From assembly GCA_028829895.1 (NCBI GenBank), contig CM054182.1, positions 4,310,501 through 4,374,500 of the forward strand: 64,000 nucleotides of DNA, read 5' to 3'. Each line of letters opens with the position of its first letter. Position 1 is the stretch's first letter. The position numbers were made by a program, and so were the translations under genes. Origin of the DNA: Sinotaia quadrata. Taxonomy: Eukaryota; Mollusca; Gastropoda; Architaenioglossa; Viviparidae. Shown in pieces: positions 1 through 64,000 of the stretch. Below the pieces are notes generated by a model. It had not been told where the DNA came from. It saw nothing but the letters and a program-made list of their open reading frames with translations, and did not search any database.

Positions 1-175
1 AATCCTATATGGCAATAAGGACTGTGACCATAACCTTTTATTTGTAATCCTAAATGGCAATAAGGACTGTGACCATAATCTTTTATTTGTAATCCTATAT
101 GGCAATAAGGACTGTGACCATAACCTTTTATTTGTAATCCTATATGGCAATAAGGACCATGACTAACGTTTTACC
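1..175. repeat. 45-bp minisatellite, gene A intron 9
   Basis: Four units of aatcctatatggcaataagg...; fades by about 300. The same family is longer in gene B at 35640-36045. Confidence 0.9.
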
Positions 176-588
176 TGTATTCCTATAAGCCAAAATGGAT
201 TGTGACCCTCACCTTTAATCGTATTCCTACTGTCGAAAAGGACTGATAAGTCACCTTTGGTTATATTTCTAAAATATTAGTTGATAAGGACTGTCACCTT
301 CAAGAACTATATGGTTTCTGTCTTACAAGTACCAGAAACGTTATCCGCGTGTATGGCCGTGACTCACCTCCATACTTAGTACACTGGAGCGTCCAGTCAA
401 AGATGTGCCTTAATGCTACCAGTAGGAATATCTCTCTGCCTTAGCTAGTTACGCTGTTTGCTGTGCTGTACTTAGAAGACAGAATAATTAACATTTGTTA
501 CCTGGATACGTCAATTGCATGAAGAAAAAATTCAGCAGGTCTGATTACCCTGAGTTTTAGCGGCGAACTAGGTCAGCCATGAGCTTAC
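176..588. other. Intron 9 of gene A, no gene
   Basis: Degenerate repeat to about 300, then single-copy DNA homologous to 36540-36817 (gctaccagtaggaatatc shared). Nothing else recognised. Confidence 0.6.
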
Positions 589-729
589 CTACGGCATTAG
601 TGAAATCAGCAACAGGCCTCGTGCCAGAAGTGGATGTGCCAGAACCCTGGCTTTTCCAGTCAAAGTCGTCCTGTGTGTCCTGCTCTAGATTACACATATC
701 GGTGTCGAAGCTGCATCGAAAAACTGTTT
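589..729 (-). CDS. Gene A exon 9: first part of MAM domain
   Basis: 141 nt, acceptor tttgcacag, donor gtaagc, phase 1 to 1. Codes TVFRCSFDTDMCNLEQ and DTQDDFDWKSQGSG, the first two MAM cysteines and the DDFDW core. Joins directly after LYKCKI in phase. The next exon should lie left of the window. Confidence 0.93.
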
Positions 730-3700
730 CTGTGCAAATGTCAGGGGGTCAAATATGATTCACTTGGTAAATGGCAAAAGCAGATATGATTCTAGTAAGA
801 CAATATAACTGTCTTATGGACAGCCAAGTAACGAAAGAGAGGTCTTAATTAAAACAATGCGAAATAAAATATAATTATATGAAAGTGTTGCTGTGAGGAT
901 TGTGTAAGGGACTATACATGTGTGTGTGTGTTTCAGATGTCGTGTGTACGTATGTGTGTATGCATTAACAGACATAGAAATACATTTCAATAACTATGTC
1001 AAATTTTCACAAATCTGTTTAAATTACAAGGCACTATAAAATTGTAGGTTTGACGTGAAATTCTTAACAACTACCTGTATGGTAGTCGGTATTAGTTATT
1101 TATAAGATAATCAGTCAGTGTCCTGCCAAGAAGAGAAATGTGTGAAGGCCATATCAGAAAGGGTGATAATATAGCTAATATCACATACATCAACAAGGTA
1201 AATTTAATCAGTGTAGGTAAAATTAAATTTCATTGAGACACTGAGGTTTGATTGAGATTTATCATCTGCAGTTTACTAGGTCCTTTGTGAGTGGGGTTAG
1301 GGAATTAATTATGTGTGTATTAAACAGCTTACAGTCGGTATCAAATCAATAGTTATTTGTAATGTAGAAAGCAGTAGTAATTTGTAAGGTTGTCAGTATT
1401 AGTTATCAGTAAGTTAGTGTTAGTTATTTGTAAGGTAGAAAGTAATAGTTATTTGTAAAATAGTAGGAGTACTATTTGTAAGGTAGTCAGAATTAGTTAT
1501 TTGTAAGGTAGTCAGTAGAAGTTATCTATACGGTAGTGAGTATTACTTATTTAGTACTAATTTAGGTAATTAGTATTAGTTGCTTCTATAATCAGTATTA
1601 TTTGTAAGATAGTCAGTATTAGTTAAACGTAAGGTAGTCTATATCAATAGTTATTTGTAAGGAAGTCAGTATTAGTTATTTAGTACTAATTTAGGTAATT
1701 AGTATTAGTTATTTCTGTAATCAGTATTTTTGTAAGGAAGTCAGTATTAGTTATTTGTAAGGTAGTCAGTATTTGGTATTTATAAGGTAGTCAGTATTCG
1801 GTATTTATAAGGTAGTCAGTATTAGTTATTTGTAAGATAGTAAGTACTAGTTACTTGTATTAGTTATTAGTAAGGTAATCAGTAATAGTTATTTTTTTTA
1901 GTAGTTATTTGTAAGGTAGACAATATTATTTATTTTTTAATGTAATCAGTATCCGTTATTTCTATGGTAGACAGAATTAATCTGTAAATATTCAGTATTA
2001 GTAATTTGTAAGGAAGTGAGTATTAGTTATTAGTAATGTTATCAATATTACTTATTTCTAAGGTAGTGAGTATCAGTTATTTGTAAGGTTGTAAGTAACA
2101 GATATTTGTAAGTTAATCAGTATTAGTTATCTGTAAGTTAGTCTATATTAGATGTTTGTAAGATAATTAGTATCAATTATTGTGGCATAGTAAATTTGCT
2201 TATCCCTATTTCTAGACTTAATAATTATATCTGAGTTGCCAAAGTTAACGTGACTCTGCCTTGGGCACTGCTTAAGATGATATTTTGGGGATAAATAACT
2301 CAGGTGGAGAATGTGTTAGAAATGCTGATGAAATCTAAACCATTTTTAGGTGGATGAGTAGTTTTTATTATCCAATGATTAAGATTTACAACAACAAGAT
2401 CAAGCCAATGGGCTGAAATCAAAGTTTACCTATTGAAAAGGATGGTATTTTCTAATCATTTTTAATTTGGAATGGGAAAAGTCCGGTCATGAAAGGTGGA
2501 TTTAGCTTAATGGTAAATTAACTATCAGACAGATTAGATTGAGAATGGACTTAGGAATATTTTGCTATTGATATATTATATACTTGCATTTTACGTAGAG
2601 ATGTATTATATGAGTGGACTATTATTTCTACAAATTGTGAATTATGATGCTTGTATGTAGTGTGCTAAACACTTAACATTGTTTCTAGTGAACCCATCAT
2701 AGATGAAAGAGTGTAAGTACAGAATATTTTAATAATTAATATTAATTCAAAAATTGAGAAATGAAAAATTCTACTCACGAAGCATAATGATATGACTTGT
2801 ATCTAAAAGGAAAACAATGATGAAAATCCAAATAAAGTAAGATGTACAATATAAATAACAACAGATATATTTTAAACAACTACCTATATAGTCATAAGCA
2901 ATACATCCATTATAAATCTAACAATTTATGCACCAGTCACTACCCGGAAAGCTAAATTATTTTCATCCTTGACTTATGGATGACTCCTTTCATAGCACCA
3001 ATCCCAGGCTTAAAAGCAGATTTGTGGCTGGGACATTGCACTTCATAAAGTGAGTCATACCACACGTTCAAAATAAAGATAATTTCGCATGCATTAATAA
3101 GGCAAAAAATGAAATAAAACTTTAAGAGAAATAAAATAAAACACCACTAGTGATGGAAGAAGGGCGTAAGAAATGTCTTAGGAAGGACTGAATCCACATT
3201 TAAACCCTAATGTGGCCAACCACATGTTCTTCCACACTGCATTAGTATCCTAGGCGTTATCAAGTATTAAAAGATTAAAGGTATTATAAATATTAATAAT
3301 CACAAATAAACGGCTATGTACCCTAATCCCAACCTGACATAAAGACGATGTCAACTGTTAAAAGAAAACGCTGACACTTGTAAACTTAGGATAGATGAAA
3401 ATTTTATAGAAATAAAGTAATGATGGCATACAGATAATTATAAATTAAAAATTTTGTGAGTGTAATCTGACTTTGATTTTTGTCCATAGAGTGAGAGATT
3501 TTGTATACAAATCTCTTCAGAATTGCCGAAACTGACTGTTAAGTTGACCCTGTTGACTTGGTGGGTCTTCGCAGGACCTTGTCAACAGTCTGGCGGAGCA
3601 GCGCAGGCTTTGGGTTTTACGTTGGTAGAGAGATTCAGTTGGCTGGAGCCTGTTCTGTCCATCACTCAATGAGCTCAAAAAATTGGCAGGTACTTGGCAG

Positions 3701-6700
3701 TACAAGGAGCTAATGAAGCGCCGATTCTAGGACAAATAAAACCCTTTTTCCCTTTATTTCTAGCAGACACTAAAATAATGATTGACCACCAGATTCACGT
3801 CATTCATACACAGAAACAGGAGGGGACATATGATAGATGAGTGAAAGAAGAAATAGAAAAGAATGAAGTAAATAACAAACATATACATACATCAATATAC
3901 ACAAATGCACACAAATATAATCATAGCTAACCATATGGTTTGATAGTAATAGACAAACATATACATACATCAATATACACAAATATAATTATAGCTATCC
4001 ATATGGTTTGATAGTAAATAACAAACATATACATACACCAATATACACAAATATAATTATAGCTAACCATATGGTTTGATAGTAAATAACAAACATATAC
4101 ATACATGAATATACACAAATATAATCATAGCTAACCATATGGTTTGATAGTAAATAACATATACATACATCAATACACACAAATATAATTATAGCTAACC
4201 ATATGGTTTGATAGTAAGTTCAACCTAACTGACCTTTCTCGGGAAAACCTTTTTACCACTGGGAATCGGGAGAGTTATCTGAACAACGTTTTCTCCGACA
4301 GTGGCAGGATAGGCTCTGATCTTTGAGATGATTTTGGTGTGCACATAGACGGACCAAACCGTCACGTGATTAGTCGGGCTAAATATCTGGCGAATTATTA
4401 CAACCTGACCTACTAGGTGGGCCATTATTTATAATATCACCAAGATCACATCGCAGAAGGCGAGCTAACGGGTAGATGCTAAATGCGAGATCTAAGGGTT
4501 GGTCTCCTTTAACGAGCCTGAAAACGTTTTGAAGCCCTGAGAATTTAAAGTTGAATGAAACGTTGAGTGGCGCCCCCTCTACCAACACACTTTTATTAAA
4601 TATTTTATTAAATACACCTCCCACAATAAATAAATAAGTAAAATAACAAAAACGAAATTAAACTATACACTATACATGTCTTACACACATATACACACAG
4701 AGCACTCAAAAGCATAGCACCCCACTACCACCACCACCCGGATGAATTTAATTTTAAAGGATTAGATTATTTTAAGCAACTCTTAACTGTGATTGAGAGC
4801 ATTATGTAACTTGAATTGTGAAGTGAACTGCAAATGGCCAAATGTATTAATTTAAAATGTGGATTTAGTTGCATACGATTGAACACATTAAACTGAAATG
4901 TGGAGTGAGATTTGACAGAATTAACTTGAAATGTGGAGTTAGTTATGACAGAATTACCTTGAAGTGTGGAGTTATTTAAATATGGTCAAATGTATAGGCA
5001 ATAGAATGAGGGGCAGTGGGCTGATGTTAACATCTGCACGGGGTACAGATGTCCCCGACCTCCACGAGACCCATGCGGCTTTGCAGGTTAGATTTTGGAT
5101 AACCAAAGGCGAGTGTGCTGACAAATGGTACCTTTACACAATCTTTAAAGGTGCATACATATTCATCAAAATAGTTCACGCATAATGTTCAAATATTACA
5201 TGTATTTCAAATGGTATATACATAATAAGTACATGCATAACGTGAAAACCTACCGATTTTACATTTGTACAACCTCTGAATGCGCTCGACATCATTCTTA
5301 CTCATGGCGTACTGCTGACCCATTGTCACTCCCGCAGATTTCTTGATCGCCTTTGGGGTCATAGATGGGAGCGACTTGTTCAAGGCACTCATGTAGGCAC
5401 CGTAGTGCATGAGGGAGCCAAAATCATAGGAAGGTTTCATCAAGCGCATAGTTTTATTAGTCTCTTCACGAAACATTGGCCTGTCATCTGCAATAGTGAT
5501 GGAGTACACTCCCCTTGTAATAGCAAACACGCAGCAACTACACGCAAGTGAAGTGGAGATAGTTGAGGTGAGTGTATAAACATCATTTTTGAACTGCTGC
5601 TACAGTGAAGCAGAAAGTGGGATGATTTGGGTGAATAAAAAAATAATTTAGACCCACTGAAGGAGCTGAGCGAAGTGTTGGCAGCTGTGAGTAGATGAGC
5701 TTCATGGATGAATTTAAAAAATTCAATTGGGACCTACTGCTACACCTGAGTGATATGTAGACAGCTGTGAGTAGACGAGCTTCATGGATGAATTTAAAAA
5801 ATTCAATTGGGACCTACTGCTACACCCGAGTGATATGTAGACAGTTGTGAGTAGATGAGTAGGTAGCCTTGAATGGAAGACCACTGGGGAAATAAAATAA
5901 TTAATTTTCAATCTACTGCTACAGTCAAATATAGTACAGGGAGATGAGTATGATTTGGATAAGTCATAAAACATTTACCGCAAGACCTACTGTTAAAGCC
6001 AAGTATAGAGATATATGTATGATTTGGGTAAGTCATAAAACATTTACTTAAGACCTACTGTTAAAGCCAAGTATAGAGATGTAGGTATGATTCTGGGTGA
6101 ATCATAAAACATTTCCTTAAGACCTACTGTTAAAGCCAAGTATAGAGAAAAGGGAATCAGTTGCGTAAATAATATTGTAATGAGCTGTTGCTGCTAAAGC
6201 TAAGTAAAAGCAAGATCCTACTGAATAAAATTGTTGATGCTATATGATTTGAAAGAGTGGTCATCTCAGAATGTCGTATAGTTTATTGGACTGACACTGA
6301 CAAATCTTTCTCAGATGTTACATTATCCAGGCTGTGAAGCAGTAATGGCCGAAGACAATTATCTTTGACAACAGCCGATGCAAACTAATGAATTTTCATA
6401 GCATTATTAGTCACCATAACGGATAAATATATACCACTAATTAATTAATTTAGTGAATCGAGTAATGATTTTTTTTAAATGATAAAACTTTTAGAAGGAA
6501 CTTACATATCAAAGGGAGATAACGAAATAGTTCAGTGTAAATCTCAGCCTTTCTTTATGTGGAAGAAACAAACATGAATTTCTTACTTACAATTTTCTTT
6601 TGCATTAAAATCTGATTGACAATTGCATACGTTTTCAATTGTACTGAAGAGCGAGAGGTTGCTCATGTGCAGTAAACACTGAAGGGCTATTGTGTGCAGT

Positions 6701-9700
6701 AGCTATTGATAGCTATTATATACAGTAAAAACTGATGGCTATTGTGTGCAGTAGCTATTGATAGCTATTATATACAGTAAAAACTGATGGCTATTATATA
6801 CAGTAAACACTGATGGCTATTGTGTGCAGTAGATATTGATAGCTATTATACAGTAAACACTGATAGCTAATGTGTGCAGTAGATATTGATAGCTATTATT
6901 ATACAGTAAACGCTGATAGCTATTGTGTGGAGTAAACACTGATACCTATTATGAGCAGTAAACATTGATAGCTATTGTGTGTAGTAAACAACAACAGTTA
7001 ATGTGTGCAGTAAACATTGATAGCTATTTTGTGTAGTAAACATTCATAGCTATGTGTGCAGTAAACATACATAGCGACTGTGTTCAGTAAACATTGAAGC
7101 TATTGTGTGTATAAACAATGATAGCTATTGTGTGCAGTAAGCATTCATAGCTACTATGTAGTAAACACTAATAGATATAGTATGCAGTAAACATTGGTAG
7201 TTAATGTGTGTAGTAAGCATTGATAGCTATTTTGTTTAGTAAACAGTGATAGCTATTTTTGTGCAGTAAACATTGATAACATTTGTGTGCAGTAAACTTT
7301 GATAGCTTTAGTAAACATTGATAGCAATTGTGTTTAGTAAACATTGATAACTATTATGTGTAGTAAATAGTGATAGCTATTGTGTGTAGTAAACTTTGAT
7401 CACTACCATATGCAGTAAACATGAATAGCTTTAGTATATAGTAAACATTGATAACTATTGTGTGTAGTAAACATTGATAGGTACTGTGTGTAGTAAACGT
7501 TGTTTAATTTTCTTTTATATAAATATTTTGTTAATTTTCATCGGTCTTGTGTCAATTCTTATCATCTCCATTTTGCATAAAATTCATTTAATCATAGTCA
7601 TTGCGTCTGTCATCGTATCTGTCCATCTGTCCGTTTGTCTGTCTGTCCGCTTGTTTGTTGTTTGTCCGTCCTGTCTGTTTTTATATGTGAGGACTAATCT
7701 TCTGGGGGCTGAAACGAGTCAACGGAGCGATTGACCTCAAATTGTTGTGTGTTTCGTGTCGTCCATCGTAGGGGTACCAACAGAGATATGCACAGAGTAG
7801 GTGAAGGACTTTTATTAGTCAGTTGTTAGAGGTAGAGATATGCACAGAGTAGGTGAAGGACTTTTATTAGTCAGCTGTTAGAGGTAGAGATATGCACAGA
7901 GTAGGTGAAGGACTTTTATTAGTCAGTTGTTAGAGGTAGAGATATACACAGAGTAGGTGAAGGACTTTTATTAGTCTGTTAGAGGTAGAGATATACACAG
8001 AGAAGGTGAAGGACTTTTATTAGTCAGTTGTTAGAGGTAGAGATATACACAGAGTAGGTGAAGGACTTTTATTAGTCTGTTAGAGGTGGGCTTGTGTGCC
8101 TTTATAAAAAGTATGGATTCAGTGTATCGTGTCATGGACATGCGAGTATTTGTGTTGCTGTTTATCATTTACTTGTTTGACTGCCCTGGTCCCTGTGAGT
8201 TTAGAAATGAGCGCTTTATAAAAATAAAATGATTGCTATTATAAGCTATGTGCCTTGTTTGGTGAATTTGTACAAATGGCTGTGACTGTAGAAAGCAAGA
8301 ACATTGAACAAGGTCACTCGTGACAAAGACTCACGAATAGCATCACCAACACGCACCCCCATCCCCCAGTGTAACTAGGTGGAGGTAACTAAATGATGCC
8401 AGGTGTTTTAGGATTTCTGGCAAAGAAAAAAAGAGTTAAGTTCAGTGTAAATCTCAGGAGGTAACTAAATGATGCCAGGTGTTTTAGGATTTCTGGCAAA
8501 GAAAAAAAGAGTTAAGTTCAGTGTAAATCTCAGGAGGTAACTAAATGATGCCAGGTGTTTTAGGATTTCTGGCAAAGAAAAAAAGAGTTAAGTTCAGTGT
8601 AAATCTCAGGAGGTAACTAAATGATGCCAGGTGTTTTAGGATTTCTGGCAAAGAAAAAAAGAGTTAAGTTCAGTGTAAATCTCAGGAGGTAACTAAATGA
8701 TGCCAGGTGTTTTAGGATTTCTGGCAAAGAAAAAAAGAGTTAAGTTCAGTGTAAATCTCAGGAGGTAACTAAATGATGCCAGGTGTTTTAGGATTTCTGG
8801 CAAAGAAAAAAAGAGTTAAGTTCAGTGTAAATCTCAGGAGGTAACTAAATGATGCCAGGTGTTTTAGGATTTCTGGCAAAGAAAAAAAGAGTAAAGTTCA
8901 GTGGACTGTCTTACCGAGAGCGATGTTACTGAGGTGGACTCTGATGTAGTTGTCGCGGTCGTATCGGCTCTGTTCATGAAAGAAACCCAGCGCGTGGATC
9001 ATCTCATGCATGATGGCGCCCTTAAAATCGCAATCGTCGCTTACAGCGAACAATTGTGCACCTCCCATTCGTCCAACGAAGGACGCGCACCCCCTGTAGA
9101 GTTATATTTAGATCAGTCACTGTCACTCATTTTCTCAACTAGAGCCCCAGGTACAAATAATGTTTAGATCACTGCAATTTACTTTCGTCCTGACTCTGAA
9201 TGGCATTTGTATACTCATTCAGTTTCAGATCTTTACATTTAACCTACGTCCTAAATTTATTGCCATTCGTAAAGTCATTCAGTTTCAGATGTTTACTTTA
9301 ACCTGCATCCTAAATTTGAATGTCATTTGTAAAATAATTCAGTTTCAGATCTTGGCTAGTAATATTCATCCTAATTTTGGTTTACTTTTGTAAAGTCATT
9401 CAGTTGTAAATACCTATTATTAATTTGCTTCTTTATTTTGAGTGGCAATTGTGAAGTCATCCAGTTTTAGATCACAGCTATTAACTTGTATACAACTATT
9501 TTTGAAAGGCATTTGTAAGTCATCAGTTTTAGATCATTACAACTCGCTTCTTAATTGGGCTTGTGTAGCCAGCTCAGAATTATATTTTCCATTCTTGGAA
9601 ACAAATATGAGCATTTGGGCTGCTGGCAGTTTATGCCGTGTTGATTTAAGGTAAGAAATGTTGAAAGTTGTCTTTATTTACGTGGAACACACTCTATAAT

Positions 9701-12700
9701 CATTCACACTTTGTAGTTAAACTAAATAACAGCGCATATCATATTAGATGGGTTAGACACGAGAGATATTTTTTGACATTTATTTGATTTACAACGAGGC
9801 TATCAACTCTGCTGAATATAAATGGAATTACAATACAGAATACTAAAGACAATTCTGAGATTGCAGTATTCGCCTGAAGCATATTATTTAGAATTTCGCC
9901 TGTACTAAGAAATAAAGTTACTGGGGTAGAAACTTTGTGTGGTAAATAAAGTTACTGGGGTAGAAACTTTGTGTGGTAAATAAAGTTATTGGGGTAGAAA
10001 CTTTGTGTGGTAAATAAAGTTACTGGGGTAGAAACTTTGTGTGGTAAATAAAGTTATTGGGGTAGAAACTTTGTGTGGTAAATCAATGGAATGATACTTC
10101 TGAATTTTAAAGGGATACTTTGGATTTTTATGTGACCAACGCTAGTTAGCCGATTTAAGACTGATACTGACTAAAGAAGAGAAGTGACAAATGGGATAGG
10201 AAGAACTTAGGTTTTATCTAGCTACCGACAGTAAGAGAGACAATACTGACTAAAGAGAAGTGACAATTGGGATAGGAAGAACTTAGGTTTTATCTAGCTG
10301 CCGACAGTAAGTTAGACAATACTGACTAAAGAGAAGTGACAATTGGGATAGGAAGAACTTAGGTTTTATCTAGCTGCCGACAGTAAGTTAGACAATACTG
10401 ACTAAAGAGAAGTGACAATTGGGATAGGAAGAACTTAGGTTTTATCTAGCTACCGACAGTAAGAGAGACAATACGTGGGAGTCTTGATCACAGTCGTTTA
10501 ACGATCGTCGGAAATGAAATGGCGACGTGTAGTTAGCCATAAGCACTTACCTTGTTAACAATGGAAGTCAGTCCAATTATATGAACTACACTAAGAAAAC
10601 GGCATTCAGAGTTTGAATTCTCCTTGTTAACAATGGAAGTCCAATAATATGAACTACACTAAGTCCGGCATGCATCACGCTGCAGTTTGAATTCTCGTTG
10701 CTATATGAAGCTCTTTGTCGACTACAATTTTGAAATGGACTGAATTTAAAATGAAATTCGGATACATAGTCTGTGAGACATCATTTAAAATGATACACAG
10801 ACCCATGATCTGTGAAACTTTATTTAAGATGATACAAAGACTAATGGTCTGTGAGACTTACAATAAATTATACCCATAGTATATGAGATTTTATTTAGGA
10901 TTATATATAGACTATTGGTGTGTGAGAGTTACTATAAATTATACACAGAGTATATGATATTTTATTTAGAATTATATATAGACTATTGGTGTGAGTTACT
11001 ATAAATTATACCCATAGTATATGAGATTTTATTTAGAATTATATATAGACTATTGGTGTGTGAGTTACTATAAATTATACCCATAGTATATGAGATTTTA
11101 TTTAGAATTATATATAGACTATCGGAGCGAGACAATGTAGAATGAAAGGAGAATTCACTGTGTGTGTGACTTAATTTAGAAAGATAAATGGAATCGTGGT
11201 CACTGAGACTTAGCTCACTGTGAGTTCTGGAAAGCAGATCACACAATGTATATATATTATGTATTTTAACATAGTACTGACTGCTGTGATACTTTTTTCA
11301 ATAAATATTTTTAAAATACCTCACATTCCACAACAAATTCGTACTGATAACTATAGCAAGTTAAACTGACATGTGAGAAAAAGGAGAAGATCCTAAAGTT
11401 TGTTAGAGATAACTCTACAATCTTCTTATCAACATTTTGTTTACGTTAAACTGACATTTTTAATATTCTTCCATTCTGAAAGATTTGAATGATTTGCCAT
11501 GACTATTCATGAAAGAAAGGAAGGAAGGAATCTTCAGAGTTTTTATAGAAGCTCGAGGTCGGACACGGAATATTGTACATCCAAATTACCTTTAGATTAT
11601 TACATATTGTGTCTTTATTTGGAAAATGGCGAAATATCATACATCCAAATTACATTTAGATTATTAAAATTGTGTTTTAATTTGGAATATGGTATAAATA
11701 TCATACATCCAAATTACTTCTAGATTATTACAAACTATGTCTTAATTTGGAATGTGGCGGAAAAGTATTCTTAGAAAATTGCAGATTGGTTCAGTTTAGA
11801 ATGGCGTTTATGAATTTTTTTATTTTACTTTTTTTTTTTTTTTTTTTGGGGGGGGGAATATTTCAAATGGCAACTCTACGCAGGTAATTTGATATATGTG
11901 CAACTCTGTCATTAAAGTGACCCTAAATCACTTAAGAGTTCGTCAGTATTACAATATCAGTAATTTGATATATGTGCAACTCTGTCATTAAAGTGACCCT
12001 AAATCACTTAAGAGTTCGTCAGTATTACAATATCAGTAATTTGATATATGTGCAACTCTGTCATTAAAGTGACCCTAAATCACTTAAGAGTTCGTCAGTA
12101 TTACAATATCAGTAAATGGTTTTGCATGAGGACAGCATCGGTTTTTAGCGTTATAAAATAATAAATAAACCAAGTTTTCTGCTATACATATCCCCACCCA
12201 TTATTGCCAGCATATATACACATAAAGAAACCATCCATGTTACACGTCACATCACACACAAGCACACTCACAAATATGTACGCACACAGGTAGCTATAAA
12301 CTATCAAGTGCATACACATCAACTATTCACACTCTTGCCTGCATATATACACACACAAAAACCACTTGTAAACACATATGTACATATTTGCACAGAAGAA
12401 TAAATTATACACGCATATACACACACTCACCACTTAGTTTTCTGGATGTCGACGTAATCAGGCTCAGAGGTCCGTGGCACAAATGTAATGCAGTTTGTAA
12501 CATTATACCTCGTGTTTATCTCAATTTCGGCCATGGCAGTCATGATAGTGTTGTGTTGTATCACGGCTACAACACAATATGACATCAAATTCGACCATTA
12601 CAATATGTTATACAGCACACTTCAAAGACTTGACTTCATCCTTACAATGCTTGACATAATTACATTCAACAGAGATGACGCCATCCTTACAATGCTTGAC

Positions 12701-13892
12701 ACAATTTCGCATAACAGTGGTGACTTCGTACTTACAAGGCTTGACACAATTACATTCAACAAAGATAACCTCATCCTTACCATACTTGACACAATTACAT
12801 TCAACAAAGATAACATCATCCTTACAATGCTTGACACAATTACCTTCAACAGAGATGACTTCTCCTAACAATGTTTAACGCAATTACGTTCAGTAAGCTT
12901 GACTTCATCCATACAATGCTTGACACAATTGCTTTCAACAGAGATATCTTCATTTTTAAAATGCTTGACACAATTTCGTTGAACCGAGAAGACCTCATCC
13001 AATCAATGCTTGACACAATTGCATTCAGCAGAGATGACGTCATCCATACAATGTTTGGCACAATTACGTTCATCAGCGATGACCTCATCCTTATAATGTT
13101 TGACAAATTTGATTCACATATCTGTCAGGCAGCTTGTCCAGTTCTATATAGGTCACATATCTGTCAGGCAGCTTGTCCACTTCTATACAGGTCACATATC
13201 TGTCAGGCAGCTTGTCCACTTATATATATATAGGTCAACATATCTGTCAGGCAGCTTGTCCACTTCTATATAGGTCACATATCTGTCAGGCAGCTTGTCC
13301 ACTTCTATATAGATCCATAATTTTAATGCATGCCGAATAGAGATGCAGACGTTGAGATGAAAATAATTTAGTTATCAATAAATTGAGAAATAAAAAGTAT
13401 ACTAAAGAATTAATGTGGATCATCAGTAATATAACACTCACTGAAATCATTGCTGATCTTGTAAGGAACCGTTCCATTGGGCCATTTGGCGGAACTCTCG
13501 CGTCTCGCATTTCGGAACTGATAAAACAACATTGAAATAAAGTCTCTTTCTCTCTCCACCATGTCAGTAAATTTATAAGACTATGTATTTGTCTGTCTGT
13601 CTCTCTGTCTATCTACAAACAAAATGAAAGTTAGTGGAAAATAGAAACATGTACTCATGATCCATCTTAATCTTAGAAAGCTCGCTTTCCTTTCTTAACA
13701 ATATAAATAGGTCCAACAGACAATATTTACAAAGTAGCTGGGGACTAGGTTGGAGTAAGGGAGGGAATTAAATGATTGGTCATTTATTTATAGATTAACA
13801 AAACAAACAGAAATGCCAATGATAAAATAATGTCCTATACATGTACATGGAGCGTGGTCATAGTGTGTGTGTATGTTTGCGTGAGTGTGTGT

Positions 13893-13979
<87 letters not shown>

Positions 13980-16900
13980 GGCATGGATATCTGACAATTC
14001 AGGTTTTGTGGATTATCTTATCACCAAATAGTGTGTACTTCTTTGACAGACATTGAGTTAGAAGTGTACACGGGTGCTTGTGTTCGTGTAAGCTGGAAAA
14101 ATGTGTACTTCGCATTAAATACATCCCGGTGAAAGTGAAACATTAAGTTATAAACGCACAGCTGGCTATGGACTCCATTACAGTAGTAGTGTTCCATAAT
14201 TACTCTAATTTAATTATAAAAATAATTATTCACTGAAAGTGCTCACGCTTTGAAAACATATCGGTCTGTGACAGATTCAAGAGCTAAATGATTATATTTA
14301 AATTTAACATATTAATATTATTGTCGAATTTCGCTCATCACACTGGTATTTTCTTTTGAATATTCACTGGTGTTGTCATGATTATCAATTCTGTTGTCAG
14401 TAACTACTATTATTTTCCTTATTAACATTATTGTCGAATTTCGCTCATCACACAGGTATTTTCTTTTGAATATTCACTGGTGTTGTCATATTATCATTTC
14501 TGTTGACTTAATTACTATCATTTTCATTATTAACACTACTTCTATTGATATCAAAGTCACTGCTTTTACTGTCAGTCATAATTAAAACATGTCATCATCA
14601 AAATCAATACTGCTGTTGTACAATAACAATTTTGTATCTTATTCAATAGTGCTTTTATCATAACTATTACTTTTATTGTCATCACTATCATCCATTGTGT
14701 TATCAAGTCACTAGTCTCAAGTCAGTATTTTAGATGTCATAGACACTATTTGTTATCATCATTATCACTGTTTTTATTGTTGTCATAGTTATAATTCCTT
14801 TCATTATAATCATTACTTTTGGTGTATTTTAGACAACTTTGTTGTTTTAAGAAATTACAACTTTTATAACAGTCACCGCCAATATACTTTGTCTTGTTCG
14901 TGTTCTTTTTCCTGTAAAAATGCCCAATTATCAAAAATATTATGTCTTACCTTTTTTCCCGTAAAAGTTACAATTATCAAAAATATTATGTCTTACCTTT
15001 TTTCCCGTAAAAGTTACAATTATCAAAAATATCATGTCTTACCCTTTTTCCTGTAAAAGTGTACAATTATAAAAATATCATGTCTTACCTTTGGTAGAAT
15101 AATGTCTCCTTCAACGACTCCTGAAAACACAAGGCAAAATCATAAATCACCGTGTGTTAGAAATCCATCATAATGTTATACATTTATTTGCTGTATTGTG
15201 CAATTTTAAATAAACTGTCGCTGAGAAGCTATTGGTATTGAAGTGTGTATGTTTATGCCAGCCCGACGCTATCTAGGAGGAAATATATGGAAATGAAATA
15301 CATTTGTCAATGGCAGCCTCAGGCGTTTGAAGGAAAGTATAGATATATGGATATGAAGTGTTTTTGTCAACGCCAACACAAAGTGTTGATGATAAGGTTT
15401 AGGTATATAGACATAAAGTTCTTTTGTCAATGGCAGCCTGATGCAATCAATGAGAAAGTATTAAGTACATTCAGTGAAGTATATTTGTCAGTGCCGGCAT
15501 AAACTGTCGATGAAAAGAGTACTTTGACATGCACTTAAGTATATTTGTTAGTGCCGGCATAAACTGTCGCTGAAAAGAGCACTTGGACATGCACTACACT
15601 TGTCAAAATCAGCCAAAAGTTGTTGACGAAAAAATCAAGGTATCTGGGCACAGTGTATATTTGACAGTACCAGTCTAAAACATTGCTGAGAATCTTGGAC
15701 ATGAAATATATGTATGCTGGACAATGCAAGGCAAACGTTTCACTGAGAAAGTTCATGAACTTTAACCTAAAGATATGTGCCAATATCGGTTGCGTGTTGC
15801 GATGTTGAGAGTACATGAACTTGAACTTGAACTAATTATATACATATATTTTCAATGCCAATACATATATTTTATATAATGCCAATGCCAATACATATAT
15901 TTTCAAAAGTTACTGAAGAGAAATTAAGAAAACTGCAAGTGCCAGAAGAAAGATGACGAGGAAGCGGATGATTTAGACAAGAACTGTATTTGTCAGTGCC
16001 ACTCTATACTTTTTGATTGCCAATACAAATATTAAATACAAAAATGTACTTTATTTCCAAATGGCAGTCTAGAGATGACGAGTGAGAAAATATTTGGATA
16101 CATACTTCATACAATGGAAGACTTCTTCAGTTGGCAATTAAAGTAGATGACAGTGAGAAAATATTTGGACACATACTTCATATAATGCAAGCCTTCAGTT
16201 GGCAATTAAAGTAGATGACAGTGAGAAAATATTTGGACACATACTTCATACAATGCAAGACTTCAGTTGGCGATGAATCAAAGAAACGGATGTGTGTCAG
16301 ATGATTTTGTCGGACTTTGATCCCATTTACTTAGTAAATTAAAATTAAGTAAAAGAATTTTTTTAAATATCAGTTTTGGATAATTTGGAGACGATTTGAG
16401 TCTTAAGTGGTATGTCTTTGAAGAGGTTTGTTTGTAGCGTGTGGTGTGAAAATTACTGTAAGCGTAAACTAAGTCTTACTAACCTTTGATTTTTCTACCT
16501 CCTGAATACACTGCAAAATTTAAAAATAAAAAAACAAACTATTAAAAATAAAACAATCAAAACCGAGAAACGACAATAATTAACAAGAAAAGAAAATCAT
16601 ATGCTATTTTTCTTAAATTATTATTATTATTATTGACATTTTCATCTCCCGTATCTTTACAAAATAATCATATGCTATTTTTCTTAAATTATTATTATTA
16701 TTATTGACATTTTCATCTCCCGTATCTTTACAAAATAATCATATGCTGTTTTTCTTAAATTATTATTATTATTATTATTGACATTTTCATCTCCCGTATC
16801 TTTACAAAATAAACAATAGCTTTTGCTAAATTGAATGTAATTTGTACTTACAGTTATTTCTTTCGATTCTCTGCAAAATACAGCCAAAGTACAACTGTTA

Positions 16901-18008
16901 TATTCAGTGATTACGTAATTAAAAAAACAACCCAACTCATAACTAAATCTCTGAAAAAAACTAATATATGGCATTCTTTCTTTTTTTTTACAATCACCAA
17001 CTCTCTAATTAAAGAGTACAATTAAATAACTCAACTTGATACTTTAATATTCACAGCATCAACTAAGAAAAGATTTTTGCAGTATATAAAGAAAACAGCC
17101 ATGCAACGTCGGTTCATACAGATTATGTTTTCACACATAATGATGACAAATTTAATGAATAGAAAAAGTAAAAATTCAAGAATAAAAACAAACATTCAAC
17201 TAACAATTTATTTTGGACTATTTCAATGATTTTAAAAAATTAGAAAAGTGAACAAGAAGTGGTTTTTGTGTGCTGAACTCTTGGCATTATCAGCTTTATA
17301 GCAAAGTTTTCTGTAATTTCAAATATATAGTAAATATTTCTCTTTGCTCATTGTTATAATCAAGCTTTATAGCAAAGTTTTCAATAATTCAAATATATAG
17401 TATTATATAATAAACATTTCTCTTTGCTCATTGTTATAATCAAGCTATATACTTAAACAGTATTACAGAAAGCAACTCTTCGCATTTAATCAGTCTTGAA
17501 GCAACATTTTTACTGTGCAACTTTAATTATAACGCTAACATTGACATTTCAGTCAAAGCTACAGTAAAGTTTTCATTGGAAATGCACCCATCCACACTCT
17601 ATATATGTGTGTTAAAATCGCTTTAATTACCTACAAGTGGTAAATCAGTGTTGTAGCTAAACCCCCGGCTATTATGATTTTGTTTATAGTAAATTCTTTG
17701 TAATCACACACACACACACACACACACACACAGATGATGAGCAAATGCAATATATATATATATATATGAAAATTGTAATAACATTACAATATAGCCAAAA
17801 ATGTATCTATTTGATTATTAATTATAAACACATATAGTTTTGAATTTCAGTCTCTAGCATGTGTTTATCATTCATTGCAGTTGTTTAATGTTACAATTAA
17901 TTTCTGTTATAATTATAGATAAATGATTAGCTCACCCTCTTTTCCCAGAAAGCATACGTCATGCATGACGTAATGACGAAGAGAATCCACAAACACCGCA
18001 TTTCAACA
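589..18008 (-). CDS. Gene A: secreted astacin-MAM (meprin-like) metallopeptidase, 3' end outside window
   Basis: Spliced gene of nine visible exons, 910 coding nt, 303 residues plus one base; the remaining MAM exons lie beyond the left edge. Predicted order: signal peptide (about 1-17), short propeptide with VEGDIILP (40-47), astacin peptidase domain starting near KWPNGTVPY (59-67), zinc site HEMIHALGFFHEQSRYDRD (H148, E149, H152, H158), Met-turn SLMHYGAY, last astacin cysteine in LYKCKI, then the start of a MAM domain with FRCSFD and DDFDW. Astacins are zinc endopeptidases made as secreted zymogens; MAM domains mediate protein contacts in meprins and relatives. Every exon has an AG acceptor and GT donor, phases match gene B exactly, and no exon carries a stop or frameshift, so it looks functional. 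Family is certain; orthology to vertebrate meprin is not. Substrate and tissue cannot be read from the sequence. Confidence 0.9.
1375..2180. repeat. Degenerate ~25-30-bp minisatellite, gene A intron 8
   Basis: Irregular copies of agttatttgtaaggtagtca. Longer in gene B (37580-38935). 730-1375 before it is single-copy intron conserved in B with a short tg tract and no exon signature. Confidence 0.85.
2183..2700 (+). mobile_element. Dispersed element, family 1, copy in gene A intron 8
   Basis: Starts tgtggcatagtaaatttgct and contains gggcactgcttaagatgata, aactcaggtggagaatgt and ttttattatccaatgat. Homologous to 19645-20240, 38937-39480 and both arms at 56821-57630. Shared with gene B at the same position, so the insertion predates the duplication. 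Confidence 0.75.
2701..3480. other. Single-copy intron 8 sequence
   Basis: AT-rich DNA homologous to 40330-41040 of gene B. No coding signal in any frame. Confidence 0.55.
3481..3840. other. Conserved intronic block 1, gene A
   Basis: Well conserved with 41040-41430 (ggaccttgtcaacagtc, gacaaataaaacccttttt, caccagattcacgtcattca). Frames are not conserved between copies, so probably not coding; possibly a retroposon remnant. Confidence 0.5.
3870..4215. repeat. 68-bp minisatellite, gene A intron 8
   Basis: Five units marked by acaaacatatacatacatca and agctaaccatatggtttgat. The same array in gene B is longer and split by a solo LTR. Confidence 0.92.
4216..4620. other. Conserved GC-richer intronic block 2, gene A
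   Basis: Matches 43585-43960. Minus strand reads VWSVYVHTKIISKIRAYPA and PLARLLRCDLGDI in overlapping frames and has a gtcagt donor-like end, but gene B has a single-base deletion in the same segment, so it is not a shared exon. May be an old retroposon. Confidence 0.5.
4860..5250. other. Short 33-bp repeat and A-specific GC-rich insert
   Basis: Three degenerate ttaacttgaaatgtggagtt units, then at about 5005-5110 a GC-richer segment with the inverted repeat acatctgcacggggtacagatgt-like hairpin, absent from gene B. Confidence 0.5.
5254..5487 (-). CDS. Gene A exon 8: astacin C-terminal lobe with Met-turn
   Basis: 234 nt, acceptor attgcag, donor gtaggt, phase 1 to 1. Codes YDFGSLMHYGAY (Met-turn with zinc-proximal Tyr), then MGQQYAMSKNDVERIQRLYKC, so the domain closes with its last conserved cysteine. 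The exon length equals gene B's. Confidence 0.96.
5640..6180. repeat. ~80-bp and ~65-bp minisatellites, gene A intron 7
   Basis: Units share gacctactgctacac / gacctactgttaaagccaag and tagagatgtaggtatgattt. Fewer copies in gene B near 45640-45920. 6181-6650 is single-copy and conserved in B. Confidence 0.85.
6655..7498. repeat. ~26-bp minisatellite, gene A intron 7
   Basis: Over 25 irregular units of gtgtgcagtaaacattgata. Counterpart in B at 46480-47600 has a higher-order unit. Confidence 0.9.
7500..7782 (+). mobile_element. 3' LTR fragment related to the solo LTR
   Basis: Shares with 42660-42944 a T-rich start, the ctgtctgtct tract, ctgggggct, the cctcaaatt block and the end ggggtaccaaca. 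Strongly diverged and lacking the 5' portion and a clear target duplication. Abuts a 52-bp minisatellite in intron 7 of gene A. Confidence 0.7.
7783..8089. repeat. 52-bp minisatellite, six copies, gene A only
   Basis: Unit gagatatgcacagagtaggt...ttattagtcagttgttagag, near-identical copies. Starts exactly at the end of the LTR fragment. 8090-8380 after it is single-copy, conserved at 50790-51090. Confidence 0.92.
8381..8890. repeat. 76-bp near-perfect minisatellite, seven copies, next to catalytic exon
   Basis: Units start at 8381, 8457, 8533, 8609, 8685, 8761 and 8837 (ggaggtaactaaatgatgcc). Gene B holds a single copy at 51095-51160. On the transcribed strand each unit carries ctctttttttctttgccag, a strong 3' splice-site-like motif. 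Near identity implies recent expansion. Confidence 0.95.
8915..9093 (-). CDS. Gene A exon 7: astacin catalytic zinc site
   Basis: 179 nt, acceptor ctctacag, donor gtaaga, phase 2 to 1. Codes GCASFVGRMGGAQ, a cysteine in DDCDF, and HEMIHALGFFHEQSRYDRD. The three zinc histidines and the catalytic Glu are intact, with the usual HEQSR continuation. One codon longer at the 5' edge than gene B. The intron immediately 3' is a 76-bp minisatellite. Confidence 0.97.
9115..9560. repeat. ~58-bp degenerate minisatellite, gene A intron 6
   Basis: Units share tttgtaaagtcattcagttt and catcctaaatttgaatg. Counterpart at 51410-51930. 9561-9905 is single-copy conserved intron. Confidence 0.85.
9910..10082. repeat. 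34-bp minisatellite, five copies, gene A
   Basis: Unit aaataaagttactggggtag...; gene B has one copy (52305-52340). Confidence 0.95.
10160..10475. repeat. ~76-bp minisatellite, four copies, gene A
   Basis: Unit contains gggataggaagaacttaggt and tatctagctgccgacagtaa. One copy in gene B (52425-52500). A shorter duplication (caatggaagtcc) follows at 10550-10670. Confidence 0.92.
10750..11130. repeat. ~65-70-bp minisatellite, gene A
   Basis: Units share tttatttagaattatatata and ttactataaattatacccat. Degenerate counterpart at 52860-53070. 11131-11560 is single-copy. Confidence 0.85.
11570..11760. repeat. ~66-bp minisatellite, gene A
   Basis: Three units of atcatacatccaaattac...; longer in gene B at 53420-53770. 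Followed by homopolymer T then G at 11829-11857. Confidence 0.85.
11886..12113. repeat. 76-bp minisatellite, three copies, gene A
   Basis: Unit gtaatttgatatatgtgcaa...; identical copies starting 11886, 11962, 12038. One copy in gene B (53862-53938). 12114-12430 is CA-rich single-copy DNA. Confidence 0.95.
12431..12566 (-). CDS. Gene A exon 6: astacin N-terminal lobe
   Basis: 136 nt, acceptor tgttgtag, donor gtgagt, phase 1 to 2. Codes TAMAEIEINT (first helix), NVTNCITFVPRT with the first conserved cysteine, and EPDYVDIQ. The order matches the canonical AMxxIExxT...CIxFxxRTxExDYI signature of the family. NVT is a potential N-glycosylation site. Confidence 0.93.
12640..13110. repeat. 45-bp (15-codon) minisatellite, gene A intron 5
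   Basis: About ten units of aatgcttgacacaattacat...; the period is a multiple of three, so long frames stay open on both strands. Lies between exons 5 and 6 and is intronic. Confidence 0.92.
13115..13315. repeat. 39-bp minisatellite, five copies, gene A
   Basis: Unit cacatatctgtcaggcagct...; gene B has a single degenerate copy near 56205. Confidence 0.93.
13442..13517 (-). CDS. Gene A exon 5: activation site and start of astacin domain
   Basis: 76 nt, acceptor ttatcag, donor gtgagt, phase 0 to 1. Codes FRNARRESSA then KWPNGTVPYKISNDF, the standard N-terminus of the mature astacin domain. The RNARR stretch is a plausible basic cleavage site for zymogen activation (inference). Gene B lacks the dibasic ARR here. 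Confidence 0.92.
13862..13978. repeat. (GT)n microsatellite, gene A intron 4
   Basis: About 45 uninterrupted GT dinucleotides plus flanking imperfect ones. At the matching site in gene B (about 57940) there is only a short (AT)n. 13518-13861 is single-copy and conserved in B. Confidence 0.97.
14290..14910. other. Intron 4 AT-rich DNA with a ~115-bp duplication
   Basis: attattgtcgaatttcgctc / tattttcttttgaatattca is present twice (14320 and 14430); one copy in B. Otherwise low-complexity atcat-rich sequence without genes. Confidence 0.6.
14911..15088. repeat. 47-bp minisatellite carrying splice-site copies, gene A intron 4
   Basis: About four units. Transcribed strand of each reads ttttacag-GGAAAAAGG-like-gtaagaca, copying the exon 4 donor context. 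Expanded to about nine units in gene B. Confidence 0.9.
15089..15120 (-). CDS. Gene A exon 4: 32-nt exon with zymogen switch-like motif
   Basis: Acceptor ttttcag, donor CCAAAG|gtaaga. Codes VVEGDIILPK. The GDI core matches the FxGDI aspartate-switch motif of astacin propeptides, whose Asp occupies the zinc site in the zymogen; here the usual Phe is Val. Phase 1 to 0. Confidence 0.85.
15230..16310. repeat. Degenerate ~60-65-bp repeats filling gene A intron 3
   Basis: Irregular units with tttgtcaatggcagcc (15300-15700), then three cleaner units with agtgagaaaatatttggaca (16085-16270). Intron 3 is 1363 bp here but 347 bp in gene B, which lacks these. Confidence 0.8.
16484..16510 (-). CDS. Gene A exon 3: 27-nt propeptide microexon
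   Basis: Acceptor ttgcag, donor gttagt, phase 1 to 1, coding YSGGRKIK. Gene B's copy is 30 nt with exactly one extra codon (INK for IK), a frame-preserving indel that argues it is translated. Confidence 0.78.
16600..16812. repeat. ~65-bp minisatellite, three copies, gene A intron 2
   Basis: Units share catatgctatttttcttaaa, (att)n and cattttcatctcccgtatct. One degenerate copy in gene B. Confidence 0.92.
16852..16870 (-). CDS. Gene A exon 2: 19-nt propeptide microexon
   Basis: Acceptor ttttgcag and donor gtaagtac flank 19 nt coding RIERNN plus one base (phase 0 to 1). Gene B has the same 19-nt exon with changed residues (IIVKNN) but the same splice sites and phase, which is the main support. 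Confidence 0.75.
16871..17935. other. Intron 1 of gene A
   Basis: AT-rich, with a ~110-bp near-duplication (gctttatagcaaagttttc, 17295 and 17365), (CA)n at 17706-17731 and (TA)n near 17752. No genes. Confidence 0.6.
17936..18008 (-). CDS. Gene A exon 1: 5' UTR end, start codon, signal peptide
   Basis: A pyrimidine-rich acceptor (ctttttcag) opens the exon only 7 nt before the ATG at 18001, implying an upstream non-coding exon. It encodes 22 residues, MRCLWILFVITSC onward, a hydrophobic signal peptide ending near TYA. Donor AGG|gtgagc, phase 0. The start is chosen because gene B has the same ATG, length and acceptor. Confidence 0.85.
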
Positions 18009-18175
18009 CTGAAAAAGATGCGTATGTTTTTTTTGATATAAATATAAATAAAATAAATAAATAAATAAAATAAAAATACCACAAACACCGCATTTCAACA
18101 CTGAAAAGGATGCGTATGTTTTTTTAATGATATAAATATAGGTACTGCAATCAAAACTAAAAAAACTAAAAATAC
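18003..18175 (-). repeat. Duplicated start-codon segment upstream of gene A exon 1
   Basis: The stretch tttcagTGTTGAAATGCGG followed by TGTTTGTGG occurs at exon 1 and again at about 18075-18115. The second ATG is followed by a short different frame. (AAAT)n lies between. Gene B has only one copy. Confidence 0.85.
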
Positions 18176-18489
18176 TCCCCCCCCCAAAAAAAAAAAAAAA
18201 AAAAAACCCCAAAAAACCCAACCCTCGACCACTCAAGATAATTCCATGTTTGCCAAAAGATTTCAAAAAAAGTGCACCTCAACATTCCCAGAAGTGTTAA
18301 TATTTTATTCCTTTCTGATCATGCAGTCGGCTAGGAATGTTCTGTGATTATTTTGCAGTCTGCATCAGAAAAAAGGGTGGTTATCGTATCTAGTGTTAGT
18401 TCAACTGATCTGTCTCATATCACAGTGGGATCTTCTAATTCCACAATTTATGAAGAATAATCAAGTTGTTGTTTTTTTAAGTTTTTAAT

Positions 18490-18812
18490 AGTTTTATTAA
18501 CAATGACATGTTTATTTGAAGTATACAACTTGCACCCAATAACTACAAGTGTTAACATTTCGGCTAAAAAGGCCTTCATTATAACAAATACACGTTTTAG
18601 TAACAATGGCACATTTGTTTGAAGTATACAACTTGCACCCAACAACTACAAGTGTTAACATTTGGGTAAAAAGGCCTTCATTATAACAAATACACGTTTT
18701 AGTAACAATGGCACATTTGTTTGAAGTATACAACTTACATCCAACAACTACAAGTGTTAACATTTGGGTAAAAAGGCCTTCATTATAACAAATACACGTT
18801 TTAGTAACAATG
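18490..18812. repeat. 102-bp minisatellite, three copies, upstream of gene A
   Basis: Unit contains tttgaagtatacaacttgca and aaaaaggccttcattataac. Single copy upstream of gene B (61575-61685). A C/A homopolymer lies at 18177-18215; 18216-18490 has nothing recognisable. Confidence 0.94.
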
Positions 18813-19093
18813 AAATGAGTAAGCTGAGTAATGCTATGTTTTGAAAAAAACTTATATGAATAGATGATTTTTATATTTTAAAGAAAATTTAGTTTGCCAA
18901 AAGCACAAATTTAATACATACGTTTACCGTCCTCAGATGTTGAATGAAATTATACCAAACACAAATACTATTGTTTATGTGAACTGTTATAAACTGACTT
19001 AAATAACAGTAATATTCACTTAATACGTAAATTGTTTCCTTATATATTAAAGTACCTAACTGTTGAACAGGAACATTTCTATTTTTTCTAATC

Positions 19094-19395
19094 ATGCTAT
19101 CGCCTTTCATGCATCATTAGGAAAACAAGACCAAAGTGGTAACATGGTGTAATTATGTTATCGCCTTTCATGCATCATTAGGAAAACAAAACCAAAGTGG
19201 TAACATGGTGTAATTATGTTATCGCCTTTCATGCATCATTAGAAAAACAAGACCAAAGTGATAACATGGTGTAATTATGTTATCGCCTTTCATGCATCAT
19301 TAGGAAAACAAGACCAAAGTGATAACATGGTGTAATTATGTTATCGCCTTTCATGCATCATTAGGAAAACAAGACGAAAATGGTAACGTGTGAAA
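19094..19395. repeat. 61-bp minisatellite, five copies, upstream of gene A
   Basis: Unit atgctatcgcctttcatgca...gtaacatggtgtaatt. Two copies upstream of gene B (61975-62095). A/B homology fades by about 19560. Confidence 0.94.
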
Positions 19396-19644
19396 AAGCG
19401 CTAGTGTTTGATATTTTTTAAGTGTATCTATTGAACACAATTAATTAATAAATTATGCTTACAATTTGTCTCTAAAGATTTAACATACTATAAAACAAAT
19501 CAATAGCTATAATGACCAAAAATGAAACCAAATGGCTTTAAACCAGATTTTATATATTCCTTATGTAATTTTCCTAGGAATGTTTATCATGCTATGTGCA
19601 ATACATAAAATTCAATATTTTAATTAATTAATTCATAGAACCTG

Positions 19645-20280
19645 TGGTGGAGTAAATTTGCCTATCCCTATTTTAAAATTTAATTGTTATATAAATTGTT
19701 GGATTGTCAGAGTGACCTCCGTATGATGAAATTTTTATAAGTGTCAGAGTTGGAAGTAAACGACCCGAGTTGAGAATATGCTAGAAAATGCTGATGTAAT
19801 GCAAACTAGTGAGTAGTTTTATTATCCAATGGTTATGATTTACGAGAATGAGACCAGCCAATGAGATCAAAAAGTCCGCCTGCATGCAGAAAATTCTAAC
19901 GTCTGATCACTTGAATTTGGTGTGGCAAACTGGTCCAGTCTTGAAAGGCAGCCGTTAGCTTAATGGTGATTAACTACTGGTTGAGAGAGAGTGGACTTGA
20001 AATATTTCATGCATTTTTGCTATTGATGTGTTATACTTATGTTTTACGTAGAGATTATTATGTGAGTTGACTATTATTTCTACAAATGTTTGAACTAAGA
20101 TGCGAATATGTAGTACGTTAACACTTGCCTTTGTTTTGATATGTTGTATTTATTATGCTATGTGCAGGTATCAGGCTAATAAATACCTTTGCAGGAAACT
20201 GTAAGTTGAGACTGGAATGTACGAAAGAATGGAGATATACTGCAATAAACTGACATCTTAGCAGGTGTTCGTTGATTAAA
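19645..20280 (+). mobile_element. Dispersed element, family 1, intergenic copy
   Basis: Starts tgtggtggagtaaatttgcc; contains ttttattatccaatggttat, the gttagcttaatggtga block and caggctaataaatacctttg. Lies just beyond the end of the A/B duplicated block and has no counterpart in the B flank, so it inserted independently. Confidence 0.75.
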
Positions 20281-20339
20281 TAATTACAGGGACAAGCAGC
20301 CTTTCTTCATTGTATGATATGAATCTTCTGGTTTACTGA

Positions 20340-20665
20340 TTGTAAACCACTACAACCAGGTAGACATAGGAATCATCTGCTGCGGTTTAAGTGTAAAGGA
20401 ATACACTACACTTATTTGATGTATGGTGGCAATGTATGCTGATTGTAAACCACTACAACCAGGTAGACATGGGAATCATCTGCTGCAGTTTAAGTGTAAA
20501 GGAATACACTACACTTATTTGATGTATGGTGGCAATGTATGCTGCAGTTTAAGTGTAAAGGAATACACTACACTTATTTGATGTATGGTGGCAATGTATG
20601 CTGCAGTTTAAGTGTAAAGGAATACACTACACTTATTTGATGTATGGTGGCAATGTATGCTGACC
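20340..20665. repeat. 59-bp minisatellite, intergenic
   Basis: Units contain gcagtttaagtgtaaaggaa and acacttatttgatgtatggt; the first two copies share longer flanks (gtaaaccactacaaccaggt). Confidence 0.92.
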
Positions 20666-22480
20666 ACATCAAGCAGTTCTAGTGCAAGGAAGTTATTAGA
20701 AATTGCTCTGTTTAGTTATTCTTAAAATTTAAATTAAAAAATAAAAAACTTTAAATATTTGTCCCTGAAGCATTTTGTATATTGTAACAATATCAGACAT
20801 TGTTAACATTCCTTCAAAGTTGACTAATTTAACCTATTGTTAAATTATCAAAAGTCTGCGATATTATCATTTTAAATTCATATTTGGAACTTTTATGTAC
20901 ATGATTAAGTTAAAATGTCAAACTGTATTCTTGAAGTCTGCTTATAAACATTGTACTGATATTAGATTAATTTAAATTTTGATTTAAATTGCTTCCAACT
21001 TACTTATTTGAAGTAGTCATCTTTGAAATGTCAATGCTAATGAAAGCTTTATCGGGGTTGAAGCCTTAATCGGAAAAATTGATATTGGCAATTAATACCT
21101 TCTTCTGTGATGCATATGTTTCTGAAAGGATGAAAGGAAAATTCCCTGCAGCCTATGCTACAAGCTACATACAACCAACAATCATACCAAATTTTCTTCC
21201 AATCATGATATTATCTAAATATGCTAGCAAGAAGATATCTATATCGATATAGATCTAAACTAATTTCGTAATCAGATAGATGCAGCCATGCCGGATGCTT
21301 AACAACAACTTCCAGTGAGAATCAGGAGTAATACAACAATTATCGATAACATAATTATGTTCCCTCCACACACACCCCAGAAGCCGCTTTAGACTTGTTA
21401 TTGTTAAATATTCTCAATCTTGGGATGCTTCTGGAGGAACCCCATAGCCTCACATTGCGTCCCGAGGTGGAGGGCGGAAAGGGTGAAACAGGGCACACCA
21501 GTTTGGCGCACACCCTCAACCACCCTCCGTCGGTGGGGGGGGGGAGGGGCGTGATTATGTTGACGGTCTAGAAATAGTTTGTTGGATGAAATTCTGTAAC
21601 AGCGATTGGGTGAAAACTAGACGTGCATAACTTTTTAATTTTAAAATTATTAAAAATCTTCTGTGTCACGTTGAAATAAACATAATTAAAAGAAATTTGG
21701 TGGAAAACGATATTCAGTAAAACGTAAGTGGCCTCTATCTCCCCAGTACGATGAAAATTTTCAAGATTGGCACTGTTATACATGACAACGGAGTTTTGAA
21801 ATTCTGGGAATGGTACAATTTTATTTTTTTACATAATATTTGCTTGCTGTTAATAATAACAAAACTTATTACTTCCTTTAAGGTATTTTATATAGGCGCC
21901 AAACCATCCTTAACTTTGAATTGATTTTCACATTTGTGTCACTTTTATCTCGTAGTTCTGACGTCATTACATTAACTGTCGTCATTACAAAGCATAACAT
22001 TTTTTATAACGTCATTACATTAACTGTCGTGATTGCATTTAATAAAGATTTTTTGTCTTCTTAATATTCTTCCAGACCTAAAACTCCTTATCAGGATTTA
22101 TATCTCGAAATTTAAAGTTCTTCAGAAATGAAAAACAGAACTTGTGAGCTGACATAATTAAAGATTTTGATTTGCTTTGTTGTTTTTAAATGTATGATTT
22201 TACCGTTAGAATAAAGAATACTTAGTTTAAAAGTTAAAAGGTATCTGATAATACTTCACACTTAGCAATATTTTTAGATTATCTGTCCGTTAAACAAACA
22301 TACCTCCTTGTTACGCACGTTTTCTCTTTGAAGAGGATTAATAGATATCTCTGTGGTTTTTTTTTAAAGTTCTTATCATCTAATGTATCATTACGCAATT
22401 TAGTTCCCAGCTGTAGTTCTTCCAGTGTGTGACTTTCAACCTTTACGTTTCGTGGGTAATAAATTATCACGATTATCAAT
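20666..22480. other. Intergenic, no gene; local GC-rich block
   Basis: AT-rich except 21420-21560 (tcccgaggtggagggcgg, G10 tract). Also a short direct repeat, tcattacattaactgtcgt, near 21965 and 22015. No coding or RNA signal seen. Confidence 0.5.
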
Positions 22481-22539
22481 AAAAGGAATGAAGTTAGTGC
22501 ATTTCATATATTTTATTCCATCCAACCCATCACGTGTTC

Positions 22540-22770
22540 AATTTGCAGTGGAGAGGTGTGTTTTCTCTCTTTCACAACATTAAAGTCAAACATTTGCCTT
22601 CATACAACATTTCCGTAGGTGTAAAACTTCTTACCAAGGAAAAGATAAATCTATCTTTAATCTATATTTGAGTGAGCTTCCATCTACCCACTAACTCTCC
22701 AACATATGGTTATCAATATATGTAAGAATGGCAATAAATTTATTAAATCAACAATCAAATATAAAATTAA
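22540..22770. mobile_element. Dispersed element, family 2, intergenic copy
   Basis: Contains cacaacattaaagtcaaaca, atctttaatctatatttgag, cttccatctacccactaact and caataaatttattaaatcaa. Matches the reverse complement of 39700-39920. The full extent is unclear. Confidence 0.65.
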
Positions 22771-22799
22771 AAAAGATTATTTGACATCACTATTTCCAT

Positions 22800-24889
22800 G
22801 AAAAAGGATCAAGTTCCAAGCAACCTAGGGATGCAGATCTTAGAACACCCATTATCTAAAGTAGCTGTCTCAGAATTAGATCAAATTGGAGACTTAGGTC
22901 TTAGATCCATATCAATGATGCCAATCATGTTGTTAAACCCAGTGATACACTGAAATACAAAATATACATGAGATTTATTCTATCCTCTCTCTCTGTCTTG
23001 TACTTTCTCAAACTTACTTCTCTGCAAAGCAATGCATTATCCAACTACACATGAGACCAATATAATACACGAACATTGATATATAATTGAAATGAAAATC
23101 CAGCATCACAATAAAGTCACTTAACATACTAAACACTTTCTGCTTTGCATTAAAAGAATAGGTAATGCAATAAATATTTCTAAGTCTAAAATTTCAGTCT
23201 ATCAGCCAATTAACCTGCCAAGTTATCCCGGTACTTTACCTACAGACCAGAGTTCTCTCGTAGTGGCGAGCAAGAATTTTTACCCAGCGTAGAAACTAGT
23301 ATGGAGTTAATTTATGAAGAGCAATGTAGCTATTATTTTAAAGAAACAAACTAAAGTCGCTAGTTACCATTTTACAGACGGAATCTATTTTAATGAACAA
23401 TTCCAACTAACTACAGTTTCTTTACAATTTTAACCAATCCAATCATATTACTCTATATTACACGAAACAGTTATTTTCCTGATTTCATTGTGTGTGGGGA
23501 TGGGGGGGGGGGCGGGAGGATAGCTTTTGGGGGAGAGTAACACCTGGAGTAAATAGAGTTGTATTGAATGATACTTAAGAATTGAGTAAGTACAGCTGTA
23601 TTGGATGAGACTAACAAATTGAGTAAGAGCTGTTTTACTGAAACTGTGCCATGTAAGTGAATATCCAATAATTCATGATATTTTAAATTTAATAATAATA
23701 ATTTAAATAGTAATAATAGTTCTACTTTATTACTTTAAACTTCTATTAAAGAAGTGATGTTAAACTTGTTCCAACTTCTGACATTTTAATTAAACTCTGC
23801 CTCAGGTTTTCCCACTCCCTTAGTTATCTGCTGTCACACACCACTCTTCACTATTTATGTCACCTAAAAGACTACTGGTGAAACGTTTGGGCCGGTTTTG
23901 TTTCACACACACAAACACCACACTTCACTATTTATATGTCACCTAAAAGTCTAATGGTGAAGCGTTTGGGCCATTTTTGTGTTGCATACCACTTTTAACT
24001 AGTTAGATGTCGCCACAAACGAATCTGGAGAGGAAATTTAGTAAGATTGGAAATTACGTTTATAAAAATTAAAATCTCGCACAAACTAGGAAAATTAATA
24101 CGGAGTATAATAGTATACATGCATTTTCTTTGTAAACCCGCCTGAATTATAAATCTTTTTATTAGTTTGTCACTTAATTAATTGTTTGAAGGAATTAACT
24201 TTAATGTTATTTATTTAACTTAAATTTAATTTTATATTTCGTAACGTTTTCGAATTACCTAGGAATGCGCCATTAAAGTTAATGTTCCTGACGTTTTCAC
24301 AATTACCTGTCGAGTAAATTATTTGTCCTCGTTGTTTACATATCTGTTTCCGCTTTTTCACTGTTGAATGGAAACACAGGAGTAATTTAATACCCAAACA
24401 CGCCATGCTGGAATATGGACTTGGTAAATGCTTCAGGTTGTCAAATGGAATTTCATTGTACGGAATAATATGTCATTGCATTGCGAATATTCATAGACAT
24501 TCGCATTTTAAGCCAGATTCCAGACACTCAGACGAACCTGACGCCGAGATTACATAGATTTTGTCTAAAACAAAGGGAACGAACTACATTGACTTATTCT
24601 GATAAATTTATACAGGCAATTTATATTTGCCTTAGAAAGTGTGGGTATGCATTGAAGGAAGTTAATGATACCGAACAAAAACTGCAGATATATGCAAGAA
24701 AATTCAAGATACAAAAAAGAATGAATTGAGTTGCTTTTTGTTTGACTGTATTAGATGTGCTTTTGTATGGTAGTTATGGCTAGTACAGAATAGATACCAA
24801 AATTTGGGTTTAGAAAAGCAAATATTCAAACAAACAAACAAACAAACCACCTTTTCTCCAACACTGATTTTTTCCATATTTTTATTGCA
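22800..24889. other. Intergenic, no gene recognised
   Basis: AT-rich DNA with a homopolymer G run at about 23504 and a two-copy ~82-bp repeat (cactatttat...cacctaaaag) at 23845-23980. Open frames here lack recognisable motifs. Confidence 0.5.
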
Positions 24890-27519
24890 ATATTTTATAA
24901 ACATATAAGAAGTTAACGTACGCCCAAGAATTAGCAGTAAGAATGTCAATAAATGTGATTTTTCCATATTTTTATTGCAATGTTTTGTAAACATAAATAG
25001 AACTAAGAAATTAACATACGCCCAAGAATTAGCAGTAAGAATGTCAATAAATGTGATTTTTCCATATTTTTATTGCAATGTTTTGTAAACATAAATAGAA
25101 CTAAGAAATTAACATACGCCCAAGAATTAGCAGTAAGAATTTCAAAAAATGTGATTTTTTGCATATTTTTATTGCAATGTTTTGTAAACATAAAGAGAAC
25201 TAAGAAATTAACATACGCCCAATAATTAGCAGTAAGAATTTTTTAAAATGTGATTTTTTTCCATATTTTTATTGCAATGTTTTATAAACAAAATAGAACT
25301 AAGAAATTAACATATGCCAAGAATTAGCAGTAAGAATTTCAATAAATGTGATTTTTACCATAATTTTATTGCAATGTTTTGTAAACATAAATAGAAGTAA
25401 GCAAATTAACATACGCCCAAGAATTAGCAATAAGAATTTCAAAAAGTTGATTTTTTTCCATATTTTTATTGCAATGTTTTGTAAATATAAAGAGAACTAA
25501 GAAATTAACATACAACCAAGAATTAGCAGTAAGAATTTTAAAAAATGTGATTTTTTCCATATTTTTATTGCAATGTTTTGTAAACAAAATAGAACTAAGA
25601 AATTAACATACGCCCAAGAATTAGCAGTAAGAATTTCAATAAATGTGATTTTTTTCAATAATTTTTTTTTGCAATGTTTTGTAAACATAAATAGAACTAA
25701 GCAAATGAACATACGCCCAAGAATTAGCAATAATAATTTCAATAAATGTGATTTTTTTCAATATTCTTATTGTAATGTTTTGTAAACATAAATAGAACTA
25801 AGAAATTAACATATGCCCAAGAATTAGCAGTAAGAATTTCAATAAATGTGATTTTTTCCATATTTTTATTGCAATGTTTTGTAAACATAAATAGATCTAA
25901 GCAAATTAACATACGCCCAAGAATTAGCAGTAAGAATTTCAATAAATGTGATTTTTTCCATATTTTTATTGCAATGTTTTGTAAACATAAATAGAACTAA
26001 GAAATTAACATACGCCCAAGAATTAGCAGTAAGAATTTCAATAAATGTGATTTTTTACATATTTTTATTGCAATGTTTTGTAAACATAAATAGAACTAAG
26101 CAAATTAACATACGCCCAAGAATTAGCAGTAAGAATTTCAATAAATGTGATTTTTTAAATTTTATTTCAATGTTTAGTAAACATAAATAGAACTAAGAAA
26201 TTAACATATGCCCAAGAATTAGCAGTAAGAATTTCAATAAATGTGATTTTTTTCCATATTTTATTGTAATGTTTAGTAAACATAAATAGAACTAAGAAAT
26301 TAACATACGCCCAAGAATTAGGAGTAAGAATTTCAATAAATGTGATTTTTTTTTCAGTATTTTTATTGTAATGTTTTGTAAACACAAATAGAACTAAGAA
26401 ATTAACATACGCCCAAGAATTAGCAGTAAGAATTTCAATAAATGTGATTTTTTAAAATTTTATTGCAATATTTAGTAAACATAAATAGAACAAAGAAATT
26501 ACATACGCCAAGAATTAGGAATAATAATTTCAATAAATGTGATTTTTTAAATATTTTATTGCAATGTTTAGTAAACATAAATAGAACTAAGAAATTACCA
26601 TACGTCTAAGAATTAGCAATAATAATTTCAATAAATGTGATGTTTTTTTAAATTTTATTGCAATATTTAGTAAACATAAATAGAACTAAGAAATTAACAC
26701 ACGCCCAAGAATAAGCAATAATAATTTCAATAAAGGTGATTTTTTAAAATTTTATTGCAATGTTTAGTAAACAAAACAGATCTAAGAAATTAACATACGC
26801 CCAAGAATTAGCAATAATAATTTCAATAAATGTGATGTTTTTTTAATTTTAAATTGCAATGTTTAGTAAACATAAACAGAACAAAGAAATTAACATACGC
26901 CCAAGAATTAGCAATAATAATTTCAATAAATGTGATTTTTAAAAATTTTATTACAATGTTTAGTAAACATAAATAGAACTAAGAAATTAACATATACCCA
27001 AGAATTACTAGTAAGAATTTAAATAAATGTGATTTTTTCCATATTTTTAATGCAATGTTTAGTAAACATAAATAGAACTAAGAAATTAACATACGCCCAA
27101 GAATTAGCAATAATAATTTCAATAAAGGTTATTTTTAAATATTTATTGCAATGTTTGTAAACATAAATAGAACTAAGAAATTAACATACACCCAAGAATT
27201 AGCAGTAAGAATTTCAATAAATGTGATTTTTTTTCAATGTTTTTATTGTAATGTTTTGTAAACATAAATAGAACTAAGAAATTAACATACGCCCAAGAAT
27301 TAGCAATAATAATTTCAATAAATGTGATTTTTTAAATTTTATTTCAATGTTTAGTAAACATAAATAGAACTAAGGAATTAACATACGCCCAAGAATTAGG
27401 AGTAAGAATTTCAATAAATATGATTTTTTTTCAGTATTTTTATTGTAATGTTTTGTAAACACAAATAGAACTAAGAAATTAACATACGCCCAAGAATTAG
27501 CAGTAAGAATTTCAATAAA
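24890..27519. repeat. ~99-bp minisatellite, about 26 copies (gene B 3' flank)
   Basis: Unit marked by catacgcccaagaattagca and taaacataaatagaacta, repeated with point changes and small indels over 2.6 kb. On the minus strand nearly every unit reads gcAATAAAaata, and on the plus strand tcAATAAAtgtg. It begins at the stop codon of gene B, so it probably forms the 3' UTR and the polyadenylation region. Open frames within it are repeat artefacts. Confidence 0.95.
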
Positions 27520-27610
27520 GAATATCTCTGCATGCACTACGATATATGGCAAAGTCGTCGATCGCAATATCGGTTTTATCCCCATCGCCGATTTCAGCCT
27601 GCAGAATAAG
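27512..27610 (-). CDS. Gene B exon 11: MAM C-terminus and stop
   Basis: Acceptor tttctccctcacag is strong. Codes LILQAEIGDGDKTDIAIDDF then AIYRSACRDILY and TGA. The GDxxxxDIAIDDF...C block is the closing strand of MAM domains and completes the domain begun in exons 9-10 in frame. The final codons and stop fall in the first unit of the 99-bp array. A lost donor and further 3' exons cannot be excluded. Confidence 0.82.
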   Translation of the reverse strand, partial: LILQAEIGDGDKTDIAIDDFAIYRSACRDILY

Positions 27611-30600
27611 CTGTGAGGGAGAAACAAAGAACGTGTGAGCACGAGGTCGAACTATTTTGCATAAATTATTTAAAGTATGAGTTCAATAAGGTATTATAAA
27701 CGGACACACGTAGATTCACTACTATGGTATGTAAAATGTATAATATCTTTTTAAAAAATGATGGCAAACGTATGTCCTTCTATTTTAAGAAAGATAAAGT
27801 AGAAATGCCTATTATTTAATGTAGCAAAATTATTTTTCCTACTACTTCTCTGGCAGGATTTGCTATTATAAATATAAACCTACTTTACCCGCATAAAATG
27901 TGGTTTGTGTGACAGGAGCAACTCTAACCGTCGGTATCAGTGCTGTTTTTGAATGTTTATAAAGATAACAAGTCCTCCCCTATCTGGAATGTATATAAAG
28001 ATAACAAGTCCACCCATATCTGGAATGTTTATATGTTTATAAAGATAACAAGTCCACCCCTATCTGGAATGTTTATAAGGATAACAAGTCCTCCCATATC
28101 TGGAATGTTTATAAAGATAACAACTCCACCCCTATCTTAAATTTTTATAAAGATAACAAATCCTCCCTTATCTGGAATGTTTATATGTTTATAAAGATAA
28201 CAAGTCCTCCCTTATCTGGAATGTTTATAAAGATAACAAGTCCTCCCGTATCTGGAATGTTTATAAAGAAAACAAGTCCTATATTAGGTATGCTTACAGT
28301 GACTGCAGGTCTACCTTCTTGTATGAGGAATACACAGATAACAAATACACTCCTCCTGTATCAGTTAAGTTTAGAAATACAACAAATACAACACTGCTGT
28401 AAGAGGGATATTATAGAGATCACAATTCCATTTTCCTGTATCAGGAATATTTATAAAGATAATAAGTCTACTCCTCCTGTAACAGGGATATTATAGGGAT
28501 CACAATTCCATTTTCCTGTATCAGGAATATTTATAAAGATAATAAGTCTACTCCTCCTGTAACAGGGATATTATAGGGATCACAATTCCATTTTTCAAGT
28601 ATCGAGAATATTTACAAAGATAAAATATCTACTACTCCTCTATCAAGTATGTTTACAAAGATAAGTGTCTCTCTCTCCCCTGTATCAGGTATGTTTACAA
28701 AGATAAGTGTCTCTCTCTCCCCTGTATCAGTTATGTTTACAAAGATAAGTATCAATCTCTCCTGTATCAAGTATGTTTACAAAGATAAGTATCAATCTCT
28801 CCTGTATCAAGTATGTTTACAAAGATAATTGTGTCTCTCCCCTATATCAGGTATGTTTACAAAGATAAGTATCAATCTCTCCTGTATCAAGTATGTTTAC
28901 AAAGATAAGTGTCTCTCTCTCCCCTGTATCAGGTATGTTTACAAAGATAAGTGTCTCTCTCTCCCCTGTATCAGGTATGTTTACAAAGATAAGTGTCTCT
29001 CTCTCTCTCCTGTATCATGTATGTTTACAGTGTCTCTTTCCCCTATATCAGGTATGTTTACAAAGATAAGTATCAATCTCTCCTGTATCAGGTATGTTTA
29101 CAAAGATAAGTGTCTCTCTCTCTCTCCTGTATCAGGTATGTTTACAAAGATAAGTATCAATCTCTCCTGTATCAGGTATGTTTACAAAGATAAGTATCAA
29201 TCTCTCCTGTATCAAGTATGTGTACAGAGATAACAAGTTAACTCTGTATGTGCAGGAGAGATTTTTATAAAGATATTGGAGTCATCTCTTCTGTTCATCA
29301 GGGATGTTTACAGAGATCGCAAGTCTAGCTTTCCTGTTTACAGATGTTTAGTTAGATAGCTCGACTACATCTTTCATGTTTACTGTACTATAAATGTTTA
29401 ATTAGAGAGCTCGACTACATCTTTCATGTGCACCAGGAATGTTCCAATTTGCCTTTCCTCAACAAATCCATGAGTGGTTTGGCGATAACATTGAACTGGG
29501 GCTTTTTGTCAAAATCTAATTTAGAAAAATATTTTGAATAGTGAGCCTAGTGAAAAGGTGCTCTGGTCCAGGCACTGGTTTAGCTGAAAAAGCAATCAAC
29601 TTATTCAGCTGTCTTTAGTCCACACAAAGTCAGTATGAGCCAGCCTTCCTTCTAACTAGGACAATAGGAGAGCTATAAAGGGACTCAGACTTCAAGTCAC
29701 ACCTAACATAAGAATAACATAACATAAGAATAGATTTCCTGCTTTACAACATCCCGTTTAGCATAAGGTAAAATGTGGTTACATGCAGACTGGATTGTGA
29801 TCGCAAAGTACAACTGTAACTTGACACAGACTCATTTTTTCCTGATTTATCAGTAAAAATCCATGAATTTCTTTTATAACCCTCCATGAATGTTGAGATT
29901 CAGAGTCTGAGAGTTCCACATATAAAATAACATCATCAAAGGTTTCAACATCTGTTAGGCCTGAGTGTGGTACGGATTCAGCATCTGGTACAGAGGTAGC
30001 ATCATCCTCTATTACAATAGTAGCAGCCATATTATCTGATAGTGGTACGGATTCAGCATCGGGTACAGAGGTAGCATCATCCTCTCTTACAATAGTAGCA
30101 GCAATTTTATCTGGGCATTCTTTATACATTTTTATCAGATTAGCATGAAACATTTTCGATATAGATCTGATCGTAATTTGGAAATTGCACCCACTCAATT
30201 TATCAACAATTTCAAAGGGTCTTTACCATGATATATCTAATCTAACATCCACATACTGACTTCAATGTTACATGCTTTCGTTTTACGGTTGTACAGACTG
30301 TCTAGCTTGACTTTTGTGTAAGTTCTCAGCTATCTGACACAAAGTATCATTACAGCTAACAAGTTTAATCACCTGTTGGTATGTACTTTTTACAGATTCC
30401 ACTAGCCCACTCTCTATCCAATATTCTCTTAATATAGACATGTTTCCCCCTAATGGTCCCATATAAGAGTTTGAAGGATGAAAAATTAGTTGAATCTTGT
30501 GGTACTTTGTAAAATGCAAACAAAAATGCTGGCAAATACAAATCCTAATCATGTGGCCTTTCCAAGCACAGTTTTCGCAAGGACTTGGTAAGAGTAGAGT

Positions 30601-33600
30601 TCAGGTTCTTGACTAAACCATTACACATAGGGTGGTAAGGAGTAGTTGTAAACTGCTTTACTCTCAATAGTTGATTATTCTCTTTCATTAACTCACTCGT
30701 GAATTGAGTTTCCAATCTTTTCTTTTGGAAATCATGCCCACAAGAAAATGGTCAACAGTGCATTTTCTAAGGAACTAATAGAATTAAGAGCAAGCACCTC
30801 ATGGTATCGCATAGCATAATCAATGATAGTGAGAATCCATCTGTGGCCTTGACTTGATAAGGGCACAAATTCTCCAATGAGATTAGTGACTACATGCCTA
30901 AAAGAAATATCAGTTGTTGGGGTTTCACTAGGTGTTCCGTCTTTCTATTCACCTGCTGACAGATATTGCATTACATGCCTAGTGATGTCCTCCATCATAC
31001 CTGGCCAATAGAACCCAGCATCCACATGAGCTAAAGTTTTGCTTGGTCGTAGATGACCAGCAGTGGGTAGACCATGAGCCAAACACAAGTTTGCTGAATA
31101 GCTGGGAAATACTACCAACTGACAGCTATCAGTCCCTTCCTCTTTATGAATCAATAGACCACCTTCGAGCAAAACTCAGTAACTCTGAAGATTTAGAAAT
31201 GTACGATCCTGAGAGCTTGGTCTTCTCTTGACAACTAGAGAAGTGTTAATTGTGCTGCTCTGAGCAGGGCATTTTCTCCCTCAGGTTCACCCAGTCTGAC
31301 AATCAAAAATAATGATCTGCCATGCTATGAATGTATCCAGTGTGACTTCCTGGTGACATGCCCCACCAACAAAAGTTATTGATGAATCACCTTCACAATT
31401 GCCACTGACATTTATGGTTCACCTTGCATACCTTTATACATGCCCATAGCTTCAGTTTTCTGAGCTGCAGCTTGCCTGTGTGTGAGTATGAATACATAGT
31501 CAGGTGAATTTGGGGTGTCCTCACTATTGAGAACGTGTTTACATCCCATGATATCACTCTCAACACAATCTAGATATATATATGAATGCTATCTATGTCT
31601 ACCATCACAATGGATACTTTATCTTTTACACCAATGGCTATCTATGTCTACCATCACAATGGATACTTTATCTTTTACACCAATGGCTATCTATGTCTAC
31701 CATCACAATGGATACTTTATCTTTTACACCAATGGCTATCTATGTCTACCATCACAATGGATACTTTATCTTTTACACCAATGGCTATCTATGTCTACCA
31801 TCACAATGGGTGCTTTATCTTTTGCACCACTAGCTAGAGTGATCATTTGAAAGTGTCCAGTGTAGTCACTTTCCTTCACTAGTCTATACTACTAACCCAC
31901 TTCCACAACCAGTTCAAGAGGACTGGAACACAATGTCCATTTTATGTTTGCATTAAAACGAGTTGCTCCACTTGGTTCCATGACATTTATGTTACCTGGG
32001 CAATAACATTTAATATGGCCTGATTTGCGACAGTTAAAGCACACTACTGGTTCATTTTTAACACTTTTGTCTTTACTGTTGTCTTACTAAATGGAGGAGG
32101 TGCAAGAGAGGATCCTGTGTTAGGTTTATTATCTGGCTTGTCACTCTGTCGTTTAGGCATCACTTGTTCATTAACTGGCCTGCATGGTTCAAAATTATGT
32201 CTAGCTGTCAGATTAACATGTGTCCCATGTATTTCTTCATACCTGTCAGCTGCTTTTAACCAATCTCTTTGATCCTTTGTCCTTAACATAAGCTAAAAGT
32301 GCTAGAGGACATGATGTCTGTAATTTGTCAATCTTAAAGTGATTCCACTGTCAAGTTTCACCTTGTCCATCTCTTATCACCTTGTCAAAACGTACTGTAA
32401 CTTACTAGCTGCCTGTGAAAGTGTATCAGTGTTTTCTCTCTTAAACTGGTGAAACCTACATCTTATGTCTCGCTGGTCACTCTAAAGCAGGGTGCACAAA
32501 CCGCAGACCAATACATGGCTCTATGCGGCCCCCAGAGGACTTTTGGATGTTAACATTATTACGAATGTAAAGCACATTGTTTCATTATTTGTGTTGTTTT
32601 TTCTACTGAGTCATCCATGTGGTGGCCCTCCACGCACTATCAATCAATTGGAAATTTGGCCCTCTGGCCTAAAACGTTTATGCACCTCTGATCTAAAGTA
32701 TACCTTATAAGCCCCGTACTGCTGTCTGTAACAACCTCTATAGCTTATGGGTGATGTCCCTCTGTAACTTAGTGATGTCTCTAACAATCTATAGAACTTA
32801 ATGGACGTCTCTAACAACCTCTATAACTTACGGATATCTCTAACAACCTACAGAACTTAATAGATGTCCCTAACAACCTATAAAACTTAATGTTCGTCTC
32901 TAACAACCTCTATAACTTACGGATGTCTGTAACAACCTCTATACATTACGGATATTTCTAACAACCTACAGAACTTACGGATGTCTTTAACAACCTACAG
33001 AACTTAAGGATGTCTGGAATAACTTATAGAACTGACGGTTGTCTCTAACAATCTATAGAACTTAAGAAGTGATAAATGTCTCTAACAACCTGCAGAATGT
33101 ACAGACCTCTCTAACAATCTATATAACTTATCGATCGTCTCTAGCAACCTATGGAACTTACAGATATCTCTAATACCCTGTAGAACATACGGAAGTCTCT
33201 AGCAACCTATAGAACTTAAAGATATCTCTGACACCCAGTAGAACATACGGATGTCTCTAGCAACCTAAAGAATTTCCAAATATCTCTAACAACCTGTGGA
33301 ACTTTGGGAATTGCCCTTTGAATAAGTTCATCACAGTTATGCCAAAATCTCGAGACAAATCACTAACAGCAAATTGATATATTATATAAGTCAGTGAGAT
33401 AATTCAGTATAATCACACGAGATCGATGTATTATATAGGTCAGAGATATAATTCAATATTGGTACACGAGATCGATATATAATATATGTCCCTGACATAA
33501 TTCAATGTAGCTCTGCAAGAAGACTTCAAGCAATAGAGCCAATACTGTGAGAAAATTGTGACAATTGTAATTCCAACTCAGGACTTACACGGAACGAGGA

Positions 33601-36600
33601 TGGCGCCAACACGTCAGTCATATATTCTTGCCATTTTCCCTCATTTAAACTCAGAATAGTTCTGACGGTATGCTCGGTTATATTGGGTCCTGTACTCAGA
33701 ATTTTAAAGGTACCATTCTGTGGATTTTGAAAGTATAACCCAAAGTGGATGCAGTATTGTCCTCCATCAAATGTCGGTGTCAGAAGTCGTGCCTTCTTGC
33801 CACAGTGTGCTTCTACCTCAGCGTAAATGTAGTATCCTGAAAACAGGCAAACTGATTGTAGAACTGGGATTGACAACAAAAATTATCAAACACTGAGAGA
33901 GAAAAAAGAAATCCCAAAGAACAAAATTAAAAGAACACGAAAATTAAAACTACTGAAGGGCATTGCCTAATTTCATGATGAATTATGCAAAAGACGCCTG
34001 ACATATAAGATATATTCTGAGGTTTGAGATCTCTAGATTTTGGAGTTAATAATTCATTTATTTTTAATATTTCAATGTAAATAAATTCACCAGTTTTCCA
34101 CCACCCATCCATCCTTTTTAATAACATTAATTTATCTACCAATGTATTTAATTATTTTCTTGTATGCATTGCTTTTTGACTAATAATTGATTTTTTTCAT
34201 ATTTACTGATTTTCAGGCAAATACTGATTTGGGGTAATGTACTTATATTCTTGTATGTATTCATTTTTTTTTATATGTACCGATTTTCTTGTGTATACTG
34301 GTTTTCTGGTACGTAATTGTTTTCCTTCAGTATTGATTTACTTGTGTGTATTCATTTTCTGGTATATACTGGTTTTCTTGCATGTACTCAATCTATTGTT
34401 TGTAGTGATTTTTATTGGGTGTACTGATATTCTTTTTTTTACATACTGATTTTCTTTTATGTCCTCATTATGCTTCAGTACTGATTCTTTTATTGTGTGT
34501 ACACACTTTCTTTATGTGTACTGTCACCTCCACCATTCTCTCTTGTGAAAGGGGGCGTGGCTTCATCAGCAGCACGCAGGATCTGGTTATTATCACATAC
34601 ATGTACAATCAATTGTATTCCTATAAGATGATAGGGACTGTAACATACATGTACAATCAATTGTATTCCTATAAGATGATAGGGACTGTAACATACATGT
34701 ACAATCAATTGTATTCCTATAAGATGATAGGGACTGTAACATACATGTACAATCAATTGTATTCCTATAAGATGATAGGGACTGTAACATACATGTACAA
34801 TCAATTGTATTCCTACAAGCTGATAAGGACTGTAACATACATACACAATCAATTATATTCCTGTAAGATGGTAAGGACTGTGAATTACATACACATTCAT
34901 TTGTATTCCTGTAAACTGATAAGGGTTGTAACATACCTGCACAATCAATTGTATTCATGTAAGCTGGTAAGGACTGTGAATTACATACACAATCAATTGT
35001 ATTACTCTAAGCTGATAAGGACTATAACATTCATGCACAATTGCATTCTGTAAGCTGGTAAGGACTGTAACATACACGCACAATCAATTCTATTCCTATA
35101 AGCTGATAAGGACTGTAACATACATGCAAAATCAAATCTATTCCCATATACCAATAATGGCTGTAACGTATATTCCCATACACCGATAACATTTGGTTGT
35201 ATTCCTATAAGCCAATAAGGACTGTAACATACATGCAAAATCAAATCTATTCCTATAAGCCGATAATGGCTGTAACGTACCTCTTTAGTTTTATTCCCAT
35301 ACACCGATAACATTTGGTTGTATTCCTATAAGCTGATAACAAACCTTAATATTTGGATATATACCTATAAACTGATAATTGGCCTTAACATTTGGTTGTA
35401 TTATTATAAACCGATATCAGGTTTTAACATTTGGATGTATACCTATAAACCTATAACAGATCTTAACATTTGGTTGTATTCATATAAACTGATTACAGGC
35501 ATTAACATTTGGTTGTATTCATATAAACTGATAACAGGCATTAACATCTGGATGTATTCCTATAATCTGATAACAGGCATTAACATCTGGATGCATAACT
35601 ATAAACCAATAAAGATTGTAATCCTCACCACCAATAATGAATGTGGTCATGACCCTAACCTTTTACTTGTAATCGTGTAAGCAAAAAAGGATTGTGGCCA
35701 TAAGCTTTTACTTGTAATCCTGTAAGCCAAAAAGGATTGTGGACACAACCTTTTACTCGTAATCCTGTAAGCCAAAAATGATTGTGGCCATAACCTTTTA
35801 CTTGTAATCCTGTAAGCCAAAAAAGATTGTGGCCATAACCTTTTACTTGTAATCCTGTAAGCCAAAAAGGATTGTGGCAACAACCGTTTAATTGTAATCC
35901 TATAAGCCAAAAAGAATTGTGGCCATAACCTTTTACATGTAATCATGTAAGCCAAAAAAGTTTGTGACCATAACCTTTTACATGTAATCCTATAAGCCAA
36001 AAAGAATTGTGACTATAACCTTTTATTTGTAATCCTACAATTTCAGTCAATAAAATTACTTAAATGAATAAAATTAGTTCAGTTTACAATTGTATAGTTT
36101 CTCAATACCATATACATTTAGCAAGTGGTTCACAGCAATGCTTATTAACATGTGTCTATTTAACTGTTAGCACTTACCGGCTGCAACGATTTTAACAAGT
36201 GTGGACAAAGCAATACACATGCTTATTTTATCTTGATCATTTCTACAAAATGTATCAATCACTAATGCCACTTAGCTTGTGTGAGAAAAATACAATCATA
36301 TAAATATTTTACATAGCATTCTACAAATAAGAATTACAATAATTTAGAGAAGTCAATATATTTACCACTATGTAATGTTCGTGCGCAGTCAGCATGGACG
36401 CGATTATCTGCCCTTGAGTGCGGGCACTGTTAAAAAAACGTGTGCGTTTGAGGAATTTAGATTCATTCATGAGTATATATGAATGACTCTAGGTCAGCTG
36501 CGAATTAACACTACGTCACGATACGGAACACAAGTGACCAAATATGGGCGTCTCGTATCCGTTAATGGCCTTTCCTTCACCTTTAGAGCGACATTGTGCC

Positions 36601-39600
36601 TTATTGCTACCAGTAGGAGTATCATTGTGCCTTATTGCTACCAGTAGGAGTATCACTGTGCCTTAGCTAGTTAAGCTGTGTGTTTGATGTGCTCTACTTA
36701 GAAGACAGATTAATTAACATAAAACATTTGTTGCCTAGTTACGTTAGTTGGAATTTTTAAAAAACTGAGCAGGCCTGATTACCCTGGGTTTTAGCGGCGA
36801 ACTAGCCATGAGCTTACCTATGCCATTAGTGAAATCTGCAAAAGGCCTCGTGCCATCAGTGATTGCGAAAGAAACCTGGCGTTTCCAGTCAAAGTCATCC
36901 TGCGTGTCCTGCTGTAGATTACACATACCCTTGTCGAAACTGCACCGAAAAACTGTGTCTGTGCAAATGTCAGGATAAAAAGTGATTCACGTGGTAAATG
37001 GCGAAAGCAGATTTTGAATCTTATGGACTGCCAAGTAACGTAATAGAGGTAATAATAACGTAAACAATGCGAAATAAAATAATGATATGAAAGTGTTGCT
37101 GTAAAGAATGTGTAAGGGACTATACATGTGTGTGTGTTTCAGATGTCGTGTGTGCATATGTGTGTATGCATTAACAGACAAGAAATAAATTTCAATAAAT
37201 ATTTATTAATTTTTCACAAATAACTGTTTAATTTACAAGATATTATAAAATGATTGTAGGTTAGATGTGATAATTCTTGACAACTATCTGTATGGTAATC
37301 GGTATTAGTTATTCATAAGATAATTAATCAGTCAGTGTCCTGCCAAGAAGAAAGATGTGTGAAGGCCATATCAGAAAGGGTGATAATGTATCTAATATCA
37401 CAATTCACATACATCAATAAATTTAATCAGTGCAGGTATAATTAAATTTCATTGAGACAATGAGGTTTGACTGAGATATATCATCTGCAGTTTACTAGGT
37501 CCTTTGGAGTGGGGTTGGGGAATTAAATTATTTGTGCATTAAACAAGTTATACTCTGTATCAAAAGTGATTTGTAATGTAGAAATTTGAAAGGTAGCCAG
37601 TAGCTTATTTCTATGTTAGCAGCAGTTATCTGTAATACATTCAGATTTAGTTTTTTGTAAGGCAACCAGTACTAGATATTTCTAAGATAATCAGTAGTAG
37701 TTAATTGTAAGGTAGTCAGTATTAGTTAATTGTATGTTAATCAGTATTAGATATTTGTAAGGTAGTCAGTATTAGTTAATTGTAAGGTAGTCAGTAGTAG
37801 TTAACTGTAATGTAGTCAGTATGAGTTATTTGTAATGTAATCAGTATTAATCATCTGAAAGGTAGTCAGTATTAGGTATTTATAAGACAATCAGTAAAGA
37901 TATTTGTAATGTAGTAAGTTTGAGCTAGTTGTAAAAACTGGTCAATATTAGTTATTGGCAAAGTAGTCAGTACTAGTTATTTGTGAGGTAGTTTGAATTA
38001 TTATTAGTAATGTAATCAGTATAAATAGTTATTGTAAGGTAGTTAGTATTAGTTAATTATAATATAGTCAGTATTAGTTTATAAGGTAAGCAGCATTAAT
38101 TATAATTAATTAATTGTATGATATTCCATATTAGTTATTTGTAAGGTAGTAAATATCAGTAGTTATTTGTAGGGCAGTCAGTAGTTGTTATTTGTAAGGT
38201 AGTCAGTATGAGTTATTTATTAGTAATGTAATCAGTAGTAGTAATTTTTTTAGTAGTTATTTGTAAGGTAGTCAGAATGAGTTATTAGTAATGTAATCAG
38301 TAGTAGTAATTTTTTTAGTTGTTATTTGTAAGGTAGTCAGTATGAGTTATTTGTAATGTAATCAGTAGTAGTTATTTGTAAGGTAGTCAGTATGAGTTAT
38401 TAGTAAGTAATCAGTAGAAGTTATTTGTAAGGTAGTCAGTAGGAGTTATTAGTAAGTGATCAGTAGTAGTTATTTTTTTAGTAGTTATTTGTAAGGTAGT
38501 CTTATGAGTTATTAGTAAGTAATCAGTAGTAGTTATATTTTATTACTTATTTGTAAGGTAGTCAGTATGAGTTATTAGTAAGTAATCAGTAGTATTTATT
38601 TTTATAGTAGTTATTTATAATGTAGTCAGTGTGAGTTATTAGTAAGTAATCAGTAGTAGTTATATTTTAGTAGTTATCTGTAAGATAGTCAGTATGAGTT
38701 ATTATAAGTAATCAGTAGTATTTATTTTTTTAGTAGTTATCTGTAAGGTAGTAAGTATTAATCTGTAAGTAACCAATATTAGTAATTTGAAAGGAAGTGG
38801 GTACTAGTCATTAGTTATGTAATCAATGTTACTTATTTGTAAGGTAGTAAGTATTAGTTATTTGTTAGGTAATCAGTATTACTTATTTGTAAGTTAGTCT
38901 GTATTAGATTTAAGTAAAATAATTAGTATAAGCTATTATGGCATAATAATTATATCTTTGTTGCCAAAGTTAATGTGACATGACATTCAGCACTGTTTAT
39001 GATGATATGTTTTGAGTAAACAATTCAGGTGGAGATTTGTGCTAGAAACTTGCTGATGAAATCTAAACCACTTTTACGTGGATGAGTAGTTTTTATTATT
39101 CAATGGTTAGACTTACAAGAACAATACCAGCCAATGGGCTGATATCAAAAGTTTACCTGTTGAAAAGATGGTATTTTTTTCTAATCATTTTGAATTTGGA
39201 GAAGTTCGAGCTGTTAGCTTAATGGTGAATTAACTGACAGACTGAGAGAGAATGCACTTGGGAATATTTTGTGCACTTTGCTACTGATATATTATACTTG
39301 CATTTTACATAGAGATGTATTATGTGAGAAGACTATTATTTCTACAAATTGTAAACTGTGATGCTTGTTTATAGTATGCTAAACACTTGACATTGATTCT
39401 AGTGAACCCATTCATAAACTTGATATGCTTTATTTATTATGCTGTGCATGTGTGTCAGGCTAATAAAGCATGCAAAAGACTACTGCTGCAATCATCTAGA
39501 TGAGACTATGTAAAACTAGTATTGCTTATTTCTCTAGAACTCATTTTCAGTTCTTAGATAATAATTATTCTGTTATTTATATTGACACTAATCTGATGAA

Positions 39601-42600
39601 GTGTGTTAGGTAATGAGACTGTTTAGGTGCTGAAATTAACCAAATGTGGTTTCGTGGAAATATCAATGTATATATTTTCATTGTAATTTACTATTTGTAT
39701 AAGTGATTGTTGATTTAATAAATTTATTGACTTTCTTCCACATATTGATATCCATATGATGGAGAGATAGTGGGTGGATGGAGACTTGCTAACTATAGAT
39801 TAAAGGTGGATTTATATTCTCCTTTGGTGGGAGGTTTTCCACCTATGGAAATATTGTGTGACAGTTAATGTTTGTCTTTAATGTTGTGGAAGTGAGAAAA
39901 CATTTACAGCACCTGCATATCCGCCAAGTGAGAGAGATGACTTTTATCTTCTGGAGAATTATTAATAACATAAATTAAGATTCTCATCACTTGTAATTAG
40001 TTATTGAGTATTAATAATAATAATAATCATAATCAATAACTAGAGCAGAGTTGTGTCACAAAAAGTGGAATCACTGTGTGAAAGACTATGTCTCAAGAGT
40101 ATATCAAAATGACTGAATCAATATGAAATATTTAGTGTTGATTTATCTGTTTGACTTGTTGTTAGTCATGTATTATGTTTCTATACACACGAATTTTGCC
40201 TTCTTAACTACGTTTTTTTATGTTAGTGATATTGTTTTATAGTGTAAGTTTTTAAGTTGTTTAAAATGGTAAATTGTATTATATATAATATTATGAACTA
40301 TTTCGATTTACATAAATTCGTGTAAATGAAGGAGTGTAAGTACAGAATATGTTTAATAATTAAAATTAATTTATAAACAGAGAAATGAAAAATTCTACTC
40401 ACCAAGCTTAATGATATGACTTGTATCTAATGGGAAAACAATGATGAAAATCAAAATAAGTAAGATGTAAAATATAAATAAAAACGATATATTTGTAATT
40501 ACTATAGATGCAATCCCTCTATCATAAGTCAAAACATATTTGCAAAATTATGCAGCATTCACTACCTTTAAAGGGAAATTATTTTCATTCTTGACTTATG
40601 GATGATTCTTTTCATGACACCATTCCCAGTCTTAAGAGTAGGTCAGTGGGTGGGGCAATACTTCTTAAAGCAGTGATATCACAAGTTGAAAATAAAGATA
40701 ATTTCTCATCCGTTAAAAAGGCAAATTTTAAAATTTAAAATAGAAAAATTAAAACATAAGGAATGTCGGACTGAATCCACATTTAAACCCTAATGTGGCC
40801 AACCATACGTCCCGCCACTCTTTAGGCGTTACCAAGTATTAAAAGATTAAAGGTATTATAAATATTAATAATCACAAATAAACGGCTACGTATCCCCAAT
40901 CCCAACCTGACATAAAGACGATGACAACAGTTAAATGAAAACGCTGATATTTGTAAACTCAGATGAGATGAAAATTTTTATAGAAGTAATGATGGCATAC
41001 AGATAATTATAAAATCAAAATGACGTGAGTGTAATCTGACTTCGATTTTTGTGTAGTGTCCATAGAGAGAGAGATTTTGTATAAATCTCTTTAGAATTGC
41101 CGGAGCTGACTGTTAAGTTGACTTAACGACTTGTTGGGTCTTCCCAGGACCTTGTCAACAGTCGGGGTGGGGTGGGGGTGCAGCGCAAGTTTGGGGTTTT
41201 GTGTTGATTGAGGGATTCAAAGGCAGGAGCCTGTTCTGTCCATCACTCAATGAGCTCAAAGAATTGGCAGGTACTTGGCGTACAAGGAGCTAATGAAGCG
41301 CTGATTCTAGGACAAATAAAACCCTTTTTCCCTTTATTTCTACCAGACACTAAAATAATGATTGACCACCAGATTCACGTCATTCATACACAGAAACAGG
41401 AGGGGACATGTGATAGACGAGTTAAAGAAGAAATAGGAAAGAATGAAGTAAATAACAAATATATACATACATGAATATACACAAATATAATCATAGCTAT
41501 TGTCAGGCGAAAGCAAAACTTAGCCAGCATCACTTCACTAAACATTTAAAAATTAAAATAATAAAATCTAGATACACAAGGTGTATAAGAAACAGAGTAT
41601 AAAATACACATTCAAAGCATTTAACCAAGACACTAGAAGGATGTTAGAATTACAAGACTGACCACCCATGGGCTAGAGCACAGGAAACGGTTGGGGATCA
41701 AATGGTCACTTGTAGCTAACGCTGGGGGAATGGTTAGTCTCACACTAATCTATGGGCTAGAGTACAGGAAACAGTTGGGGATCAAAGGGTCACTTGTAGC
41801 TAACGATAGAGGGAAGGGTTAGAACCGAAGAAATAATGGTAAAATAGGAAACCTTTATATAAACCGGTTCAGCTAATTCTCGCCACTTGCTCAGAACAAT
41901 CCGCGGTTTTTAGAACGCGCAGGAGCAGTCCCAGAGATTTTGTCTGGTAATTTTGAAGTCAGAAAGACTTGTAAAATATTAAAGACTAATTCCTGAGTAC
42001 AGAATATAGAATATAGTACTCCAACCAGATGACCTTCGGTTCTTGGGCTTTGAGGAGCGCGAAAGGTATGTGTCGGCTGATTTTAATTTTGTAAAAACTT
42101 AGTAAAATAAATATAGAATGTATGAGAATGATTTATGTATTCTAACTACACCTTTCTTGCAGATTAGTGTCAATGTGCTCAGGGAAGTAATAGCCATTGT
42201 CACTCATATACTTTATTTTGTAGTCAGCAGTTATTTACACTGCCTTAATTACTAAATTTCAGAACCAACAATATCCATTGTCAGAGCAGACGACAGGTTC
42301 TGTGCTGTTTGTTTACGTGGAGTGAAAAGGGCGGAGCAAGCTTGCTAGTCAAGAGCCGCCAGTTGGGAAGATTTACGTTGTTACTGGCTCAGCGTTTTGG
42401 CTGAACTTTCACATCTTCGTTCGGACTTGGAACTTTATAGCTAAGTATTCAGGCCAGGCATTGAACTGAGTGCATATACAGATACACGTGTATTGTGGTT
42501 GAAAATTGAGACTGAAATTCGTATAGGAAAAGATAATAATCTAGTAAAGGAAAACGGACATTGAAGCTCACTTTCGTTTAGGGGAGGCTAGTTGATTCCC

Positions 42601-45600
42601 TGATTCGGTTAGGACCAAACTATTTGTAACTTGTTAGATAATTGAAAATTAATAATTGTTCTTTCTCTTGTTTTCTTTTCTTTTTCTTTTATTGTTATAT
42701 AAAGTTTATTGTTAAATTTCCATTAGTGTTGTGCTAAATTCATTGTCATTCTTGTCTAGTATGATTTTATAAGTGTCATCGTCACGTCTGCCTAACGTCT
42801 GTCTTGAGTCTGTCTTTGTTTTATCTGTCTGTCTGTCTTATCTGTGAGGAATTGTTTCCTCTGGGGGCTCAATACGAGTTGCCGGGAGTGACGTCCTCAA
42901 ATTCTTGTCCGTCCTAGATACCCGTATTTAGGGGGGTACCAACAGCTATCCATTTGGTTTGATAGTAAATATCAAAATAACAAACATATACATACATCAA
43001 TATACACAAATATAATCATAGCTATCCATTTAGTTTGATAGTAAATAACAAACATATACATACATGAATATACACAAATATAATCATAGCTAACCATATG
43101 GTTTGATAGTAAATAACAAACATATACTTACATCAATATACACAAATATAATCATAGCTAACCATATGGTTTAATAGTAAATAACAAAATAACAAACATA
43201 TACATACATCAATATACACAAATATAATCATAGCTATCCATATGGTTTGATAGTAAATAACAAACATATACATACATCAATACACACAAATATAATTATA
43301 GCTAACCATATGGTTTGATAGTAAATAACAAACATATACATACACCAATATACACAAATATAATTATAGCTAACCATATGGTTTGATAGTAAATAACAAA
43401 CATATACATACACCAATATACACAAATATAATCATAGCTAACCATATGGTTTGATAGTAAATAACAAACATATACATACATGAATATACACAAATATAAT
43501 TATAGCTAACCATATGGTTTGATAGTAAATAACATATACATACATCAATATACACAAATATAATTATAGCTAACCATATGGTTTGATAGTAAGTTCAACC
43601 TAACTGACCTTTCTCAGCAAAACCTTTTTACCACTGGGAATCGGGAGAATTATCTGAACAACGTTTCTCTGACAGTGGCAGGATAGGCTCTGATCTTTGA
43701 GATGATTTTGGTGTGCACAAAGAAGGACCAAACCATCACGTGGTTAGTCGGGCTAAATATCTGGTGAATTATTACAACCTGACCTAGTAGGTGGGCCATT
43801 ATTTATAATATCACCAAGATCACATCGCAGAAGGCGAGCTAATGGCTAGATGCTAAACGCGAGATCTAAAGGTGGGTCCGCTCTGTCTGATGTTTCAAAG
43901 CCCTGAGAACTTAAAGATGAATGAAATGTTGAATGGCACCATCTCGTACCACCAGTTTTATTAAATATTTTATTAAGTACAAAATTAAGCAAACTATACA
44001 CTATACATGACCAGCACACATACACAGAGCACTAAAAAAACACACAGCATGCACACATATACACACTACCCCCTTCCCCCAGTGATAAAATTAATTTTAA
44101 AGGATTAGTTTATTTTTGGCAACTCTTAACTGTGACTATGAGCATTATGCATATTGAATTAAGAAGTGAACTCCAAACGGTCAAATCTATTAATTTAACA
44201 TGTAGATTTAGTTGCATACGATCGAACATATTAAACTGAAATACGGAGTTAGATTTGACAGAATTAACTTGAAATGTGGAGTTAGATTTGACAGAATTAA
44301 CTTGAAATGTGGACTTCGATATGACAGAATTAACTTGAAATGTGGACTTCGATATGACAGAATTAACTTGAAATGTGGACTTCGATATGACAGAATTAAC
44401 TTGAAATGTGGACTTCGATATGACAGAATTAACTTGAAATGTGGAGTTATTTAAATATGATCAAACGTATAGGCAAAATTAACATAAATGTTAGCACCCT
44501 AACAAATACATTAAATGTGGAGTTATTTAAATATGATCAAACGTATAGGCAAAATTAACATAAATGTTAGCACACTAACAAATACATTAAATGTGGAGTT
44601 ATTTCAATATGATCAAACGTATAGGCAAAATTAACATAAATGTTAGCACACTAACAAATACATTCAATGCAACCTGTAATAACATCAGATCAGAAAACCA
44701 TTTGAGCGCACACACATACACACACACACACACACTACCATATTAATAAATTCATACACCTACTCTTCAATCTGTGATAAGAGACCAGAGTATTTCTTGC
44801 TGCCAGGTTGGCAAGTTAAGGATGACAATATCAATCAACGATTACTAGTGGCATAGTATACACAAAACTGATTATCATACTCACAAATACATAATATAAA
44901 TCAACTATTACTACTGTCATAGAATACACAAAACTGATTATCATACTCACAAATACATAATCTTTAAACGATGTATGCATGCTCAACAAACAGCCTATAC
45001 ATAAATTGTAAACTATTACTTCGCACAATCTTCATGAAAGAGCGTACATATTCATCAAATAATACACGCATAATATTCAAATAGTACATACATAAACATC
45101 AAATGGATCATACATAATTGTCAAATGGTACATGCATAATATTCAAATAGTATATGTATTTCAAACAGTACATGCATAATGTATTACCTACCGATTTTAC
45201 ATTTGTACAACTTCTGAATGCGCTTGACATCAAGCTTACTCATGGTGTAATGATGACCCAATACCACTCCCGCATATTTCGTGTCATCCTTTGGGGATAT
45301 AAATGGGCGCGATTTGTCCGCGGAACCGTCGTAGGCACCATAGTGCATGAGGGAGCTAAAATCATAGGGAGTTCCCAACAAATCCATAGTAAGATTAGTC
45401 TCTTTATAATACTTTGGTCTGTCACCTGCAATAGTGATGGAGTACACGCCCCTTGTAATGGTAAACATGCAGCAACTACAGACAGGTGAAGTGTAACTAG
45501 TTGTAGATAAATGAGTGAATGAACATAATTTTAGACTGGCTGCTAGAGGCAAGTGAAGCAGATGATGGGATGATTTGGGTGAATACACAATTTTAGACCC

Positions 45601-48600
45601 AATGGTAGAACTGAGTAAAGTGTTTGCAACTATGAGTGGATGAGTTGCATGGATGAAATTTTAAAAATAATTTAGGACCTACTGCTACATATATATAGGT
45701 AGTTGTGAGTGGATGAGTAGGTAGCTATGAATGGATGAATAGGTAGTTTTGAGTGGGTGAGCAGATAGTTGTGAGTGGATGAGTAGGTAGGAAAATTAAA
45801 AACCATTATTTTTGATCCACTACTACCCTCAAGCATAGTATAGCGATATGGGTATGATTTGGATGAATAATAAAAAAAATATTTTAGACATACTGTTAAA
45901 GCCAGATATAGGAAGAAGGGAACTGGTTGCATAAATAATATGTTTTTAAAATGACCTTTTGCTGCCAAAGCCAAGTAAAAACGGGATCCTACTGAACAAG
46001 ATTGTTGATGCTATATGAATTGAAAGAGTGGTCATCTCAGTAATTCATACAGTTTATTGGATTGACACTGACAAATCTTTCTCAGAGGTTACATTATGTA
46101 GGCTGTGAAGCAGTAACGGCCGAAGACAAACTTGAACAGCAGCTGATTCAAATCAATGTCACAACATTTTTAGTCACCATGACGAACAAATATATACCAC
46201 TAATCAATTAATTTAGTGAGTTGAGTTCTGATTTTTTAATTTAAAAAAACAACAACATAAAACTCTTTTAGAAGGAACTACATGGATATATTTGATCAAG
46301 GAAATGTAATGGTCTGAATGAACAAAGGGTGATAATGAAACAGTTCAGTGTGAATCTATCAGCCTTTCTTTATGTAGAAGAAACAAACCAATTTCTTACA
46401 TAAAATTTTCTTTTGCATTAAAATCTGATTCACATTTGCAGACTTTTTAATTGTACTGAAAAGCGATAGATTGTACAAGTGCAGTAAACACTGAAAGCTA
46501 TTATATGCAGTAAACATTGATAGCTAGTATGTGCAGTAAACATTGATAGCTATGTGCGTTGTAAGAATTAATACTTATTGTGTGCAGTAAACATTGACAG
46601 CTATGTGCGTTGTAAGAATTAATACTTATTGTGTGCAGTAAACATTGATAGCTATTGTGTGCAGTAAACATTGATAGCTATGTGTGTTGTAAGAATTAAT
46701 ACTTATTGTGTGCAGTAAACATTGATAGCTATGTGTGTTGTAAGAATTAATACTTATTGTGTGCAGTAAACACTGATAGCTATTGTGTGCAGTAAACATT
46801 GATAGCTATGTGTGTTGTAAGAATTAATACTCATTGTGTGCTGTAAACATTAGTTGCTATGTGTGTTGTAAGAATTAATACTCATTGTGTGCAGTAAACA
46901 TTGATAGCTATGTGTGTTGTAAGAATTAATACTCATTGTGTGCAGTAAACATTGATAGCTATGTGTGTTGTAAGAATTAATACTCATTGTGTGCAGTAAA
47001 CATTAGTAGCTATGTGTGTTGTAAGAATTAATACTCATTGTGTGCAGTAAACATTAGTAGCTATGTGTGTTGTAAGAATTAATACTTATTGTGTGCAGTA
47101 AACATTAGTAGCTATGTATGCAGCAATCATAAATAGCTACTGGGTTTGGTAAACATTGATAGCTGTTGTGTACAGTAATCATTGATAGCTACAGTAAATA
47201 TTCATAGCGTTTGCGTGTAGTAAACATTGAAAACTATTCTATGCAGTAAACATTGATAGTTATTGTGTGCAGTAATCATAGATAGCTATGGTAAACATTC
47301 AGAGATATTGTTGTTCAGTGAATAATGATAACTACTATGTGCAGTAAACATTGACAGCATTTGTATGCAGTGATATTTTAGCTTCTGTGTCTAGTAAACA
47401 CTGATAGCTATTTTGTGCAGTAAACAATGATCACTACTGTGTGAGGTAAACACTGATAACTATTGTGTGTAGCAAACATTGATAGGTATTATGTGCAGTA
47501 AACATTGATAAATAGCGTGTGCTATAAACATTGATAGCTATTATGTGCAGTAAACATTGATACTACTGTCTGCAGTAAATGTTATTAGCTATTGTTTGTA
47601 GTAAAAGTAGTAGTAAACAAAAGGAAAATTAGAATTGCTGTTCTTAAGTAATGGGGATGTATTGATTCTTTATCTGTGTATTGAGAGATGATTGATGTAA
47701 CAATTATTGGTATTGCAAATTTATTGAGTTCATTTAAATTCAATGGTAGTGAATTTTACTCACTTATAACGACAAAAAAGATAGAGTATACTTGTGTATT
47801 AAAACTTAATAGTCTTTCATGTATATATTAAAGATGACAGGTTGTTTTATAAAAGTGGATAGATGATTCATCTGTATTGTGAAACTGATATTCCTTGCAT
47901 AATGTACATGCTGTTAATAAGTATTGTAATACTGATATTCCTTGTATAATGTACTTGAAAATTGACAGGCTGTTGATGTGTACTGTAACACTGATATTCC
48001 TTGCATGATATATTTGAAAATTAAAAGGCTGTTAATGTGTATTGTAACACTTATATTCCTTGCATGATGTACCTGAAAATTGACAGGCTGTTAATGTGTA
48101 CTGTAACACCCATATTCCTTGCATGATATATTTGAAAATTAACAGGCTGTTAATGTGTATTTTAACACTGATGTTCCTTCTATGATTTATTTGAAAATTA
48201 ACATGCTGTTAATGTGTAATATAGTACTGATATTCCTTGTAAAATGTACTTGAAAATTGACAGGCTGTTGATGTGTACTGTAACACTGATATTCCTTGCA
48301 TGATATGTTTGAAAATTAACAGGCTGTTAATGTGTATTGTAATACTTATATTCCTTGCATGATGTACTTGAAAATTGACAGGCTGTTAATGTGTACTGTA
48401 ACACCCATATTCCTTGCATGATATATTTGAAAATTAACAGGCTGTTAATGTGTATTTTAACATTGATATTCCTTCTATGATTTATTTGAAAATTAACAGG
48501 CTGTTAATGTGTAATATAGTACTGATATTCCTTGCATGACGTATTTGAAAATTGACAGGCTGTTAATGTGTAGTGTAAAACTGATATTCCTTGCATGATG

Positions 48601-51600
48601 TATTTGAAAATTGATAGGCTGTTAATGTGTACTGTAACACTGGTACACCTTTCATGTTTTGACAATTGATACGGCCATTAAAATTAACATTTACACATAA
48701 TTAATTACAGTCCTTTAATGTTTTGAAAATTTATAGGGCCATTAATATTTACACATAATTAATTACAGTCCTTTCATGTTTTGAAAATTGATAGGGCCAT
48801 TAACATTTACACATAATTAATTACAGTCCTTTAATGTTTTGAAAATGGAGGGCCAATAACATTTACATGTATTGTAAAATTGATCATTAGTCCTTTCATG
48901 TTTTAAAAATTGACAGGTCATTAACATTTATATGTATTATGAAACTGATCAATTACAGTCCTTTCATGTTTTAAAAATTGACAGGCCATTAACATTTATA
49001 TGTACATGTATTGTGAAACTGATTGATTACTGTCCTTTCATGTGTATTTATAAACAGATGGGCTATCAAATTGTTTTGAAATACTTTTTCACACGTGTTC
49101 AAGAGCAGTCGACTTTTTTACTAGGATTGAGACATAATAATTTGTTATGTCATTTTTCAGGCAGCTAGTAAGCTACATCATGTTTTAATGAGATGATTAG
49201 AGCTGGAATAAGTTAAACTTGACAGTGTGAAAGATGTTAGGGATCACTTTGTGATTGACAAAATTACAGACAACATGCTCACCAGCACTTTTCACTTATG
49301 TTAAGGGCAAAAGAAATATATTAATTAAAATTTACTGCATTGAAAACTGACAATTTCTGTTGAGTATGCATTGCCCATTTTAAAAAATATTGTTTCTCAG
49401 GATTCAGATAGAAATCTAGCTTCTCAATTCAGAGTTCTTGGGAGGGAGAGGGTGTCTATCTATTAAGTCCAACACACAGACAGAATACCAGCAGCATAAT
49501 CATGCACACACACAAAACACAAATATCAATTATAAAATCTCTTTAAATTTAAAGAAATCGACTGTCATTTGCATTTCAAAGCAATCATAAATCAATGTTG
49601 GGCTCTTTTACCATACCAATATATTTTTAGGTCCGAAACAAATATGACCATGTATTTAGCTTTTTTGGGATGTCTTGTGTGGAGATAATCACTCCTAACA
49701 CATGCCTAGTCAAAAACTCCCTCTGGATTTCCACTGTCAGTAAGTGCATCTGAGTGGAGTAATTAACCGATGTCACTGTCAGATATGAGTGTAATTCTGG
49801 AGATAACTAACTGATACCAGTGTTAGTGTTTAAGTGAAGCTATGTGGAGATAACTAACTGATACCAGTGTTAGTGTTTAAGTGAAGCTATGTGGAGATAA
49901 CTAACTGATACCAATGTTAGTGTTTAAGTGAAGCTATGTGGAGATAACTAACTGATACTAATGTTAGTGTTTAAGTGAAGCTATGTGGAGATAACTAATG
50001 CCACTGTCAATGTGTAAGTGTCTCTATAGAGATAACCAAATAATGTCACTGTGTGTGACAGTGTAAGTGTAACTGTGGAGATAACTAAGTGATATCACTC
50101 TCAGTATGTAAGTAGGTGGAGATAACTTACTGATGCCTCTAACTAAGTGGAGAGTACCACATGATGCCACATGTGTAGGTATAACTAGGTGGAGATAACT
50201 GATGTAACTGTCCATGTGTAAGTTTAACTGTAGAGATAGCTAAGTGATGGCACAGTCCATGTGTAAGTATAACTATGTGGATATTAAATAATTTAATTAT
50301 GCCAGTGTCTGCTTGTAAATGTAGCTAGATGGAGAAAAAAATTATGCCATTGTCCATGTACAATTAGGTGTAGATCACTAACTGATGCCACTATTCATGT
50401 GTAAGTGTGTAACCCTGTTACTATGAGTTCAATGTTTTGTTTACTTGATCAATGCCTCCATGTGTGTACATGTCTCTGTGTGTGTATTACAGGAATCAAT
50501 GATGTGATGACTGGTGTGCGAAGGTGTGAATGAATCTGTTGATTGGACTTGAGTGTTCCAGCCACGCGGCATCCAGACTGAGAGATCAGCCCTCAGTTTT
50601 CAATCTAAGCATTTCCAAAATTTCCCAGGCTGTAATCCTTAAAATAGGGGTCAGAACTTTGCAAGTGAGACAAGACAGACAAGAAAGAGACAAAGAGATT
50701 ACAATGTAGGGATTCAACAGCCTTAGGGCCGCCAGTAGAGAAATACAGGAAAAGATGACATTTTCATCATACTAGTATAAATGGTGGACTTTTGTGCATT
50801 TATAAAAAGTATGGATTCAATCTATCGTGTATTGTGCCATGGGCATGTGAGCATTTTTGCTACTGTTTATCATTTACTTGTTTGACTGCCCTGGTCCCTG
50901 TGAGTTCAGAGATGAGCGCTTTATAAAAATAAAATGATTGCTATTATAAAGAAAGCATGTGCACAGTTTGATGAATTTGTACAAATGGCTGTGGATTGTA
51001 GAAGACAAGAACATTGAACAAGGATACTTGTGACAAAGACTCATAAATAGAATCACCAACATGCACCCCCATCCCCCAGTGTGACTAGGTGGAGGTAACT
51101 AAATGATGCCATGTTTTAGGATTTTTTGCAAAGAAAAAAGAGTAAAAGTGCACTGGCACTGCCTTACCGACAAAGATGTTTTTTGTATGGAGATGGATGT
51201 ATCTGTGGCGGTCATATCGGTTAATTTCGTGGAAGAAACCTAGCGCGTGAATCAACTCGTGTATCATGACGGCCTTCACTAAACAGTGACGGCCTACATA
51301 CAACGGTTGTGCACCTCCCACTCGTCCAATAAAGGATCCGCACCTGTAAAGTTATATTTAGATCAGTCAATGTAACTAATTTTTTCAACTAGAGTGGCAG
51401 GTACAAATAATGTTTAGATCATTGCAATTTACTTTCGCACTAATTCTGAATGGTTTTGTAAAGTCATTCAGTTTCAGATCTTTACATTTAACCTGTGTCC
51501 TAAATTTTAATGCCATTTGTAAAATCAGTTCTTTTAAACTGGAATCCTAAATTTGAATAGCCTTTGTAAAATCATTCTGTTTTTTAAGACCAGCATCCTA

Positions 51601-54600
51601 AATTCTAATGCCATTTGTAAAATCATTCAGTTTTGTTTTTAACCAACATCCTAAATTAGAATGGTGTTTGTAAAATCATTCAGTTTTGTTACATTTGCAC
51701 TTAACCTGCATCATACATTTGAAAGGCATTTATAAAATGATTAAGTTTCAGATCTTGGCTAATAATATTCATATTAATTTTGATTTACTTTCGTAAAGTC
51801 ATTCAGTTGTAAATACCTACTATTAATTTGCTTCCTAATTTTGAATGGCATTTTTGTGAAGTCTATTAACTTGTGTTCAACTACTTTTGAAAGGAATTTG
51901 TAAAGTCATTAGTTTTAGATCATTACAACTTGCATCTTAATTGGGCTTGTGTAGCCAGCTCAGAATTAGATTTTCCATTCTTGGAAACAAATATGAGTAT
52001 TTGGGCTGCTGACAGCTTATGCCGTTTTGATTTAAGGTAAGAAATGTTGAAAGGTGTCTATTTATGTGAAACACACTCAGATGTAATCATTCACACTTTG
52101 TAGCAGAACTAAATCACAGCGCATATCATAGATTGCTTAGACATGAGAGATATTTTTTATCATTTACTTTTTACAACGAGGCAATCAACTATGTTAAATG
52201 AAAGTAGAATTACAATGAAAAATTCTAAAGACATAATTTGATTTTATGAGACTGCAGTACTACCCTGGAGCATTTTAATATTTAGAATTTCACCTGTACT
52301 AAGAAATAAAGTTACTGGGGTAGAAACTTTGTGTGCTAATAAATGGAAATTAAACTTCTGACTATTAAAGGGATACTTTGGATTTTTATGTGACCAACGC
52401 TAGTTAGCTGATTTAAGACAGCTACTGACTAAAGAAGAGAAGTAACAATTGGGATAGGAAGAACTTAGGTTTTATCTAGCTACCGGCAGTAAGAACTAAG
52501 ATAGACAATATGTGGGAGTCTTGATCACAATCGTTTAATGATCGTCGGAAATGAAATGGCAATGTGTAGTTAGCCATAAGCAATGTTAACAATGGAAGTC
52601 CAATGATATGAACTACAGTAAGAAAATGGCAATATGTAGTTAGCCATAAGCAATGTTAACAATGGAAGTCCAATGATATGAACTACAGTAAGAAAATGGC
52701 AATGTGTAGTTAGCCATAAGCAATGTTAACAATGGAAGTCCAATGATATGAACTACACTAAGAAAATGGCAAGGTCCGGCAAGCACAATGCTGCCGTTTG
52801 AATTCTCATTGCTATATGAAGCTCTTGATCAACTATAATTCTATGGACTGAATTTAAAATGAGATTCGGATACACAGTCTATGAGAAATCATTTAAAATG
52901 ATACAAAAACCCACGGGTCTGTGAGGCATAGTGTAGATTGATACATAGACCATAGTCAATGAGACTTTATTTAGGATGATACAAAGACTAATGGTGTGTG
53001 ATACAATAAATTATACCCATGAGATTTTATTTAGAATATATATAGGCTATTGGTGTGTGAGACAATGTAGAAAGACAAGAGAATCCACTGTACATGGGAC
53101 TTAATTTAGAATGATATGTGGATCTGCGGTCATTAAGATTTTAGCTCACTGTGAGTTCTGGAAAGCAGATCCCACAAAATATATATTATGTATTTTAACA
53201 TTCCACAACAAATTTGTACTGAGCTATGCAAGTTAACCTGACATGTGAGTAAAAAGGGAAGATCCTAAAGTTTGTTATGATAACTCTACTATCTTGTTAT
53301 CAACATTTTGTTACATTTAATGTAAACAGTATTCTTCTGTTGTGAAAGATTTTAATGATTCGCCATGACTATTCAGTTAGAATGGAAGGAATCTTATTTT
53401 AGAAGCTTGAGGTCGGAGACTGAATATCGTACATCCAAATTACCTTTACATTATTACAAATTGTGTCTTAATTTGGAAAATGGTGTATATATCATATTAT
53501 TACAATGTGTGTCTTCATTTGGAATATGGCGTAAATATCAAACATCCAAATTACTTTTAGAATATTACAAATTGTGTCTTAATTTGGAATATGGCTTAAA
53601 TATCAAACATCCAAATTACTTTTAGATTTTTACAAATTGTATCTTAATTTGGAATATGGCGTATATATCATATTATTACAATTTGTGTCTTCATTTGGAA
53701 TATGGCGTAAATATCATACATACAAATTATTTCTAATTATTCGAAATTGTGTTTTAATTTGGAATATGTCGTCAAAATGTTTTTAGAAAATTGCAGATTG
53801 GTTTAGTTTTAGAATAGGAATTATGAACTTTTTTTAATAATTGCAATTGACAACTACGCAGGTAATTTGATATATGTGCAACTCTGTCATTAAAGCGACC
53901 CTAAATCACTTAAGAGTTCGTCAATATTACAATATCAGTACATGGTTTTCCATGAGGACACAATCAGTTTTCAGCGTTATAAAATAATAAATAAACCAAG
54001 TTTTCTACTCTACATATATCCACCCATGCATGACAGCATGTATACACATAAAAGAACCATCCATGTTAAACATCACATCACGCACAAGCACATTCACACA
54101 TACATACACACATAAGTAGCTATAAATTACCAAATGCATACAAATCAACTATTCACATGTGTGCATATGCACACAAAGAAACCATTTGCAAATACACGTA
54201 TGTACATATTTGCACAGTTGCATGAATTATATGCATATACACATGCATGCACACACTCACACACTCGATGGTTGGAAGTCGATGTAATCAGCCTCTGTGG
54301 TCCGTTCCACAAATGTAATGCAGTTTGTAACATTATTCCTCGTGTTTATCTCAATTTCAGTCATGGAAGTTCTGAGAGTCTTGTTCTCGGTATTGGCTAC
54401 AACACAATGTGACGTCACATTCATTTATTACAATATAATATACAGTCACACTCAATGAACTTGACTTCATCCTTGCAACTCTTGACACAATTAAGTTCAA
54501 CAGAGTTGACCTCATCCTTAAAATGCTTGACACAATTGCATTCATCTGCAATGACCCTGCCGTTACAATGTTTGGCACAGATACATTCAAAAAGATGACT

Positions 54601-57600
54601 TTATCCTCACAATGCTTGACACAATTACATTCAACAAAGATGACCTCATCCTTACAATGCTTGACACAATTGCATTCAACAAAGATGACCTCATTCTTAC
54701 AATGCTTGACACAATTGCATTCAACAAAGATGACCTCATTCTTACAATGCTTGACACAATTACATTCAACAAAGACGACCTCATTCTTACAATGCTTGAC
54801 ACAATTACATTCAACAAAGATGACCTCATTCTTACAATGCTTGACACAATTACATTCAAAAAGATGACTTCATTCTTACAATGCTTGACACAATTACATT
54901 CAACAAAGATGACTTCATTCTTACAATGCTTGACACAATTACATTCAACAAAGATGACCTCATTCTTACAATGCTTGACACAATTACATTCAAGAAAAAT
55001 GACCTCATTTTTACAATGCTTGACACAATTGCATTCAACAAAGATGACCTCATTCTTACAATGCTTGACACAATTGCATTCAACAAAGATGACCTCATTC
55101 TTACTATGCTTGACACAATTGCATTCAACAAAGATGACCTCATTCTTACAATGCTTGACACAATTACATTCAAGAAAGATGATCTCATCCTCATCCTTAC
55201 GTTCAACAGAGATATTTATACATAAGAAATCATCTCATCTTTATAATGTAATGTTAATTACTTTATCTCTATAATGATATTGTGACAAATATTTCCACCC
55301 CTTCATTAATTTGTCACTTGTTTCCCTACACCTATATTTATGATATACTTTTGTGATGACATTTATAGAGCACTTTATTTGCATTTACTGATATTTATGC
55401 AGCAAGATTTAAAAGTAGCTGTTGTACAAGCACGTTAATCAAGCATGCAATGAGGAAATCACAACTTTCCTCCAAAACAGATTAATAGACATTCCTGAAG
55501 TAGTATAATAATTAATTAATAGACACTGGTGTCATTCAATAGTCTATGATCCATTGAATGCACGAGTCCACCTTAAATCTTGTTATAGAAAAATGGCTTA
55601 TCAAATGATGCAAGCATTTCTGAAAAGCTAGCTAATTAGGCCAACCAATGACCACCTACTGGCCAACTGCAGCTAACCAATAGCCACATACTAGCCAACT
55701 GTAAGTGACCAATGGGTATTAAGGGAATACAGAAGAAAACTTATTGAGGAGAGCTATCATTTTGTCATTTTGCCAAGAATTTTGCTCGCAGTAAAATGTG
55801 TTTTCTCTTGTCACTCTCCATTACTGATTGCTTGCTTGCTGGAGATTAGCTCTCCGTTCATCACTGACACACTTAGAGCATATTTTGTGCTAGTGAGATT
55901 GACACTTGTGTCAGCCTGATTGATTTCATGCAGGAGATTATCTCTCCATTCATCCTGTGTTTATCTATGCTAGTTTTCGGTATTAACAAGCTTTGCATTT
56001 GACACTTGTGCATGCAACGTTAACAAAGCAACAGTTTTATCTACTAGTTTTCAACATTTATTGAACTTTAACAGCTTTTTATAATTATTTTACAAGTTTT
56101 ATCAACAACAAATAATTTACGCTACCTAAACACACTGCTGACCGGAAGTAGACAATAACAAATTTGAATGCTAGAGGAAAAATTCAAACTTGACTCATGT
56201 ATCAGTCACGCAGCTTGTCCAGTTCTGTATAAGTCTATAATTTTAATGCATGCTGAATAGAGACAAACACATGTGATAAGAATAACCTAGTTATCAATAA
56301 AATGAGAAATAAAAAGTACACTAAAGAATTAATGTGGATCATCAGTTAAAAGAATACTCACAGAAATTATTGCTGATGACATAAGGAACCGTTCCATTGG
56401 GCCATCGGTAGTACCTACCGCGTATTGCAGTTCGGAGCTGTTAAAATAATATTGAAATAAAGTCTCTTTCTCTCTCCGCCATATGTCAGTCAATCAATTT
56501 ATCTACCTATCTATCTATCTATCTATCTATCTTTCTATCTATCTATCTATCAATCTATCTATCTATCTGTGTAATATAATTGTATAGATTTACAATAATA
56601 ATTGTGCTTCAATTTATTTAACATGTAAAGCTTATAAGTTAATATTTGATAGACAGACAGATAGATAGATAATCATCTCTATCTCCTCCTTATATATCTA
56701 TCTACAAACATAATTAAAGTTAATGGAAAATAGAAACATGAACTCATGATCCATCTTAATCTTAAAAGGCTTGCTTTCTTTTCATAATACTACAAATAGT
56801 TAGAGAGACAAGATAGATCGTGTGACGGAATAAATTTTGCCTATTTTAATTTCTAAACTTAATTGTTATATAAATTGTTAAATGTCAAAGAGACCCGACC
56901 TTGGGCACTGCTTATGATGATATTTTGGTAAGTGTCAAGAGTTTGAGTAAACAACTCAGGTGGAAAAAATGCACTATTAAAAACAAATCACGCGGAGTGT
57001 TCTAGAATCTTCATGTGTGCTACTCAACACACCACATGGAATGTTCAAAATAATCTTTGCGAATTCTCCAGACCAAATTCACACCTCAATTTTCACAATA
57101 TTGGCTCTCAAACAGAATTCATGGACATCAACTAACAGCAACACTTTTCTGATATATTTAACGATAAAGTTGGATACAAACACCAATGTAATCCGGTAGA
57201 ATACAGTACTCACTGCAATCTGAAGCAGATTAAAACATCAAAGAAAATAAGTGCAATCCTCTATGTAAAAGTCAAGTTAAGTCAGTGCTAATTTCATCTC
57301 GAAACTTCTTTGTCCCTTTCACACATTCTTAACTTACAAATCCTGCAACAATATTAATTAGCCCGATACACACACAGCATATGAAATATAGAATCGATCA
57401 AAATTCACAAGTATAATGAACAAGTATAAGACTATTAGTCAGAAAAATTAGTCATCCACTTGGAACTGGTTTGGATTACATCAGCAAGTTCTAGCATATT
57501 CTCCACCTGAGTTGTTTACTCTAAAAATATCATGGCAAGCAGTACCCAAAGTTGGGTCACGTTAACATTGGGAACAAATACATAATTATTAAGTTTAGAA

Positions 57601-60281
57601 ATAGAGATAGGCAAATTTACTCTGCCACACTATCTATCTATCTTGCCTGCTTGTCTGTCTAACTATTGTTAAATATTTTTTTCAAAATATGCAATCATAA
57701 TTAAAATTAATGGAAAACAGAACCATGTACTAAAGATCCATCTTAATCTTAAAAGGCTTGCTTTCCTTTCTTAACAATACAAATAGGTCCAACAGACCTT
57801 ATTCTTCAAAGTAGCTGGGGACTAGGTTGGAGTAAGGGAGGGAAATAAAGACTGGTCAACATTTATTTATAGATTAACAAAACAAACAGAAATGTCAATG
57901 ATAAAATAATGTCCTATACATGTATACGAAGTGTGGTCATATATATATGTAAGGCATAGTTATCTGACAATTCATCTTATCACCATTACCATGTACTTCT
58001 TTGACAGACATAGAGTTAGAAGTGTACATGGGTGATTATGTTCGTGTAAGCTGGAAAAATGTGTACTTCCCGGTGAACATGAAACAATAAACTATAAACA
58101 CACAGCGGGCTATTGAACTCCATTACAGTAGTAGTATTCCATAATTACTCTTATTTACAGTAAAAATAATTATTCACTGCAAGTGCTCATGCTTTGAAAA
58201 CACATCGGTCTGTGACAGTTTCAAGAGCTAAATGTTTATATTAAAATTTTCCTTATTAATATTATTGTCAATTTTCGCTCATCACATAGGTATTTATTTT
58301 TATATAAAGACTGGTGTTGTCAAGATTATCAATTCTGTTGTCAGTAACTACTATCATTTTCACTATTAACACTACTTCTATTGATATAAAAGTCACTGCT
58401 TTTACTGTTAGTCATAAGTAAAACTTGTCATCATCAAAATCAATACTGCTATTGTACAATAACTACATTTTGTATCTTATTCAATAATGCTTTTATCATA
58501 ACTATTACTTTTATTGTCATCACTATCATCCATTGTGTTATCAAGTCACTAGTCTCATGCTTCACACTCAGTATTTTATGTCATAGACACTATATTTTTT
58601 AATAATTTTGTTATCATCATTATCACTGTTTTTATTGTTGTCATCGTTACTACTTCTTTTCTTTATAATCATTACTTTTGATGTATCTTAGACAACTTTG
58701 TTGTTTTAAGAAATTACTTTTATAACAGTCACTGACAATATACTTTGTCTTGTTCTTTTTTCCTGTAAAAGTGCCCAATTATCAAAAATATTAACTCTTA
58801 CCTTTTTTCCTGTAAAAGTTACAATTATCAAAAATATTATGTCTTGCATATTTCCTAAAAGTGTACAATTATTAAAAATGTCATGTATTACCTTTTTTCC
58901 TGTAAAAGTGTACAATTATCAAAAATATTATGTCTTACCTTTTTTCCTGTAAAAGTGTACAATTATCAAAAATATTATGTCTTATCTTTTTTCCTGTAAA
59001 AGTGTACAATTATCAAAAATATCATGTCTTACCTTTTTTTCTGTAAAAGTGTACAATTATCAAAAATATCATGTCTTACCTTTTTTCCTGTAAAAGTGCA
59101 CAATTATAAAAATATCATGTCTTACCTTTTTTCCTGTAAAAGTGTACAATTATAAAAATATCATGTCTTACCTTTCGAAGAATAATGTCTCCTTCAACGA
59201 TTCCTGAAAACACAAGGCAAAATCATAAATCACCCTGTGTTAGAAATCCATCATAATGTTACAATTTTATTTGCCCTAATGTGCAATTTTAAATAAACTG
59301 TCGATGAAAAAATATTGGTACACAGACGTGAAGTGCATTTGTTAATGCCAGCCTGATTTTCATGAAGTTCTCTCTGACTTTGATCCCATTCACTTAATAA
59401 ATTAAAATCAAGTGATAGAATTTTTCAAAATATCAGTTTTTGAAATTCTATGACAATTTGAGTGCATCAAATGAAATCTGTCTTTGAAAATGTTTGTTTT
59501 GTAGCGTATGGTGTGAAAATTACTGTAAGCATAAACTAAGTCTTACTAACCTTTATTGATTTTTCTACCTCCTGAAAACACTGCAAAGTTAAAAAATAAA
59601 AAGAACTATTAAAAATAAAATAATTGTAACATGAGAAACAACAAATAATTAACTGAAAACATGAAAACAAAATCATGTGTTATTTCTCTTAAAATATTAT
59701 TATTATATTTTATATCTATAAATTTTTATCTCCCGTATCTTTCCAAATAATTATAAACAATAGCTTTTGCTAAATTGAATATGATTGTGTACTTACAGTT
59801 ATTTTTAACGATTATCTGCAAAATACAAAATAAGTACAACAGTTAAATTTAACGATTACTAAAAAAAAAAAAAACACCTACTCATAACTAAATTCTGTAA
59901 AAAACTAATATCTGTATTTCTTTTTATTTAAATCACCACTTCACTATGAAAGAGTACAATTAATTAACTGAACTTGATACTTTAATTGATGGCATCAACT
60001 AAGAAAGTCAATGAGATTTCTGCCTTATATGAAAAAAAAACATCCATTAGGTTTCTATTCACAAAGTATGTCTTCACTCCACACACCTTGCTAAAAAAAT
60101 TTAATGAATAGAAAAAGGGAAATGTCAAGAATAAAAACAATCATTAAACAAACAATTTATTTTGAATAATTTCCTTGATTGAAAAAAGAAAAGTGTACAT
60201 GTACAAGAGGTAAATCAGTGTTGTCGCAAAATTCCCTACTATTTTGATGTGGGTTTTTTTTATAGTAAAGTTCTATGTAAA

Positions 60282-60312
<31 letters not shown>

Positions 60313-60571
60313 GATGATGAGCAAATGCAGTAAGAACACACTTGTAAAAATACAATATAGCCAAAAATGTAACTTTTCGATTATTATAAACACAAATAGT
60401 TTTTAATTTCAGGTCCTAGCATGTATTTATCATTCATTGCCGTTGTTTAATGTTACATGTAATTTCTGTTAAAATTATAGATAACTGACTTAGCTTACCC
60501 TCTTCTCCGGAAAAGCATATATCATGCATGACGAAATGATGAAGAGAATCCACATACACCACATGTCAACA
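27512..60571 (-). CDS. Gene B: complete secreted astacin-MAM (meprin-like) metallopeptidase
   Basis: Eleven exons, 1257 coding nt, 418 residues plus stop, over 33 kb. Signal peptide MWCMWILFIISSC (about 1-17); propeptide with VEGDI (41-45); astacin domain from RWPNGTVPY (60-68) to LYKCKI (near 256), with HELIHALGFFHEINRYDRH (H148, E149, H152, H158) and SLMHYGAY (203-210); MAM domain about 258-414 with four cysteines, ending TDIAIDDFAIY and SAC. It lacks the TRAF/EGF/transmembrane tail of vertebrate meprins, so it is predicted to be secreted. The summed exon lengths divide by three and every junction phase fits, which is strong internal support. It sits head-to-tail behind gene A as a tandem paralogue. 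HEQSR is changed to HEINR, otherwise catalytic residues are intact. The start is supported by gene A. Whether further exons follow exon 11 is less certain because no donor is seen before the stop. Confidence 0.92.
27940..28280. repeat. ~36-bp minisatellite, gene B intron 10
   Basis: Units of atctggaatgtttataaaga and taacaagtcctccc. Confidence 0.92.
28380..28600. repeat. ~80-bp minisatellite, gene B intron 10
   Basis: About two and a half units with gggatcacaattccattttc and ataataagtctactcctcct. Confidence 0.9.
28605..29235. repeat. ~38-42-bp minisatellite, gene B intron 10
   Basis: About fifteen units of cctgtatcaggtatgtttac and aaagataagtgtctctctct, in two alternating variants. Confidence 0.92.
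29440..29800 (-). pseudogene. Reverse transcriptase fragment (fingers, then deletion to thumb)
   Basis: Reads LPYAKRDVVKQEI in one frame, then SLYSSPIVLVRRKAGSY, stop, LCVD, stop, RQLNKL and AKPVPGPEHLFTRLT: the gypsy RT N-terminal half. It then jumps to NVIAKPLMDLLRKGK, which resembles the post-palm FxxIAxPLxDLLxK segment, implying an internal deletion that removed the catalytic YxDD region. Confidence 0.85.
29779..30198 (-). pseudogene. Integrase tail and linker to RT, with internal duplication
   Basis: Begins with ISKMFHANLIKMYKE, matching the xKxFHxNxLKxY motif after integrase. An acidic linker follows in which DDATSVPDAESVP is present twice (84-bp tandem duplication). The distal end overlaps the RT start in another frame. 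Confidence 0.7.
30240..31172 (-). pseudogene. Integrase remnant (zinc-binding, core, C-terminal parts)
   Basis: In order: HGLPTAGHLRPSKTLAHVDA and FYWPGMMEDI (HHCC region; the two Cys are gone), GHRWILTIIDYAMRY (core around the first catalytic Asp), then after a frameshift TTTPYHPMCNGLV, and LLYG-like / NMSILREYW / STYQQVIKL typical of the integrase C-terminal side. Several stops and two or more frame changes show it is dead. Confidence 0.85.
31420..31990 (-). pseudogene. Protease-region remnant expanded by a 49-bp repeat
   Basis: After gag, one frame reads KDKAPIVMVDIDSHW, resembling the segment before the end of gypsy proteases, then five copies of a 49-bp unit, then DCVESDIMGCKH, resembling the DLIIGNIPG end of the same domain. 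The active-site DTG was not found. Assignment rests on position and weak similarity. Confidence 0.5.
31585..31830. repeat. 49-bp minisatellite inside the retroelement remnant
   Basis: Five near-identical units of tggctatctatgtctaccat...; period not a multiple of three, so all three frames look open in turn. Confidence 0.95.
32000..32487 (-). pseudogene. gag remnant with CCHC zinc knuckle
   Basis: The 5' part reads, through stops and frame changes, as a gag core (FHQFKRENTDTLSQAASKLQ in one frame), followed by DWLKAADRYEEIHG and, at 32000-32041, CFNCRKSGHIKCYC, a CX2CX4HX4C nucleic-acid knuckle. A stop separates the knuckle from the preceding 81-codon open segment. The 5' end is interrupted by the MITE at 32488. 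Confidence 0.8.
32488..32690. mobile_element. 203-bp hAT-like MITE with 8-bp target duplication
   Basis: Left end cagggtgcacaaaccgcaga and the reverse complement of the right end, cagaggtgcataaacgtttt, are imperfect terminal inverted repeats. Flanks are ctctaaag (32480-32487) and atctaaag (32691-32698), 7 of 8 matching, the target size of hAT transposons. No coding capacity. It is inserted in or beside the gag remnant. Confidence 0.8.
32740..33300. repeat. ~30-40-bp degenerate minisatellite, gene B intron 10
   Basis: Units of tctctaacaacctatagaac and ttacggatgt with many changes. Confidence 0.85.
33589..33836 (-). CDS. Gene B exon 10: central MAM domain
   Basis: 248 nt, acceptor ttttcag, donor CGT|gtaagt, phase 1 to 0. 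Codes GYYIYAEVEAHCGKKARLL, TPTFDGGQYCIHFGLYF and NGTFKILS, i.e. the MAM segment GxYxYxE...ARLxSPxF...CxxFxYxM...GxLxV with the third and fourth cysteines. NGT and NIT are possible N-glycosylation sites. Confidence 0.92.
33880..34585. other. Intron 9 low-complexity DNA
   Basis: T-rich degenerate repeats (gtactgattttcttgtatgt-like) from about 34200. No exon signal. Confidence 0.5.
34595..35620. repeat. 48-bp (16-codon) then ~39-bp minisatellite, gene B intron 9
   Basis: Identical units tgtacaatcaattgtattcc...gggactgtaa to about 34850, diverging rightwards; units near 35340-35600 shorten to about 39 bp (atttggttgtattcatataa). Produces a 212-codon artefact frame. Confidence 0.93.
35640..36045. 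repeat. 45-bp minisatellite, gene B intron 9
   Basis: About nine units of gtaatcctgtaagccaaaaa; homologous to 1-175. 36046-36817 is single-copy and conserved with gene A. Confidence 0.93.
36818..36958 (-). CDS. Gene B exon 9: first part of MAM domain
   Basis: 141 nt, acceptor ttgcacag, donor gtaagc, phase 1 to 1. Codes TVFRCSFDKGMCNLQQ and DTQDDFDWKRQ, the first two MAM cysteines and the DDFDW core. About 34 of 46 residues match gene A. Confidence 0.93.
   Translation of the reverse strand, partial: TQFFGAVSTRVCVIYSRTRRMTLTGNARFLSQSLMARGLLQISLMA
37580..38935. repeat. Degenerate ~25-bp minisatellite with higher-order units, gene B intron 8
   Basis: Copies of gttatttgtaaggtagtcag, with an ~80-bp higher-order unit including taagtaatcagtagtagtta from 38220 to 38720. 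Confidence 0.88.
38937..39480 (+). mobile_element. Dispersed element, family 1, copy in gene B intron 8
   Basis: Counterpart of 2183-2700, with ttttattattcaatggtta, cagccaatgggctgatatca, gttagcttaatggtgaat and further 3' sequence ending gtcaggctaataaa that is missing from the gene A copy. Confidence 0.75.
39700..39920. mobile_element. Dispersed element, family 2, inverted copy in gene B intron 8
   Basis: Reverse complement reads cacaacattaaagacaaaca, cacctttaatctatagttag, tctccatccacccactatct and gtcaataaatttattaaatc, matching 22540-22770. Lies in a ~920-bp stretch (39410-40330) present in B but not A. Confidence 0.65.
40330..41440. other. Gene B intron 8, conserved with gene A 2700-3860
   Basis: Single-copy intron DNA including conserved block 1 (41040-41430). 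No exon identified. Confidence 0.5.
41445..43590. repeat. 68-bp minisatellite interrupted by the solo LTR, gene B
   Basis: Part of a unit at 41445-41500, then the LTR, then about nine units from 42945. Same unit as 3870-4215. Confidence 0.92.
41501..42944. mobile_element. Solo LTR, 1444 bp, TG...CA ends, 5-bp target duplication
   Basis: Begins TGTCAGGCGAAAGC and ends GGTACCAACA, flanked on both sides by gctat (41496-41500 and 42945-42949). It splits a 68-bp minisatellite that is uninterrupted in gene A. Contains a ~90-bp tandem duplication near 41670-41825 (enhancer-like) followed by a TATA-like ttatataaacc near 41855. No internal coding region, so it is a recombined solo LTR. Lies in intron 8 of gene B; orientation taken from the TATA is plus. 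Confidence 0.85.
43591..43960. other. Conserved GC-richer intronic block 2, gene B
   Basis: Homologous to 4216-4620 with a one-base deletion (gagaaacgttg against gagaaaacgttg) that breaks the frame seen in gene A. Confidence 0.5.
44235..44665. repeat. 33-bp then 76-bp minisatellites, gene B intron 8
   Basis: Seven units of gaattaacttgaaatgtgga (period 33), then three units with tatgatcaaacgtataggca (period 76). A further two-copy ~70-bp repeat (aaaactgattatcatactca) is at 44835-44965. Confidence 0.93.
45192..45425 (-). CDS. Gene B exon 8: astacin C-terminal lobe with Met-turn
   Basis: 234 nt, acceptor ttgcag, donor gtaggt. Codes YDFSSLMHYGAYDGSADKS and LGHHYTMSKLDVKRIQKLYKC. By hand count 49 of 234 bases differ from gene A, and only about three of the changes are synonymous. 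Confidence 0.96.
45640..45800. repeat. ~20-bp repeats, gene B intron 7
   Basis: Units of gagtggatgagtaggtag, related to the gene A array at 5640-5870. 45801-46480 is single-copy and conserved. Confidence 0.8.
46480..47600. repeat. ~26-bp minisatellite with ~65-bp higher-order unit, gene B intron 7
   Basis: gtgtgcagtaaacattgata alternates with tatgtgtgttgtaagaatta from 46550 to 47100, about nine higher-order units, then irregular. Confidence 0.92.
47870..49035. repeat. ~60-bp then ~64-bp minisatellites, gene B only
   Basis: Thirteen or so units with gatattccttgcatgatata and aacaggctgttaatgtgta to 48640; then units with cctttcatgttttgaaaatt and gggccattaacatttacaca. No counterpart in gene A. 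Confidence 0.92.
49151..49314 (+). pseudogene. Second gag fragment, plus strand
   Basis: Shares caggcagctagtaag, aacttgacagtg, ttgacaaaattacagacaac and agcacttttcacttatgtta with the reverse complement of 32280-32440 in the larger gypsy-type remnant. About 165 bp, no open frame. Lies antisense in intron 7 of gene B and is absent from gene A. Confidence 0.75.
49745..50420. repeat. ~47-bp minisatellite, gene B only
   Basis: Units of gtggagataactaactgata and gtgtttaagtgaagctat, clean at 49800-49990, degenerate after. Confidence 0.9.
50440..50785. other. B-specific GC-richer intronic segment, unidentified
   Basis: ccagccacgcggcatccaga and gcagtagagaaatacagg-like sequence without a match in gene A; possibly a transposon fragment. 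No open frame of note. Confidence 0.4.
51168..51343 (-). CDS. Gene B exon 7: astacin catalytic zinc site
   Basis: 176 nt, acceptor tttacag, donor gtaagg, phase 2 to 1. Codes CGSFIGRVGGAQ and HELIHALGFFHEINRYDRH. Zinc ligands and catalytic Glu are intact; the usual Gln-Ser after HE is Ile-Asn. About 32 of 58 residues match gene A. Confidence 0.97.
51410..51930. repeat. ~58-bp degenerate minisatellite, gene B intron 6
   Basis: Counterpart of 9115-9560, with tttgtaaaatcattcagttt units. 51931-52550 is conserved single-copy intron. Confidence 0.85.
52554..52775. repeat. ~70-bp minisatellite, three copies, gene B
   Basis: Units of aatggcaatgtgtagttagc and acaatggaagtccaatgata; gene A has about two degenerate units. 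Confidence 0.92.
53420..53770. repeat. ~66-bp minisatellite, gene B intron 6
   Basis: Five to six units of tttggaatatggcgtaaata; counterpart of 11570-11760. Confidence 0.88.
54261..54396 (-). CDS. Gene B exon 6: astacin N-terminal lobe
   Basis: 136 nt, acceptor tgttgtag, donor gtgagt, phase 1 to 2. Codes SMTEIEINTR, NNVTNCITFVERTTEADYI. The first helix has Ser where gene A has Ala before the Met, and the 5' third of the exon is strongly diverged from gene A while the CITFV core is identical. Confidence 0.92.
54460..55215. repeat. 45-bp (15-codon) minisatellite, about 16 copies, gene B intron 5
   Basis: Unit aatgcttgacacaattacat...aagatgacctcattcttac. Frames of 220 codons (+) and 116 codons (-) stay open because the period is 45. 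Intronic between exons 5 and 6. Confidence 0.95.
55265..56205. other. B-specific 940-bp insertion, unidentified
   Basis: Absent from gene A, where the 45-bp array is followed directly by the 39-bp array. Contains three diverged gccaaccaatgaccacctac-type repeats (CCAAT-bearing) at 55637-55720 and two ggagattagctctcc-type segments. Starts near tgtgaca and ends near caataaca, which might be LTR ends, but no target duplication is evident. Confidence 0.45.
56362..56437 (-). CDS. Gene B exon 5: start of astacin domain
   Basis: 76 nt, acceptor ttaacag, donor gtgagt. Codes LRTAIRGRYYRWPNGTVPY then VISNNF. The RWPNGTVPY block is the family N-terminus; the basic RGR before it is the likely activation region. 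Confidence 0.92.
56500..56700. repeat. (CTAT)n / (ATAG)n microsatellites
   Basis: ctatctatctatctat at 56505-56570 and agatagatagata near 56655, separated by AT-rich DNA. Confidence 0.95.
56821..57630. mobile_element. Foldback (palindromic) element built from family 1
   Basis: Left arm begins tgtgacggaataaattttgc; the right arm, reverse complemented, begins tgtggcagagtaaatttgcc and continues through gggtactgcttgccatgata and aactcaggtggagaata. Two inverted family-1 ends surround about 500 bp of AT-rich sequence. In intron 4 of gene B, absent from the corresponding gene A intron. Confidence 0.75.
57640..58755. other. Gene B intron 4, conserved with gene A
   Basis: Homologous to 13640-14910 but without the (GT)n tract and the 115-bp duplication. 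No genes. Confidence 0.55.
58756..59171. repeat. 47-bp splice-site-bearing minisatellite, about nine copies, gene B
   Basis: Unit cctgtaaaagtgtacaatta...tatgtcttacctttttt. On the transcribed strand each unit gives ttttacag then about 8 nt then gtaagaca. It starts right at the exon 4 donor. Confidence 0.93.
59172..59203 (-). CDS. Gene B exon 4: zymogen switch-like motif
   Basis: Acceptor ttttcag, donor CGAAAG|gtaaga, coding IVEGDIILRK; the GDI core is the astacin propeptide aspartate-switch signature. A 47-bp array carrying copies of this donor starts immediately downstream. Confidence 0.85.
59551..59580 (-). CDS. Gene B exon 3: 30-nt propeptide microexon
   Basis: Acceptor ctttgcag, donor gttagt, coding FSGGRKINK, phase 1 to 1. 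One codon longer than gene A's exon 3. Confidence 0.78.
59797..59815 (-). CDS. Gene B exon 2: 19-nt propeptide microexon
   Basis: Flanked by ttttgcag and gtaagtac, coding IIVKNN plus one base. Same length, splice sites and phase as gene A exon 2. Confidence 0.75.
60499..60571 (-). CDS. Gene B exon 1: start codon and signal peptide
   Basis: Acceptor tctttttcag lies 7 nt before the ATG at 60564, implying a 5' UTR exon upstream that I could not place. Codes 22 residues, MWCMWILFIISSC then MIYAFPEKR, donor gtaagc, phase 0. Same architecture as gene A exon 1. Confidence 0.85.
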
Positions 60572-60604
60572 CTGAAAAAGATGCTTATGTTTTTTTATTG
60601 ATAA

Positions 60605-60775
60605 TTAAAGGTCCCGTAATCAAAACTAAGCAAACTAAAAATACCACAACGGTCCCGTAATCAAAACTAAGCAAACTAAAAATACCACAAAGGTCCCGTA
60701 ATCAAAACTAAGCAAACTAAAAATACCACAAAGGTCCCGTAATCAAAACTAAGCAAACTAAAAATACCACAAACA
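60605..60775. repeat. 44-bp minisatellite, four copies, upstream of gene B
   Basis: Unit aaaggtcccgtaatcaaaac...; identical copies. One degenerate copy upstream of gene A (18140). Confidence 0.95.
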
Positions 60776-62339
60776 GACACACACACCAAAAGAAAAAAAA
60801 ACTGTATGACTTACTAAATCATCTCATGACTGATTAACTAATAGACTAACCGACTGACTGGTATTAAATAGCTCACATCTAATGTTACTGTGTTGTGATT
60901 ATTAAAATTAGTGTGTGTGGGGGGGGGGAGGAGAATTAAAAGGATCTGAATGATCTGTGCGATGTCTGAACATTGCCTGATCTACTTGAAACAAACATTT
61001 CATACAAACATTTACAAAATCTATTTCCTTATTCTTGGGCTGAAATCCAATGCCTTAGAAAGAGCAGCACAGACCATTCAAATGAGTATATAAAACATGA
61101 TCCTAAACTTATAGATGTTTTTGATACTGATGTTAGCTATGATGGCACATGAATGAACATTACAGCTTGATATATCTTGTGTCATTGATTAGCTGTTGTA
61201 TTTCATTGATTTTCGCATAACGAACATATAGTGAAAAGTTTGAAACAACAGGAAATAAGATGGAAGTGTAGGGAATGATGCCAATTTCTTAAATAAATTT
61301 CATTGTTATTATTGACTCACTCGTCTGAGAAATCGTATATTATCAGTCGTAACAGTTGTGATCTTCATTGTGTTGGATGGGAGTAACACAAGCCATTGTT
61401 AGGAGATTACACTGAATGGAAAGACTTATCTTCCTTGTGTGATAAGAAAATGTAGCTTGAGTGTGTAGCGGGTAGTAAGTCAAAATATAACTAGATAAAT
61501 CTTTTACTTATTATCACATAATTGTTATTTCTTAGTCACACCTTCATTAGACTAAAGTTTTTAATAGTTTTTAATAACAATGACATGTTTGTTTGAAGCA
61601 TACAACTTACATCCAACAACTACAAGTGTTAACATTTTGGCTGAAAAGGCCTTCATTATAACAAATACACTTTTTAGTAGCAATGACAGGAGTAAGTCGA
61701 TTAATGCTTTGGGGAAAAAAACTTATATGAATAAATGATTTTTATATTTTAAAGAAAATTTAGTTTGCCAAAAGCAAAATTTAATATATAAGTATATTGG
61801 CCTCAGATGTTGAAAGAAATTATACCAAATATGAAACAATACAAATAGTATTGTTTATGTGAACTGTTATAAACTGACTTAAATAACAGTAATATTCATT
61901 TCATACGTAAATTGCTTCCTTATATATAACAGTACCTAGCTTTTGAACAGGCACATTTCTATTTTTTCTAATCATGCTATCGCCTTTCATGCATCATTAG
62001 GAAAACAAGATGAAAGTGATAACATGGTGTAATTATGCTTTCACCTTTCATGCATCACTAGGAAAGCAAAATGAAAGTGATAACATGGTGTGAAAAAGTG
62101 CTAGTGTTTGGTACTTTTTAAGTGTATCTACTGACTAAAATTAATGAATAAATTCTGCTCACAATTTGTCTCTAAAAATTTAACATAGTATAAAACAAAT
62201 CAATAGCTATATTGACCAAAAATGAAATAAAACATGGCTTTAAACCAAATTTTGTATATTATTTACGTAATTTTCCAAAAATTAAATTTCAACCCAACCC
62301 TTGCAGCTAGTTATAAAATTTGTTTTAACTGTTTGACCA
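60776..62339. other. Upstream flank of gene B
   Basis: 61560-62275 matches 18480-19560; 60790-61560 has no match in the window. A promoter and a 5' non-coding exon are expected here but no convincing TATA box or donor could be picked. Confidence 0.5.
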
Positions 62340-64000
62340 GATTTTTTTATATATTCCTGTCGCGTCGTGGTGTGTCGTTGCTGGTTTGTTGCTGGCCCCT
62401 CCTCGGTGGGTAGAGAAGGTCAGACCCAGTTGCCGCGATTTGCCAGGATCACATCGAATGGTCAGATGTTGATAACCACTCTCACACTCAGACACCATGA
62501 ATAATCTTGTGGGATAGGATAACTTTATTCTGAGATGTGGGGTAAAATGTGAAAAGCTGGCGTGAGTGTGTGTGAGCAGGTAGGTGAATGTCGTGTGAGG
62601 GACATACGGAACGAACAAACAAACAACCGCATCAACACACACTTTCGAAAACCGAGAAAGGAAGCCCAACTCTTGAAAAAGAGTTAACAAAGAACTTAAT
62701 TTTAAAAAGAAGAACAGGCTTAACTTTCACACGGTGTTAGTCATTCATTCGGCGACATCCACATACAGCATTCATGGGGCGGGGAAACATGAAAGATGAA
62801 AAATATTAAAAAAATATATGATCAATAAACTAAAATAAAAAAAACAATAAATAGTGATGACCGTTTTCACTACTGCCAAAAATTAAGTGGCACAATAATA
62901 CTTTGGTCGTAGCCCCACTACAAAGCACAACCAGCGGTAATGAACGCAGAAAAAATATCTAACCTTTAAGAACAATTATCTTAAAAATAGTGGGTGAAAA
63001 ACCCAATGTCAATGAATGTTAATTTTATTTAGAACTGCGGTGATAACCGCAAAAATTATCCATTAAATAAAATTCAAAGTTAAATATTCGTGAAAAATAG
63101 TTCAATGATGATAATGTTTATATTCTAACTATCCTACCTAGTAATGCACCTCTAAGAAAAGTTTTCCTACTTACTGTCGCGGGGTGTGTGCGTTTGCTGG
63201 ATTGTTGCTGGCCCCTATCTCCTCCTCGGTGGGTAGGGGGGGTCAGACCCAGTAGCCGCGACTTGCCGGGATCACATCGAACGATCAGATGTTGATGATC
63301 ATTCTCACACTCAGACACCACGAATAGTCTTGTGGGGGTTAGGATTAGCTTTATTCTGAGATGTGGGGTAAAATGTGAAAAGCCGGCGTGAGTGTGTGTG
63401 AGCAGGCGTGTGAATGTCGTGTGAGGGACGTATGGAACGAACAAACAAACAACCGCACCAACATACACTTTCAAAACCCGAGAAAGGAAGCCCAACTCTT
63501 GAGGAAGAGTTAACAAAGAATTTAATTTTTAAAAAGGATTTTAAAATGAAAAAAAACGGGCTTAACTCTCACACGGTGTTAGTCGTTTATTCGGTAACAT
63601 CCACACACGGCATCCATGAGACGGGGAAACATGAGCGATGGAAAATGAAAAAAATAATTAAAAAAAATATGATGAATAAACTACAATAATCAAACAATAA
63701 ACGGTGATGACCGTTTTCACTACTTCTGCCAAAATCGAGTGGCACAAAAAAATACTTTGGGCGTAGCCCCACTACAGCACAACCAGCTGTAATGACCGCA
63801 GAAAAAATATTTAACCTTAAGAATAAATTATCTTTAAAATAGTGGGTGAAAAACCCAACGTCAACGAATGTTAATTTTCCTTAGAACTGCAAAAATCATC
63901 CCTTAAATAAAAGTCAAAGTTAAATGTTCATGAAAAATAGTTCACTGATGAAAAATATTTATATTCTAATTAACCTGCCTAGTAATGCACCTCTAATAAA
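62340..64000. repeat. Two tandem copies of an ~820-850-bp repeat, running off the window
   Basis: Second copy starts near 63165. Both share cctcggtgggtag, gggatcacatcgaa-type sequence, the gtgagcagg / gaacgaacaaacaaacaacc stretch, gagttaacaaagaa, cacacggtgttagtc, gtagccccactaca and gtgggtgaaaaacccaa. Spacing is 823 bp at one marker and 850 bp at another. Each copy has a minus-strand open frame of 121 or 132 codons with shared blocks such as VCLFVPYVPHTTFT; coding status unknown. Contains GC-richer DNA than its surroundings. Confidence 0.85.

Follow-up and report, generated by a model that had tools for sequence, protein, structure and literature searches.

The window, i.e. the whole 64-kb stretch of DNA analyzed, contains genes A and B on its minus strand (Table 1). 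They are two of five tandem astacin plus MAM (meprin-like) protease genes in the genome of a gastropod, which is probably a caenogastropod, the other members being C, g1, and g2. The astacin domain (Pfam PF01400) scores 174.3 bits in A and 166.3 bits in B against a cut-off of 22.5, and the MAM domain scores 76.1 and 85.7 bits, respectively. The predicted architecture, a signal peptide, a propeptide, an astacin catalytic domain, and a MAM domain followed by a stop codon, is that of a secreted zymogen protease. Exons 5-8 of both genes are bounded by consensus splice sites and lie where an earlier note on this DNA had placed them, its outer limits 5254 and 56437 being exact. The MAM exons 9-11, absent from that description, extend the gene past exon 8.

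Table 1. Exons of genes A and B in the window.
Feature	Position	Strand	Evidence
Gene A exon 1, signal peptide (MRCLWILFVITSCMTYA...)	17936..18001	-	ATG, hydrophobic stretch, donor GTGAGC
Gene A exon 4, propeptide end, EGD motif VVEGDIILPK	15089..15120	-	matches YFEGDIELPK of P0154 (Littorina); AG/GT borders
Gene A exon 5, astacin domain start	13442..13517	-	splice sites
Gene A exon 6	12431..12566	-	splice sites
Gene A exon 7, zinc-binding motif HEMIHALGFFHE	8915..9093	-	splice sites
Gene A exon 8, Met-turn SLMHY, astacin domain end	5254..5487	-	splice sites
Gene A exon 9, first MAM exon (exons 10, 11 beyond window)	589..729	-	
Gene B exon 1, signal peptide	60499..60564	-	
Gene B exon 4, propeptide EGD motif IVEGDIILRK	59172..59203	-	
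Gene B exon 5	56362..56437	-	splice sites
Gene B exon 6	54261..54396	-	splice sites
Gene B exon 7, zinc motif HELIHALGFFHE	51168..51343	-	splice sites
Gene B exon 8, Met-turn	45192..45425	-	splice sites
Gene B exon 9, MAM domain	36818..36958	-	
Gene B exon 10, MAM domain	33589..33836	-	
Gene B exon 11, MAM domain end and stop codon	27512..27610	-	

An exon 1 counterpart (signal peptide called by eye) and an exon 4 with VEGD are found in all five genes. Neither exon 2 nor exon 3 could be identified in the array genes, and without them the propeptide is incomplete. FxGD is the aspartate switch of the astacin propeptide; searching by pattern did not reveal the propeptide motif, which was located through homologues instead. 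The stop codon is immediately 3′ of MAM in B and, beyond the window, in A. Exon 7 is longer by one codon in A than in B. A conserved segment at 22464-22375 was rejected as an exon by eye, since one copy contains a stop and splice sites are lacking.

The catalytic machinery should be noted. The zinc motif HExxHxxGFxHE, the Met-turn S[LI]MHY, the common cysteines, and the reading frame are preserved in all five genes, as had been claimed for A and B. The frame runs without internal stop or break through exons 5-11 in g2, A, B, and C and through 337 codons of g1. The motif RxDRD after the zinc site, listed as an astacin motif (PMC9848320), is present in g1, g2, and A, and reads RYDRH in B and C.

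B and C are the youngest pair, with 98% identity in the 3 kb above exon 5. They are unlikely to be two alleles misplaced in tandem, because identity is 94% in the block with exons 5-6 and drops, among the matches listed, to about 72-88% outside the gene on both sides.

In codon alignments of exons 5-8, A and B differ at 17/75, 32/138, 53/174, and 49/234 positions, i.e. 151/621 (24%), practically the figure of about 152 in 620 obtained earlier by hand. Their introns with tandem repeats masked differ at 0.114 (6,583 aligned of 10,887 comparable bp, i.e. 60%), so the exons have diverged beyond the introns as stated before. The unmasked values are 0.145 (introns 5-7) and 0.148 (introns 5-10), and the 120-bp exon flanks give 198/1566 (0.126). 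Beside exons 5, 7, and 8 the flanks differ at 12-21%, and the earlier 8-14% was thus slightly low. Masked introns replaced unmasked ones as the clock, since tandem arrays, which make up 26% of the 204-kb region, raised the unmasked divergence, in B/C from 2.7% to 5.7%. Alignability bias as the source of the low intron divergence is rejected for B/C, whose introns are 89% aligned, and is unlikely for A/B, since simulated introns of 25% divergence were measured as 24.3% with 98% coverage.

The synonymous count requires more caution. The roughly 15 changes reported earlier were recovered as 15 in residue-keeping codons (118 of 207 codons), but this raw count overstates omega because it covers only 80.9 synonymous sites (0.185). 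Path-averaged NG86 counts are 30.3/140.5 synonymous and 120.7/480.5 nonsynonymous differences (dS 0.254, dN 0.306), giving an omega of 1.21 (bootstrap 0.81-1.96). Counting synonymous codons by eye therefore overstates the case, and gene-wide dN/dS is near 1.

We compared the nonsynonymous (N) and synonymous (S) differences with those expected from the mutation spectrum of the introns, CpG context included. For A/B, N is 186.8 versus 100.2 expected (P=1e-14), while S is 46.2 versus 37.4 (P=0.10). N exceeds the intron expectation in five of the six pairs tested among ten possible (A/B, A/C, B/C, g2/A, and g2/B); the sixth, g1/g2, has no excess (101.3 versus 115.1, 0.88). Selection on the protein does not account for all of the exon excess, because S is also raised in A/B exon 7 (14.9 versus 6.5, 2.3 times, with N 38.1 versus 16.4) and in g2/B overall (78.4 versus 50.0).

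Site models were fitted to 369 codons of the five genes by purpose-written codon-model code, not codeml. The single-ratio model M0 gives an omega of 1.12, indistinguishable from 1 (2ΔlnL 0.89), and 0.86 once multi-nucleotide substitutions are modeled. The expectation of a dN/dS above 1 by codon modeling thus failed, and whole-gene dN/dS was rejected as proof of positive selection. A free-ratio model brought no improvement over one ratio (P=0.20), and exon 8 is the single one of the seven exons whose whole-exon omega departs from 1 (1.94, p=0.019, uncorrected). In contrast to these gene-wide values, the site models detect a class of codons favoring change: 2ΔlnL is 43.06 for M1a/M2a (maximum 8.50 in 40 null simulations), P is 2.7e-11 for M8a/M8, and 43-44% of codons are at omega 2.8. 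The test holds without exon 7 (P=2.4e-8) and when the model admits double and triple substitutions (P=0.0013 over all exons, 0.0054 over the catalytic ones). In the catalytic-exon fit, 26 codons have an NEB above 0.9, none of which is in HExxHxxGFxHE or the Met-turn. A third to near half of the codons are at omega 0-0.14 (M1a, M2a). This strongly constrained class, with the intact frames and catalytic residues, bears out the earlier view that the exons are not drifting as pseudogenes.

Relative rates point in the same direction. Against ten homologues (the best 10 of 55 matches), B shows an excess of private changes over g1 in all ten comparisons (P<0.05 in nine), as does A (P<0.05 in eight); the private changes of A, B, and C are about twice those of the sister genes g1 and g2. 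At 131 columns invariant in the ten homologues, departures number 23 in g1, 23 in g2, 31 in A, 43 in B, and 43 in C.

The B/C introns differ at 365/13,327 positions (2.7%). Over all exons, N is 58.0 versus 24.9 expected (P=1e-8), while S is at the intron rate (10.0 versus 9.7). Exons differ at 68/1110 and the 120-bp flanks at 37/1662 (Fisher P=2e-7). The excess lies in exons 7-10 and stops at splice sites, exon 7 having 18/176 and each flank 1/120; exon 5 is identical in the two genes, and the divergence of exons 6 and 11 is scarcely above that of their own flanks. Of the polarized differences, 14/15 in exon 7 fall on the B side and 15/19 in exons 8 and 9 on the C side, a clustering by exon and gene with a permutation P of 0.001 over six exons.

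Such clustering may indicate exon-limited gene conversion, in which diverged copies overwrite the exons, by then the sole segments still similar between older paralogues, but not the introns, so that young duplicates differ more in exons, synonymous sites included. The raised S and N in A/B exon 7 agree with it, as does one young pair in a second cluster, h1-h4, the control for selection, where omega over exons 7 and 8 is 0.32-0.49 in five of six pairs: h2 and h3 differ in these exons at N 20.0/302.8 and S 6.0/93.2, while their intron 7 differs at only 1.9% over 2,015 bp. Since S is raised like N in h2/h3, and 2.3 times in A/B exon 7, exons evolving faster than introns are not by themselves proof of selection. 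However, the 26 differences between h2 and h3 show a scattered pattern (17 with h2=h4, 6 with h3=h4, 3 with neither), S in B/C equals the intron rate over all exons, and the site test survives removal of exon 7. An own-genome search for a donor of B exon 7 gave seven matches, none above 74% identity except B and C, and hence no living donor was found. Conversion is accordingly an unlikely explanation of the pattern, though it may contribute to the exon differences, as S is raised in exon 7 and in the young second-cluster pair. The one-sided B exon 7 with nearly unchanged flanks, the C-sided exons 8-9, and the similar S and N in h2/h3 would fit an exon-only template (spliced RNA/cDNA or an exon-alike paralogue) copied in, with single-exon bursts ending at splice sites and feeding selection; we regard this as rather improbable.

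Relaxed constraint, under which redundant duplicates drift and omega nears 1, agrees with the M0 estimate and the g1/g2 ratio of 0.88. Drift, however, would not bring the nonsynonymous changes in B/C to 2.3 times the number that the introns predict, nor is it compatible with the constrained codon class and uninterrupted frames, and it appears very unlikely. Homogenized or constrained introns beside exons at the neutral rate might explain synonymous/intron ratios of 1.24-1.57 in A/B, A/C, g2/A, and g2/B, but can hardly be credited given ratios of 1.03 in B/C and 0.83 in g1/g2 and introns that vary widely in length and hold long tandem arrays, unexpected of constrained DNA.

The A and B/C lineages have thus probably been under diversifying selection on the mature enzyme after duplication, with the catalytic machinery fixed. 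This part of the earlier proposal is supported by the site models, the intron-calibrated expectations, and the relative rates, though not by a gene-wide dN/dS above 1. A, B, and C would be young members of the array in which, with introns giving the neutral rate, positive selection acted after duplication so that about 40% of codons favor amino-acid change (omega about 2-3) around a fixed zinc site, Met-turn, and common cysteines. Exon-limited conversion may have added to the exon 7 change. The selected trait might be substrate range or escape from substrate-side inhibitors, and the likeliest role would be that of a protease secreted into the foregut or digestive tract. The MAM domain, the dimer contact in meprins, would also be changing.

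The astacin and MAM domains of vertebrate meprin alpha and beta align end to end with the array proteins; the MATH/TRAF, EGF-like, and transmembrane parts of meprins sensu stricto are absent from the latter, which stop directly after MAM. Other related proteins are those of the caenogastropods Nucella (P0149, P0151), Batillaria (P0150), Babylonia ('meprin A subunit beta-like', P0152), and Littorina ('hatching enzyme 1.2-like', P0154), which have the same two domains, 50-54% identity to g1, and, in the four non-partial ones, an FEGD propeptide motif and 418-431 aa. The genes g1 and g2 are closer to them than A, B, and C are. Homologues are found both in grazers, Littorina among them, and in predators. 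Squid astacin-like metalloproteases (ALSM/myosinase) have a MAM domain and function in the digestive gland; the likeness to them is by description. PMC9848320 lists them among molluscan astacins. According to passages of PMC4460706, the vampire snail Colubraria reticulata, also a gastropod, has meprin-like proteins that likewise consist of a signal peptide, astacin, then MAM and a stop without the other meprin domains, with many contigs related to one another, 33 of the meprin-like kind being reported, and transcripts overexpressed in the salivary gland and mid-oesophagus. Those proteins are known from transcripts, whereas the array is known from gene structure and introns; these passages contain no selection test.

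Faster change in exons than in introns is familiar from venom genes. In ASSET of snake three-finger toxins (PMC2474615), duplicates have alike introns and distinct exon segments, as here, but ASSET is segment switching in a different protein, whereas the present differences spread across exons with catalytic residues kept. PMC10730640 and PMC6409789 were also consulted. Among the literature matches listed, a scope mostly outside subscription journals, none reports selection tests on gastropod astacin-MAM genes. The pattern is of a known kind, to which the gastropod astacin-MAM family adds a new example.

Measured against the introns as an internal clock, protein change outpaces neutral DNA in young duplicates of a secreted snail protease, in contrast to a sister cluster of the same genome that is mostly under ordinary constraint. 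The family lends itself to testing which forces, such as diet, parasites, or gametes, drive the astacin-MAM proteases of snails and whether diversification of this sort is fed by exon-limited conversion.

The family search of the 984-Mb genome gave at least 53 exon-wise astacin matches. Five genes (g1, g2, A, B, and C), all on the minus strand, form the array around the window; gene A extends past the low end of the window and gene C beyond its high end. Four further genes (h1–h4) lie on the plus strand 1.4 Mb from the first array, and other matches are found elsewhere on the same contig (C6) and on contigs C7, C1, C2, C4, and C5. The positions that the earlier note assigned to exons 5–8 of A and B are fixed by splice sites. 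Each of the five array genes has a signal-peptide exon (exon 1) and an exon 4 that carries the EGD motif of the propeptide; exons 2 and 3 were looked for in these genes and not located. Exons 9–11 encode a MAM domain followed by the stop codon (exon 11 of g1 lies beyond the sequence examined), and Pfam assigns Astacin and MAM to A and B, both well over the cut-off. The zinc ligands and the Met-turn are retained in all five genes, and the final aspartate of the RxDRD motif is changed to histidine in B and C.

Over 50 bases, exon 1 of C matches that of A exactly, whereas B differs from it at six positions, every one amino-acid changing. Inward from about 60.3 kb, however, C matches B at 94%, so that the gene seems to contain a breakpoint of a duplication or crossover. 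Long-period tandem arrays crowd the introns and spacers, and tandem repeats make up 26% of 204 kb. The translation of one intergenic segment is 77–97% alike to three other copies, and a fourth copy matches a shorter part of it; the segment is without splice sites, has a stop in one copy, and is perhaps regulatory or a repeat. The assembly also contains 27 COX1 matches. The five full-length copies on large nuclear contigs have 9–12 TGA each (Trp in the mitochondrial code) and no TAA or TAG, and one of them, translated with the invertebrate mitochondrial code, is 94% identical to a gastropod COX1 cluster; by sequence they would be intact-looking nuclear copies of mitochondrial DNA. A COX1 on the 6.2-Mb contig C26 is only 47% identical to the gastropod-like copy and appears flatworm-like, so this contig may derive from a trematode parasite or contaminant.

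Coordinates of features in the window and on other contigs (L, locus handles)
Feature	Location	Detail
Tandem array	window 8381–8903	76 bp x 6.9 at 99%; stops 12 bases short of gene A exon 7
Tandem array	window 24868–27519	about 99 bp x 26
Tandem array	window 54462–55191	45 bp x 16
Intergenic segment	window 22464–22375	
C versus B match	window 60564–60295 region	94% from about 60.3 kb inward
Exon 1 of C	C6 near 4411925	
h2 and h3	C6:5824001–5828300 and 5863621–5869000	L033, L005+L034
Full-length COX1 copies	C5:54616573–54617913 and others	L027–L030 are the others
COX1 on C26	C26:15244–16578	L031

The divergence of A and B should be noted. From a hand alignment, exons 5–8 had been said to differ at about 152 of 620 bases, more than the introns, and these figures hold: the codon alignment gives 151/621 (233/1107 over all mature exons), versus 0.114 in introns 5–10 with tandem repeats masked (6,583 of 10,887 comparable bp; 0.148 unmasked, 10,457 bp) and 198/1566 in the 120-bp flanks of exons 5–11. 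On simulated introns, the aligner was accurate up to 0.25–0.30, above which coverage drops. Nonsynonymous (N) and synonymous (S) changes expected from the intron mutation spectrum, including CpG context, were calculated for six of the ten gene pairs. N exceeds the expectation in five pairs and not in g1/g2, and the older pairs show some excess of S as well. B/C is the cleanest pair for this clock, the alignment covering 13,393 of the 15,049 intron bases that can be compared; its exon excess ends at the splice sites (exons 7–10 versus flanks), with 68/1110 differences in exons versus 37/1662 in flanks overall.

Observed and intron-expected changes by gene pair
Pair	N	N expected	S	S expected
B/C	58.0	24.9	10.0	9.7
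A/B	186.8	100.2	46.2	37.4
A/C	180.4	97.7	49.6	36.1
g2/A	194.5	124.8	63.5	46.8
g2/B	219.6	133.3	78.4	50.0
g1/g2	101.3	115.1	37.7	45.6

B/C differences by exon
Exon	Exon differences	Flanks	Remark
5	0/76		unchanged
6	7/136	6/120, 4/120	barely above flanks
7	18/176	1/120, 1/120	
8	12/234	1/120, 1/120	
9	11/141	0/120, 3/120	
10	14/248	3/119, 2/109	
11	6/99	6/120, 7/118	barely above flanks

Introns have clearly diverged less than exons, but dN/dS (omega) is not clearly above 1, so that the earlier note's rule for refutation, read literally, applies by half. NG86 omega over exons 5–8 ranges from 0.79 to 1.49 in the ten pairs (1.21 for A/B, bootstrap 0.81–1.96). Maximum-likelihood codon models, with F3x4 frequencies and the best-fitting of three topologies, were run in purpose-written numpy code; the one-ratio omega is 1.12, and omega = 1 is not rejected. 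By exon, from 5 to 11, omega is 1.46, 1.08, 0.74, 1.94, 0.59, 1.61, and 0.61, exon 8 alone being different from 1 (p = 0.019, uncorrected, seven tests).

In the site models, over 369 codons of the five genes, M1a/M2a gives 2dlnL of 43.06 (35.07 without exon 7), whereas 40 data sets simulated under M1a reach at most 8.50 (95% point 6.52 versus nominal 5.99). M8a/M8 gives P = 2.7e-11 with 44% of codons at omega 2.8, P = 1.5e-9 with 35% at omega 3.8 for the catalytic exons alone, and P = 0.001 for the MAM exons alone. None of the 26 codons with NEB of 0.9 or more in the catalytic fit lies in the zinc motif or Met-turn; the all-exon fit has 69 such codons, including the variable x of GFxHE. When double and triple substitutions are allowed, the one-ratio model gains 41 log units, omega drops to 0.86, and the site test gives P = 0.0013 (all exons) and 0.0054 (catalytic), so that this evidence is weaker but stands.

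The closest named relatives of g1 are proteins of the caenogastropods Nucella, Batillaria, Babylonia, and Littorina (50–54% identity, same domains). Together with the COX1 match, they indicate that the host is a gastropod, and most likely a caenogastropod. The ten homologues used for relative rates (best 10 of 55 matches, two being near-copies from Nucella) are 0.49–0.54 identical to g1 and g2, and 0.44–0.49 to A, B, and C. Tajima tests, which are not independent across homologues, give P < 0.05 with nine of ten for B/g1 and C/g1, eight for A/g1, seven for B/g2 and A/g2, and none for g2/g1 or A/B. The ten homologues agree at 131 columns; g1 and g2 each depart from them at 23 of these, A at 31, and B and C at 43 each. 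Since relatives occur in grazing snails (Littorina), a venom role is not implied.

Exon-limited gene conversion could also lie behind part of the pattern. With the state shared by most of A, g1, and g2 as reference, 58 of the B/C changes could be polarised (10 further ones could not); 14 of those in exon 7 fall on the B side and one on the C side, and exons 8 and 9 together have four on the B side and 15 on the C side, a grouping by gene with permutation P = 0.001. S is raised along with N in exon 7 of A/B (2.28 and 2.32 times intron expectation). The same holds in h2/h3, the youngest pair of the second cluster, where exons 7 and 8 differ at 26/396 bases (6.6%; N 20.0/302.8, S 6.0/93.2), against a divergence of 0.019 in the 2,015 bp compared of intron 7; S sites exceed the intron to the same degree as N sites, so selection on the protein does not explain this pair. 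The other five h pairs show the usual constraint (omega 0.32–0.49, 132 codons of exons 7 and 8). However, the genome search for a donor of B exon 7 found none. Nor did the family search give a single long match of the sort expected from a processed copy (longest, 89/189 positions).

Diversifying selection, as the earlier note proposed, is probably the best explanation for A, B, and C, judging from the site models, the intron clock, and the relative rates, though the gene-wide ratio does not show it. Astacin–MAM genes in which exon 1 is signal-like and a propeptide motif is present have been duplicated in tandem, their catalytic residues kept while nonsynonymous change runs above introns and constrained codons. 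The product would be an active secreted protease, possibly paired through MAM, as described for meprin beta (PMC9848320), and selection may act on substrate range or inhibitor escape. An astacin–MAM protein is overexpressed in the salivary gland and mid-oesophagus of Colubraria (PMC4460706). Conus salivary glands, too, commonly contain astacins, for which the extract of PMC10730640 does not state MAM. A foregut or digestive role has a nearly even chance; reproduction is an unlikely role, and defence somewhat less likely still. Among the literature matches listed, we found no earlier selection test on this gene family, in which a diversifying pattern of a known kind would now be seen.
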